Position numbers and translations under genes: made by a program | DNA from: an uncultured Deinococcota bacterium | GTDB lineage: Bacteria > Deinococcota > Deinococci > Deinococcales > Trueperaceae | Reading direction: 5' to 3' | DNA length: 35,375 nt | Assembly: GCA_947311535.1 (NCBI GenBank) | Contig: CAMZLP010000190.1 | Location: 1-35,375, forward strand | Notes under the pieces: generated by a model | Seen by the model: the letters and a program-made list of their open reading frames with translations, nothing else | The model's database searches: none | What the model was told of the DNA's origin: nothing | Shown: in pieces, positions 1 to 35,375 of the stretch | How the letters are laid out: each line of letters opens with the position of its first letter | Position numbering within the stretch: the first letter of the stretch is position 1

Positions 1-993
1 ATTAACAGTGCTAAATATAAAGCATACAAATCTGTCAATAAATTTCATATTGAGCAAAATTTTGAAATTGGAAAAATTATCATTCAAAATCAGAATAAAA
101 ATAATTGGGGAAAATCTATTGTTGATACATTATCAAAAGACATAAACAAAGTAATTGACGGTGTAAAAGGTTATTCATCACAAAATTTGTGGAGAATGAG
201 ACAATTTTACCTTGAATATAAAGATAAACCCAAACTGCTTGAACTTGCCAAGAAAATACCTTGGGGGCAAAATTTGTTGATATTGCATAAAATAAAAACT
301 GATGAAGAAAAATTATATTATCTAACCGCAACAGACAAATTAGCTTGGAGTAGGGCTGTTTTGTTAAATCAAATTAAAGCAAATGCTTATCAACGATATT
401 TGGTTGATAAAAAAGCAAATAATTTTGATAAAACATTACCTGCTCATTTGTCAGAACAAGCTAATGAAGCGTTAAAAAGTGAATATAATCTTGATTTTCT
501 TGGAATAACAAAACCTGTTTTAGAAAGAGAATTGGAAAATAGATTGGTTGAAAATATACGAGATTTACTTCTGGAATTAGGGTATGGATTTAGTTTTATT
601 GGGAATCAATACAAGCTAAAATTAAACCAAAAAGAATATTTTATTGATTTACTTTTTTACAATCGAATTTTAAAATGTTTGGTTGCTATTGAACTAAAAA
701 CGGTTGAATTTGAATCTGAATTTGCTGGTAAAATGAATTTTTATCTTGAACTTTTAGACGAGCAAGAAAAACTTCCTGATGACAATCCTTCAATTGGAAT
801 TATATTATGTCCTGTAAAAGACAATATTGAAGTTGAATTTGCTCTAAGACCAAGCAATAAACCAATTGGAGTATCAGAATATAGCTTAACCAACAAATTA
901 CCAAAACAATTAGAAGGAAAAGTTCCAACATCAAAAGAATTAAAACAAATGCTAACAAAAGCTATACGTAATGCGGGCGAAAGTGATAAATAG
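1..993 (+). CDS. YhcG-family (DUF1016) PDDEXK nuclease, 5' end outside the window
   Basis: The reading frame is open from base 1, so the gene starts upstream. The first residues read into the DUF1016 N-terminal domain (YKAYKSVNKF, then NWGKSIVDTLSKDIN and SSQNLWRMRQFY), so the ATG at 187 is internal. The C-terminal half matches the YhcG PDDEXK domain: GYGFSFIGNQYKL, YFIDLLFYNR, VAIELKTVEFESEFAGKMNFYL and PSIGIILC, with D, E and K of the nuclease core in IDLLFY and IELK. The family is linked to mobile DNA and defence, but its exact role is unsettled. The natural family end lies near the LPKQLEGKVPTSKEL region; the last ten or so residues (KAIRNAGESDK) are encoded by the left arm of an attC-like repeat. 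The gene is the first visible member of a cassette array. Confidence 0.88.
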   Translation: MNSAKYKAYKSVNKFHIEQNFEIGKIIIQNQNKNNWGKSIVDTLSKDINKVIDGVKGYSSQNLWRMRQFYLEYKDKPKLLELAKKIPWGQNLLILHKIKTDEEKLYYLTATDKLAWSRAVLLNQIKANAYQRYLVDKKANNFDKTLPAHLSEQANEALKSEYNLDFLGITKPVLERELENRLVENIRDLLLELGYGFSFIGNQYKLKLNQKEYFIDLLFYNRILKCLVAIELKTVEFESEFAGKMNFYLELLDEQEKLPDDNPSIGIILCPVKDNIEVEFALRPSNKPIGVSEYSLTNKLPKQLEGKVPTSKELKQMLTKAIRNAGESDK

Positions 994-1080
994 AAAGTAT
1001 GTGCTAAAAATAAAATTCAGTAATAAACTGAAAAATAAGTGCTTCGGAAACCCGCACTACGCATAGCCAAACCGTTGTAC
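950..1080 (+). repeat. attC-like recombination site 1
   Basis: The left arm GCTATACGTAATGCGGG (961-977) is complementary, with a few transitions, to the right arm CCCGCACTACGCATAGCC (1051-1068). A left core-like TGCTAAC (950-956) and a right core GTTGTAC (1074-1080) flank the arms. The order matches attC sites 3 and 4 further on: short core, arm ending in CGGG, spacer, arm starting CCCG, core starting GTT. The left arm overlaps the 3' end of the nuclease gene. The right core lacks the canonical RRRY bases after GTT, so this is integron-like by architecture rather than by consensus. Confidence 0.65.
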
Positions 1081-1096
1081 AGCATTAAAAAACGAG

Positions 1097-1846
1097 ATGG
1101 ATTTTTACCAAAAATATTTGAAAGGAGAAACAATTTCAGTCTATAATGAAATAAATAAATTAGACTTTAACACTCTGAATGTTAAACAAAAAAAAGATAT
1201 TGAAAAAGTACTAAAAGAAACTTTTAATAGAGTTTCCTTTAACCTTGAAATAATTTATAACGAACTAATAAAAATAGGATATTTGTTTAAAACTGAGTAT
1301 AAATTCAATTTTGAAAGACCTATTCACGTTCCATTAAACAATACTGAATCTCTTATTGAGAAACTCGATTTAGCAGTTAGTCCATTTGGATTTGTTCCTT
1401 TATCGTTAAAATATTTTTATAGAATTGTTGGTGGAGTAAATTTTGTTTGGGACTTTGAAACTAATGAGGATTTTATGTGGAATATGGCTGACCCCATTCA
1501 AGTTTCAAGTATTGATAGTATTGTGCAAGAAGTAACTAACGAATTTTGGAAAGAAGATATTCAACAATATGTTGATGATGAGGATTTTGGATGTGCTTTT
1601 TTAGATATATTGGCAGATGACTTACATAAAGATAATGTTAGTGGTGGACAACCTTACGCAATTGAAATAACGAAAAAACAAAGAATTGACTCTAAATTTA
1701 TGAATGAGCCGAATGACACGACTTTTATAAACTATTTAAGAATATGTTTTGACAATTGTGGATTTCCTGGATTAGCAAGACCCGATATGAAAAATGAATA
1801 TAATTCATTCTTTGAAAAAGTAAAACCGCAAATGAAAAAAATATGA
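1097..1846 (+). CDS. Cassette-borne protein of unknown function, 249 aa
   Basis: The start ATG lies 23 bases after the core GTTGTAC, the usual layout for a cassette gene. I do not recognise the family. The protein is acidic and soluble, with no signal peptide or membrane segment. The middle has a conserved-looking stretch (SPFGFVPLSLKYFYRIVGGVNF) followed by MADPIQVSS and a C-terminal CGFPGLARPD, the kind of pattern seen in SMI1/KNR4-like or other cassette hypotheticals, but the match is not good enough to name. It overlaps the next start by four bases (ATGA at 1843-1846), so the cassette was probably two-gene and translationally coupled. Codon use is very AT-rich, like the other cassette genes. 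Confidence 0.75.
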   Translation: MDFYQKYLKGETISVYNEINKLDFNTLNVKQKKDIEKVLKETFNRVSFNLEIIYNELIKIGYLFKTEYKFNFERPIHVPLNNTESLIEKLDLAVSPFGFVPLSLKYFYRIVGGVNFVWDFETNEDFMWNMADPIQVSSIDSIVQEVTNEFWKEDIQQYVDDEDFGCAFLDILADDLHKDNVSGGQPYAIEITKKQRIDSKFMNEPNDTTFINYLRICFDNCGFPGLARPDMKNEYNSFFEKVKPQMKKI

Positions 1847-1930
1847 TTACAATTCAAGATATACTAAAAGCTAAAAAGAGAATTTCTCCGTACATAATTG
1901 AGACTCCATTAGAATACTCAGATAGAAGCG
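1843..1930 (+). pseudogene. 5' stub of a PLP-dependent threonine/serine dehydratase-like gene, cut by an IS
   Basis: The ATG at 1843 overlaps the previous stop. About 29 codons remain, with ITIQDILKAKKRISPYIIETP, close to the N-terminus of fold-type II PLP enzymes such as threonine dehydratase or serine racemase (the usual pattern is an I-x-x-A-x-x-R-I-x-x-x-I-x-x-TP motif). The lysine that binds PLP and the rest of the enzyme are absent. At about 1930 the frame runs into the left end of an IS3-like element. No continuation of the gene is visible to the right of that element. Family assignment rests on a short stretch only. Confidence 0.5.
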
Positions 1931-1990
1931 GACCCCAAAAACTAGACAACTCCAATTGGAAAGAAGATAATAAAAAAAGAAGTTAAAAAG

Positions 1991-2272
1991 ATGAAAAGAA
2001 GATATAGAAACCATAGTTCGACATTTAAAGCTAAAGTAGCAATAGAAGCAGCTAAGGAAGAAAAGACAACAGCAGAACTGGCTCAAGAATTTGGAGTACA
2101 TAGTAGTCAGATAGCAGCCTGGAAGAAACAACTATTAACAAATGCTGCTGAACTATTTGAAAATACTGCTGATAAGAAAAGGGATAAGGATTCAGAAATA
2201 AAAGACTTACATGCCAAGATAGGTGAATTAGTGCTTGAAAGAGATTTTTTGTCCAAAGGACTCAAGCTTTGA
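1991..2272 (+). CDS. IS3-family transposase OrfA (helix-turn-helix subunit)
   Basis: A 93-aa protein of the usual OrfA length. The N-terminus (RRYRNHSSTFKAKVAIEAAK) and AELAQEFGVHSSQIAAWKKQ form the HTH_Tnp_1 DNA-binding domain. The C-terminal half (KDSEIKDLHAKIGELVLERDFL) is the leucine-zipper coiled coil that normally continues, after a -1 frameshift, into OrfB. In intact elements OrfA binds the IS ends and is made alone or as the OrfAB fusion. OrfB is broken here, so this protein can at most act as an orphan DNA binder. Purine-rich sequence just upstream could serve as a ribosome binding site. Confidence 0.85.
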   Translation: MKRRYRNHSSTFKAKVAIEAAKEEKTTAELAQEFGVHSSQIAAWKKQLLTNAAELFENTADKKRDKDSEIKDLHAKIGELVLERDFLSKGLKL

Positions 2273-2337
2273 GTCTCGCTGAAAGAAAAGCCATGATTAA
2301 TAGAAATACAAAATTAATTTCAAATAAATCAGGATAG
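2269..2337 (+). pseudogene. 5' remnant of IS3-family transposase OrfB
   Basis: In the -1 frame relative to OrfA, the sequence reads LSLAERKAMINRNTKLISN, the usual IS150-type OrfB opening, and then hits TAG at 2335. The entire integrase catalytic core is missing. This shows that the element has lost most of its right half. Confidence 0.65.
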
Positions 2338-2484
2338 CAACTTAACTAATAGAAGACCAAGTAAGAATAAATAACAGACTTTAGTTATTATTAGTTGCTA
2401 CACTTCGCTATATGTCCTTTATTCGTAGCTATAATGAACTATCGTAAAGAAAGAAATTAAGCTATACTTTGAATCGGAAAGGGT

Positions 2485-2511
2485 GGAGTTGCGTATATAC
2501 TCGTGTTGTGC
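2485..2511 (+). repeat. Right end of a damaged attC-like site (core 2505-2511)
   Basis: GTTGTGC at 2505-2511 is an exact reverse complement of GCACAAC at 3155-3161, which opens attC-like site 3. In integrons the first bases of a cassette pair with the R'' core near its own end, so 2505 marks a cassette boundary. The bases before it (GTTGCGTATATACTCGT) look like a divergent right arm, but the matching left arm was lost with the IS-related damage. Confidence 0.45.
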
Positions 2512-2525
2512 TTAATGCGAAAAAA

Positions 2526-3140
2526 ATGAATAGTGAAGAGATAATTAAATATTTAAGAAACGAAATTGAACCAATGGAAGACCAATTCCTTGGACTAAGT
2601 TATCGTGTTTCTGCATACTTAAAAGACGGAACTTATTTGCCGTGTGTTATTTTTAGAAACCCTGAAAAGAAAATCGACCAAGCAATAAAACGATTCAAGG
2701 AAGAAAGGACTGGAAAAAGTATTTTCGCTAAATCTTCTGGAGTTGACGGCTATAGAGATATTGTAAAACTGTTTGTAACAGGAGGTAATAAAATAAACGA
2801 CTATGATATTGAAAAAGTTGAAAAAAGTCCTTTTGCATTCCCTCAAAATATTTTATCTACAATAAGAGGCGAAACAACAATGGCTTGGACAGGTTTTGTA
2901 GCCAAAATGAAAGACGATAATATATTTGGATTTGGAACTTCATTTCTATTTGACTTTTTTAAAATGCCAGATGGATATGAGGCAAATGACATAAAAGAAA
3001 TAATCAATCACAGTTATATTTCAAAAACAGGCGAATTGAAACCTCATAAAGTTCCTTTTTTCGAAAGACCAGAGGACTATGACGAATCTGTAATTAATAG
3101 GGAAAGACCATTTTTTGAATGCTATTTAGACGGATTATAA
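2526..3140 (+). CDS. Cassette-borne protein of unknown function, 204 aa
   Basis: The start ATG at 2526 is preferred because it lies 14 bases after the cassette boundary core, like the other cassette genes; the longer frame from the TTG at 2469 would begin in the preceding cassette. I do not recognise the family. The protein is soluble, mixed alpha/beta, with LSYRVSAYLKDGTYLPCVIFRN near the N-terminus, a central SPFAFPQNILSTIRGETTMAW and FGFGTSFLFDFFKMPDGY. It has no signal peptide, membrane segment or obvious catalytic motif. It is the only gene in a cassette bounded by 2505 and site 3. Confidence 0.75.
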   Translation: MNSEEIIKYLRNEIEPMEDQFLGLSYRVSAYLKDGTYLPCVIFRNPEKKIDQAIKRFKEERTGKSIFAKSSGVDGYRDIVKLFVTGGNKINDYDIEKVEKSPFAFPQNILSTIRGETTMAWTGFVAKMKDDNIFGFGTSFLFDFFKMPDGYEANDIKEIINHSYISKTGELKPHKVPFFERPEDYDESVINRERPFFECYLDGL

Positions 3141-3154
3141 AAGAAAGCACTAAA

Positions 3155-3342
3155 GCACAACAATGGCTATAATTAATACGGGTTTTGGTGCTTAACCCAA
3201 AGAGAAGAGCCTTGAATGAAGTCCGCAAAATTTACAATTTTGCGTGTTAATTATTAAAGGAAAAATTGTAAATTTGGCTACGAGATAAACCGAAAGTTCA
3301 ATCCTTCGAAATCCCGTACTAACCATAGCCGAGACGTTACCT
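3155..3342 (+). repeat. attC-like recombination site 3
   Basis: R''-like GCACAAC (3155-3161), left arm GGCTATAATTAATACGGG (3165-3182), spacer with an internal inverted repeat (AAATTTACAATTTT near 3230 and AAAAATTGTAAATTT near 3261), right arm CCCGTACTAACCATAGCC (3313-3330), then core GTTACCT (3336-3342). The two arms are imperfectly complementary. The site is nearly the same as site 4 over its whole length, including a run of more than 40 identical bases at the left. At about 188 bp it is longer than typical class 1 integron attC sites. Confidence 0.72.
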
Positions 3343-3363
3343 GCAAGCCGAAAAAAAACGAGA

Positions 3364-3822
3364 ATGATTCAAGACCATATCACAGTAAAAAATAGACATA
3401 TAAAATTCATAAAAACTATATGCGAAACTGAAATAGTTTACGGATTGAAAAATGAAAACGGATATGCGACTTCAAGTTCTATGCATTATGATGATGAAAA
3501 TGGAGAACCAATTGGAATGATTTGTTTTTGGGCTGAAAAAGTCAGAGCAAAATCTTGTATAAAGGACGGTTGGAAAAAATATCAAGTTGCAGAAATTAAG
3601 TTGTCTGAATTTATGGAAAACTTTTGTGTGGGAATGGAAAATGACGGACTCTTAATCGGAACCCAATTTGACCAAAATATGTTTGGATTTGAAGCAGAAC
3701 CTTTAGAATTAATTTTGGAATTATCAACTGAATTAAAAACACTCGGAAAAAATTTGAATTTTAAGAAATATGACGGAATTGAAGATATAGATAAGCAAAC
3801 AAAATCTGTAATGAACGAATAA
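3364..3822 (+). CDS. DUF2750 domain protein, cassette-borne
   Basis: A 152-aa protein that fits DUF2750: GEPIGMICFWAEKVRAKSC, then WKKYQVAEIKLSEFMENF, GMENDGLLIGTQFDQNMFG and FEAEPLELILEL. The family is small, soluble and of unknown function, and is often found on mobile or accessory DNA. The ATG is 28 bases after the core GTTACCT. The cassette is textbook in layout: it begins TTACCTGCAAGCC and its end, just after the stop codon, is GGCCTGCAGGTAAC, the reverse complement with one mismatch. Nothing in the gene looks damaged. Confidence 0.85.
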   Translation: MIQDHITVKNRHIKFIKTICETEIVYGLKNENGYATSSSMHYDDENGEPIGMICFWAEKVRAKSCIKDGWKKYQVAEIKLSEFMENFCVGMENDGLLIGTQFDQNMFGFEAEPLELILELSTELKTLGKNLNFKKYDGIEDIDKQTKSVMNE

Positions 3823-3829
3823 GGCCTGC

Positions 3830-4019
3830 AGGTAACAATGGCTATAATTAATACGGGTTTTGGTGCTTAACCCAAAGTTAAGTACCTTGAATAAAGTCCG
3901 CAAAATTTTCAATTTTACGTGTCTATTGAAATAAAGAAAAAATTAAAAATTTGGCTAAGTGAAAGTTCGAAAGTTCAGTTCTCTGAATTCCCGTACTAAC
4001 CATAGCCTAGACGTTATAT
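3830..4019 (+). repeat. attC-like recombination site 4 (last visible of the array)
   Basis: R''-like AGGTAAC (3830-3836), exactly complementary to GTTACCT at the start of the same cassette; left arm GGCTATAATTAATACGGG (3840-3857); right arm CCCGTACTAACCATAGCC (3990-4007); core GTTATAT (4013-4019). The spacer is a diverged copy of the site 3 spacer. No further site is seen to the right, so this marks the right edge of the array or the start of a truncated last cassette. Confidence 0.72.
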
Positions 4020-4281
4020 TTAACTAAAAAATTAAAAAAATAGCCACAATTCTAATACTCTTAGTCAGATAAACTAAAACTTTGCTCAGCCGCACAAATT
4101 TTAAGTTTTTTTATAAAGCTCATCAGAAACATTGCTAATTTGAATTATTTTTGGCACAAGATTATATTAATATGTCTAGCACATTAAAACATGCTTGAGG
4201 CATTATATTGCCTTATTCAAGCTTTATTAGTTAGAATATCAATGAGAGAGCCATCAATAAGATGAAAGACGGGTATCTAAT
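4020..4281. other. Intergenic stretch between cassette array and chromosomal genes
   Basis: AT-rich and without a credible gene. It must contain the junction between the cassette array and the different-looking DNA to the right. Near its end is an inverted repeat (4193-4222): GCTTGAGGCA, a 6-base centre, then TGCCTTATTCAAGC, with a three-base bulge. It could be a weak terminator, an operator for the downstream phosphatase gene, or both. Confidence 0.5.
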
Positions 4282-4968
4282 TTGAAAACAAAACTGATAA
4301 TCTTCGATATAGACGGCACACTAACCAACAGCCAAATAGAGCATCATGCTGCTTATTTGGCCGCCTTTGACAGCTTGGGCTATAAAACTTTAAATGAAGA
4401 TTTTAGCAGCTACCAGCATTACACCGACTCAGGCATATTTGCCGAAGCTTATTTTAAAGAATTTGGCAAAAAAGCCAATAAGCAAGCTATTAAAGATTTT
4501 GAGCAATTGCATTTAGAACAATTTAAAGATGTCTTAGAAATCTCAAAGCTAACAGAGGTTGCAGGTGCAAGGCAATTTTTGTTAGATTTAGCAGATAGCG
4601 AATGGGCAATTGGCTTTGCAACTGGTTCGTTTTTACCCTCGGCAATTGTAAAGTTAGATGAATGTAATATCCCCTATAAGCACGATGTTTTGGCAACTGC
4701 GTCAGAATTTTATAGCAGAAAAGAAATTGTTTTATCAGCCATTAACAAAGCCCAAGATTATTACCAAACAAAATTTGACGAAGTTGTGGCTTTTGGTGAT
4801 GGCCTATGGGATTTTAAAGCGGCTCAGGAGCTTGGGCTCGAGCTTATCGGAATAGGCTATGGTAAAAACGCTCAAATCTTAATTGATAAAGGTGTGACTT
4901 TGTTTGAAGACTTTTTAGAAAAAGAAGCTATTATCGAAAAAATAAGCGGCTTAAGAAAAATAAGCTAG
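4282..4968 (+). CDS. HAD-superfamily hydrolase (phosphatase-like)
   Basis: A 228-aa protein with all four HAD motifs: motif I FDIDGTLT (residues 8-15, two catalytic aspartates), motif II ATGSF (about 113), motif III lysine in YSRKEIV, and motif IV FGDGLWDFKAA (about 171-181). It has a helical cap between motifs I and II, as in phosphoglycolate phosphatase or beta-phosphoglucomutase relatives. The substrate cannot be told; a cytoplasmic phosphate-ester hydrolase is the safest statement. The start is a TTG, placed right before KLIIFDIDGT. It holds the first CTCGAG palindrome of the window (4837), and its codon use matches the chromosomal genes rather than the cassettes. Confidence 0.85.
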   Translation: MKTKLIIFDIDGTLTNSQIEHHAAYLAAFDSLGYKTLNEDFSSYQHYTDSGIFAEAYFKEFGKKANKQAIKDFEQLHLEQFKDVLEISKLTEVAGARQFLLDLADSEWAIGFATGSFLPSAIVKLDECNIPYKHDVLATASEFYSRKEIVLSAINKAQDYYQTKFDEVVAFGDGLWDFKAAQELGLELIGIGYGKNAQILIDKGVTLFEDFLEKEAIIEKISGLRKIS

Positions 4969-4975
4969 CATAAAA

Positions 4976-5332
4976 ATGATTGACTGGAGAGCAGTAACTA
5001 AAAACGGCGATTATCAGGAAAAAGACTGGTACTTTCCTGGCTTTCTTATTCAGGAATACTTGCTGCCCTTAGTTAATGTTGGCTTTAGCTATATTGATGA
5101 ATTTGGGGAAACAGAGTTTTTGCTTGAAGATTCTAAAAGAATATGAGGAAATATAAAATATCTGCTTGATTGTAAGTATTACAATCGAAAAGAAAGCATT
5201 AGTTATGATAGCTTTTTTAACGGCCTTGTTCTTATTAATACCCAAGAGATTATTGATTGTTTAATGAATTTAGATGCCGCATTTGACTATGCTATAAAAA
5301 ATACTGCTAAACTAGTATTTTATGGAGACTAG
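4976..5332 (+). pseudogene. Uncharacterised protein gene interrupted by an in-frame TGA
   Basis: The ATG at 4976 opens a frame of 118 sense codons plus a terminal TAG at 5330-5332, with one internal TGA at codon 57 (5144-5146). Both halves look like real protein (VGFSYIDEFGETEFLLED before; YNRKESISYDSFFNGLVLIN after) and share one frame, so a single base change such as CGA or TGG to TGA would explain it. TGA is the normal stop in neighbouring genes, which argues against recoding. I do not recognise the family. The 3' end overlaps the next gene by 11 bases, the spacing of a once-coupled operon. Confidence 0.6.
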
Positions 5333-5729
5333 CAATAGTATTGCTGATAAACACATCGTAATTTTTGATGGGGTTTGCAATTTTTGCAACGCTAGCGTCA
5401 ATTTTATTATTAGGCATGATAAGAAAGCTCTATTTAGCTTTACACCCCTACAATCAAAAATAGGTCAAGAACTAATAACTAAATACAATATTGATAGCAG
5501 TAAAACAGATAGCCTTATTTTAATAAAAAATGGCAAGGCATTTTTAAAAACAGATGCAGCTCTTGAACTAGCAAAAGCTTTAGCTGGCTTCTGGTTTTTA
5601 TTTTATGCTTTTAAAATTATGCCAAGAGTAATTAGGGATTATTTCTATGATTTATTTGCAGCTAAGCGCTATAAATTATTTGGCAAAAAAGATGTCTGTA
5701 TGATTCCTACAATTGAGCTTAGAAAATGA
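5322..5729 (+). CDS. DCC-family thiol-disulfide oxidoreductase-like protein (DUF393, YuxK type)
   Basis: A 135-aa protein with the family signature at the N-terminus: IVIFDGVCNFCNASVNFII, containing the DxxC and CxxC (C19 and C22) that name the DCC family. LFSFTPLQSKIGQELI and the TDSLILIKNGKAFLKTDAAL segment also fit. The C-terminal part has a hydrophobic stretch (ALAGFWFLFYAFKIMP) and the family's RDYFYDLFAAKRYKLFGKKD tail, here followed by C in KDVCMIP. The fold is thioredoxin-like and a redox role is inferred; no substrate is established. It overlaps the broken gene upstream. Confidence 0.85.
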   Translation: METSNSIADKHIVIFDGVCNFCNASVNFIIRHDKKALFSFTPLQSKIGQELITKYNIDSSKTDSLILIKNGKAFLKTDAALELAKALAGFWFLFYAFKIMPRVIRDYFYDLFAAKRYKLFGKKDVCMIPTIELRK

Positions 5730-5736
5730 GTTTTAA

Positions 5737-5862
5737 ATGACTAACGAGATTGAAGGAGTTTTTTATAATAAACCCAAGATGTCAGAAATTGACTGGCAGG
5801 GTGTTTTTGTAATTAGTAGGAGGATAGGCTCGAGCCTAGAAGGCTTATTGGAGGAAATATGA
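5737..5862 (+). CDS. Possible small protein, 41 aa
   Basis: An ATG-to-TGA frame starts seven bases after the DCC gene and overlaps the next gene by four bases (ATGA at 5859-5862). The peptide is acidic and soluble, with SEIDWQGVFVISRRIGSSL in the middle. Its spacing fits an operon member, but the length and lack of a recognised family leave it open whether it is a real gene or a remnant. It contains a perfect 14-bp palindrome of the CTCGAG family (5825-5838). Confidence 0.4.
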   Translation: MTNEIEGVFYNKPKMSEIDWQGVFVISRRIGSSLEGLLEEI

Positions 5863-6440
5863 AAAATCAAAGACAAATGCTTTATTTAATTTTATCGTTA
5901 ATTACCATGCTAGTAGGTTATGCTTATTTGCGATACGCCTACAAAGTAACAGATTCTATGCCTTTTACCCAAGAAATAGTTTTGATTATTCTGGGAACAG
6001 TAGCAACAATTTTTATAACTGCTTTGCTGTTAAACCAGCAAACAGCCGTAGAAATTGAAAAAGAACAGAATATTAAATTTTTGGAACTAAAAGCTAGCAG
6101 CTACGAAAAGCTCTTAGACCTTATCGAAGATATGTCTTTAGTAGATAATTTTGGCAATAAAGAATTAACTCATTTGCAATTTATAACTCATAGATTAGCA
6201 ATAGTTGCTTCTGCTGACGTTTTAAATGAATATCAGAATTTCCTTAAAATCATTTCGCAAATTTCTGATGATAATAGCTTTAGTGGTGATGCTGATACAT
6301 TATCCAAAGCCTTAGGAGCATTAACAGTGCAAATAAGACAGGATTTACTTGGAACACAAAGCTCGAATTATACAAGTGAGCAGATAAGAGATATTATCAC
6401 TATTAATTCTAAAGAGTCCCAGTTTATAAAAAACCACTAG
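5859..6440 (+). CDS. Uncharacterised membrane protein with two N-terminal helices
   Basis: A 193-aa protein. Two hydrophobic segments (about residues 6-26, LYLILSLITMLVGYAYLRYA, and 40-59, IVLIILGTVATIFITALLL) are followed by a charged, helical C-terminal domain of about 130 residues likely to face the cytoplasm (EIEKEQNIKFLELKASSYEKLLDLIEDM). Short membrane proteins of this plan recur in bacteria as hypotheticals; I know no assigned function. GGAGG just before the ATG (5851-5856 region) is a clear ribosome binding site. No damage is visible. Confidence 0.72.
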   Translation: MKNQRQMLYLILSLITMLVGYAYLRYAYKVTDSMPFTQEIVLIILGTVATIFITALLLNQQTAVEIEKEQNIKFLELKASSYEKLLDLIEDMSLVDNFGNKELTHLQFITHRLAIVASADVLNEYQNFLKIISQISDDNSFSGDADTLSKALGALTVQIRQDLLGTQSSNYTSEQIRDIITINSKESQFIKNH

Positions 6441-6460
6441 GCAAGCCATAAAATACTTAA

Positions 6461-6589
6461 ATGGCTTTAAGCACTAAATCAAAAACTTTTTGGGGTATTA
6501 ACCTTAAAGTATTTTTTGAATTATGCTTAGTTTTAGCATTTTTAGGACTAATCCCAAGAAATAAAAACCGGAAGTTGCGAGAAAAATAA
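6461..6589 (+). CDS. Possible small membrane peptide, 42 aa
   Basis: An open frame with one hydrophobic helix (VFFELCLVLAFLGLIP) flanked by basic residues, ending RNKNRKLREK. It has no good ribosome binding site and no recognised family, so it may be spurious or a remnant. Confidence 0.25.
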   Translation: MALSTKSKTFWGINLKVFFELCLVLAFLGLIPRNKNRKLREK

Positions 6590-6865
6590 TCAAGACTACA
6601 AAGGAATATCAAAGATATAGAGCTTGTCGTATCAGGAAGTTAAAAAGAATTGCTATGAATCATAAAACTATTTGAAACGAATCTCAAAAAATTATTCAAA
6701 TGTGAAATTTAGCAAATTATCTATTTTAAACATGAATTATCACAACGTTCTTTAAGTATTTAGTCTAAATTTATACACATTAGGGCAATATTGCCTTGCA
6801 TATCTATGAAAGATTATTTTCATATCTGGATTATGAATTGCTGATTATATAGGAGCTTTGACTAT
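6590..6865. promoter_or_regulatory. Leader region of the polysaccharide operon with a 12-bp palindrome
   Basis: No gene is seen. A perfect palindrome GGCAATATTGCC lies at 6784-6795, about 70 bases before the first operon gene. A similar split element (GGCA, 6 bases, TGCC at 4199-4212) lies about 70 bases before the phosphatase gene, and both follow a CACATTA. The operon promoter is expected here, but I cannot pick convincing -35 and -10 boxes. AGGAG at about 6852 precedes the ATG at 6866. Confidence 0.35.
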
Positions 6866-8449
6866 ATGGAGAAAAATTTTAATATAGCTTTTATCGACAT
6901 ACTACGTTTTATTTGGCGTGGTCTTTTAAATGCCTTGATTGCTGGAGCCGCTATAGCTCTACTTGTTTATGTAATAAGCTCAGCCCTACCGCCCACTTAT
7001 GAGGCGAGATCATCTATATTGGTAGCTAGTAATAGCCCAAACTTATCAGCTTTTGATGTTTTAAGCCCCCAAGCCGCCAGTATCGATGTAAGTGCTTACC
7101 GTACTGCTGTCCTTAGTGCAAGCAATATAGAAAGAGTAATGCAGGCACTAGGCAAAACAAATATTACTACAAAATCTATCGAAAGATTTCGCAAAAGTAT
7201 TAATATTCATTTAGAAGCTGGTGAGAACTCTAGTAACATAGATTTAATTGCTAGCGGAAAATCTCCGCAAGAGGCTCAGGCAAAGGCAAATTTATTAGCT
7301 CAGTCTTTGGTTATTTACGATAAAGAACGTTTTGCTGAAAGTTCTCGAAACCTTGCTACTTCTTTAGAGCATCAAATAGCTTTATTAGATAGCCAGATAG
7401 AGGCTTTAAGAAGCCAAGGAGCTAGCTTATCTCAAATACAAAATAGAATTGACAACCGCAATAGACAACAAGACCAACTCTCTTTGGCTCGAGCCCAAGT
7501 GAGTTCACCCACTGGCCTAGTCACTATTATGGAATCTGCATTATTGCCATATAAACCATCAGCTCCAAAACCACTTTTAAATGCAATTATCTCTTTTATC
7601 CTTGCTTCTATAATTAGCTATGGATTATTACACCTTTACGAATCAATTTCTAGCAATAGTTTAAATAAAGAAGCTGAAGATTTAGGATTGCCAGTTTTAG
7701 CAAGCTTTCCTAAAATTACTAGTCGTAAATTGCCAAAAGAAGCTACTAATTACTTACGGACAAACCTACTGCACGCTAGTGGTGAGCAAAAGCCAAAAGT
7801 TATATTAGTTACTAGCCCCAAAGATCATGAAGGTAAAACATCGGTAGCCCTAAGCTTGGCTGAGAGCTTTGTAAGGAACAATAACAACACCTTATTAGTA
7901 GATGCTAATTTACGTAATCCTAGCATTGCTAAAGCCTATAAACTAATGGCATCTAGATTAGGGCATACCTCTATTGAAACATGGTTGGGCAACCCCCGTG
8001 AAGCAAAAGGTGTAGTTAGAATGCCAGTAAATGATAAGAGCCTCTTTATTATTCCAAGTTTTGGTTCTAAACCAGAGCTTGCTGAACAACTTGGTAGTAA
8101 TCTAAAAGATGCTTTAGAAAGCTGGAAAAATCAATATGATATAATTATATTCGATTCGCCAGCCGTTTTAAAAGTGGCTGATTCGTTGGCAATTGCTCCT
8201 TATAGCACAGATACCATTTTGGTAGTAGATAAACAAAAGAGTGGACCAAGACAATTAAAATCCGCCATTAGTGTTTTACAAAGAGCAAACGCAAAACTAT
8301 CAGGAGTAATTTTAACCAACACAAAAACCCAAGATTTAGATATGGCTTATGCTGTTGATCTTGAAAACAATGCAAAACCAACAGGCTTAAAAATGCCAAA
8401 ATTTAATAATACAAAAACTGGAACAAAACCCAACAGAGGTAAAAAATGA
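6866..8449 (+). CDS. Wzz-type chain-length protein fused to CpsD/BY-kinase-like ATPase
   Basis: A 527-aa protein. The N-terminal Wzz domain has a membrane helix at about 21-41, an extracytoplasmic coiled-coil region (to about 215) and a second helix at about 236-258. The C-terminal P-loop domain has Walker A TSPKDHEGKTS (316-326), Walker A' LLVDANLRNPS (343-353) and Walker B IIIFDSP (426-432), as in bacterial tyrosine kinases that regulate polysaccharide length and export. Family members usually end in a tyrosine cluster that is autophosphorylated. Here the tail is rich in K, N and T with a single tyrosine near residue 495, so control by C-terminal phosphorylation is doubtful. It is the first gene of the operon and overlaps the dehydrogenase gene by four bases. 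Confidence 0.9.
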   Translation: MEKNFNIAFIDILRFIWRGLLNALIAGAAIALLVYVISSALPPTYEARSSILVASNSPNLSAFDVLSPQAASIDVSAYRTAVLSASNIERVMQALGKTNITTKSIERFRKSINIHLEAGENSSNIDLIASGKSPQEAQAKANLLAQSLVIYDKERFAESSRNLATSLEHQIALLDSQIEALRSQGASLSQIQNRIDNRNRQQDQLSLARAQVSSPTGLVTIMESALLPYKPSAPKPLLNAIISFILASIISYGLLHLYESISSNSLNKEAEDLGLPVLASFPKITSRKLPKEATNYLRTNLLHASGEQKPKVILVTSPKDHEGKTSVALSLAESFVRNNNNTLLVDANLRNPSIAKAYKLMASRLGHTSIETWLGNPREAKGVVRMPVNDKSLFIIPSFGSKPELAEQLGSNLKDALESWKNQYDIIIFDSPAVLKVADSLAIAPYSTDTILVVDKQKSGPRQLKSAISVLQRANAKLSGVILTNTKTQDLDMAYAVDLENNAKPTGLKMPKFNNTKTGTKPNRGKK

Positions 8450-9681
8450 AAGAACTAAGTGCAAATGTAATTGGTCTAGGCTATATTGGCCTACCTACCG
8501 CAGCAACATTAGCTAATGCAAATATTGATGTTACTGGTATTGATATTAATCAAAATATTGTAGATACTATAAACCAAGGTAATATCCATATCACGGAGCA
8601 TGGTTTAGATATTTTAGTAAGAGCCGCTGTGCAGCGCAAAAGATTAAAAGCATCTACCACCATTCAAATGGCAGATATCCATATTATTGCTGTACCAACA
8701 CCAATAACTAAAGATAAAAAAGCCGACCTTAGTTATGTAAAAGAAGCTGCTAAAACCATAGCAAGTGTAATTAAACCCGGTGACTTAGTAATTTTAGAAT
8801 CTACGGTTCCGCCTGCAACTTGTACAAATATAGTAGGGCCAATTATTAAAGAAATTACAGCCCTAGACCATAAGCAAGACTATTATTTAGCCCACTGCCC
8901 CGAGCGAGTAATTCCGGGTAAAATATTAAATGAGCTTATTAATAATGACCGTATAATTGGTGGTACAACTCCAGAAGCTACCCATAAAACTGCCGAATTA
9001 TATAAGTTATTTGTAAAGGGTAAGTTACTTTTAACTGACGCTAGTACCGCTGAAATGTGCAAATTGATGGAAAACACTTATCGTGACGTTAATATTGCAT
9101 TAGCCAACGAATTAGCTGATATTGCCGAGGATATTGATATCGATATAACTGAAGCAATTAAATTGGCCAATCATCACCCTAGGGTAAATATCCACTCACC
9201 TAGTATTGGTGTAGGTGGGCACTGCATACCAGTTGACCCTTGGTTTATTGTTGATAATGCTGCCGAGAAATCTGTGTTAATAAGAACTGCCCGTGAAATT
9301 AATGATGCCAGACCCAATCTTTTTGCTACTAAAATATTAGACTATGCTCGAGCCTATCCCAATAAGCAGCTTGCTTTGTTAGGCCTTAGTTATAAAGCTG
9401 ACGTAGATGATTTACGTGAATCACCAGCCATAGAAATAGTGCTGGATCTTGCTAAAAGATTAAAAACTAATTTGCTAATAGTTGAACCCAATATTTCAAA
9501 ATTACCTAAAGAATTAGAGCTTACTAATCTGGAATTAGTAGATTTATTTACAGCTATCAAAAAAGCTGACAAACTAATAATTTTAGTGCCACATAGTGAC
9601 TTTAAATCTGTTTCTAAAAATGACTCCATAGTTAATATTATGGACTTAGAGCCTGAACAAGAAAAAGAATTAAGCTTTTAA
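8446..9681 (+). CDS. UDP-sugar dehydrogenase, WecC/UDP-ManNAc dehydrogenase type
   Basis: A 411-aa enzyme of the UDP-glucose/GDP-mannose dehydrogenase family, oxidising a UDP-sugar to the uronate with two NAD+. The N-terminal Rossmann motif is VIGLGYIGLP (8-17); AVPTPI at 82-87 and ESTVPP at 118-123 follow; the central helix has AEMCKLMENTYRDVNIALANE with the catalytic lysine (K206); the nucleophile is C260 in GVGGHCIPVDPWF. The VPTPI and HCIPVDPWF signatures favour UDP-N-acetylmannosamine dehydrogenase (WecC) over UDP-glucose dehydrogenase, but that is inference. Its product would supply a HexNAc-uronic acid to the glycan. The short 411-aa length is normal for WecC. Confidence 0.88.
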   Translation: MKELSANVIGLGYIGLPTAATLANANIDVTGIDINQNIVDTINQGNIHITEHGLDILVRAAVQRKRLKASTTIQMADIHIIAVPTPITKDKKADLSYVKEAAKTIASVIKPGDLVILESTVPPATCTNIVGPIIKEITALDHKQDYYLAHCPERVIPGKILNELINNDRIIGGTTPEATHKTAELYKLFVKGKLLLTDASTAEMCKLMENTYRDVNIALANELADIAEDIDIDITEAIKLANHHPRVNIHSPSIGVGGHCIPVDPWFIVDNAAEKSVLIRTAREINDARPNLFATKILDYARAYPNKQLALLGLSYKADVDDLRESPAIEIVLDLAKRLKTNLLIVEPNISKLPKELELTNLELVDLFTAIKKADKLIILVPHSDFKSVSKNDSIVNIMDLEPEQEKELSF

Positions 9682-9692
9682 GGGAGAATATC

Positions 9693-11483
9693 TTGCGACC
9701 ATTTGTTAATGCCTTCAAATTATTAGATAAACAAGAAAGACGTCAAGTTTTTTGGCTAATGCCCGGTATTATCATTATGGCGGGCTTGCAAATTTTGGCC
9801 ATTGCTTTTATGTCACCATTTTTGAGCGTAATTAGTTCAAAAAATAGCATAAGCGAAAACACTATTTTAAACTTCTTATATACAAGTTTGAATTTTGAAA
9901 ATGAACGCAATTTCACTCTTTTTATTGGCTTTGCAGCTTTGTCATTGTTAATAATTAGCAATGCTTTTTCTATGCTTATTAGCTGGTTACTATTTCGTTT
10001 TGCATGGATGCGTAACCACTCTTTAAGTTATAAATTGCTCAATAACTATCTGCGCAAGCCCTATGTTTACTTTTTAAACCAAAACACTTCAGAATTAGAA
10101 AAAAACATGCTTTCAGAGGTTCAACAAGCTATCCAAGGTATGTTAATCCCTGGAATGCAAATGTTAGCAAATTCGGTAATTGCAATTTCAATTGTGGCTT
10201 TGTTAATAATTATAGACCCAATCTTAGCTTTAGGCATTGCAGTTACCCTTAGCCTTGCTTATGCAGCCGTATTTGGCATTGTCCAAAATAGATTAAAACG
10301 CATTGGGAAAGAACGTGTTTTGGCAAATAAACAACGCTATCAAGCAGCTAGCGAAGCCTTGGGTGGAGTAAAAGAAATAAAATTATTAGGCAAAGAAAAG
10401 TATTTTTTAGATAAATACACCGAGGCATCTCATATATATGCTCGGCATATGTCTGTTAGCGATACCCTAAGTTTTATCCCTAAATTTGCCATAGATACTA
10501 TTGCTTTTGGTGGGCTTTTAGGAATTATGTTATATATGTTAGCTATAAACCAATCAATTGACAAAATTATCCCAGTAGTTGGTTTATATGCCTTTGCTGG
10601 TTATAGGCTAATGCCCGCCTTACAACAAATATATAGGGCGCTATCCAAGGCAAGGTTTAATGAAGCCGCTGTTGATATTGTAGCCAAAGATTTAGACTCA
10701 GCCTATTTGGCTAAAGCCCAAGGCTCGAGCCTAACAAAATTAGAATTTAAAGATAGAATAGAGCTCAGAAATATTTCATTTAGCTACCCTGGCAGCAAAG
10801 AAAAACTACTAGCTAATCTAAACCTAAATATAAAAGCCAATAGCCAAGTGGCCTTTGTAGGTACTACTGGCTCTGGTAAAACAACTTTAGTTGATATTAT
10901 TTTGGGTTTACTACAACCAGCCAGCGGTGAGATTTTTATTGATGGGCTAAAACTAAATGATAAAAACCTAAGCTCTTGGCAAAAAAATATTGGCTATGTT
11001 CCACAGCATATCTACTTAAGTGATAGCAGTATTGCCGAGAATATAGCTTTTGGCATAAATAAAAAAGATATTGATTATGCTGCTGTTAAAAAAGCCGCCA
11101 AAATTGCCGACTTAGATATTTTTATAGAAAATCACTTAGAAAAAGCTTATGACACGATTGTTGGCGAACGAGGTGTTCGCTTAAGTGGTGGACAACGCCA
11201 GCGCATTGGTATTGCCAGAGCCTTGTACCATGATCCAGCAATATTAGTGTTAGACGAAGCCACAAGCGCACTTGATAACATTACCGAAGAAAGTGTCTTT
11301 AAAGCTATCAACAATGCCGCCAAAAGCAAAACTGTGATTATGATTGCTCATAGAATTTCTACTGTAAAGTCTAGCGATGAAATATTTGTAGTAGACCAAG
11401 GTGAAATTATTTCTAGTGGTAGTTTTGATAGCCTAATTGATAAGAGTGATAGCTTTAGAGCCTTAGCTCAAGCAGCTGGTTAA
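9693..11483 (+). CDS. ABC transporter, fused permease and ATPase (PglK/MsbA type)
   Basis: A 596-aa half-transporter likely to flip a lipid-linked glycan across the inner membrane. Residues 1-320 hold about six membrane helices (for example PGIIIMAGLQILAIAFMSPF, and 160-190). The ATPase domain has Walker A GTTGSGKTT (390-398), Q-loop VPQH (436-439), signature LSGGQRQR (497-504), Walker B ILVLDE (517-522) and the switch histidine in AHRIS. No Wzx flippase is encoded in the cluster, so this transporter is the probable export route, like PglK in N-glycosylation loci. The start is a TTG with GGGAG six bases upstream. It sits directly between the dehydrogenase and the cytidylyltransferase genes. 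Confidence 0.9.
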   Translation: MRPFVNAFKLLDKQERRQVFWLMPGIIIMAGLQILAIAFMSPFLSVISSKNSISENTILNFLYTSLNFENERNFTLFIGFAALSLLIISNAFSMLISWLLFRFAWMRNHSLSYKLLNNYLRKPYVYFLNQNTSELEKNMLSEVQQAIQGMLIPGMQMLANSVIAISIVALLIIIDPILALGIAVTLSLAYAAVFGIVQNRLKRIGKERVLANKQRYQAASEALGGVKEIKLLGKEKYFLDKYTEASHIYARHMSVSDTLSFIPKFAIDTIAFGGLLGIMLYMLAINQSIDKIIPVVGLYAFAGYRLMPALQQIYRALSKARFNEAAVDIVAKDLDSAYLAKAQGSSLTKLEFKDRIELRNISFSYPGSKEKLLANLNLNIKANSQVAFVGTTGSGKTTLVDIILGLLQPASGEIFIDGLKLNDKNLSSWQKNIGYVPQHIYLSDSSIAENIAFGINKKDIDYAAVKKAAKIADLDIFIENHLEKAYDTIVGERGVRLSGGQRQRIGIARALYHDPAILVLDEATSALDNITEESVFKAINNAAKSKTVIMIAHRISTVKSSDEIFVVDQGEIISSGSFDSLIDKSDSFRALAQAAG

Positions 11484-11484
11484 A

Positions 11485-12171
11485 ATGCTTAATTTGGCGC
11501 TTGTTCCGGCTAGGGGCGGTTCTAAACGCATCCCTAAAAAAAACATCAAACTCTTGGCAGGTAAACCATTAATTGTTTATACAATAGAGGCTGCCTTGGC
11601 ATCAAAAATATTTGCTAAAGTTATTGTCAGTACTGATGACCCCGAAATTGCCGAAATTGCCAAGCAAGCAGGTGCAGAGCTGCCATTTATCCGCCAAGCA
11701 AGCTTAGCTGATGACCACAGCCCTGTTTCGCTAGTGAGCTTAGATGCCCTAAACAAACTTGACCCCCAAAATAATATCTATCAAAACATTGCTCAACTAA
11801 TGCCCAACTGCCCTTTGCGCAATGAAAATGACATAAAAGAGAGCTATGAATATTTTTTGGCTACAAAGTCGCAAAGCCAAATCTCGGTTACAAAATATGG
11901 CTGGTTAAACCCCTGGTGGGCTTTTAAAAAAGATGCCGAAAATTTAGAAGCCTTGTTTCCAGAGGCACTAAAACAACGCAGCCAAGATTTGCCTGAGTTA
12001 GTCTGCCCTAGTGGGGCAATTTGGTGGGCAAAAAGCAATTCTTTAAGACAGCATAAAAGCTTTCATAGCAATGACAGAACTGGCTTTGAATTGCCTTGGC
12101 ACAGAGCAATTGATATTGACGACTATGATGATTGGAAAATGACCGAAGTTTTAATGGAGCTAGATAAATGA
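11485..12171 (+). CDS. neuA: CMP-nonulosonate cytidylyltransferase (NeuA/LegF/PseF family)
   Basis: A 228-aa enzyme that activates a nine-carbon acid sugar with CTP. The N-terminal signature is ALVPARGGSKRIPKKNIK (CTP binding), followed by KPLIVYTIEAAL and STDDPEI; AQLMPNCPLRNENDI fits the QPTSPLR region of the family. The length matches the short form without the C-terminal phosphatase. The exact sugar (N-acetylneuraminic, legionaminic or pseudaminic acid) cannot be read from the sequence. It shares an ATGA overlap with the glycosyltransferase gene and lies three genes before neuD. Confidence 0.87.
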   Translation: MLNLALVPARGGSKRIPKKNIKLLAGKPLIVYTIEAALASKIFAKVIVSTDDPEIAEIAKQAGAELPFIRQASLADDHSPVSLVSLDALNKLDPQNNIYQNIAQLMPNCPLRNENDIKESYEYFLATKSQSQISVTKYGWLNPWWAFKKDAENLEALFPEALKQRSQDLPELVCPSGAIWWAKSNSLRQHKSFHSNDRTGFELPWHRAIDIDDYDDWKMTEVLMELDK

Positions 12172-13040
12172 AGACCGCAGTTTATAGCAGCTTTTATCCG
12201 GCTATGCTTAAGTATGCTGACGAGTTTTTGTATTCACTGGCACAACAAAACGAGCAAGATTTTGACTTATGGATATCTTTGGACGGGCTCGAGCCTAATC
12301 AAATCAAGCTCCCTGATAAACTAAAGCCAATTTATTATCAAAACCAGCAAGCTAAAAACCCCATAGAAATCCGCAAACTAGCTCTAGCCGAAATATCAGC
12401 AAAATATGATGCAGTGGTCTTAGTTGACAGCGATGACATCTTATACCCAGAGCGAATTAAAGCTGCCAAAAAGATTTTAGAAAAATATGATGTTTATGCT
12501 TGTTCGTTAGATTTAATAGCTGAAAACGGCAAAGATTTAGGCCTAAAATTTGCTACTGAGAATCAAAAGGATTGGCTCGAGTTTTTAAGCAATAAAAACG
12601 TCTTTGGTTTTTCTAATACTGCTTATCGCACAAGTATTTTAAAAGATATTATTAATATCCCCAGCCACACAATAATGATGGACTGGTTAGTGGTTTTAAA
12701 AGCCTTAGTCAACAAAAACGCCCAGCTTTATTTTGACTCAGAAATTCATATGGCTTATCGGCAATATGAAAATAATACTAACAAGATAGTTAGCCCGCTC
12801 TCGGCTAAAAATATTAAACAAGCTACTAATTTACTTTTGAAACATCACTTAACTCTTAATGATGAATTGACTTGGCTCGAGCCTTTTCAGGGGCATTTTG
12901 CTAAAATAAAATTGTTTGCTAAATATATTGAAGAAGAGGCTAATTTGGCAAATTATTTAAAAGCACTCAACAACAAAAAAGAAGTTTTTTACTGGTATGA
13001 ACAAATAGCCTATCAAAAATTGGAGTATTTATGGAATTAG
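12168..13040 (+). CDS. Glycosyltransferase, family 2-like
   Basis: A 290-aa cytoplasmic protein with a GT-A type N-terminal domain: QNEQDFDLWISLDG at about 27-40 and VVLVDSDDILYPERI at about 84-98, where DSDD is the metal and nucleotide-sugar binding motif. The C-terminal half is helical and lacks membrane segments. Its donor is not predictable; its place between neuA and neuB makes transfer of a nonulosonic acid or a neighbouring sugar possible. It overlaps neuA by 4 bases and neuB by 10 bases, so the three are translationally coupled. Three CTCGAG palindromes lie inside it. Confidence 0.78.
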   Translation: MKTAVYSSFYPAMLKYADEFLYSLAQQNEQDFDLWISLDGLEPNQIKLPDKLKPIYYQNQQAKNPIEIRKLALAEISAKYDAVVLVDSDDILYPERIKAAKKILEKYDVYACSLDLIAENGKDLGLKFATENQKDWLEFLSNKNVFGFSNTAYRTSILKDIINIPSHTIMMDWLVVLKALVNKNAQLYFDSEIHMAYRQYENNTNKIVSPLSAKNIKQATNLLLKHHLTLNDELTWLEPFQGHFAKIKLFAKYIEEEANLANYLKALNNKKEVFYWYEQIAYQKLEYLWN

Positions 13041-14080
13041 ATTTTAATGGCAGAAAAGTTGGTGAGGGTCATCCCCCTTATATTATTGCTGAAATTGGTT
13101 CTAATCACAATGGTGATATGCAGCTTGCCAAAGACTTGGTAGATGCCGCCAAAGAAGCTGGGGCTGATGCTGCCAAGTTTCAATCTTGGAGCAATAAAAC
13201 TCTAATTTCTAAGGCCGAGTATGCACGCAATACTCATTATGATGATACTAAGAAACACTTTGGTAGCCTTTTTGAAATGGTAGACAAATATCAGTTTACC
13301 CCCGAGCAACACTACGAAATTGCTGAACACTGCCAAAAGAAAAATATTGACTTTATGTCTACCCCATTTGCTAATGATGAAGTAGATTTGCTTTTAGAAC
13401 TTAATGTGCCGGCAATTAAAATTGCTTCGATGGATGTAAATCATCTACTTTTATTAAAAAAAGCGGCTAGCTCTGCTAAACCCATTATCTTATCAACTGG
13501 TATGGCCAATCTTGCAGAAATTGCTCAGGCTATTACTACTTTAAAAGATAATGGAGCCAAAGAAATATCTTTATTGCACTGCATATCTATTTATCCACCA
13601 GATTACCCTGATATTCACTTAAATAATATTATCGGACTAAAAGAAAGCTTTGGACTAACAGTAGGCTTTAGTGACCATAGCTTTGGTACTGCCATACCAT
13701 TGGCAGCAGTTGCACTTGGTGCAAGTATCATAGAAAAGCATTTTACCTTGGATAAAAACCTAGAGGGCTGGGATCATGATATATCAGCAGATTTTGAAGA
13801 GCTAAAAATAATTTGCAGCGAATCAAAAAACATCTTTGCTGCCCTAGGCAATAAAACTCGCACGATCAGCCAAGCTGAATTAGATAAACGCAAACGCTTT
13901 AGACGCTGCGCTGTCATTAATAAAGATTTAAAAGCTGGCCATATCATCAGATTAGAAGATTTAGACTTCAAACGCCCCGGAACGGGCATTCACCCTGATC
14001 AATATCAATATTTAATTGGACGAAGCCTCAGACACGATTTAGAATATGACCACGAGTTAGCTTGGAGTGATTTTATTTGA
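13031..14080 (+). CDS. neuB: Nonulosonic acid synthase (NeuB family)
   Basis: A 349-aa enzyme that condenses phosphoenolpyruvate with a six-carbon amino sugar to give a nine-carbon acid. The TIM barrel has YIIAEIGSNHNGDMQLAK (residues 18-35), DAAKFQSW, STPFANDEVDLL, LLHCISIYPPDYPD, GFSDHSFG and GASIIEKHFTLD with the metal-binding histidines. The C-terminal SAF (antifreeze-like) domain is RRCAVINKDLKAGHIIRLEDL through GRSLRHDLEYDHEL. The DHDISADFEEL segment differs from the DHKASLEP of classical sialate synthases, so the substrate may be another HexNAc. Genes for the precursor (NeuC, or LegB/C/G) are not in the window. Confidence 0.9.
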   Translation: MELDFNGRKVGEGHPPYIIAEIGSNHNGDMQLAKDLVDAAKEAGADAAKFQSWSNKTLISKAEYARNTHYDDTKKHFGSLFEMVDKYQFTPEQHYEIAEHCQKKNIDFMSTPFANDEVDLLLELNVPAIKIASMDVNHLLLLKKAASSAKPIILSTGMANLAEIAQAITTLKDNGAKEISLLHCISIYPPDYPDIHLNNIIGLKESFGLTVGFSDHSFGTAIPLAAVALGASIIEKHFTLDKNLEGWDHDISADFEELKIICSESKNIFAALGNKTRTISQAELDKRKRFRRCAVINKDLKAGHIIRLEDLDFKRPGTGIHPDQYQYLIGRSLRHDLEYDHELAWSDFI

Positions 14081-14706
14081 AAAAAATCATCATCATAGGA
14101 GCAGGTGGCCATGCCAAAGTTTTAATTGATGCTCTATTGGCTGATAAGAAACATGTTTATGCTCTAACTGACGCAGATGATAGCTTAAAGGGCAGCAAAG
14201 TTTTTGGTATCCCTGTTATTGGTAATGACGAAAAAATACTGTCTTATGATCCAAATGATGTCTTATTAGTAAATGGTTTAGGTAGTACCCATGATACTAG
14301 CTTACGCAAAAATATCTATAACTATTGGATTGCCAAAGCTTATCATTTTAAGACTGTTATTCATCCGAGCGCAAGTATTTCGGCACTAGCTAGCGTAGCT
14401 GCCGGAGTACAAGTTTTGGCAAATGCGGTTATCAATGCTGGGGCAAATATCTCTGAAAATTGCATTGTCAATAGTGCCGCAATAATAGAGCATGATTGCC
14501 AAATATCAAAGCACGTGCATATTGCACCCAATGCTACGGTTTTGGGTAATGTAAAAATTGGAGCTGAAAGCCATATTGGGGCAGGCGCAACAATCTTACA
14601 AAATCTTACTGTCGGTGAGCGTTGCCTAGTAGGAGCAGGTGCAGTTGTAATAAAATCGGTGGCAACTGGGCAAAAGACTTTGGGCGTTCCTGCAAGGAGT
14701 AGTTGA
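14077..14706 (+). CDS. neuD: Sialic-acid-type O/N-acetyltransferase (NeuD family)
   Basis: A 209-aa protein. The N-terminal PglD/NeuD domain has KKIIIIGAGGHAKVLIDAL; the C-terminal half is a left-handed beta-helix of hexapeptide repeats (VIHPSASI, VLANAVINAGANI, VNSAAIIEHDCQI, HIAPNATVLGNVKI, HIGAGATI), with the catalytic histidine probably in IEHDCQ. Such enzymes acetylate a nonulosonic acid or its amino-sugar precursor using acetyl-CoA. The TTG start overlaps the neuB stop by four bases (TTGA). The AAGGAG at the end of this gene serves the next one. Confidence 0.86.
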   Translation: MKKIIIIGAGGHAKVLIDALLADKKHVYALTDADDSLKGSKVFGIPVIGNDEKILSYDPNDVLLVNGLGSTHDTSLRKNIYNYWIAKAYHFKTVIHPSASISALASVAAGVQVLANAVINAGANISENCIVNSAAIIEHDCQISKHVHIAPNATVLGNVKIGAESHIGAGATILQNLTVGERCLVGAGAVVIKSVATGQKTLGVPARSS

Positions 14707-14707
14707 T

Positions 14708-15766
14708 ATGGCAAAAGATTGGCGCAATACTTTAGTAAAAGAAGATACAAATTTACGTGAAGTAATGGCTACTATTGATGCTGCCGAATTGCAAGTTGCC
14801 TTGGTCGTTGATAAAAGCAATAAATTATTGGGTCTTATCACCGATGGTGATATAAGAAGGGCTATTTTACAGGGTAAATCTTTAGGAGCCAAAGCATTTG
14901 AATTTATGACTGTTAAGCCTAAAACGGCTTCTAAAAACACTGATTACAAAAGGCTCGAGCATATCCTAGAAAACAAGGATATCCACCACATTCCTATTGT
15001 TGATAAAGACGGAGTAGTTATAGATCTTATAACCAAGAGCTCTGGCAGGCTAAAACCAAATTATGACAACCAAGTATTTTTGATGGCTGGAGGATTAGGC
15101 TCGAGGCTAGGCGAATTAACCAAAGACATACCCAAGCCGCTTTTAAAAATTGGTGGTAAACCAATCTTAGAAACAATTATAGAAAGCTTTGTTGAACAGG
15201 GTTTTAGCAATATTAATTTAGCGGTAAATTATAAAAAAGAACAGATAAAAGATTATTTTAAAGATGGCTCAAAACTTGCTGCAAAAATAACATATATTAA
15301 CGAAAGCAAGCGCTTAGGAACTTGTGGTTCACTAAGCCTCTTAGAGCAAAAACCCAAACTGCCTTTTTTTGTTATGAATGCTGACCTACTTACAAAAACC
15401 GACTTTAAGGCTATCTTAGATTTCCATAGCAAGCGTAGCTCACTAGCTACTATGGCTTTAAGAAATTATGAAATCCAGATCCCCTATGGTGTTGTAGAAA
15501 GCGTTGCTGAAGAAGTTATGACCATACGAGAAAAACCCATTGAACAGTACTTTATTAATGCTGGCATCTATGTGCTCGAGCCTGACGCAATAGATTATAT
15601 TCCAAAAAACGAGTACTTCGATATGACCCAGTTATTTTCTCAACTTTTAGAATTTAAGCAAACTATTAACAGCTATCCAATTGACGGCTACTGGTTAGAT
15701 ATTGGCCATTTGAATGAGCTCGAGCAAGCCAATAGCGAATACAGCAAGCTATTCTCTAAAATCTAA
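14708..15766 (+). CDS. CBS-domain sugar nucleotidyltransferase (PtmE/LegF-pathway type)
   Basis: A 352-aa protein with two CBS repeats (about 1-120: REVMATIDAAELQVALVVDK, LLGLITDGDIRRAIL, HHIPIVDKDGVVIDLI) followed by an NTP-transferase domain (from about 122: FLMAGGLGSRLGELTKDIPKPLL). This layout is that of PtmE, which in Campylobacter makes GDP-glucosamine for legionaminic acid, and of related proteins beside neuB genes. That makes a GDP-linked legionaminic-type pathway attractive, but other hexose-1-phosphates are possible. The CBS pair may sense a nucleotide. The start follows AAGGAG in the end of neuD. Four CTCGAG palindromes lie in the gene. Confidence 0.84.
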   Translation: MAKDWRNTLVKEDTNLREVMATIDAAELQVALVVDKSNKLLGLITDGDIRRAILQGKSLGAKAFEFMTVKPKTASKNTDYKRLEHILENKDIHHIPIVDKDGVVIDLITKSSGRLKPNYDNQVFLMAGGLGSRLGELTKDIPKPLLKIGGKPILETIIESFVEQGFSNINLAVNYKKEQIKDYFKDGSKLAAKITYINESKRLGTCGSLSLLEQKPKLPFFVMNADLLTKTDFKAILDFHSKRSSLATMALRNYEIQIPYGVVESVAEEVMTIREKPIEQYFINAGIYVLEPDAIDYIPKNEYFDMTQLFSQLLEFKQTINSYPIDGYWLDIGHLNELEQANSEYSKLFSKI

Positions 15767-15767
15767 A

Positions 15768-17117
15768 ATGTCCGCAGCCCTTTATATAGTCCATGCCATT
15801 GATACCGAAGGCCCTCTTTATGAATCAATAGAGGCAACCTTTGAACGCTTAGAAAAAATCACTACTTTAAAACTAGAAGCCAGTAAAAGCAATTTGGAAA
15901 AGATAAAAAATAAAGAAATAAATTTAAACGGCAAAGAAGATTTGGCCGCTTTAATCACCTCTCCCCAATTATTAAACTACAACGATACTTGGGACAAAAT
16001 AGACGAAATGCTCAATGAACTCTTAAGCCCAGAGTACCGCAATAAATACGCTGATAAACTAGGCAATGGCTGGATTTACAGCTGGTTTATAGTTGATCAT
16101 ATTGGTTTTAAAACTAACCCACGCCGGCGCGATATCGGCTACCACAATATTTATGATCACTATAAATTTATTTTAAAAGAAACTAATTCACAGCAAGATG
16201 AAATCAACTGGCATTTTCACCCATCTTCAAGATATCAAGAAGCTCATATTTGTGCTACTAATTATTTAAATTCACCTCATTTATATGAAAGCCTTGCCCG
16301 AGGCATAATTGACCGCAGCTTTTTCCCTAGTACTTTTAGACCAGGCTTTCATGCCGAACGCCCTGATGCCCATTGGTTTTTAGAACAATGGATTCCTTTT
16401 GATTATGCTAACCAAGCCATAGCTGGCGAAGCCAATGACCCTAATCAAAACGATGTCTCCGCAGGTCGCTTGGGCGATTGGCGTAGGGCAGTTAGCGATT
16501 GGTCAGCATATAACCCCTCGCATGATGATTATCAAATTGCGGGTAATTGCAATCGCACAATTTTCCGCTGCTTAAATGTTGGCACAAGGTTTAAATTACT
16601 AGATGAAGCCGAAGTTAGGCAAGCTTTTGAACGCTCTCAGTCTGGCAAGCCAACTGTTTTAGCCTTTACCAATCATGATTTTAGAGACATGCGTAATGAT
16701 CTTGACTATGTCCACAAGCTAGTTAGCAAGGTTGCTCAAGATTATCCAGAAATAATCTGGCAACATGCCGGAGCCAAAGAAGCCGCCCAAAAGGTCTTAG
16801 GTTTAAAAAAACAAGACTTTAAACTCAGCACTAAAATTACCAAATTGACTGCTGGCTTACGTTTAGATGTAAAGGCAAATTTTGATAGCTTTGGCCCTCA
16901 ACCATTTTTGGCTATCAAAACCAAAGATAAACGCTATCTCACAGATAATTTTGACCTGCAAACCCCAAAACGCCACTGGACTTATATTTTTGATGAAGAT
17001 ACAATTTTAGCTGATTCCATAAACACAATCGGCATTGCCAGCAATGATCAAAATGGCAATACATTTGTTATAAACTTAAAACCAGATGGAAAAATCATTT
17101 CCCAAATAAGCCTATAA
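15768..17117 (+). CDS. NodB-like (polysaccharide-deacetylase-related) protein of glycan cluster
   Basis: A 449-aa protein starting at ATG 15768, one base after the previous stop; the longer frame from 15714 would overlap that gene by more than 50 bases. It has NodB-fold landmarks in order: HAIDTEGP (metal-binding aspartate near the N-terminus), INWHFHPSSRYQEAH, STFRPGFHAERPD (the arginine/proline motif) and AFTNHDFRDMRND near residue 300. This points to a metal-dependent carbohydrate esterase or a relative. The C-terminal 100 residues (from about KLSTKITKL) look like an added beta domain. I know such proteins mainly as hypotheticals in nonulosonate clusters, so a role in trimming or modifying the glycan is inference. 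No signal peptide is seen. Confidence 0.68.
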   Translation: MSAALYIVHAIDTEGPLYESIEATFERLEKITTLKLEASKSNLEKIKNKEINLNGKEDLAALITSPQLLNYNDTWDKIDEMLNELLSPEYRNKYADKLGNGWIYSWFIVDHIGFKTNPRRRDIGYHNIYDHYKFILKETNSQQDEINWHFHPSSRYQEAHICATNYLNSPHLYESLARGIIDRSFFPSTFRPGFHAERPDAHWFLEQWIPFDYANQAIAGEANDPNQNDVSAGRLGDWRRAVSDWSAYNPSHDDYQIAGNCNRTIFRCLNVGTRFKLLDEAEVRQAFERSQSGKPTVLAFTNHDFRDMRNDLDYVHKLVSKVAQDYPEIIWQHAGAKEAAQKVLGLKKQDFKLSTKITKLTAGLRLDVKANFDSFGPQPFLAIKTKDKRYLTDNFDLQTPKRHWTYIFDEDTILADSINTIGIASNDQNGNTFVINLKPDGKIISQISL

Positions 17118-17124
17118 TAAACTC

Positions 17125-17460
17125 ATGACCAAAATAAATTCAAATCAAAATCCCACCGTAGGGGTACCCCTTGTGGGTACCCAACTCAGCGCTAAACAAG
17201 CCTTAGTAAATAATAATCCCGAACCCACATTGGGTGAAATTATTGGTGCGTTTAAATCAATAACAACAAATAAATATACTAATGGAGTAAAACACTTCAA
17301 TTGGCCAGAATTTGATAGAAAATTCTGGCAACGCAATTTCTATGAGCCTATTATCCGCAATGACGATAATTTATTCAAAATATCAGAATATATCGAAACT
17401 AACCCATTAAACTGGGAACTAGATTCATTGCACCCCAATAACCCAAAGGTATCCCCGTGA
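17125..17460 (+). pseudogene. C-terminal fragment of a REP-associated (RAYT, IS200-like) transposase
   Basis: The 111-aa frame matches only the end of RAYT proteins: PTLGEIIGAFKSITTNKY, WPEFDRKFWQRNFYEPIIRN, IEYIETNPLNWELDSLHPNNP in pattern. The N-terminal HUH motif and catalytic tyrosine region are missing, so it cannot be an active transposase. Before the conserved part is an in-frame insert reading NPTVGVPLVGTQ, encoded by GGGGTACCCC (17161-17170) and GGGTACCC (17175-17182), a REP-like palindromic pair. It begins 8 bases after the NodB-like gene and overlaps the next start by four bases (GTGA), so it may still be translated as part of the operon. Confidence 0.72.
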
Positions 17461-18743
17461 AAAGAGAAACCCTAAAACAAATCGAAGAATATTTTGACCG
17501 CCTCTGGCCTATCCTTCGCTCAATAACTGGCGAGGGTGTGCGGCAAAGCCACAATATTTTAAGCGAAATCATTCCTTTAAAACGTTTTGAAATACCCACT
17601 GGCAGCAAGGTTTACGATTGGGAGATACCTAAAGAGTGGGCTGTGTCAGAGGCTTATGTAATAAGACCAGACGGCAAAAAGATTTTGGATATAAAAGATA
17701 ACAATCTTCATTTGTTAAATTACTCTATTCCCTTTCAAAGCACGGTTAGCTTAGAAGAATTAAACAAGCATCTCTATAGCTTGCCAGAGCAAGCTGACGC
17801 CATACCTTATGTAACAAGTTATTACAAAGAACGCTGGGGCTTTTGCTTGAGCGAAAACGAGCGAAAAAACTTAACTAAAGGTGACTACAAAGTAGTTATT
17901 GACAGCAAGCTTTTTACTGGCTCACTGACCATAGGCGAAGCCTTTTTGCAGGGTGAAAGTGACGAAGAAGTGTTGCTATCTAGCTATACTTGCCACCCAT
18001 CAATGGCAAATAACGAATTGTCTGGGCCACTAGTTTTAGCATTTTTATACCAAAGACTTGCCCAGCTTAAAAATAGAAGATTGAGCTACCGCTTTGTGCT
18101 ATTGCCTGAGACAATTGGGGCAATAGCCTATCTCAATATGCGGGCTGAGCATTTAAAAGAAAAACTAATAGCAGGCTATGTGGTTAGCTGCATTGGTGAC
18201 TCTGGTAATTTTACTTACAAGCGCTCACGGCAGCACAGCAGCCTAGCTGATAAAGCTGCTTTACATGTTTTGGCAAACTTAGACAAAAAAGCCAAGGTTA
18301 TCAACTTTTCACCGCTTGGTAGCGACGAGCGGCAATATTGCTCACCAGCTTTTGACTTACCAATGGGTTCACTAATGCGCACCATGTATGGCAAATTCCC
18401 AGAGTACCACACATCTTTAGATAATAAAGAGTTTATTTCTTTTATTGCTCTACAAGAATCTATCGACCTTTACTTTGAGGTTTTAATGACTTTGGATAAA
18501 AACCAAAAATATCTAAACCTACACCCACATGGTGAACCACGCTTAGATAAACGAGGGCTTTATGAAAGCATAGGGCACAGCAGCGTGCCTGAGTTAAGCA
18601 CTAAGGTACTTTGGCTACTCAATTATTCTGATGGCGAACATGATTTATTGGCTATTGCAGAGCTAAGTGGATATAGCGTGACAGAGCTTCATGAGATTGC
18701 CTTGATTTGTTTAGAAGTAGGACTAATTCAAGCTTTTAAGTAA
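17457..18743 (+). CDS. DUF4910 aminopeptidase-like protein
   Basis: A 428-aa protein of the DUF4910 family: YFDRLWPILRSITGEGVRQS at the N-terminus, RFEIPTGSKVYDWEIPKEW, LLSSYTCHPSMANNELSGPL, LLPETIGAIAYL, and SDERQYCSPAFDLPMGSLM. The central part is M28-peptidase-like, with H in CHPSMANNE, E in PETIG and D/E in GSDERQ as likely zinc ligands; the last 80 residues form a winged-helix-like domain (LLAIAELSGYSVTELHEIAL). The family is common in surface-polysaccharide clusters, but its reaction is not settled. It starts at GTG 17457. It is the last gene of the operon and converges on the DUF3885 gene three bases away. Confidence 0.87.
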   Translation: MKRETLKQIEEYFDRLWPILRSITGEGVRQSHNILSEIIPLKRFEIPTGSKVYDWEIPKEWAVSEAYVIRPDGKKILDIKDNNLHLLNYSIPFQSTVSLEELNKHLYSLPEQADAIPYVTSYYKERWGFCLSENERKNLTKGDYKVVIDSKLFTGSLTIGEAFLQGESDEEVLLSSYTCHPSMANNELSGPLVLAFLYQRLAQLKNRRLSYRFVLLPETIGAIAYLNMRAEHLKEKLIAGYVVSCIGDSGNFTYKRSRQHSSLADKAALHVLANLDKKAKVINFSPLGSDERQYCSPAFDLPMGSLMRTMYGKFPEYHTSLDNKEFISFIALQESIDLYFEVLMTLDKNQKYLNLHPHGEPRLDKRGLYESIGHSSVPELSTKVLWLLNYSDGEHDLLAIAELSGYSVTELHEIALICLEVGLIQAFK

Positions 18744-18746
18744 TAG

Positions 18747-19412
18747 CTATTGGAATAATTTATCAAAGGTCTCACGGTGATAGTCAACAAGCCAATTATT
18801 ATGCTTTACGTAGGTTTTTTCCAGTGTTTTACATTCATGAGCAAATAGTAAGCAGCCCCTATCATCATAGATGTAAAAAACAACATCGTTGCGCTTATTA
18901 ATAAAATATATCCTTTCTGCAATTGCTGGTTCAAAACCCATTTCTAGATTAGCTATAGCTCTAAATATTTTTAAATAGTTAATATTTTCCACAAATTGTC
19001 GAGTTATTCTTTGGATATGTGTTCTTGTAAAATCTGTCATTTCCATAACACCATCATTGTTTAAAGCAAAGTCAAACTCTTCTTCCTTTATCTCGGAATG
19101 CAAGATATCCAAAGAATCAAAATCTTCTATTTGGCTTTCAAGATAGCCTTGAGTTGTTGGGAAAAAATCTTTAACATTCCCTTTATATTCAAAGCTTTTA
19201 ATTAGAATATAAATTTCGTCTTCTGGCTTAAAGAATTCTTCAAATATTATCTTTGCCCTGTCAACACACTGATCAACCCGTTCTTTGCTACCGTTATCTA
19301 GGCCTTTACCTAATTCAAATCTTAGATGACATAAACTAGACAAGCGCGTGTCAATTACCGAAAGATTGCTTTTACTAAAATATTTAAGAATATAGTTTTT
19401 TATTTTGTCCAT
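18747..19412 (-). CDS. DUF3885-like protein
   Basis: A 221-aa soluble protein. The N-terminal part has LRFELGKG and a DEIYILIKSFEYKG segment; the C-terminal part has FRAIANLEMGFEPAIAERIYFINKRND, VVFYIYDDRGCLLFAHECKTL and NNWLVDYHRETFDKLF, which follow the DUF3885 pattern (YFIN, YDDRG, W-x-x-DY-x-R). The family is of unknown function and often stands alone in genomes. The start is the ATG at 19412 with AGAAGAGAAAA upstream. It is convergent with the polysaccharide operon and carries no CTCGAG site. Confidence 0.78.
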   Translation of the reverse strand: MDKIKNYILKYFSKSNLSVIDTRLSSLCHLRFELGKGLDNGSKERVDQCVDRAKIIFEEFFKPEDEIYILIKSFEYKGNVKDFFPTTQGYLESQIEDFDSLDILHSEIKEEEFDFALNNDGVMEMTDFTRTHIQRITRQFVENINYLKIFRAIANLEMGFEPAIAERIYFINKRNDVVFYIYDDRGCLLFAHECKTLEKTYVKHNNWLVDYHRETFDKLFQ

Positions 19413-19515
19413 TTTTCTCTTCTGGGTTTATTTTTAAAATATAACTAAAGCCGTTTAGCCTGACATAGTGCAGCAGATTTATAGGATAATTAACAAAAAT
19501 AAAAGGCCTTGATTA

Positions 19516-19626
19516 CTAGTAAATAAGCGAGGTTAAAACCTTATCTTCAATGGCATCAGCAAAATATTTAGAATTTGCATCATTAGCAAAATATGATAAC
19601 CAAGCTTATGAATCAAGCAGATTCAT
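19516..19626 (-). pseudogene. Truncated VapC-type PIN toxin gene
   Basis: Reading leftward from the ATG at 19626 gives MNLLDS, a TAA, then AWLSYFANDANSKYFADAIED and VLTSLIY before TAG. This is the start of a PIN domain (usual pattern DSSxWLxYF, with the first catalytic aspartate kept), with the second serine codon changed to TAA by one base and everything after about residue 36 lost. The ATG overlaps the ancestral stop of the antitoxin frame. A perfect 12-bp inverted repeat (19603-19614 and 19620-19631) spans the start. Confidence 0.65.
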
Positions 19627-19631
19627 AAGCT

Positions 19632-19669
19632 GTCTTTATCCCTTACCACCGTCTTTATCCCTTACCACC
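19632..19669. repeat. 19-bp tandem duplication at the end of the antitoxin gene
   Basis: GTCTTTATCCCTTACCACC occurs twice without a gap (19632-19650 and 19651-19669). Removing one copy makes the antitoxin end RDKDSL with TGA overlapping the toxin ATG; with both copies it ends RDKDGGKG. Confidence 0.9.
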
Positions 19670-19833
19670 TCAGTATCAATAGCCTTTAAAAACCCTCTCA
19701 TTTGTTCAATAGGCTTTATGGGTATTAGCTCGAGCCTATCCCCATAATTAATCATCTGTATATTTTGCCCAACTTTTATTCCCATAGATTTCCTAAGTTC
19801 TTTAGGAATAACTACCTGAAACTTTAGAGGCAC
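19636..19833 (-). CDS. AbrB/VapB-type antitoxin
   Basis: About 65 residues with the swapped-hairpin AbrB fold: LKFQVVIPKELRKSMGIKVGQNIQMI, then GDRLELIPIKPI. Such proteins bind their own promoter and neutralise a PIN toxin. The GTG at 19833 is 19 bases from the only good ribosome binding site (GAGGTGG), while two in-frame ATA codons (encoding IITVKVPLKF) lie 5-10 bases after it, so an ATA start is possible. The C-terminus was changed by a 19-bp duplication. Its toxin is a pseudogene, so it is an orphan antitoxin. Confidence 0.8.
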   Translation of the reverse strand: MPLKFQVVIPKELRKSMGIKVGQNIQMINYGDRLELIPIKPIEQMRGFLKAIDTEVVRDKDGGKG

Positions 19834-19904
19834 TTTTACGGTTATTATGAAACCACCTCATCAATATAGTTTGTCAAATAAAAGTTAGTATATAAAAAGT
19901 TTTT

Positions 19905-20354
19905 CTATTCCTCTCCGATGTCTTCATTCCAGACTTCTGGGTTTTCTTTTATGTATTTAGCAAGCATATCAATACATTCTTGATTATTTAGGTCTACTAC
20001 TTTTATACCGTTTTCTTTTAACCAGTCTATACCACCATCAAAATTAACTGCTTCACCAACTACTACGGTGCCAATATTAAATTGTCGTACCAAGCCACTG
20101 CAATACCAACAAGGTGACAAGGTTGTTACCATTATGGTTTTACGATAACTTTTTTGCCGACCGGCTTTTCTAAAGGCATCAGTTTCTCCGTGTATGCTGG
20201 GGTCATCTTCTTGAATACGGCGGTTATGACCACGACCTAGCAATTTACCATCTTCATGGAATAGGGCAGCTCCTATGGGTATACCGCCTTCAGCTAGGCC
20301 TTCTTTGGCTTCTTCTAGGGCAATTTTTAGCATTGCATTATAATCTAATGACAT
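19905..20354 (-). CDS. Cytosine deaminase-like nucleoside/base deaminase
   Basis: A 149-aa zinc deaminase. Zinc ligands are H55 in HGETDAFRKAGR with catalytic E57, and C82 and C85 in SPCWYC. GGIPIGAALFHEDGKLLGRGHNRR and VVVGEAVNFDGGIDWLKENGI resemble yeast-type cytosine deaminase (Fcy1) more than tRNA adenosine deaminase. It would convert cytosine to uracil in pyrimidine salvage; other small bases are possible. The start is set at 20354, five bases after a strong AAGGAGG; the longer frame from 20384 would place that site inside the gene. Confidence 0.85.
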   Translation of the reverse strand: MSLDYNAMLKIALEEAKEGLAEGGIPIGAALFHEDGKLLGRGHNRRIQEDDPSIHGETDAFRKAGRQKSYRKTIMVTTLSPCWYCSGLVRQFNIGTVVVGEAVNFDGGIDWLKENGIKVVDLNNQECIDMLAKYIKENPEVWNEDIGEE

Positions 20355-20418
20355 TTCAGCCTCCTTGGTTTCTAAGGATACCATTTTTGTATTTTCAAAA
20401 ACTTAGCATATAGCTATT

Positions 20419-20955
20419 ATGAGTAAATATTTTAAAGATTTTGACCTCTCTAGTTTTTGGGAAGATAGCGAATACGCTCGCAAAAGCTATGTAGAAAAGC
20501 AAGCGAATAAAGAACTAATAAAAGAAATAGAAGCTGAATTGGGCTATAAACTGCCTAATTCTTATATTGAACTGATGATGAGTCAAAATGGTGGCATTCC
20601 TGTTAATACTTGCTTTCCTATAATTGAAGAAGATTCTTGGATTGAAAACTATGTTGTAATTTCAGGAATAATGGGCATAGGTAGAGAAAAGATATATTCA
20701 CTTTGTGGCGATATAGGTAGCCAATTTATGATTGCTGAATGGGGCTATCCTGATATCGGTATATATTTTAGCAATTGCCCCTCAGCAGGGCATGACATGA
20801 TTTGCTTAGATTATAGTCAATGTGCTAAAGACGGTGAACCAAGAGTTGTGCATGTAGACCAAGAAAGCGACTACCACATTACATTTTTGGCAAATAATTT
20901 TGAAGATTTTATTAAAGCTTTAGTAAATGAAGAAATATTTGAAGAAGACGTATAG
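20419..20955 (+). CDS. SMI1/KNR4 family protein
   Basis: A 178-aa acidic protein with the SMI1/KNR4 (SUKH) fold: IKEIEAELGYKLPNSYIELMMSQNGGIPV near residue 34, the central GREKIYSL and IAEWGYPDIGIYFSNCPSAGHDMICLDYS, and the closing VVHVDQESDYHITFLANNFEDFIKAL. In bacteria the superfamily includes immunity proteins of polymorphic toxin systems as well as stand-alone proteins. No toxin gene is next to it, so a role in immunity is not supported here. It is divergent from the deaminase gene, with a short AT-rich gap holding both promoters. Confidence 0.85.
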   Translation: MSKYFKDFDLSSFWEDSEYARKSYVEKQANKELIKEIEAELGYKLPNSYIELMMSQNGGIPVNTCFPIIEEDSWIENYVVISGIMGIGREKIYSLCGDIGSQFMIAEWGYPDIGIYFSNCPSAGHDMICLDYSQCAKDGEPRVVHVDQESDYHITFLANNFEDFIKALVNEEIFEEDV

Positions 20956-20990
20956 AAGCCAGTTCAAATATTAATACTTACAAACAAAAT

Positions 20991-21569
20991 CTATTGTACA
21001 GGCTCGAGCCTGTACTCAATTAAAATCTCATCTAAGCTTTTGTTCACCGGATAAAATAAATCTAAGTAAATTTTGCTACCACCCAAGCCATGAACATTAT
21101 CTTTAGCTTGCACACCAACTAAACCATCAGCAATTACATTGCTCTGCGAGCGGGTAAAAGGCTGCTCACCATCATGCGGATGTGCTAAAACTCGAATACC
21201 ATTTTGAACCATATTCTCACCCAGATTAAAAATACTAAATTGGTCAGCATAGTGATCCCAACCTTGGTCATTGTGTCTGACTGTTGCAGAGATGCTATAT
21301 TTATTGTCAGCTATTCTTCTAAAACGAGTAGCTACTATGTGGGCATAGTCATATCTGCCCCAGTCGGCGGTATTTAGTTCTAAATTAGCACCAGCAATAT
21401 AAACCCTTACAACTTGCTTTCCATCTGAGGAGATAATATTACCGTCCATTGTGGCTGGCTCCTCTACTCCAAATGGTACTTCCTCGCCATTAAATAATAC
21501 AGTTAGCTTAAAATCTTTGGCAAAGGCAAAACTTGCTAGTAACAATAGGACAATAAATAATTTTTTCAT
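20991..21569 (-). CDS. Secreted conserved protein of unknown function
   Basis: A 192-aa protein beginning with a signal peptide (KKLFIVLLLLASFAFAKD; likely cut after AFA). The start is the ATG at 21569; the frame is open further upstream into an unrelated relic. The mature part looks beta-rich: YAHIVATRFRRIADNKYSIS, VRHNDQGWDHYADQFSIFN, IRVLAHPHDGEQPFTRSQ and VQAKDNVHGLGGSKIYLDL. The WDHYAD, RVL-HPH-EQPFTRS and HG-GG segments recur in uncharacterised exported proteins of other bacteria, to my recollection; no function is established. Its last codons contain a 20-bp perfect palindrome of the CTCGAG family. Confidence 0.78.
   Translation of the reverse strand: MKKLFIVLLLLASFAFAKDFKLTVLFNGEEVPFGVEEPATMDGNIISSDGKQVVRVYIAGANLELNTADWGRYDYAHIVATRFRRIADNKYSISATVRHNDQGWDHYADQFSIFNLGENMVQNGIRVLAHPHDGEQPFTRSQSNVIADGLVGVQAKDNVHGLGGSKIYLDLFYPVNKSLDEILIEYRLEPVQ
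20996..21015. repeat. 20-bp perfect palindrome with GGCTCGAGCC centre
   Basis: GTACAGGCTCGAGCCTGTAC is the longest perfect member of the dispersed family. It lies across the last codons of the secreted protein gene, in the region between two convergent genes, and could also form a hairpin in either transcript. Confidence 0.9.
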
Positions 21570-21779
21570 AGTCAAAACAATATCTCTTATTAAAATGAGA
21601 ATCTGTAAACTAGCCAACCTGAAATATTTAATAGGTTTTATAGCAAAATATTTTTTATTTGTTTTTTTTACGCAGCTGCAATTTTTAATAAACATCTCAA
21701 AAATTAAAATAACGCTACTATAAAAGCAATCTGATCTTCCCCCAATAAAACAGACAGCAAGGCTATCTTGTCTTTCTAA

Positions 21780-21911
21780 AGCGATAATTCTTAGTTTTAC
21801 ATCTCCCCTTTTTATTTCTATAGGTATGCCCGTCTCAGATACTTCATCTAAGAGTTTATAGATATTTCTTCTAAGCTCAGTTGTTATTAGTGTTTTTATA
21901 TATTTTTCCAA
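21780..21911 (-). pseudogene. Phd/YefM-type antitoxin relic
   Basis: The frame from TTG 21911 reads TELRRNIYKLLDEVSETGIPIEIKRGDVKLRIIA, the N-terminal DNA-binding part of Phd/YefM antitoxins. After about residue 46 the match ends, and the frame runs on without a stop through unrelated sequence into the secreted protein gene. No toxin is seen. A broken inverted repeat with GTACGT and ACGTAC (21915-21940) lies just upstream, where such genes carry their operator. Confidence 0.5.
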
Positions 21912-22029
21912 AGCGTACGTTATCTAAGCGTAGCACGTACGTACCATAAACTAAATATAGGATAAATAGCAATTGGAACAATACCCAAAGCAATAATTAA
22001 AATAAAATAGTCATTTTTCTTACCGCATT

Positions 22030-22329
22030 CTACCCCTTAATAACAAATACGATTACAGCAATTAAAATAAGTCCTAAAATAATACTGGGAGTTATTCCAA
22101 CAAATTTAGCTGTTTTGGAAATTTTGCCAAAATTGTTAATTGTAAGCAGTAATAGGTAAATTGAAGCAAGTAGGCTAAAAGCTAAGCTAATTATAAAACT
22201 AAGAGCTGCCGTAGTTGCAGCTGCAAAGCCACCATTTGGGTTTGCGGTAAAGCGTGGAATAATAAATGACATTATTGCTAAAAGGATAGATATTACAAAC
22301 AGCTGATATATTTTCTTTTCGGTATTCAT
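22030..22329 (-). CDS. Small membrane protein, 99 aa, three predicted helices
   Basis: The start at ATG 22329 overlaps the stop of the upstream membrane protein gene by four bases (ATGA); the longer frame from 22344 uses a TTG inside that gene. Three hydrophobic segments are seen: LFVISILLAIMSFIIPRF, AATTAALSFIISLAFSLLASIYLLLL and IILGLILIAVIVFVIKG. I recognise no family. Coupling to the CPBP-like gene suggests a shared membrane role. Confidence 0.65.
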   Translation of the reverse strand: MNTEKKIYQLFVISILLAIMSFIIPRFTANPNGGFAAATTAALSFIISLAFSLLASIYLLLLTINNFGKISKTAKFVGITPSIILGLILIAVIVFVIKG

Positions 22330-22931
22330 TGCAATAATAACCAAGCCGCAATTACCACGCTAAAATCAGCTAGTATGTGCGATAACACTGGGGCAGAATA
22401 GCTTTTGGAATTTTTGGCAATCTGCTGCCAAATAAGAGATGCCGCAGCAAGAACAATAAAACTAGCAAGTAGCCAAAACATTGTTAACAAAGAATATAAA
22501 ACTATTACATGATAGCCAGCAAAAAAGATACCTGCGGCTGGGGTTTTTTCTCGTAATGGGCCCCAATGAGCTTGCTCTAAAAATGGATGGACTAAACCAA
22601 AGTATGGAATCATTGCCAACCAAAGCCAGCCGCTGAGTTTATATTGAAGCAGCCACGCTGATAAATCTATTTGTGAAATCAAAGGCAAAACAAAATATAT
22701 AAATGGCCCAGCTACTGCCATAGCTAAGCTAATAAGAATATCAGTTTTTTTACTAGGCCAAGGATTTTTAAACGGTAATTTTTTTGACCAAAGTATTATT
22801 TGTAAATGATAGCCTAGCAGGGCAAGCCAAGCATTTTGTAAAAAGAGCCAAAATATTATTACCGCAAAATAAGGAGCTAACAATTTCAGATAAAGATTAA
22901 TCCTAGTTTTAATATCATCTTGACTGAGCAT
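22326..22931 (-). CDS. CPBP-like (Abi) membrane protein
   Basis: A 201-aa polytopic protein with about five to six helices (FAVIIFWLFLQNAWLALLGY, ILISLAMAVAGPFIYFVLPL, LSGWLWLAMIPYFGLVHPFL, VIVLYSLLTMFWLLASFIVLAA, ILADFSVVIAAWLLL). It resembles CPBP intramembrane proteases: LEQAHWGPLRE stands where EExxxR is expected, FFAGYHVIVLY supplies a histidine and SHILADFSVV gives the H-x-x-x-D/N motif. The first glutamate pair is only partly kept, so activity is uncertain. It is followed by an ATGA-coupled small membrane protein. Confidence 0.6.
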   Translation of the reverse strand: MLSQDDIKTRINLYLKLLAPYFAVIIFWLFLQNAWLALLGYHLQIILWSKKLPFKNPWPSKKTDILISLAMAVAGPFIYFVLPLISQIDLSAWLLQYKLSGWLWLAMIPYFGLVHPFLEQAHWGPLREKTPAAGIFFAGYHVIVLYSLLTMFWLLASFIVLAAASLIWQQIAKNSKSYSAPVLSHILADFSVVIAAWLLLQ

Positions 22932-23188
22932 CTCCTAAATATTAACATGGACTTTTAGCTTCAAAAGCGGTTATTGGTTTTACAACAATTAATCTCAGCT
23001 TCAAAATAGCATCTACCATTTGAATCTGATTTATAAGATACTTAAGTTACTCTTACGAGTGAGTGGACGCATCTCGTTCTTTTAACTTCAAGCTACGTCT
23101 TTGGGAACGTCAGAGAGAGTGTTGTACAACTAAAGTAGAACAGCTAATTAAGTATTGAGATGCCCCACATTTTTTCTAAAAATAATTG
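22932..23188. other. Intergenic stretch without recognised content
   Basis: Both strands are broken by stops and I see no tRNA, repeat or gene. It lies between the CPBP-like gene and the methyltransferase relic and may be decayed coding DNA. GAGATG and CATCTC fragments suggest weak pairing only. Confidence 0.4.
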
Positions 23189-23486
23189 TTATAGTTTGCT
23201 AGCAGCAATTTCTATCCACAGCATTGTTATATGGGCTTTATTATTTTCATCCAAACTAAATTTCCGCAAATATTGCTCAGCTATTTTAGAGACAAAATCA
23301 TCACGGTAGTTTTCAGGAATTCTTTGGGTATTATGATAGCCATGTTCTTCTAAGCCAACCTTCTAAACCCGCTCTGCCCTTATGAAAAATAAGCATATCT
23401 TTGGGAATAAGCTCGAGCCTATCCCCCTTAATAATAGTTCTTGATATTCCTCTATACTATAAAATCTATACAGAAATTCAAAACCC
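23189..23486 (-). pseudogene. C-terminal relic of a class I SAM-dependent methyltransferase
   Basis: Three leftward frames together spell a methyltransferase tail: GFEFLYRFYSIEEYQELL (from 23486), then ELIPKDML and GRAGLEGWLRRTW in a second frame, then GYHNTQRIPENYRDDFVSKI and HITMLWIEIAASKL to the TAA at 23189-23191 in a third. This is the end of a trans-aconitate-methyltransferase-like protein with two frameshifts and no N-terminal SAM-binding half. It begins right at the dnaN stop, so the 5' part was deleted up to dnaN. Confidence 0.6.
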
Positions 23487-24584
23487 TTAAATTCTTAAAG
23501 GCACAACCATTGCCAAATATTTAGGATCATCAGTGCTTCTCAATACGCTTGGGCTTGGTCTATCAAGAGCAGAAAATGCTAGGCTAATTTCTCCACTTAT
23601 AGGTTTAAGAGCATCGATTAAATAATTAGCATTATAAGCTAAGGCGATTTCAGCTTCATCACCTTCTTGCATTACCGCTAATTCTTCTTGGGCTCGACCA
23701 TAGCCACCCTCAGCAGTTATTTGCAAATTTCCATCTTTTATAAATATTCCTATCCGATTATTACCAGTTTTGTCAGCCATAAGTGCTACTCGTTTTATCG
23801 AGCTAGCAAAACTATCAGCATCTAAGCTAACTTTTAACGGGAACTCACTAGGAATAATTTTTTCATAATCAGGGAATGTTCCATCCATCAATTTTAAATT
23901 TACTTTAAAAGCTCCATTTAAAATTGAAAGTTGATTGTTCTCTACTATCATTTTTACTTCGTCATCTGACAAAAGTTTTATAAGCTCATCAACAGTTCTA
24001 GCAGGTATGACAATATCTTCTTCTATACCCGTAGAACTATTGGCATCATAATAAGCAAGCCTAAAACCATCTGTTGCAATAGCTCTAGTATAATTTTGTT
24101 TCAGCTCGAGCTTAATCCCTCTAAAAATTGCCTGATACTCTGCTACCGCTGCTGCATATCGAACATGTGATAAAAGATTAGCCAAAACTCCACCATCAAT
24201 ACTGCTGGTATAAGTTTCTGGAAAGCTAATATTAGAACTTTCAATATCTTTGACAAGTTGTAATTTAGTTCCATAATTCCCCGAAGCAATACTCATTTCA
24301 TTTTCGCTAAATCCTAGCTGAACTAATTCACCTGGTAGAGATCTAATTATTTGACCAAAGACATTAGCTGGTACTGCAAATATTTTCTCTTCAGTAGTAT
24401 TTATATCTGCCGAGAGTTTTGCCTCTATATCTATTTCTAAATTACTTCCTCTTAAAATAATATTGTTATCTTTTATTTCTATAAATAATAAACTTAAACT
24501 AGGGTTACTAGTTCTATTAGGAATAATTCTTTCTATATGATTTAAGCTGTCTGATAAATATTTTTTTGGTATCTTAACTTCCAT
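23487..24584 (-). CDS. dnaN: DNA polymerase III beta subunit (sliding clamp)
   Basis: A 365-aa protein of normal length with three clamp repeats: EVKIPKKYLSDSLNHIERII and NPSLSLLFIEIKDNNIILRG in the first; IFRGIKLELKQNYTRAIATDGFRLAYY in the second; GNNRIGIFIKDGNLQITAEG in the third; the end DDPKYLAMVVPLRI is the family's usual C-terminus forming the partner-binding pocket. It tethers the replicative polymerase and other DNA enzymes to DNA. AAAGGAAG lies just before the ATG. It follows dnaA in the same direction, separated by the origin, the common dnaA-oriC-dnaN order. Confidence 0.97.
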   Translation of the reverse strand: MEVKIPKKYLSDSLNHIERIIPNRTSNPSLSLLFIEIKDNNIILRGSNLEIDIEAKLSADINTTEEKIFAVPANVFGQIIRSLPGELVQLGFSENEMSIASGNYGTKLQLVKDIESSNISFPETYTSSIDGGVLANLLSHVRYAAAVAEYQAIFRGIKLELKQNYTRAIATDGFRLAYYDANSSTGIEEDIVIPARTVDELIKLLSDDEVKMIVENNQLSILNGAFKVNLKLMDGTFPDYEKIIPSEFPLKVSLDADSFASSIKRVALMADKTGNNRIGIFIKDGNLQITAEGGYGRAQEELAVMQEGDEAEIALAYNANYLIDALKPISGEISLAFSALDRPSPSVLRSTDDPKYLAMVVPLRI

Positions 24585-25024
24585 TTTTTTCTTCCTTTCT
24601 TTTAGGGTTTATAAATGTAAATTTAAATTTGAATAAAACTACTATAATAATAAGGCCTGTGGAAAATGTGGATAACTGGCTTTAGCCCTGTCTAGGAGTG
24701 AAAATACCCTGTGGATGGTTCTGTGGATAAGTAGGCTTGTCCTGTGGATAAGTCCACTATTTATCCACAGGATTCCACAGGCACTAATAAGGGCTAGTTT
24801 ATCCACAATATTGCCCACAATTTATTCACAGCTTATCCACAACTTATCCACATAGCATATTTTAAGGTTTTTTGATATTTTAAGGCTGTTAGAAGCTATT
24901 AAAGAAAACATTTGTTAGTCAAAAACTTGTCCACAAACAAGTTTCTCCTTTTACTTTTGTATTCTTTTTAGTTTTTAAATGGAGAGCTATCTTATAAAAA
25001 TATCCTACAACAATGGAGTTCTTT
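24585..25024. other. Replication origin (oriC) with DnaA-box cluster
   Basis: The gap between dnaA and dnaN holds at least seven perfect DnaA boxes. TGTGGATAA lies at 24667-24675, 24722-24730 and 24743-24751; TTATCCACA lies at 24761-24769, 24799-24807, 24833-24841 and 24844-24852. Near-matches are TGTGGATGG (24710) and TTATTCACA (24822). The left boxes point one way and the right boxes the other, meeting near 24755. The AT-rich stretch after the last box (about 24853-25000, with repeated ATTTTAAGG) is a candidate unwinding element on the dnaA side. The boxes may also control dnaN transcription. Confidence 0.93.
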
Positions 25025-26359
25025 TTAAAGAAGTTCACTTTTTATACCTCTTATTTTTTCATTAAATTCTGGATCGGTTTTTAGCTTTTCGCTTACTTTT
25101 TGAACAGCATACATAACAGTAGAATGATCTCTTCCAGAAAAGAATTGACCAATTTCTGGATATGAATGGGTAGTCATTTCACGAATAATATACATTGCAA
25201 CTTGTCTTGGAATAACTAATTCTTTACGCCTCCCCTTTGATTTTAAGTCTTGAGTACTTACTTCATAATGCTTAGCAGTAAGTGCTAATAAGTCAGTCAT
25301 TGTTAAATTTACATTGCTCTGAGTAAAGACATCAGCCAATGCTTTTGCTGCGGTTTGTCTACTAATTGGTTCTTGTTTCATACTGCCATAGACAATCACT
25401 CGAATAAGTGCCCCTTCTAATTCACGAATGTTTGAGGTCACATGAGTTGCTATAAAATCTATTACTTCTGCTGGTACTTTAACACCCCGATATTCGGCAT
25501 TTTGTTTTAAAATAGCAATTCTTGTTTCCAATTCTGGGGCCTGAATATCAGTTATTAAACCCATTTCAAATCTGCTTCTAATCCGAGCATTTAAGGTTGG
25601 AATATCTCGGGGAGGTCTATCTGAAGAAATTATAATTTGTTTACCTGATTCATAAAGTGAATTAAAAGTATGGAAGAATTCTTCTTGAGTTCGCTCTTTA
25701 CCAGCTATAAATTGTACGTCATCTATTAGTAACATATCGACTGATCTATAGCGATTTCTATAAGCAACCATTCTATCTTCACGGATTGCATCAATAGTGT
25801 CATTTATAAATTCTTCGGTAGTTATGTATTCAATTATTAAATTTGGAAAGTTCTTGGCGGCGGTATGACCTGCTGCATGCATTAGATGAGTCTTACCAAG
25901 ACCAGCATCACCATATATAAATAGTGGATTATAAGCATGACCAGGAGCTTCGGCAATTGCTTGTGAAGCAGCATGGGCTAGATTATTGTTATTACCAATT
26001 ACAAAATTAGAAAATACATACTTGGGGTTTAATCTAGCTGTGTTTGAAACCTTTGGTTCTACCTCTGTTGTATTGGTAAATAAGTCATGCTGTTCAGATT
26101 TAGGAAAGTCGATTACTTCAAAATTCACTTTTGGTGCATTTGCCCCTAAGTCTACTAGGGCTTGTTCAATAATAGAGCCATAGGTATTCTTTATTAAATT
26201 TCTAGCAAACACATTTGGCACACCAATTACAAATATGCCATCTTGAATGCCTAAAGGGTGCATTTGCTGTTTAAACCAAGTATTAAATGCAGTTGCTGTT
26301 ATTTGTGGCTGAACAAACTTTAAGACATCTTCCCAGATTGCGTTTTCTTGTTCTTTCAT
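25025..26359 (-). CDS. dnaA: Chromosomal replication initiator protein DnaA
   Basis: A 444-aa initiator. Domain I (about 1-80) begins AIWEDVLKFVQPQITATAFNTWF; the domain II linker is short (about 86-108); the AAA+ domain has Walker A GDAGLGKTH (150-158), Walker B LLIDD (210-214) and sensor/arginine finger segments ISSDRPP and NARIRSRFEMG; domain IV carries the DNA-binding signature GRDHSTVMYAVQKV near 405. It binds the boxes downstream of its own gene. A TATAAT on its strand (26382-26387) and GGAG before the start give a likely promoter and ribosome site. Confidence 0.97.
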   Translation of the reverse strand: MKEQENAIWEDVLKFVQPQITATAFNTWFKQQMHPLGIQDGIFVIGVPNVFARNLIKNTYGSIIEQALVDLGANAPKVNFEVIDFPKSEQHDLFTNTTEVEPKVSNTARLNPKYVFSNFVIGNNNNLAHAASQAIAEAPGHAYNPLFIYGDAGLGKTHLMHAAGHTAAKNFPNLIIEYITTEEFINDTIDAIREDRMVAYRNRYRSVDMLLIDDVQFIAGKERTQEEFFHTFNSLYESGKQIIISSDRPPRDIPTLNARIRSRFEMGLITDIQAPELETRIAILKQNAEYRGVKVPAEVIDFIATHVTSNIRELEGALIRVIVYGSMKQEPISRQTAAKALADVFTQSNVNLTMTDLLALTAKHYEVSTQDLKSKGRRKELVIPRQVAMYIIREMTTHSYPEIGQFFSGRDHSTVMYAVQKVSEKLKTDPEFNEKIRGIKSELL

Positions 26360-26614
26360 TTATATAAACCACTCCATGCTAATTATATCATTCTAACAAA
26401 TTGTCGTGACATTTGTCGTGCAAATGTGCATTATACCGCTATACTGGTTTAGCTAAGGCAATTTAGCTTAAGCTTTTTGCTGTTTCTGCTAAGTGTAGAA
26501 GTAAATAGATATGAGCAAAGATGAGATTAACGATTGATTTATGAATTTTTAGAGGCTTGTAGTTTAGGTTTATAGTAAAATAAGTTTACTATAATACCCC
26601 ATAGGGATATATTG
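26360..26614. promoter_or_regulatory. Divergent dnaA / mnmG promoter region
   Basis: Two direct copies of TTGTCGTG (26401-26408, 26413-26420) lie just upstream of the dnaA -10 box (26382-26387 on the minus strand); the second is the centre of an inverted repeat ACATTTG-5-CAAATGT (26409-26427). On the other side, TATAGTAAA-5-TTTACTATA (26571-26593) overlaps a TATAAT (26590-26595) before mnmG. No DnaA boxes are seen, so autoregulation by DnaA is not evident here. Confidence 0.55.
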
Positions 26615-28405
26615 ATGAGTGAATTTGATGTAATAATAGTTGGCGGTGGCCATGCAGGAATTGAAGCTGCTCAGGTAGCAGCTAAGTTTTCTAAAGTTGC
26701 CCTAATAATACCAAACCCAAATACCATAGGTATGATGCCTTGTAATCCTGCTATTGGTGGACCGGGTAAGTCTCAATTGGTTTATGAGTTGCATGCTTTA
26801 GGTGGGGTAATGGGTATTTTAGCAGATAAAACTGCTATTCATACTAGAACTCTTAATGCTAGTAAAGGGCCGGCTGTACAATCACTTCGGGTACAAAATG
26901 AGCGAGATGCTTATAGTGTAGAGGCTCGAGCCTTAATAGAATCAATCCCTAATATAAGCATTGTTCGTGCGGAAGTAGCAAGCTTGTTAGAAAAAGACAA
27001 AAAAATTAGAGGTATTTTAACTAGTGACGGTAGAACAGTCAAAGCTAAGTCAGTTGTTCTATGCACAGGCACTTTTTTGGCAGGAGTAGTTTGGTATGGT
27101 AAAGAAAAACGTGAAGCAGGTAGGCAGGGCGAGGCTCCTGCTAGATATTTATCTGATAGTTTAAGAAAAACAGGCCATAAACTAACTCGCTTTAAAACTG
27201 GCACCCCACCCAGAATTCGTTTTGATTCAGTAAATTTTGATGCTTTAGAAATGGTAGCTGCGGATAATCCAGCTAAATCATTTACTGGTAGAACAAATGC
27301 TAAGGCACATGCTAGTCCTACATGGCTTACACATACTACGTTAGATACTCATACTTTGATTGAAAATAATCTTCAACATTCTGCCATGTATGGTGGAGAA
27401 ATTGACAGCAAGGGCCCAAGGTACTGCCCCTCTATTGAAGATAAAATAGTTCGCTTTAAAGATAAAGACAGGCACTTACTATTTGTTGAACCAGATGGGC
27501 TCGAGACTTCCGAGGTTTATCTGCAAGGCTTTTCTAGCTCTTTACCACCATATTTACAAGATGAAATGATAAGAACTCTGCCGGGTTTTGAAAAGGCGGT
27601 TATTCAGCGTTATGCCTATGCAGTTGAATATGACATTTTGGATCCAACCCAGCTTTACACTACTATGATGTCTAAAAAACTTGCTGGTTTATTTTCGGCA
27701 GGTCAAATTAATGGAACTAGTGGATATGAAGAAGCAGCAGCCCAAGGTTTTATAGCTGGCTTAAATGCTGCAAATTTTGTAAATAATAAGGAATTAGTAA
27801 CAATTACTAGAGATAGAGCTTATTTTGGAGTACTGCTTGATGACCTTGTACGCTGGGGTATTGATGAACCTTATAGAATCCTGACTTCACGCAATGAATA
27901 CAGGCTTTTACACAGACAGGATAATGCTGAAGAAAGATTGTCTGAGCTGGCCTATCAATGGGGAACTATTGACGAAGCCAGATATAGATTAGTCAAAGAA
28001 AGCCTAGATAAGGTAAAAGCAGAAGTGGAACGCTTTGATAATAGCCGTTACAAAGGTGAATTGGCTTCTAAAATTTTACGCCGGCCAGAAGAGAAATACC
28101 AATCAGTTGTTTCTTATATTGGTGAATCGGAAATTATTTTGACAGAGTTAGAAAAAGAAAAAGTAGAAATACTAATTAAGTATAAAGCTTATATTGAAAG
28201 AAACCAAAGAGATTTAGAATCTAGAAAAAGATATGAAAATATGAAATTAACTGGAATTGATTACAAAAAGGTTAATAGTATGTCTAATGAAGGGCGAGAG
28301 ATGCTCGAGCATATACTCCCAGACACCCTTGGAGCTGCCCAGCGCTTGCGTGGAGTGAGGGATAGTGATATTACAGCATTGCTTGTTCACTTAAAATCCA
28401 GATAA
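26615..28405 (+). CDS. mnmG: tRNA uridine-5-carboxymethylaminomethyl modification enzyme MnmG (GidA)
   Basis: A 596-aa FAD protein that, with MnmE, modifies the wobble uridine of several tRNAs. The dinucleotide-binding motif is VIIVGGGHAGIEAA at the N-terminus; PCNPAIGGPGKSQLVYELHALGG, TGTFLAG, TGTPPRI and GQINGTSGYEEAAAQG are family signatures; the C-terminal domain ends RLRGVRDSDITALLVHL. The ATG at 26615 is used, with AGGGA upstream; a TTG one codon earlier is an alternative. mnmE, its partner gene, is not in this window, unlike the frequent mnmE-mnmG arrangement. It is followed by rsmG after one base. Confidence 0.97.
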   Translation: MSEFDVIIVGGGHAGIEAAQVAAKFSKVALIIPNPNTIGMMPCNPAIGGPGKSQLVYELHALGGVMGILADKTAIHTRTLNASKGPAVQSLRVQNERDAYSVEARALIESIPNISIVRAEVASLLEKDKKIRGILTSDGRTVKAKSVVLCTGTFLAGVVWYGKEKREAGRQGEAPARYLSDSLRKTGHKLTRFKTGTPPRIRFDSVNFDALEMVAADNPAKSFTGRTNAKAHASPTWLTHTTLDTHTLIENNLQHSAMYGGEIDSKGPRYCPSIEDKIVRFKDKDRHLLFVEPDGLETSEVYLQGFSSSLPPYLQDEMIRTLPGFEKAVIQRYAYAVEYDILDPTQLYTTMMSKKLAGLFSAGQINGTSGYEEAAAQGFIAGLNAANFVNNKELVTITRDRAYFGVLLDDLVRWGIDEPYRILTSRNEYRLLHRQDNAEERLSELAYQWGTIDEARYRLVKESLDKVKAEVERFDNSRYKGELASKILRRPEEKYQSVVSYIGESEIILTELEKEKVEILIKYKAYIERNQRDLESRKRYENMKLTGIDYKKVNSMSNEGREMLEHILPDTLGAAQRLRGVRDSDITALLVHLKSR

Positions 28406-28427
28406 AATGTTTCACGTGAAACATTTT
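28404..28427. promoter_or_regulatory. parS site 1 overlapping the rsmG start
   Basis: TGTTTCACGTGAAACA (28408-28423) is the canonical ParB-binding parS sequence; with flanks it is a perfect 24-bp palindrome. It encodes the first residues of RsmG (MFHVKH), a known arrangement in other bacteria. Confidence 0.95.
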
Positions 28428-29009
28428 GATGAAAAAATACTAAAATACAAGGATCTTTTGCATAAATACCACAGTACGCTGGATTTAATATCTAAAAAAG
28501 CTTTAGAAGATATCGATAGAAAAATTGATGATTCTTTGAAATACGCAAAATCAATAGATAAAATAAATTCAAATAATAAGACTATTTTGGATATTGGCTC
28601 TGGCAATGGTTTACCAGGAATAGTTATAGCTATTGCTCTCCCCCATTGGAATATAAGCTTAGTTGAGCGTAGAGGTCGGCGAGCTAGTTTTTTGAAGATT
28701 GTTAGTTCTCAGCTCAATTTATCAAATACCAGAGTTTATTTAGCAGATGTTAAAAACTTAAGGCTCGAGCCTCAAGCGGTGGTAACAGCTCAGGCAGTTG
28801 GGCAATTTAAAGATCTATATTGCTTAAGTAGACACCTACATAGCCAGATTATTACTCTAATATCACGTAAAGGTGAAAATTGGCAAGAAGAAACATTAGC
28901 CTTAAAACAATACCTCAAACTAAATATAGATGTTAAAAAGCCAATTAAACTCTCTAGCTATGGTAATCTGATTGCAATTGATTTGCAAGGAGGGATAGAG
29001 TGCCAATAA
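28407..29009 (+). CDS. rsmG: 16S rRNA (guanine-N7) methyltransferase RsmG
   Basis: A 200-aa SAM-dependent enzyme that methylates G527 of 16S rRNA. Motif I is ILDIGSGNGLPGIVIAIALP (about 61-80), followed by LVERRGRRASFLKIV (the E-x-x-x-R-R-x-x-F-L signature). VVTAQAVGQFKDLYCL stands where VTARAVAPL is usual. The protein is slightly shorter than most. The start codon lies inside parS, and the gene ends over the parA start, in the common mnmG-rsmG-parA-parB order. Confidence 0.93.
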   Translation: MFHVKHFDEKILKYKDLLHKYHSTLDLISKKALEDIDRKIDDSLKYAKSIDKINSNNKTILDIGSGNGLPGIVIAIALPHWNISLVERRGRRASFLKIVSSQLNLSNTRVYLADVKNLRLEPQAVVTAQAVGQFKDLYCLSRHLHSQIITLISRKGENWQEETLALKQYLKLNIDVKKPIKLSSYGNLIAIDLQGGIECQ

Positions 29010-29758
29010 TAGGTGTTATTAATGAAAAGGGTGGGGTTGGAAAAACAACAACTGTCATCAATTTAGCAGCAGCTTTAGCCAAACAACACAAGGTATTACT
29101 TGTGGATTTAGACCCACAAGCCAATGCAAGTAGCGGGCTAGGTCTTATTTTGCCAGAAAATACAACTTATGAGGTATTAAAAGGCGAGATTTCTGCTCGC
29201 CAAGCAATTGTTGATTCAAATATCAATAATCTTAAAATATTGCCTGCTTCTACAGAATTAGCTGGTGCCAATGTGGATATTAAGTCGACTGCTGAGAATA
29301 TGAAGATTCTATCCAAGGCGCTAATTGCGGTGAGGCCACAATTTGACTTCATTATTTTAGATTCTCCTCCATCAAAAGGTGCCTTAACTATCAATGCAAT
29401 GGTAGCAGCTGACTACTTGTTGATTCCGCTCCAGACGGAATATTATGCCCTTGAAGGCATTGCTAGTGTGATTGATACAATCAAACGCGTGCGGGCTTCT
29501 CTTAATCCTAAACTGGATATCTTAGGAATTCTACTTACAATGTTTGATGTGCGAACTAATTTGTCTCAACAAGTTGAGGAAAATGTTCGCGAACATTTTG
29601 GTGACATGGTTTTTAGAACCATTATTCCAAGAAGTATTCGTTTAGCAGAAGCACCTTCTTATGGACAATCAATATTTGAGTTTGCGCCAAGCTCATCAGG
29701 AGCTTTGGCATATAAACAACTTGCAAGAGAGGTGATAAAACGTGCGAGGGAAGCGTAG
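29000..29758 (+). CDS. parA: Chromosome partitioning ATPase ParA (Soj)
   Basis: A 252-aa Walker-type ATPase. The deviant Walker A is NEKGGVGKTTTVINLA (residues 8-23, with both signature lysines), Walker A' is VLLVDLDPQANAS and Walker B FIILDSPPS. It lacks an N-terminal DNA-binding domain, as expected of chromosomal ParA. The GTG start at 29000 follows AAGGAGG and overlaps rsmG by ten bases. It drives ParB-parS complexes along the nucleoid. Confidence 0.95.
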   Translation: MPIIGVINEKGGVGKTTTVINLAAALAKQHKVLLVDLDPQANASSGLGLILPENTTYEVLKGEISARQAIVDSNINNLKILPASTELAGANVDIKSTAENMKILSKALIAVRPQFDFIILDSPPSKGALTINAMVAADYLLIPLQTEYYALEGIASVIDTIKRVRASLNPKLDILGILLTMFDVRTNLSQQVEENVREHFGDMVFRTIIPRSIRLAEAPSYGQSIFEFAPSSSGALAYKQLAREVIKRAREA

Positions 29759-30563
29759 TGGGCTTGGTAGAGGTTTAGATAGCTTACTGCCTAAAGTTGA
29801 AAACAGTTCAAATTCGATTAAAATTAAGGATTTAAAGGTTTCTAAATTTCAACCTAGAAAAGATTTTGATCCTGAAGCAATAGCAGAATTGGCAAAATCT
29901 ATTGCTGATAAGGGTGTTTTACAACCATTATTAGTAAGAAAGCTTGCTAATTCGTACGAAATTGTTGCTGGTGAAAGACGGTTTAGAGCTGCTAAACAAG
30001 CAGGATTAACAGAGATACCGGTAATTATTAGAGAACTCAGTGATCAAGAGACATTAGAAATTGCAATCATTGAGAATTTGCAAAGAGAAAACCTAAATGC
30101 AGTAGAAGAGGCTGAAGCATTCAAGCAGCTGCTTGATTTTGGCTTGAGCCAAGAAGAAGTTGCAAAATCTGTTGGTAAAAGCCGAAGTGCAGTTGCAAAC
30201 ACTCTCAGGCTTTTAAAACTACCTAGCCAAGCAAAAAACGCCCTTGTACAAAAAATGATTAGTCCGGGACATGCTCGAGCCATTTTGTCTAAGCCAGAAG
30301 AAGATAGGGAATGGGCTCTTAAACAAATACTTGATAAAGATTTAACGGTTAGACAAGCTGAGAAATTAGTAAAATCTGTGCTAGCTAATCAACGCGCAAA
30401 AAGTGCTTCTGATAATCGCTATGCTGAGCTTATAGAGGATTTAACCAAACATTTAGGTACTAAAGTCAAAATTTCAGGTGGAAGCAAAGGTAAATTGGAA
30501 TTATTCTTCTATTCTACTGAAGAATTAGAACGTTTATTAGAAACAATGGGTTATGAAGCTTAA
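29742..30563 (+). CDS. parB: Chromosome partitioning protein ParB (Spo0J)
   Basis: A 273-aa parS-binding CTPase. The N-terminus GKRSGLGRGLDSLLP binds ParA; VSKFQPRKDFD, GERRFRAAKQAG and IIENLQRENLN are the CTP-binding boxes; the helix-turn-helix is LSQEEVAKSVGKSRSAVANTLRLL (about 134-157); the C-terminal dimerisation domain begins near residue 225. The GTG start overlaps parA by 17 bases. One parS lies two genes upstream and another directly after the stop. Confidence 0.95.
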   Translation: MRGKRSGLGRGLDSLLPKVENSSNSIKIKDLKVSKFQPRKDFDPEAIAELAKSIADKGVLQPLLVRKLANSYEIVAGERRFRAAKQAGLTEIPVIIRELSDQETLEIAIIENLQRENLNAVEEAEAFKQLLDFGLSQEEVAKSVGKSRSAVANTLRLLKLPSQAKNALVQKMISPGHARAILSKPEEDREWALKQILDKDLTVRQAEKLVKSVLANQRAKSASDNRYAELIEDLTKHLGTKVKISGGSKGKLELFFYSTEELERLLETMGYEA

Positions 30564-30599
30564 ATAGTAAAAATGTTTCACGTGAAACATTTTTACTAT
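30564..30599. promoter_or_regulatory. parS site 2 inside a 36-bp perfect palindrome
   Basis: TGTTTCACGTGAAACA (30574-30589) lies just after the parB stop. The symmetry extends outward through TAGTAAAAA on the left and TTTTTACTA on the right, so the whole 36 bp is a perfect palindrome. It may double as the operon terminator hairpin. Confidence 0.93.
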
Positions 30600-30690
30600 A
30601 TTAACAAATACAATATGTGCTAAGCTACTTATAAGTACTAAAATATTGTGTTTTTAGGCTAGGCTACAACCTAGCGATAGGAGATATACT

Positions 30691-31668
30691 ATGAAAAAAG
30701 CGGTAAGAGTTGCTGTTACAGGTGCAGCTGGTAATATTGGCTATGCACTATTATTTCGGATTGCATCTGGTGATATGCTTGGCAAAGACCAACCAGTAAT
30801 TTTACAGTTGCTTGAAATACCAGCTGCTATGAAAGCAGTTGAGGGTGTAATGATGGAGCTTAATGATGCTGCATTTCCATTATTGCAGGGCATTTCGGCA
30901 AGTGATAAAGCAGAAATTGCATTTGAAGATGTTGACTATGCCTTGTTGGTAGGCTCTCGTCCAAGAGGTCCAGGAATGGAACGCAAAGATTTGCTCGAGG
31001 CTAACGGAGCGATATTCACAGGCCAAGGCAAGGCTCTTAATGACCATGCCAGTAAAGATGTAAAGGTATTAGTAGTAGGTAATCCTGCAAATACTAATGC
31101 GCTTATTGCTATGAATAATGCCCCAGACTTAAAAAATGAACAATTTTCTGCCATGACTCGTTTAGATCATAATAGAGCCATGAGTCAAATTGCTAGTAAA
31201 ACTGGTAATTTAGTAAAAGATGTTTCTAATGTAGTAATTTGGGGCAATCACTCTGCTACTCAAGTGCCAGATTTATATAAAGCTACTGTAAACGGTAAAA
31301 AAGTATCTGAACAAGTTGATGAAGCATGGATAAAAGATTATTTTATACCAACTGTACAAAAACGTGGTGCAGCAATAATACAGGCTCGAGGCGCATCTAG
31401 CGCGGCTTCTGCTGCATCAGCGGCAGTTGATCAAATGCGGTCTTGGGTTTTAGGTACTGAAGGTGATGAATGGGTTAGCATGGCGATACCAAGCAGGGGA
31501 GACTATGGTATTGCAAAAGGAATAATCTATTCTTTTCCAGTGAGAATTAAAGCTGGCCGGGTTGAAGTTGTACAAGGTTTGGACAATAATGACTATATTA
31601 AAGAAAGAATGAAGCTGACAGAGCAAGAACTGTTAGAAGAACGAGAAACAGTCAAAGATTTGCTTTAA
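30691..31668 (+). CDS. mdh: Malate dehydrogenase
   Basis: A 325-aa NAD-dependent enzyme interconverting malate and oxaloacetate. It has the type-2 MDH signature: [23 protein letters not shown] (NAD-binding), [17 protein letters not shown] (substrate arginines near 90-97), [18 protein letters not shown] and the catalytic histidine H187 in [18 protein letters not shown] precedes the ATG, and a short hairpin GCTAGG-6-CCTAGC (30658-30675) lies just upstream of it. A strong terminator follows. It is a single-gene unit between the partition genes and PPK2. Confidence 0.95.
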
Positions 31669-31691
31669 ACCAGCTTTTCCGTATAATCTTA

Positions 31692-31720
31692 GGGCAGGCA
31701 TTTGTGCTTGCCCTTTTTTT
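31692..31720 (+). terminator. Intrinsic terminator after mdh
   Basis: GGGCAGGC (31692-31699), six-base loop, GCTTGCCC (31706-31713) and seven T (31714-31720). The 8-bp stem has one G-T pair. This is the clearest intrinsic terminator in the window. Confidence 0.92.
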
Positions 31721-31830
31721 ATATGCTATTTAAAATAATTAACTGCATGTTTTATAAAAACCCTGATGTATGTTTACAAAAAAAATTCTAAAAATGCTAA
31801 AATATTAAAATAAAAGAAAATGAGGTAAAA

Positions 31831-32658
31831 ATGATCATTGATACTGACAAATATAGAGTGAGAGAAAATCAAAAGATTGAACTTGTTAAAATTAATCCAA
31901 ATGATACTGGTGATTTTGAAAATAGCAAGTCTGGCAAAAAGAAAGCCAGAAAAAATTTAGCCAAGCAAAAAGAAAAACTAGCAGAATTACAAAATAAATT
32001 CTATGCAGATGGCAGTAAAGCTCTTTTGGTAGTCTTACAGGCCTTAGATGCGGGTGGAAAAGATGGTACAATTCGTAAAATTATGACTGGTATTAACCCA
32101 CAAGGAGTACGAATAAATAGTTTTAAAGCACCAAGTAATGAAGAAAGAGCCCATGACTTTTTATGGCGAATCCATAAGGTAACTCCCAAAAAAGGCATGA
32201 TTGGTATTTTTAATCGCTCTCATTATGAAGATGTATTGGTAGTACGAGTTAGAAATTTTGCTCCAGAGGCAGTCTGGTCAAAACGCTTTGAATCAATAAA
32301 TAATTTTGAACAAAATCTTGTCAATGAAGGTACTGATATTATTAAAATATATTTGCATATAGACAAAGCAGAACAAAAACGACGCTTTGAAGCACGTTTA
32401 AATGTTCCAGAAAAAAATTGGAAATTTAACCCTGGTGATTTAGATGATAGAGCTTTATGGGGAGATTATCAAAAAGCATTTGAAGATGTTTTTACTAAAA
32501 CTTCGAAAGAACAAGCACCTTGGTATATAATCCCAGCTAATAACAAATGGTATAGGGATACATTAATTAGCCAAATCATTATAGATAAAATGGAAGCAAT
32601 GAATATGAGCTACCCAAGTATTGACTATGACCCCAGTGAAATAGCCATTCCGGATTGA
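31831..32658 (+). CDS. PPK2-family polyphosphate kinase/phosphotransferase
   Basis: A 275-aa P-loop kinase of the PPK2 family, transferring phosphate between polyphosphate and nucleotides. Walker A is ALDAGGKDGTIR (71-82); INPQGVRINSFKAPSNEERAHDFLWR and GIFNRSHYEDVLVVRV (Walker B, 125-140) are family signatures; the lid has KKRRF-type basic residues in EQKRRFEARL, and DRALWGDYQKAFEDV follows. The length fits single-domain PPK2 enzymes that make NDP or NTP from polyphosphate. The start is preceded by GAGG; a TAAAAT box lies about 28 bases before the ATG. Confidence 0.92.
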   Translation: MIIDTDKYRVRENQKIELVKINPNDTGDFENSKSGKKKARKNLAKQKEKLAELQNKFYADGSKALLVVLQALDAGGKDGTIRKIMTGINPQGVRINSFKAPSNEERAHDFLWRIHKVTPKKGMIGIFNRSHYEDVLVVRVRNFAPEAVWSKRFESINNFEQNLVNEGTDIIKIYLHIDKAEQKRRFEARLNVPEKNWKFNPGDLDDRALWGDYQKAFEDVFTKTSKEQAPWYIIPANNKWYRDTLISQIIIDKMEAMNMSYPSIDYDPSEIAIPD

Positions 32659-32723
32659 GTTATATTTCACAAGGGGCTTTTGTAACTAAAATATTATGCT
32701 AATATGTTTTGGCGGAGAATGCT

Positions 32724-33167
32724 TTGAATACAGAACATAAAAAATTAAAAGAAATTAGGACAATTCTAAAAGAACACGGCTTGCGTTATAGCCGACCTCG
32801 TGCGGTAATTTTAAGCTTTCTAAGAGAGCGTAATATGCATATCAATGCAGAGCAACTTTATCTTAAATTACGCGAACGCGGTGAAAATTTGAGTTTGTCA
32901 ACTACATACCTCAACCTTATGACTCTTAAAAAAGCTGGCCTAGTACGTGAATTAAAAGGTATAAAAGATGAAACCCTCTATGATAGTAATGTTGAGGAGC
33001 CACATTATCATATGGTATGTGATCGAAGTGGAAAAGTGATTGACGTTCCCGATTTGCTGATTGATGGCAAGCCATTAGCCCAGTTTTTAAAGGAAAAAGT
33101 TGAAGAAGAAACTGGCTGGCAGGTAGAATTACCAGAAATTCACTTAAGAGGGCTTTCACCTTTATAA
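32724..33167 (+). CDS. Fur-family transcriptional regulator
   Basis: A 147-aa protein. The N-terminal winged helix is TILKEHGLRYSRPRAVILSFLRERNMHINAEQLY and LSLSTTYLNLMTLKKAGLVREL; the dimer domain has PHYHMVCDRSGKVIDV with the regulatory-site histidines. The structural CxxC is not kept (CDRS), and no second cysteine pair is present, so it lacks the usual structural zinc site. Which metal or peroxide signal it reads is unknown. The TTG at 32724 is preferred because GGAG lies six bases before it; a TTG at 32709 would have none. Confidence 0.88.
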   Translation: MNTEHKKLKEIRTILKEHGLRYSRPRAVILSFLRERNMHINAEQLYLKLRERGENLSLSTTYLNLMTLKKAGLVRELKGIKDETLYDSNVEEPHYHMVCDRSGKVIDVPDLLIDGKPLAQFLKEKVEEETGWQVELPEIHLRGLSPL

Positions 33168-33216
33168 AAATAAAGCGAATAATTAGGAATAATAAAAGTT
33201 ATACTAAGCAATTAAG

Positions 33217-33906
33217 ATGTACTTAGATATTGAACAGTTAAATAATCAATTTGAAACAGCATCAAGCCTTGAGATTTTAGAATGGGCCAATAGTAATTTT
33301 GGCACAGGGCTTGTAGCGAGCTCTTCATTTCAAACCCAAAGTGTGGCTCTATTGCATATGATTTCTCAGCTTAGGCCTAAAATACCCGTAATATTTTTAG
33401 ATACGGGCTATCATTTCCCAGAAACACTTGCTTATCGCAATCAATTAGTCGAGCTTTTGGGCCTTGATATTATCAATGTAGAACCTAAAACAAAAACAAA
33501 TGCTTTATTAAGAGCAGGTCAGGAATTGCATAGAAGCAATCCAGACCTTTGTTGCCAAATTAATAAGGTTAAGCCCTTGGCTGACGCACTTACAGGCTAT
33601 CAAGCATTAATTAGCGGCATTAGGCGAGATCAAACTGCAAACCGTGCTGAGCTAAAATTTATTAGCAAAAAAGGTGCTCTTTACAAAATAAGCCCTATGT
33701 TAAATTGGACTCAAAAAATGGTCTGGCAGTATTTATACGACCACAAGTTACCCGAGCATCCACTATTAAAAGAAGGTTATTTAAGTGTGGGTTGCGCACC
33801 TTGTACAAGGGCCGTAAAAGCGGGTGAAGACCCAAGGGCAGGGCGTTGGGCTGATAGTGAGAAAACAGAATGTGGACTACATTTGGATATTGAGTCAAAA
33901 AAATGA
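33217..33906 (+). CDS. cysH: Adenylylsulfate/phosphoadenylylsulfate reductase (CysH family)
   Basis: A 229-aa enzyme of assimilatory sulfate reduction, reducing activated sulfate to sulfite with thioredoxin. The N-terminal PP-loop is GLVASSSFQTQSVALLHM; IFLDTGYHFPETL and ISGIRRDQTANRA follow. Cysteines 112-113 (DLCCQINK) and C193/C196 (GCAPCTR) are the four ligands of a [4Fe-4S] cluster, which favours APS reductase; C219 in EKTECGLH is the catalytic cysteine. No other sulfate-assimilation gene is in the window. It overlaps the epimerase gene by four bases. Confidence 0.93.
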   Translation: MYLDIEQLNNQFETASSLEILEWANSNFGTGLVASSSFQTQSVALLHMISQLRPKIPVIFLDTGYHFPETLAYRNQLVELLGLDIINVEPKTKTNALLRAGQELHRSNPDLCCQINKVKPLADALTGYQALISGIRRDQTANRAELKFISKKGALYKISPMLNWTQKMVWQYLYDHKLPEHPLLKEGYLSVGCAPCTRAVKAGEDPRAGRWADSEKTECGLHLDIESKK

Positions 33907-34838
33907 ATAGGCATATTATACTTTTAACGGGTGCTTGCGGCTATTTGGGTTCTGAACTAATTAAAGAGCTTATTGCGAACTACCCAAATAAAACCATTCG
34001 AATTCTTGATAATTTGCAAAACCAAGGTTATGAAGCCCTAATGAATTTAGCAAAAGCCGATATTGAATTTATTGAGGGAGATATTTTAGATACACAGACT
34101 GTGGAATATGTATTAGAAAATGTTGGACTTGTAATTCATATGGCGGCAATTGTTACTACACCTATGAATTTTGAACACCCAACTTGGGTGCATCAAATTA
34201 ATCATTGGGCAAGTACACAGCTTGCTGAGCTTTGTAGAGCAAATAATATTAAATTTATTTATACTAGCAGTACTGCTGTCTATGGCCCCGGAGGACCTTT
34301 TATAGAAACTAGTCAGTGCAAGCCGATAGGCCCTTATGCTAGCTCAAAAAGAAATGCCGAAAAAGATATCGAAAGAGCAGGAGAGCGAGGGCTCGAGTAT
34401 ATGATTTTGCGCTTGGGTAGCTTATTTGGTAAGGCTCCGGTAACTCGTTTTGATGGGGTGGCTAACCGTATGGCATATTTGGCAGGAGTAGGTAGAGCTC
34501 TGACGGTTTATGGCTCTGGTGAGCAAAGGCGGCCACTTGTTCATGTAAACGATGCAAGCTTAGCAATAATTGCCGCTATTGATAGCTTTGAAACGGGCAA
34601 AACTTACAACGTAGTAAGTGATAACCCCTCAGTTTTAGAAATAGTGAATATACTAAAAGCTATTAAACCTGATTTAAAGCTGAGATTTACGGAGCAAGAT
34701 GTAATGAACCACCTGACATTTAGTGTAAATTCATCTTTATTTCAGTTAAGCGGTTGGACTCCTAAAATAGATTTGCGTGATGGCTTAGGGGATTTGTTGG
34801 ATAGTTTTAAGAATGTTACATCAATTAAATTATCTTGA
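33903..34838 (+). CDS. NAD-dependent epimerase/dehydratase (extended SDR)
   Basis: A 311-aa enzyme with the extended SDR plan: NAD-binding TGACGYLGSELI (9-20), DILD (60-63), HMAAIV, YTSSTAVYGPG with the active-site serine/threonine, and the catalytic pair Y145 and K149 in YASSKRNAEKD. The C-terminal part (RRPLVHVNDASLAIIAA) fits sugar-nucleotide epimerases and dehydratases. The substrate is not predictable. It starts in the cysH stop codon (ATGA), so the two are co-transcribed, though no link to sulfur metabolism is evident. It contains the last CTCGAG site (34392). Confidence 0.88.
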   Translation: MNRHIILLTGACGYLGSELIKELIANYPNKTIRILDNLQNQGYEALMNLAKADIEFIEGDILDTQTVEYVLENVGLVIHMAAIVTTPMNFEHPTWVHQINHWASTQLAELCRANNIKFIYTSSTAVYGPGGPFIETSQCKPIGPYASSKRNAEKDIERAGERGLEYMILRLGSLFGKAPVTRFDGVANRMAYLAGVGRALTVYGSGEQRRPLVHVNDASLAIIAAIDSFETGKTYNVVSDNPSVLEIVNILKAIKPDLKLRFTEQDVMNHLTFSVNSSLFQLSGWTPKIDLRDGLGDLLDSFKNVTSIKLS

Positions 34839-35375
34839 TGATTTATTTTCTTAAAAAACCTGTTTTTAAATACTAAAACCTTCAGAACTGAGGCTTTAGC
34901 CTCGGCTAAAACGCGGGAATTGCTTTTGATTTTTTTCTTGATGATATTAAAAAGCTTTTTGTTTTGGATTTATTTGTCAAAACGGTTATTTAAATGGAGG
35001 AAATGGTTGCGGATATATTTTTCGGGGCTAAAGCCCCGATTCCGTAAATTGTTCTAGACCTTTGGAGCTGAGGCTTTAGCCTCGGCCAAACCGCGGAAAT
35101 TGCTGTTGATTTGTTGCTTTATGATATTGAAAGGTTTTTTGTTTTGGAGTTGCTTGTCAAAACACTTATCAAAACACTTATCTAAACGAATAAATCTGGC
35201 ATTGTAATCGCAGATTTAGATAAGAAATCGAGACTTAGGGAAAAGTCGTATGAGTTCCACATTAGCCATTTTGAAAGATTTAAAAACTCCTGCTTTAGTC
35301 TAGATGAAAACAACGGTATGGACGGGTCTTAAGGTCAATTTTAACAATGCTAATGTTGAGAATTTTTAGAGATTG
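34839..35375. repeat. REP-like palindromes in a roughly 180-bp direct repeat; no gene
   Basis: Two related copies (about 34885-34990 and 35065-35170) each start with GAGGCTTTAGCCTC (34890-34903; 35070-35083), then GCGGRAATTGCT, ATGATATT and TTTTTTGTTTTGGA motifs. Between them is CGGGGCTAAAGCCCCG (35023-35038). Such short palindromes with AA or TT centres are typical of RAYT-associated REP elements. After 35200 I see no frame that I would call a gene; short frames on both strands lack recognisable motifs. Confidence 0.65.

Follow-up and report, generated by a model that had tools for sequence, protein, structure and literature searches.

The window analysed here, 35,375 bases long, is an entire contig, and its left edge raises the question of whether short genes separated by long inverted repeats form an integron, and which recombinase would move them. 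The first-pass annotation read the region as an integron-like cassette array whose recombinase may be divergent. Its anatomy was confirmed, and a recombinase gene and an attI were found in the same genome; the enzyme is even further from the IntI type than had been supposed, lacking the insertion that defines IntI. Very probably, the window contains part of an integron-like gene-capture system, in a partly decayed state, that uses a dedicated divergent recombinase.

The array, whose features all lie on the forward strand, occupies positions 1-4024, with GTT and attC-like hairpins of ~117-176 nt as the cassette boundaries. It had been placed at 1-4019: the left-edge location stands, while the right limit is nearer 4024. 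The inverted repeats with matching arms lie, as described, at 957-1073, 3162-3335 and 3837-4012, with left arms AAC-nnn-GCTATA..TAATRCGGG and right arms CCCGYACTA..CATAGCC-nnnnC-GTT. Four reading frames had been said to follow a GTT; three cassette starts are present (1074, 2505 and 3336, with the ATG 23, 21 and 28 nt further on, respectively), but the start of the first frame is absent because the contig end cuts it. This frame, in cassette A (1-993), codes for a DUF1016/YhcG PDDEXK nuclease truncated at its 5' end (Pfam YhcG_C 5.7e-62, DUF1016_N 3e-36). Its final codons lie inside the left arm of the first attC-like site, a 120-nt type (954-1073) that opens with AAC (954-956), ends just before the GTT at 1074 and scores 45 bits for the right arm and 30 bits for the left arm with a PSSM pair. 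Cassette B (1074-1846) starts with GTTGTACAGCATT and carries an ORF (1097-1846) that has no Pfam match. Cassette C (2505-3335) starts with GTTGTGCTTAATGCG, carries an uncharacterised ORF at 2526-3140, has its R'' end at 3161 and finishes with an attC-like site (3162-3335) of arms GGCTATAATTAATACGGG and CCCGTACTAACCATAGCC. Cassette D (3336-4012) starts with GTTACCTGCAAGCC and codes for a DUF2750 protein (3364-3822; Pfam 3.3e-25), with its R'' end at 3836 and its attC-like site at 3837-4012; nuclease and DUF2750 cargo had both been foreseen. The core GTTATATTTAAC (4013-4024) remains at the 3' end of the array, as the start of a lost cassette or as the junction with the chromosome; a matching R'' was sought downstream and none was found. 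An Rfam gathering scan of the window and a viral-contig pattern scan gave no matches.

Several features show that the array is decayed. Cassette B no longer has a site: a search of the window found neither its R'' nor its attC-like site. A remnant of an IS3-type transposase orfA (1991-2272; HTH_Tnp_1 1.5e-7) lies between cassettes B and C. Beyond it, the stretch 2438-2507 matches the integrase promoter/attI region on another contig of this genome, C70 (26979-27048), at 80% identity. This stretch includes an attI-like site, GGTGGAGTTGCGTATATACTCGT (2482-2504), directly 5' of the GTT of cassette C. The second copy (C70 27026-27048) adjoins the integrase gene, and these two are the only matches in the genome with up to 3 mismatches. 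No integrase accompanies the window array, and a search for a residual gene left of the window attI copy found none. The genome is a draft of 191 contigs and the window contig may contain a chimeric join.

The end-to-end pairing reported for both testable cassettes was reproduced. The start of cassette C, GTTGTGC, pairs with GCACAAC and pairs further after a one-base shift, while the start of cassette D is complementary to its own R'' at 13 of 14 positions. A search of the 4.5 kb upstream of each of 101 related sites found complementarity at 9 of 10 bases for 37% of them, compared with 0.6% when R'' is swapped between sites. Complementarity of a cassette's own ends is thus above chance.

The 277-aa recombinase encoded on contig C70 beside attI has XerA (5hxy) as its best PDB relative. 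It exceeds the cut-off of the XerA-type model NCBIfam NF040815, "site-specific tyrosine recombinase/integron integrase" (238 bits versus 220), and matches the IntI model TIGR02249 in two split stretches, scoring 226 bits, which is below the cut-off of 265. The genome codes for only one other Phage_integrase protein (contig C48, 330 aa), considered as the array enzyme and rejected, with no cassettes nearby and 53 bits in the family model. The IntI-specific additional domain (patch III/I2 helix) is absent from all 36 family members measured, in which box I Arg and HxLRHS are 89-90 residues apart, compared with 131 in IntI and 95-96 in Xer proteins. By definition, a system headed by such an enzyme is therefore no IntI integron. 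It is very improbable that the locus is an ordinary IntI integron, or a CALIN (an attC cluster without integrase), served by an IntI elsewhere. A search of 15 host genomes did find true IntI genes above cut-off in three (G011, G013 and G015), but these have no chains of window-type cassettes nearby (L145-L147) and most array genomes have no IntI above cut-off. In the window genome the attI neighbour falls below that cut-off and the second Phage_integrase protein is far from both families. The cores had been noted not to fit GTTRRRY (RYYYAAC on the other strand), and only 21 of 256 cores from related loci do.

The Xer-like character of the recombinase, which is above the XerA_Arch cut-off, together with short palindromes within the attI-like sites, recalls the XerCD/dif-like modules (such as the pdif modules of Acinetobacter plasmids), in which host XerC/XerD recombine double-stranded sites. 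This explanation is just as improbable as the previous one. Sites across the related loci are mostly hairpins of 116-187 nt and not 28-bp dif sites, and their arms covary: at one register the excess in 135 chain-verified sites is 0.184, compared with at most 0.027 after shuffling. In a phylogenetic tree a group with 100/100 support unites the family with IntI and two distant recombinases, apart from the clade of host XerC/XerD; the same tree leaves the placement of IntI relative to the family unfixed. XerA resolves chromosome dimers at dif, whereas the family gene heads cassette arrays. None of 10 control neighbourhoods of host XerC/XerD had arrays. Among 20 family members picked blind to their surroundings, only 8 had chains of at least 3 cassettes within ~10 kb by a strict test, so the family may also include enzymes with other functions. 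Most host genomes code for several tyrosine recombinases, the family enzyme being one of them.

Exchange of whole units is evident in the relatives. Ninety related loci provided 276 cassettes of the window type in chains, and the end of a site is the start of the next cassette in 156 cases. A Lacinutrix region has at least 83 cassettes in 68 kb, in a single orientation. The family recombinase directly adjoins attI and the array in related loci, with cassettes inserted at that attI. Near-identical cassettes are found at unrelated junctions, cut at GTT. An 819-bp cassette occurs at attI and again deeper in the same array with 100% identity (L133), and two plasmids share 9,908 bp at 99.99% identity, ending at the attI GTT, and carry different cassettes beyond it. 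Long hairpins between genes and the nearby IS3 remnant might suggest REP/BIME-type intergenic elements or transposon ends moved by another enzyme, the least probable of all readings, but exchange points coincide with repeat ends in precise units, which refutes REPs, R'' pairs with the start of its own unit rather than the next (next-start identity 8/156), arrays have a single orientation and a dedicated recombinase stands at their head. Ordinary REPs in a genome devoid of such a recombinase, the result that would have spoken against the first-pass annotation, were not what was found: the repeats flank exchangeable cassettes in dozens of genomes.

The integron-like system read from these comparisons appears to work like an integron. 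Sequence evidence shows its anatomy, the exchange of units exactly at GTT, the covariation of the arms, the asymmetry between strands, the linkage of recombinase, attI and array, and the lack of the IntI-specific domain. A cassette would consist of one short gene and a 3' attC-like site. Its first bases, GTT plus six variable ones, would pair with the R'' that precedes this site, and excision as a circle would thus bring both ends together in one long imperfect hairpin. Its bottom strand is predicted to fold best (mean dG -32.8 versus -28.5), and A.C exceeds G.T (106 sites versus 9), which favours bottom-strand folding. The C70 tyrosine recombinase would use the GTT in attI and attC to insert and excise cassettes, probably acting on the folded single bottom strand and cleaving at a precise point within GTT. 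Most Bacteroidota members carry an additional N-terminal domain, possibly HARP-like, that might read the hairpin or the junction.

IntI integrons (class 1, the Vibrio superintegron and archaeal integrons) likewise combine a recombinase, attI and a single-orientation array of one-gene cassettes with GTT boundaries, attC hairpin ends that pair in the circle and, as predicted for folding in the window type, a favoured bottom strand. In contrast to them, the window-type system has end pairing over more than seven bases, with one A.C position that is fixed, and its strand bias is borne by the A.C/G.T asymmetry. The I2 helix is held to be the innovation that enabled integrons and, to our knowledge, the extra domain is thought essential in all known ones. 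Its need in single-strand recombination (PMC7790495) becomes testable here. The balance tilts towards a second integron class, widespread in Bacteroidota and dispersed into further phyla, that would recombine folded single-stranded attC without the I2 helix. A HARP-like fork-binding domain, or else G.T-biased pairing, may substitute for that helix, and IntI may have originated within the group. No earlier description of the system was found in the open-access literature. Integrons had been considered rare in Bacteroidota, with one complete integron named, in Salinibacter (PMC9024848); presence of the IntI domain was a condition in an early survey (PMC2426708), and IntegronFinder reported none in a Tenacibaculum genome (PMC10013915). 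Screens requiring that domain would miss the family recombinase, found in 111 of 396 sampled Bacteroidota genomes (~28%).

The family may also explain the "xerD-tet(X3)" linkage. No mechanism was reported for the "xerD"-tet(X) segments of Acinetobacter and Flavobacteriaceae, and mobilisation of tet(X) by XerD was left to be tested (PMC7473080). This "xerD" shares 49% identity with the C70 recombinase and precedes an attI-like site and the start of a tet(X3) cassette; the Acinetobacter copy is N-terminally truncated. The system suggests an assembly mechanism for erm(F), tet(X), blaOXA-347 and estT, all found among the family cassettes, in Bacteroides, Riemerella, Myroides and Acinetobacter. At one and the same GTT, the erm(F) cassette abuts attI as well as blaOXA-347, estT and tet(X2) cassettes.

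The window, 35,375 bases long, is the complete contig C190 of a draft genome (G000) that comprises 191 contigs and 2.7 Mb. Its right 31 kb resemble ordinary chromosome, with dnaN, dnaA, mnmG, rsmG, parA and parB (names given by eye), and the sequence of its left 4 kb agrees with the cassette array described there in the first-pass annotation. This array is decayed and lacks an integrase of its own. The evidence used here is comparative throughout. Positions 1853-2437, between cassette B and a copy of the cassette-entry site attI (2482-2504), hold an IS3-type orfA remnant and short unassigned coding debris, which points to the decay of an integron head that was once complete. At 954-993 the left arm of an attC-like site encodes the C-terminus of a YhcG nuclease (AIRNAG...), and such sites can thus supply protein tails.

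Two Phage_integrase proteins are found in the window genome. Contig C70 codes on its minus strand (~26135-26968) for a 277-aa tyrosine recombinase with the catalytic residues kept. About 50 bases upstream, in the opposite direction, lies GGTGGAGTTGCGTATATACTCGT; GTTACCAACCATTAG follows as a start typical of cassettes, after which the contig ends. GGTGGAGTTGCGTATATACTCGT occurs in exactly two places of the genome, once beside the recombinase gene and once in the window, where it immediately precedes cassette C. The two attI regions match over 70 bases at 80%, showing that the window has attI and the flanking promoter region without the recombinase gene. The divergent recombinase proposed for the array is therefore present in the same genome, scoring below the IntI cut-off and with its attI also in the window.

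The C70 recombinase and its relatives are not IntI. Against the IntI model the enzyme aligns in two separate stretches, with a score under the cut-off. In 36 family members the box I arginine and HxLRHS are 89-90 apart, a spacing shorter than the 131 of IntI and different from the 95-96 of XerC/D. The family HMM gives members at least 290 bits, full-length IntI 231-239 and other recombinases at most 210. The tree unites the family, IntI and two distant recombinases in a group (100/100) that excludes XerC/D, and in this group IntI may be nested within the family or stand next to it. A structure model of the 277-aa enzyme (pLDDT 82) matches the XerA and IntI4 structures. The long members have an N-terminal domain with a predicted beta-beta-alpha-beta-beta-alpha fold, whose top structural hit is the HARP domain of SMARCAL1 (4o66, E 0.027, probability 0.98); a sub-threshold Pfam HARP match (8.7e-5) is found in one of nine members. 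These predictions are only suggestive of a HARP-like domain, seen in the Bacteroidota recombinases L137, L140, L135 and L141, the last of which (599 aa) apparently has several repeats of it (by eye).

A classification of tyrosine recombinases describes the insertion as 'not fully conserved' in the integron-like subgroup, yet regards it as essential to the working of integrons (PMC8138268), and the I2 helix is considered the innovation permitting single-strand recombination (PMC7790495). An early integron survey used the IntI patch as its selection criterion (PMC2426708). In Bacteroidetes proper, IntegronFinder 2.0 names a single complete integron, that of Salinibacter (PMC9024848). For a Tenacibaculum genome, IntegronFinder is reported to have given no integrons (PMC10013915). 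Searches confined to an open-access library turned up no earlier account of this system, which may have been described in subscription papers or preprints.

An even sample of 396 genomes from the phylum to which Tenacibaculum G003 belongs contains the family in 111 at a threshold of E < 1e-75. Among 111 genomes of the phylum of the window, the window genome is the only one with a member at this threshold, so its system was most likely acquired. In Flavobacteriaceae, family members (mostly 375-395 aa) adjoin arrays and attI usually lies just after the stop codon. Among 20 family neighbourhoods picked irrespective of arrays, 8 have chains of at least three cassettes, versus none of 10 controls placed on XerC/XerD genes; attI-like palindromes before a GTT start, scored by eye and not blind, are seen in more of the 20. 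Close to one array, Maribacter has near-duplicate copies of a distinct and more distant recombinase (280 aa; L138, 7580-8422 and 16743-17171).

The right-arm pattern CCGNACTANNCATAGCCNNNNCGTT retrieved at least 115 stretches from the genome collection; marine Flavobacteriaceae are the majority among the matches listed, others including Bacteroidales, Neomarinimicrobiota, Calditrichota and KSB1. A two-arm scan found the left arm for 120 of 133 right arms, mostly spaced by ~119 or ~180 nt. The end-to-end pairing noticed in the window is real: when R'' from 101 related sites was searched upstream for a complement beginning with GTT, 9 of 10 bases were complementary in 37% of sites versus 0.6% with R'' swapped between sites. 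Other site subtypes or attI-like sites often stand in front of the cassette starts so located, so CCGNACTANNCATAGCCNNNNCGTT covers only one branch. In a strict scan 90 loci gave 276 cassettes, 256 of them unique, with a median of 835 bp; the site end is the next cassette's start in 156. R'' is identical to that next start in only 8 of the 156, and its pairing partner is thus the cassette's own start. The cores were rightly placed outside GTTRRRY, which fits only 21 of the 256 unique ones. Lacinutrix neustonica has at least 83 cassettes within 68 kb in a single orientation, with no cassette chain on the other strand of this region. On a Chryseobacterium plasmid (L236, NZ_CP041688.1) a family recombinase precedes repeats of a GTTGGGAAAAATCG..CGATTTTTCCCAAC unit, which look like an array of unusual subtype.

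Across 135 chain-verified sites the two arms covary mainly in one register, where the pairing excess is 0.184 and the highest value from 200 shuffles is 0.027. The registers next to it are about zero except register 4 (0.11), probably a one-base shift in some sites. A.C mismatches are commoner than G.T in 106 sites and the reverse holds in 9; since an A.C of the top strand reads as T.G on its complement, the bottom strand forms an almost continuous stem. The bottom-strand folds of the cassette C and D sites (3162-3335 and 3837-4012) show this. At start position 10 of the core A is opposite C in 201 of the 256 cassettes, a filtered set whose selection criteria include this A and part of its allowed partners; unfiltered counts give the same leading combinations. 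Extrahelical bases contribute to the bottom-strand preference of classical attC. A preference for the bottom strand thus marks not only the present sites but likewise classical attC (PMC6393395).

Near-identical cassettes occur between unrelated neighbours with identity that starts and stops at GTT, and by this sequence comparison cassettes appear to move as units. A Tenacibaculum 819-bp cassette at attI has a second copy deeper in the array (100% identity). The cleanest apparent exchange is found between plasmids NZ_CP092416.1 (Flagellimonas, coral, China) and NZ_CP022516.1 (Arenibacter, Sweden), which share 99.99% identity across the 9,908 bp that run through the integrase and attI as far as GTT, this included, and carry different cassettes beyond it.

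Cassettes of this system with erm(F), tet(X2), blaOXA-347 and estT, and probably others with ere(D), catB and aadS, are found on plasmids from Flagellimonas, Bacteroides, Myroides and Riemerella (L234, L237, L238, L239, L240). The erm(F) cassette (GTTATGCGGCAGC...GCCGACCGCATAAC and a 120-nt site, the gene being antisense to the array) lies directly 3' of attI in the Flagellimonas plasmid, after a blaOXA-347 cassette in Bacteroides xylanisolvens and Myroides, after estT in Riemerella and after tet(X2) in Bacteroides fragilis, joined at the same GTT in every context. Acinetobacter p80-1-2-tetX3 codes for an N-terminally truncated recombinase, 49% identical to that of the window genome, followed by an attI-like palindrome and GTTATGTGCCATTTTTGAATGACA. 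This tet(X3) start is nearly that of the tet(X2) cassette, GTTATGGGCCATTTTTGAATGACA, and the 3' site is degenerate. The 'xerD'-tet(X3) segment (L241, NZ_CP041297.1, 4070-6260) resembles what would remain of an integrase-attI-cassette unit of this kind, an arrangement that fits the 'xerD' reported, unexplained, next to tet(X) genes (PMC7473080).

What the first reader, a model, noticed from the sequence alone, without database searches (positions are those of the whole stretch)
4837..34397. A HIP1-like, highly iterated palindrome GGCTCGAGCC marks this genome
CTCGAG occurs 24 times; at about 35% G+C and random order I would expect three or four in 35 kb, and well under one full GGCTCGAGCC where eight are seen. 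It appears in all three frames (LE, ARA, GSS) and on genes of unrelated function, including dnaN, mnmG, rsmG, parB and mdh. CTC and GAG are poor codons in such AT-rich genes, yet they come together here. The pattern is like HIP1 (GCGATCGC) of cyanobacteria, but with another sequence. It could be a methylation target, a motif for a DNA-organising protein, or the product of biased repair.
Basis: partly seen in the sequence, partly recalled or inferred. Interest (0 to 1): 0.85.

Follow-up and report, generated by a model that had tools for sequence, protein, structure and literature searches.

The report
HIP1-like iterated palindrome in Deinococcota
A six-letter DNA palindrome, CTCGAG, is scattered through this bacterium and most of its phylum far more often than chance allows and is actively kept intact; in several related families its number tracks solitary DNA-methylating enzymes probably aimed at that same word, a parallel to the unexplained HIP1 palindrome of cyanobacteria.

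Summary
Confirmed and larger than claimed. The window holds 24 CTCGAG (1.8 expected) and 8 GGCTCGAGCC; the 2.7 Mb genome holds 2,317 and 495 (mirror-image controls 396 and 0). CTCGAG is the only over-represented 6-bp palindrome. Its core is all-or-none (150 perfect decamers against 4 with a core mismatch in 848 kb), it lies in all reading frames and between genes, and in this lineage it sits in a weaker 20-bp dyad, GRWTAKG-CTCGAG-CMTAWYC. It is spread over the phylum (Deinococcota), reaching about 6 per kb in one family, where 68-75% of Leu-Glu pairs are written CTCGAG and Leu-Glu pairs themselves are doubled. In three same-genus comparisons CTCGAG is kept 1.4-2.7 times as often as hexamers of the same composition. 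In the window's family, enrichment follows an orphan gamma-class adenine methyltransferase (8 of 8 genera with it, 2 of 9 without). Four related genomes that lack it carry instead an orphan relative of the methyltransferase that, elsewhere, sits beside a broken XhoI (CTCGAG) restriction gene. Best reading: an independent HIP system, methylation-linked, kept exact by repair or selection. Weak points: the window's own assembly shows no such enzyme, the densest family has none identified, no methylation data.

The parts
4837..4842 (.). CTCGAG (GGCTCGAGCT), in HAD-like hydrolase ORF, frame CTC GAG
5827..5836 (.). full GGCTCGAGCC, between genes, in context GGATAGGCTCGAGCCTAG
7486..7495 (.). full GGCTCGAGCC, in Wzz/BY-kinase-like ORF (frame G GCT CGA GCC)
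9347..9352 (.). CTCGAG (TGCTCGAGCC) in nucleotide-sugar dehydrogenase ORF
10722..10731 (.). full GGCTCGAGCC in ABC transporter ORF (third frame, GSS)
12286..12295 (.). full GGCTCGAGCC in glycosyltransferase-like ORF
12576..12581 (.). CTCGAG in glycosyltransferase-like ORF
12874..12883 (.). full GGCTCGAGCC in glycosyltransferase-like ORF
14954..14959 (.). CTCGAG in CBS/nucleotidyltransferase ORF
15100..15105 (.). CTCGAG in CBS/nucleotidyltransferase ORF, third frame
15575..15580 (.). CTCGAG in CBS/nucleotidyltransferase ORF
15719..15724 (.). CTCGAG where two ORFs overlap
19729..19734 (.). CTCGAG between genes, context AGCTCGAGCCTATCCC
20996..21015 (.). full GGCTCGAGCC (21001-21010) inside a perfect 20-bp palindrome GTACAGGCTCGAGCCTGTAC, at the 3' end of a minus-strand ORF
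23412..23417 (.). CTCGAG between genes, context AGCTCGAGCCTATCCC
24105..24110 (.). CTCGAG in dnaN
26923..26932 (.). full GGCTCGAGCC in mnmG (ARA frame)
27500..27505 (.). CTCGAG in mnmG
28304..28309 (.). CTCGAG (TGCTCGAGCA) in mnmG
28762..28771 (.). full GGCTCGAGCC in rsmG
30274..30279 (.). CTCGAG in parB
30994..30999 (.). CTCGAG in mdh
31385..31390 (.). CTCGAG in mdh, second frame
34392..34397 (.). CTCGAG in NAD-dependent epimerase-like ORF

Best explanation
CTCGAG is a highly iterated palindrome (HIP) of the phylum Deinococcota, functionally like, but independent of, HIP1 of cyanobacteria. Shown: the exact hexamer is enormously over-represented, strictly exact, and (in relatives) conserved beyond other words. 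Shown for two families: enrichment goes together with solitary gamma-class DNA adenine methyltransferases of two kinds (A1, A2). Inferred: both methylate CTCGAG (as CTCG-m6A-G). For A2 this rests on one member sitting directly before an XhoI-family restriction gene; for A1 it rests on the association with the motif and on A1 and A2 replacing each other. Inferred: the mark gives a genome-wide signal, most likely old/new strand discrimination for mismatch repair, and the signal itself favours gain and exact upkeep of sites, so that sites accumulate as a whole-genome drive rather than each having a private function. The extra dyad (GRWTAKG...CMTAWYC) in this lineage suggests that one further protein reads around the hexamer.
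For: Excess and uniqueness. Exact core: with GG..CC kept, 150 perfect, 4 core mismatches, 267 end mismatches in 848 kb, the pattern Elhai reported for HIP1 (PMC4390886). All frames and between genes with the same flanking preference. Conservation in same-genus comparisons: 8 of 10 (80%) against 30% of same-composition hexamers, 87% against 63%, 55% against 20%. In the third comparison 24 of 85 single-mismatch words in one genome are CTCGAG in the other, and none is itself shared. A1 is in 9 of 35 Trueperaceae-like genomes and A2 in 1 more; the GGCTCGAGCC-to-mirror ratio is above 2 in 10 of 10 of these and in 2 of 25 without (Fisher 4e-7; by genus 8/8 against 2/9, p=0.002). A1 lies between the V-type ATPase operon and dnaG in several genera with no restriction gene at that place. 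A2 in G012 is followed by a frameshifted XhoI-family gene; A2 orphans occur in exactly the 4 of 18 g25 genomes that lack A1, and XhoI occurs in only 4 of 111 genomes. NPPF/NPPY motif IV in both, typical of adenine-N6 enzymes (family knowledge).
Against: The window's own genome has neither A1 nor A2 in a 92% complete assembly; its dnaG and its V-ATPase operon are both present without A1 beside them. The densest family (f5), g24 and g29 have no A1 or A2 (one f5 genome has a distant A2 relative), and no C5 or N4/N6 methyltransferase common to f5 was found. The genera are related, so the association counts are not independent; no tree was built. No methylation data. f5 density (one per 167 bp) is well beyond the about 1 per kb at which Elhai's repair model saturates.
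Confidence: 0.6

Rival explanations
1. The sites are binding sites for an abundant DNA-organising (nucleoid or segregation) protein that reads a 20-bp dyad; methylation is secondary or absent.
For: In this genome preferences extend symmetrically to 7 bp on each side of the core, GRWTAKG-CTCGAG-CMTAWYC, and are the same between genes and in each reading frame. Mean spacing about 1 kb with fewer close pairs than random (44 against 60 under 100 bp). The window's genome has no methyltransferase found.
Against: Core variants are not enriched at all, whereas a protein-binding motif usually shows graded near-cognate sites. f5, with the most sites, has almost no flanking preference. A binding protein does not explain the methyltransferase association or the A1/A2 exchange.
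Confidence: 0.2
2. DNA uptake signal: natural transformation prefers DNA carrying CTCGAG, so sites accumulate by drive.
For: One exact core with weaker flanks, density near 1 per kb here, all locations tolerated: all like known uptake sequences. Natural competence is known in Thermus and Deinococcus (general knowledge).
Against: Known uptake sequences are not palindromic; 6 per kb in f5 is far beyond them; near misses should be common under uptake drive but are not; no link to methyltransferases expected.
Confidence: 0.08
3. Methylation-independent biased mutation or gene conversion creates CTCGAG; the methyltransferases merely colonise genomes rich in sites.
For: f5 and g24 reach 23-83 times expectation without an identified common methyltransferase; amino acids are affected there (Leu-Glu observed/expected 2.4, Glu-Leu about 0.9), which fits a drive better than private selection on some 27,000 sites.
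Against: Does not predict loss of enrichment together with absence of A1 in Trueperaceae; no known mutational process has a 6-bp palindromic target of this strength.
Confidence: 0.1
4. Ordinary codon bias, protein constraint or chance.
For: G+C-rich members of the phylum favour CTC and GAG codons, and part of their CTCGAG count is explained so (G012: Leu-Glu as CTCGAG only 1.5 times codon expectation).
Against: The window's genome is 37% G+C with CTC in 4.8% of Leu codons, yet Leu-Glu pairs use CTCGAG 11 times, and the other two frames 5 and 13 times, expectation; sites also lie between genes.
Confidence: 0.01
5. Trace of an active XhoI-type restriction-modification system.
For: XhoI-family genes exist in 4 of 111 genomes.
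Against: Restriction lowers site counts; the three genomes of g23 with an intact-looking XhoI gene have fewer CTCGAG than their genus mates (1,390-1,947 against 3,640-4,718). No XhoI gene in the window's genome.
Confidence: 0.01

Closest known systems
HIP1 (GCGATCGC) and the alternate HIPs of cyanobacteria (Elhai 2015, PMC4390886)
   Same: One G+C-rich palindrome at tens to hundreds of times expectation, everywhere in the genome, about 1 per kb; hexamer core plus looser outer bases (here G/C next to the core in 84%); matching solitary methyltransferases in many genomes; occasional genomes with the palindrome but no such enzyme.
   Different: Different phylum and sequence; the linked enzymes are gamma-class with NPPF/NPPY (adenine), not C5-cytosine as in Elhai's GmeC model; a longer 20-bp dyad in this lineage; up to 6-7.7 hexamers per kb in relatives, above the 300-2,700 per Mb given for HIP1 octamers.
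Orphan regulatory methyltransferases (Dam, CcrM, CamA; orphan CTCGAG methyltransferase of Nocardia in Blow 2016, PMC4752239)
   Same: Chromosomal adenine-type methyltransferase at a conserved place without a restriction partner; CTCGAG is a known orphan target in Nocardia.
   Different: In Nocardia CTCGAG clusters at the replication origin; here it is iterated genome-wide and no site lies in the 2.8 kb spanning dnaA (24111-26924).
XhoI / PaeR7I restriction-modification (CTCGAG)
   Same: Same target; one A2 member is followed by an XhoI-family gene.
   Different: That gene is broken, and the other A1/A2 genomes have no XhoI gene; over-representation, not avoidance.
DNA uptake sequences (Haemophilus USS, Neisseria DUS)
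   Same: Exact core, weaker flanks, about one per kb, in coding and non-coding DNA.
   Different: Palindromic, no decaying near misses, far denser in relatives, tied to methyltransferases.

Membership tests
Highly iterated palindrome (HIP) class, as defined for cyanobacteria | Palindrome at tens to hundreds of times Markov expectation, genome-wide | tested here: met
   GCTCGAGC 92 times, GGCTCGAGCC about 550 times expectation (masked order-2 model, 605 kb); 495 decamers genome-wide, mirror 0
Highly iterated palindrome (HIP) class, as defined for cyanobacteria | Spread through genes of all kinds, all frames, and intergenic DNA | tested here: met
   464 in ORFs (frames 252/133/79), 43 between ORFs
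Highly iterated palindrome (HIP) class, as defined for cyanobacteria | Deviations fall at the outer bases, not the methyltransferase core | tested here: met
   150 perfect, 4 core variants, 267 end variants
Highly iterated palindrome (HIP) class, as defined for cyanobacteria | Methyltransferase of matching specificity in the same genome | tested here: inconclusive
   Met by inference in relatives (A1 or A2); not found in the window's own 92% assembly nor in f5; specificity inferred, not measured
Highly iterated palindrome (HIP) class, as defined for cyanobacteria | Sites conserved more than other words | tested here: met
   Three same-genus comparisons among relatives; the window's genome has no genus mate held
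Highly iterated palindrome (HIP) class, as defined for cyanobacteria | Occurs in cyanobacteria | tested here: not met
   Best Mdh matches are Thermus enzymes; G012 of the same family has the size of the Truepera radiovictrix chromosome (from memory): Deinococcota
Orphan DNA adenine methyltransferase (for A1) | Gamma-class domains and motifs, DNA adenine-N6 type | tested here: met
   PF02384, PF07669 and M.Eco57I C-terminal domain in all 9; nearest solved structure BseCI; NPPF or NPPY
Orphan DNA adenine methyltransferase (for A1) | No restriction partner, conserved chromosomal place | tested here: met
   Between V-ATPase operon and dnaG, no shared downstream gene of the kind seen in plasmid relatives; no XhoI in those genomes except the broken one of G012
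Orphan DNA adenine methyltransferase (for A1) | Methylates CTCGAG | not testable with these tools
   No methylation data; inferred from association and from exchange with A2
DNA uptake sequence | Raises uptake of DNA by competent cells | not testable with these tools
   Needs a transformation assay
Type II restriction-modification (XhoI) | XhoI-family endonuclease gene in the genome | tested here: not met
   None in the window's genome; 4 of 111 in the phylum

The most novel reading that the evidence does not exclude
A self-reinforcing, methylation-linked repair drive has written a single palindrome through a whole bacterial phylum, in one family so strongly (about 27,000 sites, 6 per kb) that protein sequences have been bent to it, and different lineages have kept it going by exchanging distantly related CTCGAG methyltransferases.
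Probability: 0.3. Interest if true: 0.92.

Novelty: new variant of a known kind. Interest (0 to 1): 0.8.

Why it matters
HIP1 has long been unexplained, partly because it could be studied in cyanobacteria only. A second, independent HIP in another phylum, with another sequence and apparently adenine instead of cytosine methylation, lets general rules be separated from accidents: it argues against any model that needs methylated cytosine, and makes the link between palindrome and methyltransferase testable by natural gain, loss and exchange (A1, A2, none) among close relatives, some of them cultured (Truepera, Meiothermus). The f5 genomes would be the densest iterated palindrome I know of and a rare case where a DNA word has changed the amino-acid make-up of a proteome.

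Tried and rejected
Cytosine-C5 methyltransferase (PF00145) as the partner: absent from motif-rich G011 and only a 109-aa fragment at a contig end in the window's genome. N4/N6 type (PF01555): none in the window's genome or G011; in f5 the members are not one orthologous group. Looking for A1 in the window's genome beside dnaG and beside the V-ATPase: both neighbourhoods present, other genes there. Identifying the organism with a genome-collection scan on MnmG: no close relative. Literature: no paper in the open library reports GGCTCGAGCC as a genome motif or CTCGAG excess in Deinococcota. A Xanthomonas methyltransferase considered as a CTCGAG enzyme turned out to target TACGAG. VSR-like repair of deaminated methylcytosine (would deplete TTCGAG and CTTGAG): TTCGAG mildly low in this genome (0.7) but raised about 2-fold in f5, so not supported as the general cause. 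Downstream genes of plasmid A1 relatives: no Pfam match, so they did not reveal the specificity of A1.
Full report
OBSERVATION. The genome (2,717,585 bases, 191 contigs, 92.4% complete) has 495 GGCTCGAGCC and none of the mirror-image control, and 2,317 CTCGAG against 396 mirror GAGCTC. On 605 kb of it (36.96% G+C) CTCGAG is 10 times, GCTCGAGC 60 times and GGCTCGAGCC 355 times an order-2 Markov expectation, and higher if the motif itself is masked from the model; no other 6-bp palindrome is in clear excess.

ANATOMY. Around CTCGAG the next base is G (C on the other side) in 84-85%, then G or T (K), A, T, A/T, A/G, G, giving a 20-bp dyad GRWTAKG-CTCGAG-CMTAWYC. The same preferences appear between genes and, more or less strongly, in each of the three reading frames, so they are not codon effects alone. 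The core is all-or-none: with GG..CC kept, 848 kb hold 150 perfect copies, 4 with a mismatch in the six core bases and 267 with a mismatch in the four end bases; core one-mismatch words sit at background. 464 of 507 sites are in ORFs (ORFs cover 82%), in frames 252/133/79. Spacing averages 1,038 bp with slightly fewer close pairs than random. Codon choice bends to it: Leu-Glu pairs are written CTCGAG 11 times, and the two other frames 5 and 13 times, more than codon usage predicts; Leu-Glu pairs themselves are not in excess over Glu-Leu here (1.27 against 1.23).

WHERE ELSE. The window's Mdh is closest to Thermus malate dehydrogenases (that 1bmd and 1iz9 are Thermus enzymes is my knowledge), and G012, in the same family, is one contig of 3,260,398 bases, the size I remember for Truepera radiovictrix; I take the family (f1) as Trueperaceae and the phylum as Deinococcota. 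Across 111 genomes of the phylum CTCGAG exceeds its mirror most in f5 (26,619-28,178 against 4-15 per 4.2-4.6 Mb genome, three genera) and in g24 of f2 (21,868 against 25; 14,690 against 2 in 1.9 Mb). A Thermus-like genus (g20) is near 1:1. With a masked Markov model on fetched stretches the excess is 23-75 times in f5, 83 in g24, 15 in this genome, 8 in G055, 2.7 in G012, and 0.7-1.8 in G025, G003, G007 and G019. In f5 many other G+C-rich 6-bp palindromes are depleted, some to zero, and GGCC is at about 0.01 in three of four genomes; CTCGAG is the striking exception, with almost no flanking preference in G028. There 68-75% of Leu-Glu pairs are CTCGAG and Leu-Glu is 2.4 times its expected frequency while Glu-Leu is 0.84-1.04: the DNA word has altered proteins. 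The decamer form is a dialect of part of f1 (G000, G009, G011, G008, g2).

MAINTENANCE. Same-genus comparisons in three families show CTCGAG kept in 80%, 87% and 55% of cases against 30%, 63% and 20% for other hexamers of the same composition (first comparison only 10 sites; Fisher p 0.002, 2e-11, 2e-26), while other palindromes are not favoured to that degree (36%, 55%, 11%). In f5, words one mismatch from CTCGAG in one genome are CTCGAG in the other in 24 of 85 cases and are never themselves shared. This is upkeep or recurrent restoration, not drift. Counts run over both directions of each pair and, in g25, over three pairwise comparisons, so they are not fully independent and the p-values are too small by an unknown factor.

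METHYLTRANSFERASES. Scans for methyltransferase families showed a 550-600 aa gamma-class protein (A1) that is the only clear candidate in motif-rich G011. A1 carries N6_Mtase, Eco57I and M.Eco57I C-terminal domains, NPPF or NPPY, and is nearest in solved structures to BseCI. A profile search finds A1 (E below 1e-160) in 9 f1 genomes and in 14 of 18 g25 genomes. In f1 it lies between the V-type ATPase operon and dnaG in G011, G001 and G016, and beside at least one of the two in G017, G005 and G021, with no restriction gene beside it; distant plasmid relatives do have a downstream gene in that position. A search for the XhoI endonuclease family found it in only four genomes. In G012 it is split by stops and follows, within 20 bases, a 597-aa gamma methyltransferase; that enzyme's relatives (A2, 40-52% identical) are solitary in G035, G051, G055 and G063, exactly the four g25 genomes lacking A1, in G049 and G050, and in G009, a motif-rich f1 genome lacking A1. 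In f1, all 10 genomes with A1 or A2 have a decamer-to-mirror ratio above 2, against 2 of 25 without (8 of 8 against 2 of 9 genera). The two exceptions are this genome and G002.

LIMITS. This genome's assembly contains no A1 or A2; dnaG (L054) and the V-ATPase operon (contig C114) are there with other genes next to them. Either the gene is in the missing 8%, or another enzyme serves, or the sites outlive the enzyme. f5, g24, g29 and f3 also lack A1 and A2; G036 has a 25-30% identical A2 relative, and three g23 genomes have an XhoI gene beside a different (PF01555) methyltransferase and fewer sites than their genus mates. The genera are related and no tree was built. Some A1 frames in g25 are listed with an in-frame stop, which I did not follow up. 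Specificity and methylation are inferred.

MECHANISM. Elhai proposed that methylated GmeC sites direct mismatch repair and that this ratchets HIP sites up to about one per kb. The exact core with loose ends, the upkeep, and the exchange of methyltransferases fit a methylation-linked process of that kind; the adenine-type enzymes and one site per 167 bp in f5 do not fit its details. I therefore commit to: methylated CTCGAG as a strand or self signal whose use in repair favours the exact word, probability about 0.6 for the methylation link and about 0.35 for repair as the driver.

NOVELTY. HIPs as a class are known in cyanobacteria; orphan CTCGAG methylation is known in Nocardia. I found no report of this palindrome in Deinococcota in the open-access library searched; subscription papers were not searchable. 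It is a new variant of a known kind, with a quantitatively extreme form in f5.

Noticed in passing
G028, G032, G036, G040 (f5) and G033 (g24); e.g. L089-L098: Near-total avoidance of many G+C-rich 6-bp palindromes and of GGCC, together with the extreme CTCGAG excess; suggests heavy restriction pressure (several of these genomes hold many methyltransferases).
   Followed up: partly
L207:3787-6200 (G012:C1 about 1,093,787-1,096,226): XhoI-type restriction-modification locus with the endonuclease gene broken by stops and frameshift while the methyltransferase is intact: apparent domestication of a restriction system into an orphan methyltransferase.
   Followed up: partly
L018:191-2890 (G000:C40): A type IIG-like restriction-methylase ORF of 899 aa whose middle reads like a REP-associated tyrosine transposase, continuous in frame (judged by eye); insertion or assembly join not resolved.
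   Followed up: no
window 34890-35081 (also 10709 and 24678): Near-duplicate blocks with GAGGCTTTAGCCTC and GGGGCTAAAGCCCC inverted repeats after the last gene; GGCTTTAGCC/GGCTAAAGCC occur 22 times in 848 kb, a small separate inverted-repeat family.
   Followed up: partly
window 24111-26924: No CTCGAG in 2.8 kb spanning dnaA and its flanks, unlike the CTCGAG cluster at the Nocardia origin; longer gaps exist elsewhere in the window, so possibly chance.
   Followed up: no
own genome, 605-848 kb samples: GATC is at 0.3-0.4 of expectation, and the GATC-containing 6-bp palindromes are low: a second, opposite word bias.
   Followed up: no
G025 (f2 g18): CTCGAG is below expectation (0.7) in a family whose genus g24 has one of the highest densities: a sharp gain or loss between genera.
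   Followed up: no

Follow-up and report, generated by a model that had tools for sequence, protein, structure and literature searches.

The locus and its reading frames

The window, by which we mean the whole 35,375-nt stretch analyzed, comes from an uncultured Deinococcota bacterium of the Trueperaceae and holds an operon whose upstream genes are NeuB-, NeuD-, and PseF-like, pointing to a putative role in nonulosonic-acid synthesis. Within this operon an uninterrupted frame of 111 codons opens with an ATG 7 nt past the stop (17117) of a gene for a 467-residue protein, and its TGA (17458-17460) overlaps the GTG (17457-17459) of a DUF4910 gene as GTGA, an overlap that the earlier note had placed correctly; the GTG start is backed by homologs that align from residue 1 or 6. 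The frame resembles the tail of a RAYT, a REP-associated tyrosine transposase of the Y1/HUH family. The features relevant to the analysis are as follows.

15714-17117, plus strand: gene for a 467-residue protein without a Pfam family; 3' end complete, start suggested by homologs to lie near 15768
17125-17460, plus strand: 5'-truncated RAYT (TnpAREP) remnant of 111 residues, without the HUH half; homologous core at residues 34-104
17158-17182, plus strand: REP composed of GTAG foot, GGGTACCC stem, CTTGT loop, and GGGTACCC stem, coding for VGVPLVGT(Q) in the HUH-Tyr linker
17326-17331, plus strand: Trp-Gln pair W68 Q69, by spacing W94 Q95 of E. coli TnpAREP, at the start of the GTAG-contact region (numbering from the excerpted text of PMC6006769)
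17347-17349, plus strand: Pro75, at the position of the GTAG contact H101 of E. coli; Pro in 0 of 30 homologs
17389-17403, plus strand: Tyr motif YIETN, with Y89 and N93 at the positions, by spacing, of Y115 and N119 of E. coli TnpAREP
17445-17450, plus strand: AAAGGT, a weak Shine-Dalgarno-like site for the DUF4910 gene within the remnant's tail (duplex -3.9 kcal/mol)
17457-18743, plus strand: DUF4910/DUF2172/HTH_47 gene, its GTG start overlapping the TGA of the remnant

In profile searches the NCBIfam model REP_Tyr_transpos (NF047646) aligned to the fragment through profile positions 70-133 of 146 (E 3.6e-8; 33.4 bits, below the curated cut-off of 80) and Pfam Y1_Tnp (PF01797) through positions 56-120 of 121 (E 8e-4; 20 bits, below the cut-off of 23), both covering only the C-terminal half of the family. 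The frame opens downstream of the position of the HUH motif (H-hydrophobic-H), which is missing from the fragment; inspection of all three forward frames ahead of the ATG revealed no visible remnant of the HUH half, for which there is no room because the upstream 467-residue gene is complete. The C-terminal-only homology to the two profiles confirms an earlier assignment of this frame as a RAYT transposase tail and, judged by homology, the fragment is the C-terminal part of a RAYT whose N-terminal HUH half has been lost. With the HUH metal site lost, the fragment is not expected to cleave DNA. A search of PDB sequences gave no meaningful match to the fragment.

Elsewhere in the window, a 93-residue ORF at 1991-2272, which resembles an IS3-type OrfA, is apparently without an OrfB after it.

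The linker palindrome

The GTAG foot of the REP (17158-17161) abuts directly on a hairpin in which the two GGGTACCC stem segments (17162-17169 and 17175-17182) enclose the CTTGT loop (17170-17174). The stem is exact over its 8 bp and the GTA of the foot lies in codon phase 0, in keeping with the earlier description of an in-frame REP coding for VGVPLVGT, although the palindrome is larger than was then described. By DNA folding energy alone the element is unremarkable (z -1.6); what identifies it as a REP is its GTAG foot, together with a CTTGT loop and a linker position that homologs share. A further perfect stem of ~9-10 bp (CCAGAATTT..AAATTCTGG) occurs at 17304-17328 in the coding tail; stems of this kind start at 12 positions in the window versus 1.2 on average after block shuffling, and the homologs displayed contain no matching perfect stem.

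When 111 genomes of the order were searched for RAYTs, 22 gave matches. We assembled a homolog set of 30 frames (28 loci of other genomes, the full-length RAYT of the fragment's own genome, and one Aquiflexum RAYT), 29 of which have recognizable HUH and WQ motifs, and scored the intervening linker for a GTAG next to a perfect stem of at least 8 bp. Such a hairpin was present in the HUH-WQ linker of 27 of the 29 homologs and in none of 5800 shuffled linkers; 3 of the 29 carried one elsewhere in the open frame. Both hairpin orientations occurred in 22 of 29 linkers, with self-palindromic "double-foot" forms counted as both, and the plus-strand hairpins were largely in phase 0 (21/25). The stems vary from gene to gene yet stay complementary, and the CTTGT loop recurs in at least one REP of six homologs (L015-L019 and L035). 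Because homologs carry the hairpin in the same linker, with variable but complementary stems and a recurring loop, we take the linker REP to have been inherited with the transposase gene and not acquired by the fragment.

This trait of the lineage has already been reported. The portions of PMC6006769 available to us describe TnpAREP subclass 2.4, equated there with RAYT group 4 of Bertels et al., as having REPs inserted within tnpAREP genes, generally between HuH and Y, with the frame undisturbed. The fragment likewise has an in-frame REP with a GTAG foot between the HuH and Y positions, where 27 of the 29 homologs have theirs, together with a core Tyr motif and no C-terminal extension; unlike the subclass as described in those portions, it lacks the N-terminal HUH half and has a proline in place of the GTAG-contact His or Arg. 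In view of the homologs and of the published account, the in-frame REP pointed out in the earlier note carries no particular message about the fragment. The excerpts of PMC3733652 report REPs inside many other genes and offer a parallel in the Rickettsia palindromic elements, which are likewise palindromic repeats tolerated in frame in proteins, but which are different elements residing in unrelated host genes. A late event, in which the REP would have entered an already truncated fragment, is barely conceivable: we found no point in its support, the hairpin of intact homologs occupies this very site and is mostly in the same phase, and the genome offers no donor copy.

Provenance of the fragment

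The genome encodes one full-length RAYT (contig C70, 24119-24730; positions 1135-1746 of locus L002). Like the fragment, it belongs to the Y1 family and bears an in-frame GTAG hairpin in its linker; unlike the fragment, to which it is ~43% identical, it carries a different, double-foot REP, GTAGAGACGC..GCGTCTCTAC, coding for VETHGHASLR and represented by a resident population (17 sites at no more than three mismatches versus 1 in the control). The fragment REP is single-copy, with no other copy in its own genome when up to three mismatches were allowed, and a resident population of this REP as donor was rejected on this ground. Five other genomes of the order, all with RAYT matches, contain related REPs in abundance (9-45 copies). 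Given the different REP of the resident RAYT, the single copy of the fragment REP, and the related REPs in other genomes, we conclude that the fragment derives from a RAYT lineage other than that of the resident full-length gene. The tree agrees: the fragment falls within a group of 17 rows (support 86/99) to which the own-genome RAYT does not belong, with no exact sister singled out, and its end branch is the third-longest of 31.

Full-length RAYTs of the same order (L013-L040) include the best matches to the fragment, 51-56% identical over the core, and have the same linker REP, several with the CTTGT loop. They differ from it in that most are intact and many bear a second, inverted REP in the linker, and some of their genomes contain REP populations of up to 45 copies.

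Only one distant Bacteroidota RAYT was found among broader genome contigs, the three plasmid records matching the fragment were all below 60% identity, and viral contigs contained no exact copy of the fragment REP. Among the papers listed for truncated RAYTs in operons and for RAYT fragments, none but PMC6006769 bore on the matter. Contamination of the window contig was considered and rejected, with a GC content of 35% versus 35-40% and a tetranucleotide correlation of r 0.98 against a pool of 20 further contig stretches from that assembly.

Three further observations were made along the way. The assembly has ~36% GC versus 61-75% for the family-member loci seen (G004, G008, G025, and G033), an odd spread for one family. 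Contig C40 of the same genome (L001, 191-2218, minus strand) encodes a 675-residue Eco57I/N6_Mtase frame with an in-frame Y1_Tnp domain (residues 369-449, E 9.8e-11) just ahead of an NPPY stretch that is presumably motif IV. Among the plasmid matches, one from Monoglobus is likewise listed with both a methyltransferase and a transposase.

Conservation of the neighborhood and translational coupling

The gene for the 467-residue protein is present in 5 of the 111 genomes, its own included, and no other species of the window's genus is among the 111. Whole-genome searches of the four relatives that share this gene gave no RAYT match, and the fragment is absent from the operon stretches retrieved from them. 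The DUF4910 and 467-residue genes are divergent in G004 and G033 and convergent in G025, and so are not co-directional in three of the four relatives. In the fourth, G017, the upstream order matches that of the window (NeuD-like gene, CBS-nucleotidyltransferase gene, and a 467-residue gene ~68% identical); its contig ends 42 nt past the stop of the 467-residue gene and its DUF4910 gene is cut by another contig end. These contig ends make G017 unusable as an empty site.

This arrangement bears on the proposal that the fragment has been retained because ribosomes reinitiating after the upstream stop translate the tail and are fed through the TGA/GTG overlap to the DUF4910 start. The GTGA overlap, the 7-nt gap to the upstream stop, the open frame, and the location within the tail of the weak Shine-Dalgarno-like site for DUF4910 all speak for such coupling; in a control for that site, 25% of random sites reached -3 kcal/mol. 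The fragment ATG, however, has no Shine-Dalgarno match (+0.4 kcal/mol), short overlaps can arise by chance, and coupling of the two flanking genes is not a conserved need since the pair is not co-directional in G004, G033, and G025. We therefore regard retention for coupling as rather improbable.

Retained residues and codon use

YIETN aligned with the Tyr motif of all 30 homologs, with the metal-ligand Asn four residues on; the position N119 is taken from the excerpted text of PMC6006769, and Y115 follows from the spacing stated there. In the same numbering, the GTAG-contact region retains W, Q, E, and R; the Tyr and Asn are also kept, as are 12 of 15 near-invariant columns, a count shared by some intact homologs. 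The position of H101, by contrast, is R, H, S, T, or Y in all 30 homologs and Pro in the fragment.

The codon score of the fragment core exceeded those of all 500 shuffles, which makes it weakly host-like, and yet only 1 of 425 windows from neighboring genes scored as low. The tail of the intact own-genome RAYT also scores low (0.11), so the measure is not specific to decay; a low score is a sign of either decay or an atypical origin. At the 5% level the frame could have stayed open through 0.18-0.23 neutral substitutions per site, which makes its openness weak evidence for selection.

The retained contact-region residues and Tyr motif would suit a small protein that has been domesticated and has kept its binding to GTAG/REP single-stranded DNA or RNA. 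This possibility is extremely unlikely in view of the change of the H101 contact to Pro, the absence of the cognate REP from the rest of the genome, the poor codon score, and the finding that none of the five other genomes with a DUF4910 match has a RAYT match. Neither persistence for translational coupling nor a new role, the two explanations put forward in the earlier note, gains support from these data: the fragment lacks a Shine-Dalgarno sequence and is absent from four relatives, its flanking pair is unconserved, its DNA-contact position is changed, and its codon usage is poor.

A probable neutral relic

We consider it likely that the fragment is a 5'-truncated, probably neutral RAYT relic produced by ordinary decay. 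In the proposed sequence of events, a subclass-2.4-type RAYT with the REP already in frame in its HUH-Tyr linker would once have lain between the 467-residue and DUF4910 genes. A deletion with its breakpoint in the linker, immediately 5' of the REP, would then have taken the 5' part of the gene and with it the catalytic HUH motif. The remaining tail would happen to be open, from the ATG behind the upstream stop to a stop overlapping the DUF4910 GTG, and would most likely have no function of its own, serving at most as a translated spacer in the operon.

This reading is favored by the C-terminal-only homology, the linker REP as a family trait, the single REP copy, the absence of RAYTs from the four relatives, the missing Shine-Dalgarno sequence, the codon score, the proline at H101, the long branch, and the occurrence of other broken RAYTs in the order. 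The last comprise L017 and L023, which look broken, together with a G054 locus (contig C76) with an in-frame TGA. In L023 (G054, contig C18) the RAYT halves lie in one frame split by a stop, and in L017 (G068, contig C3) the N-terminal part and a PNYIHG motif lie in different frames. Counted against a relic are the intact 111-codon frame, a core codon score above 500 shuffles, and the near-invariant columns, of which 12 of 15 are kept; the precise TGA/GTG overlap and the DUF4910 Shine-Dalgarno-like site in the tail would also be in keeping with a retained coupling device. Ordinary neutral decay nevertheless explains everything seen.

For RNA structure the 336 nt of the fragment score z -4.7, and the relic could in principle have been co-opted as a translated leader in which the REP hairpin and the tail structure meter ribosomes reaching the overlapping GTG. 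We hold this to be very improbable; if true, a transposase tail would have become an expression regulator of an enzyme of the nonulosonate operon. As a probable neutral relic, the fragment is one more example of a RAYT with its halves separated at the REP-bearing linker, and it serves as a caution against taking an in-frame palindrome for a new event when it is an old, published trait of the transposase lineage.
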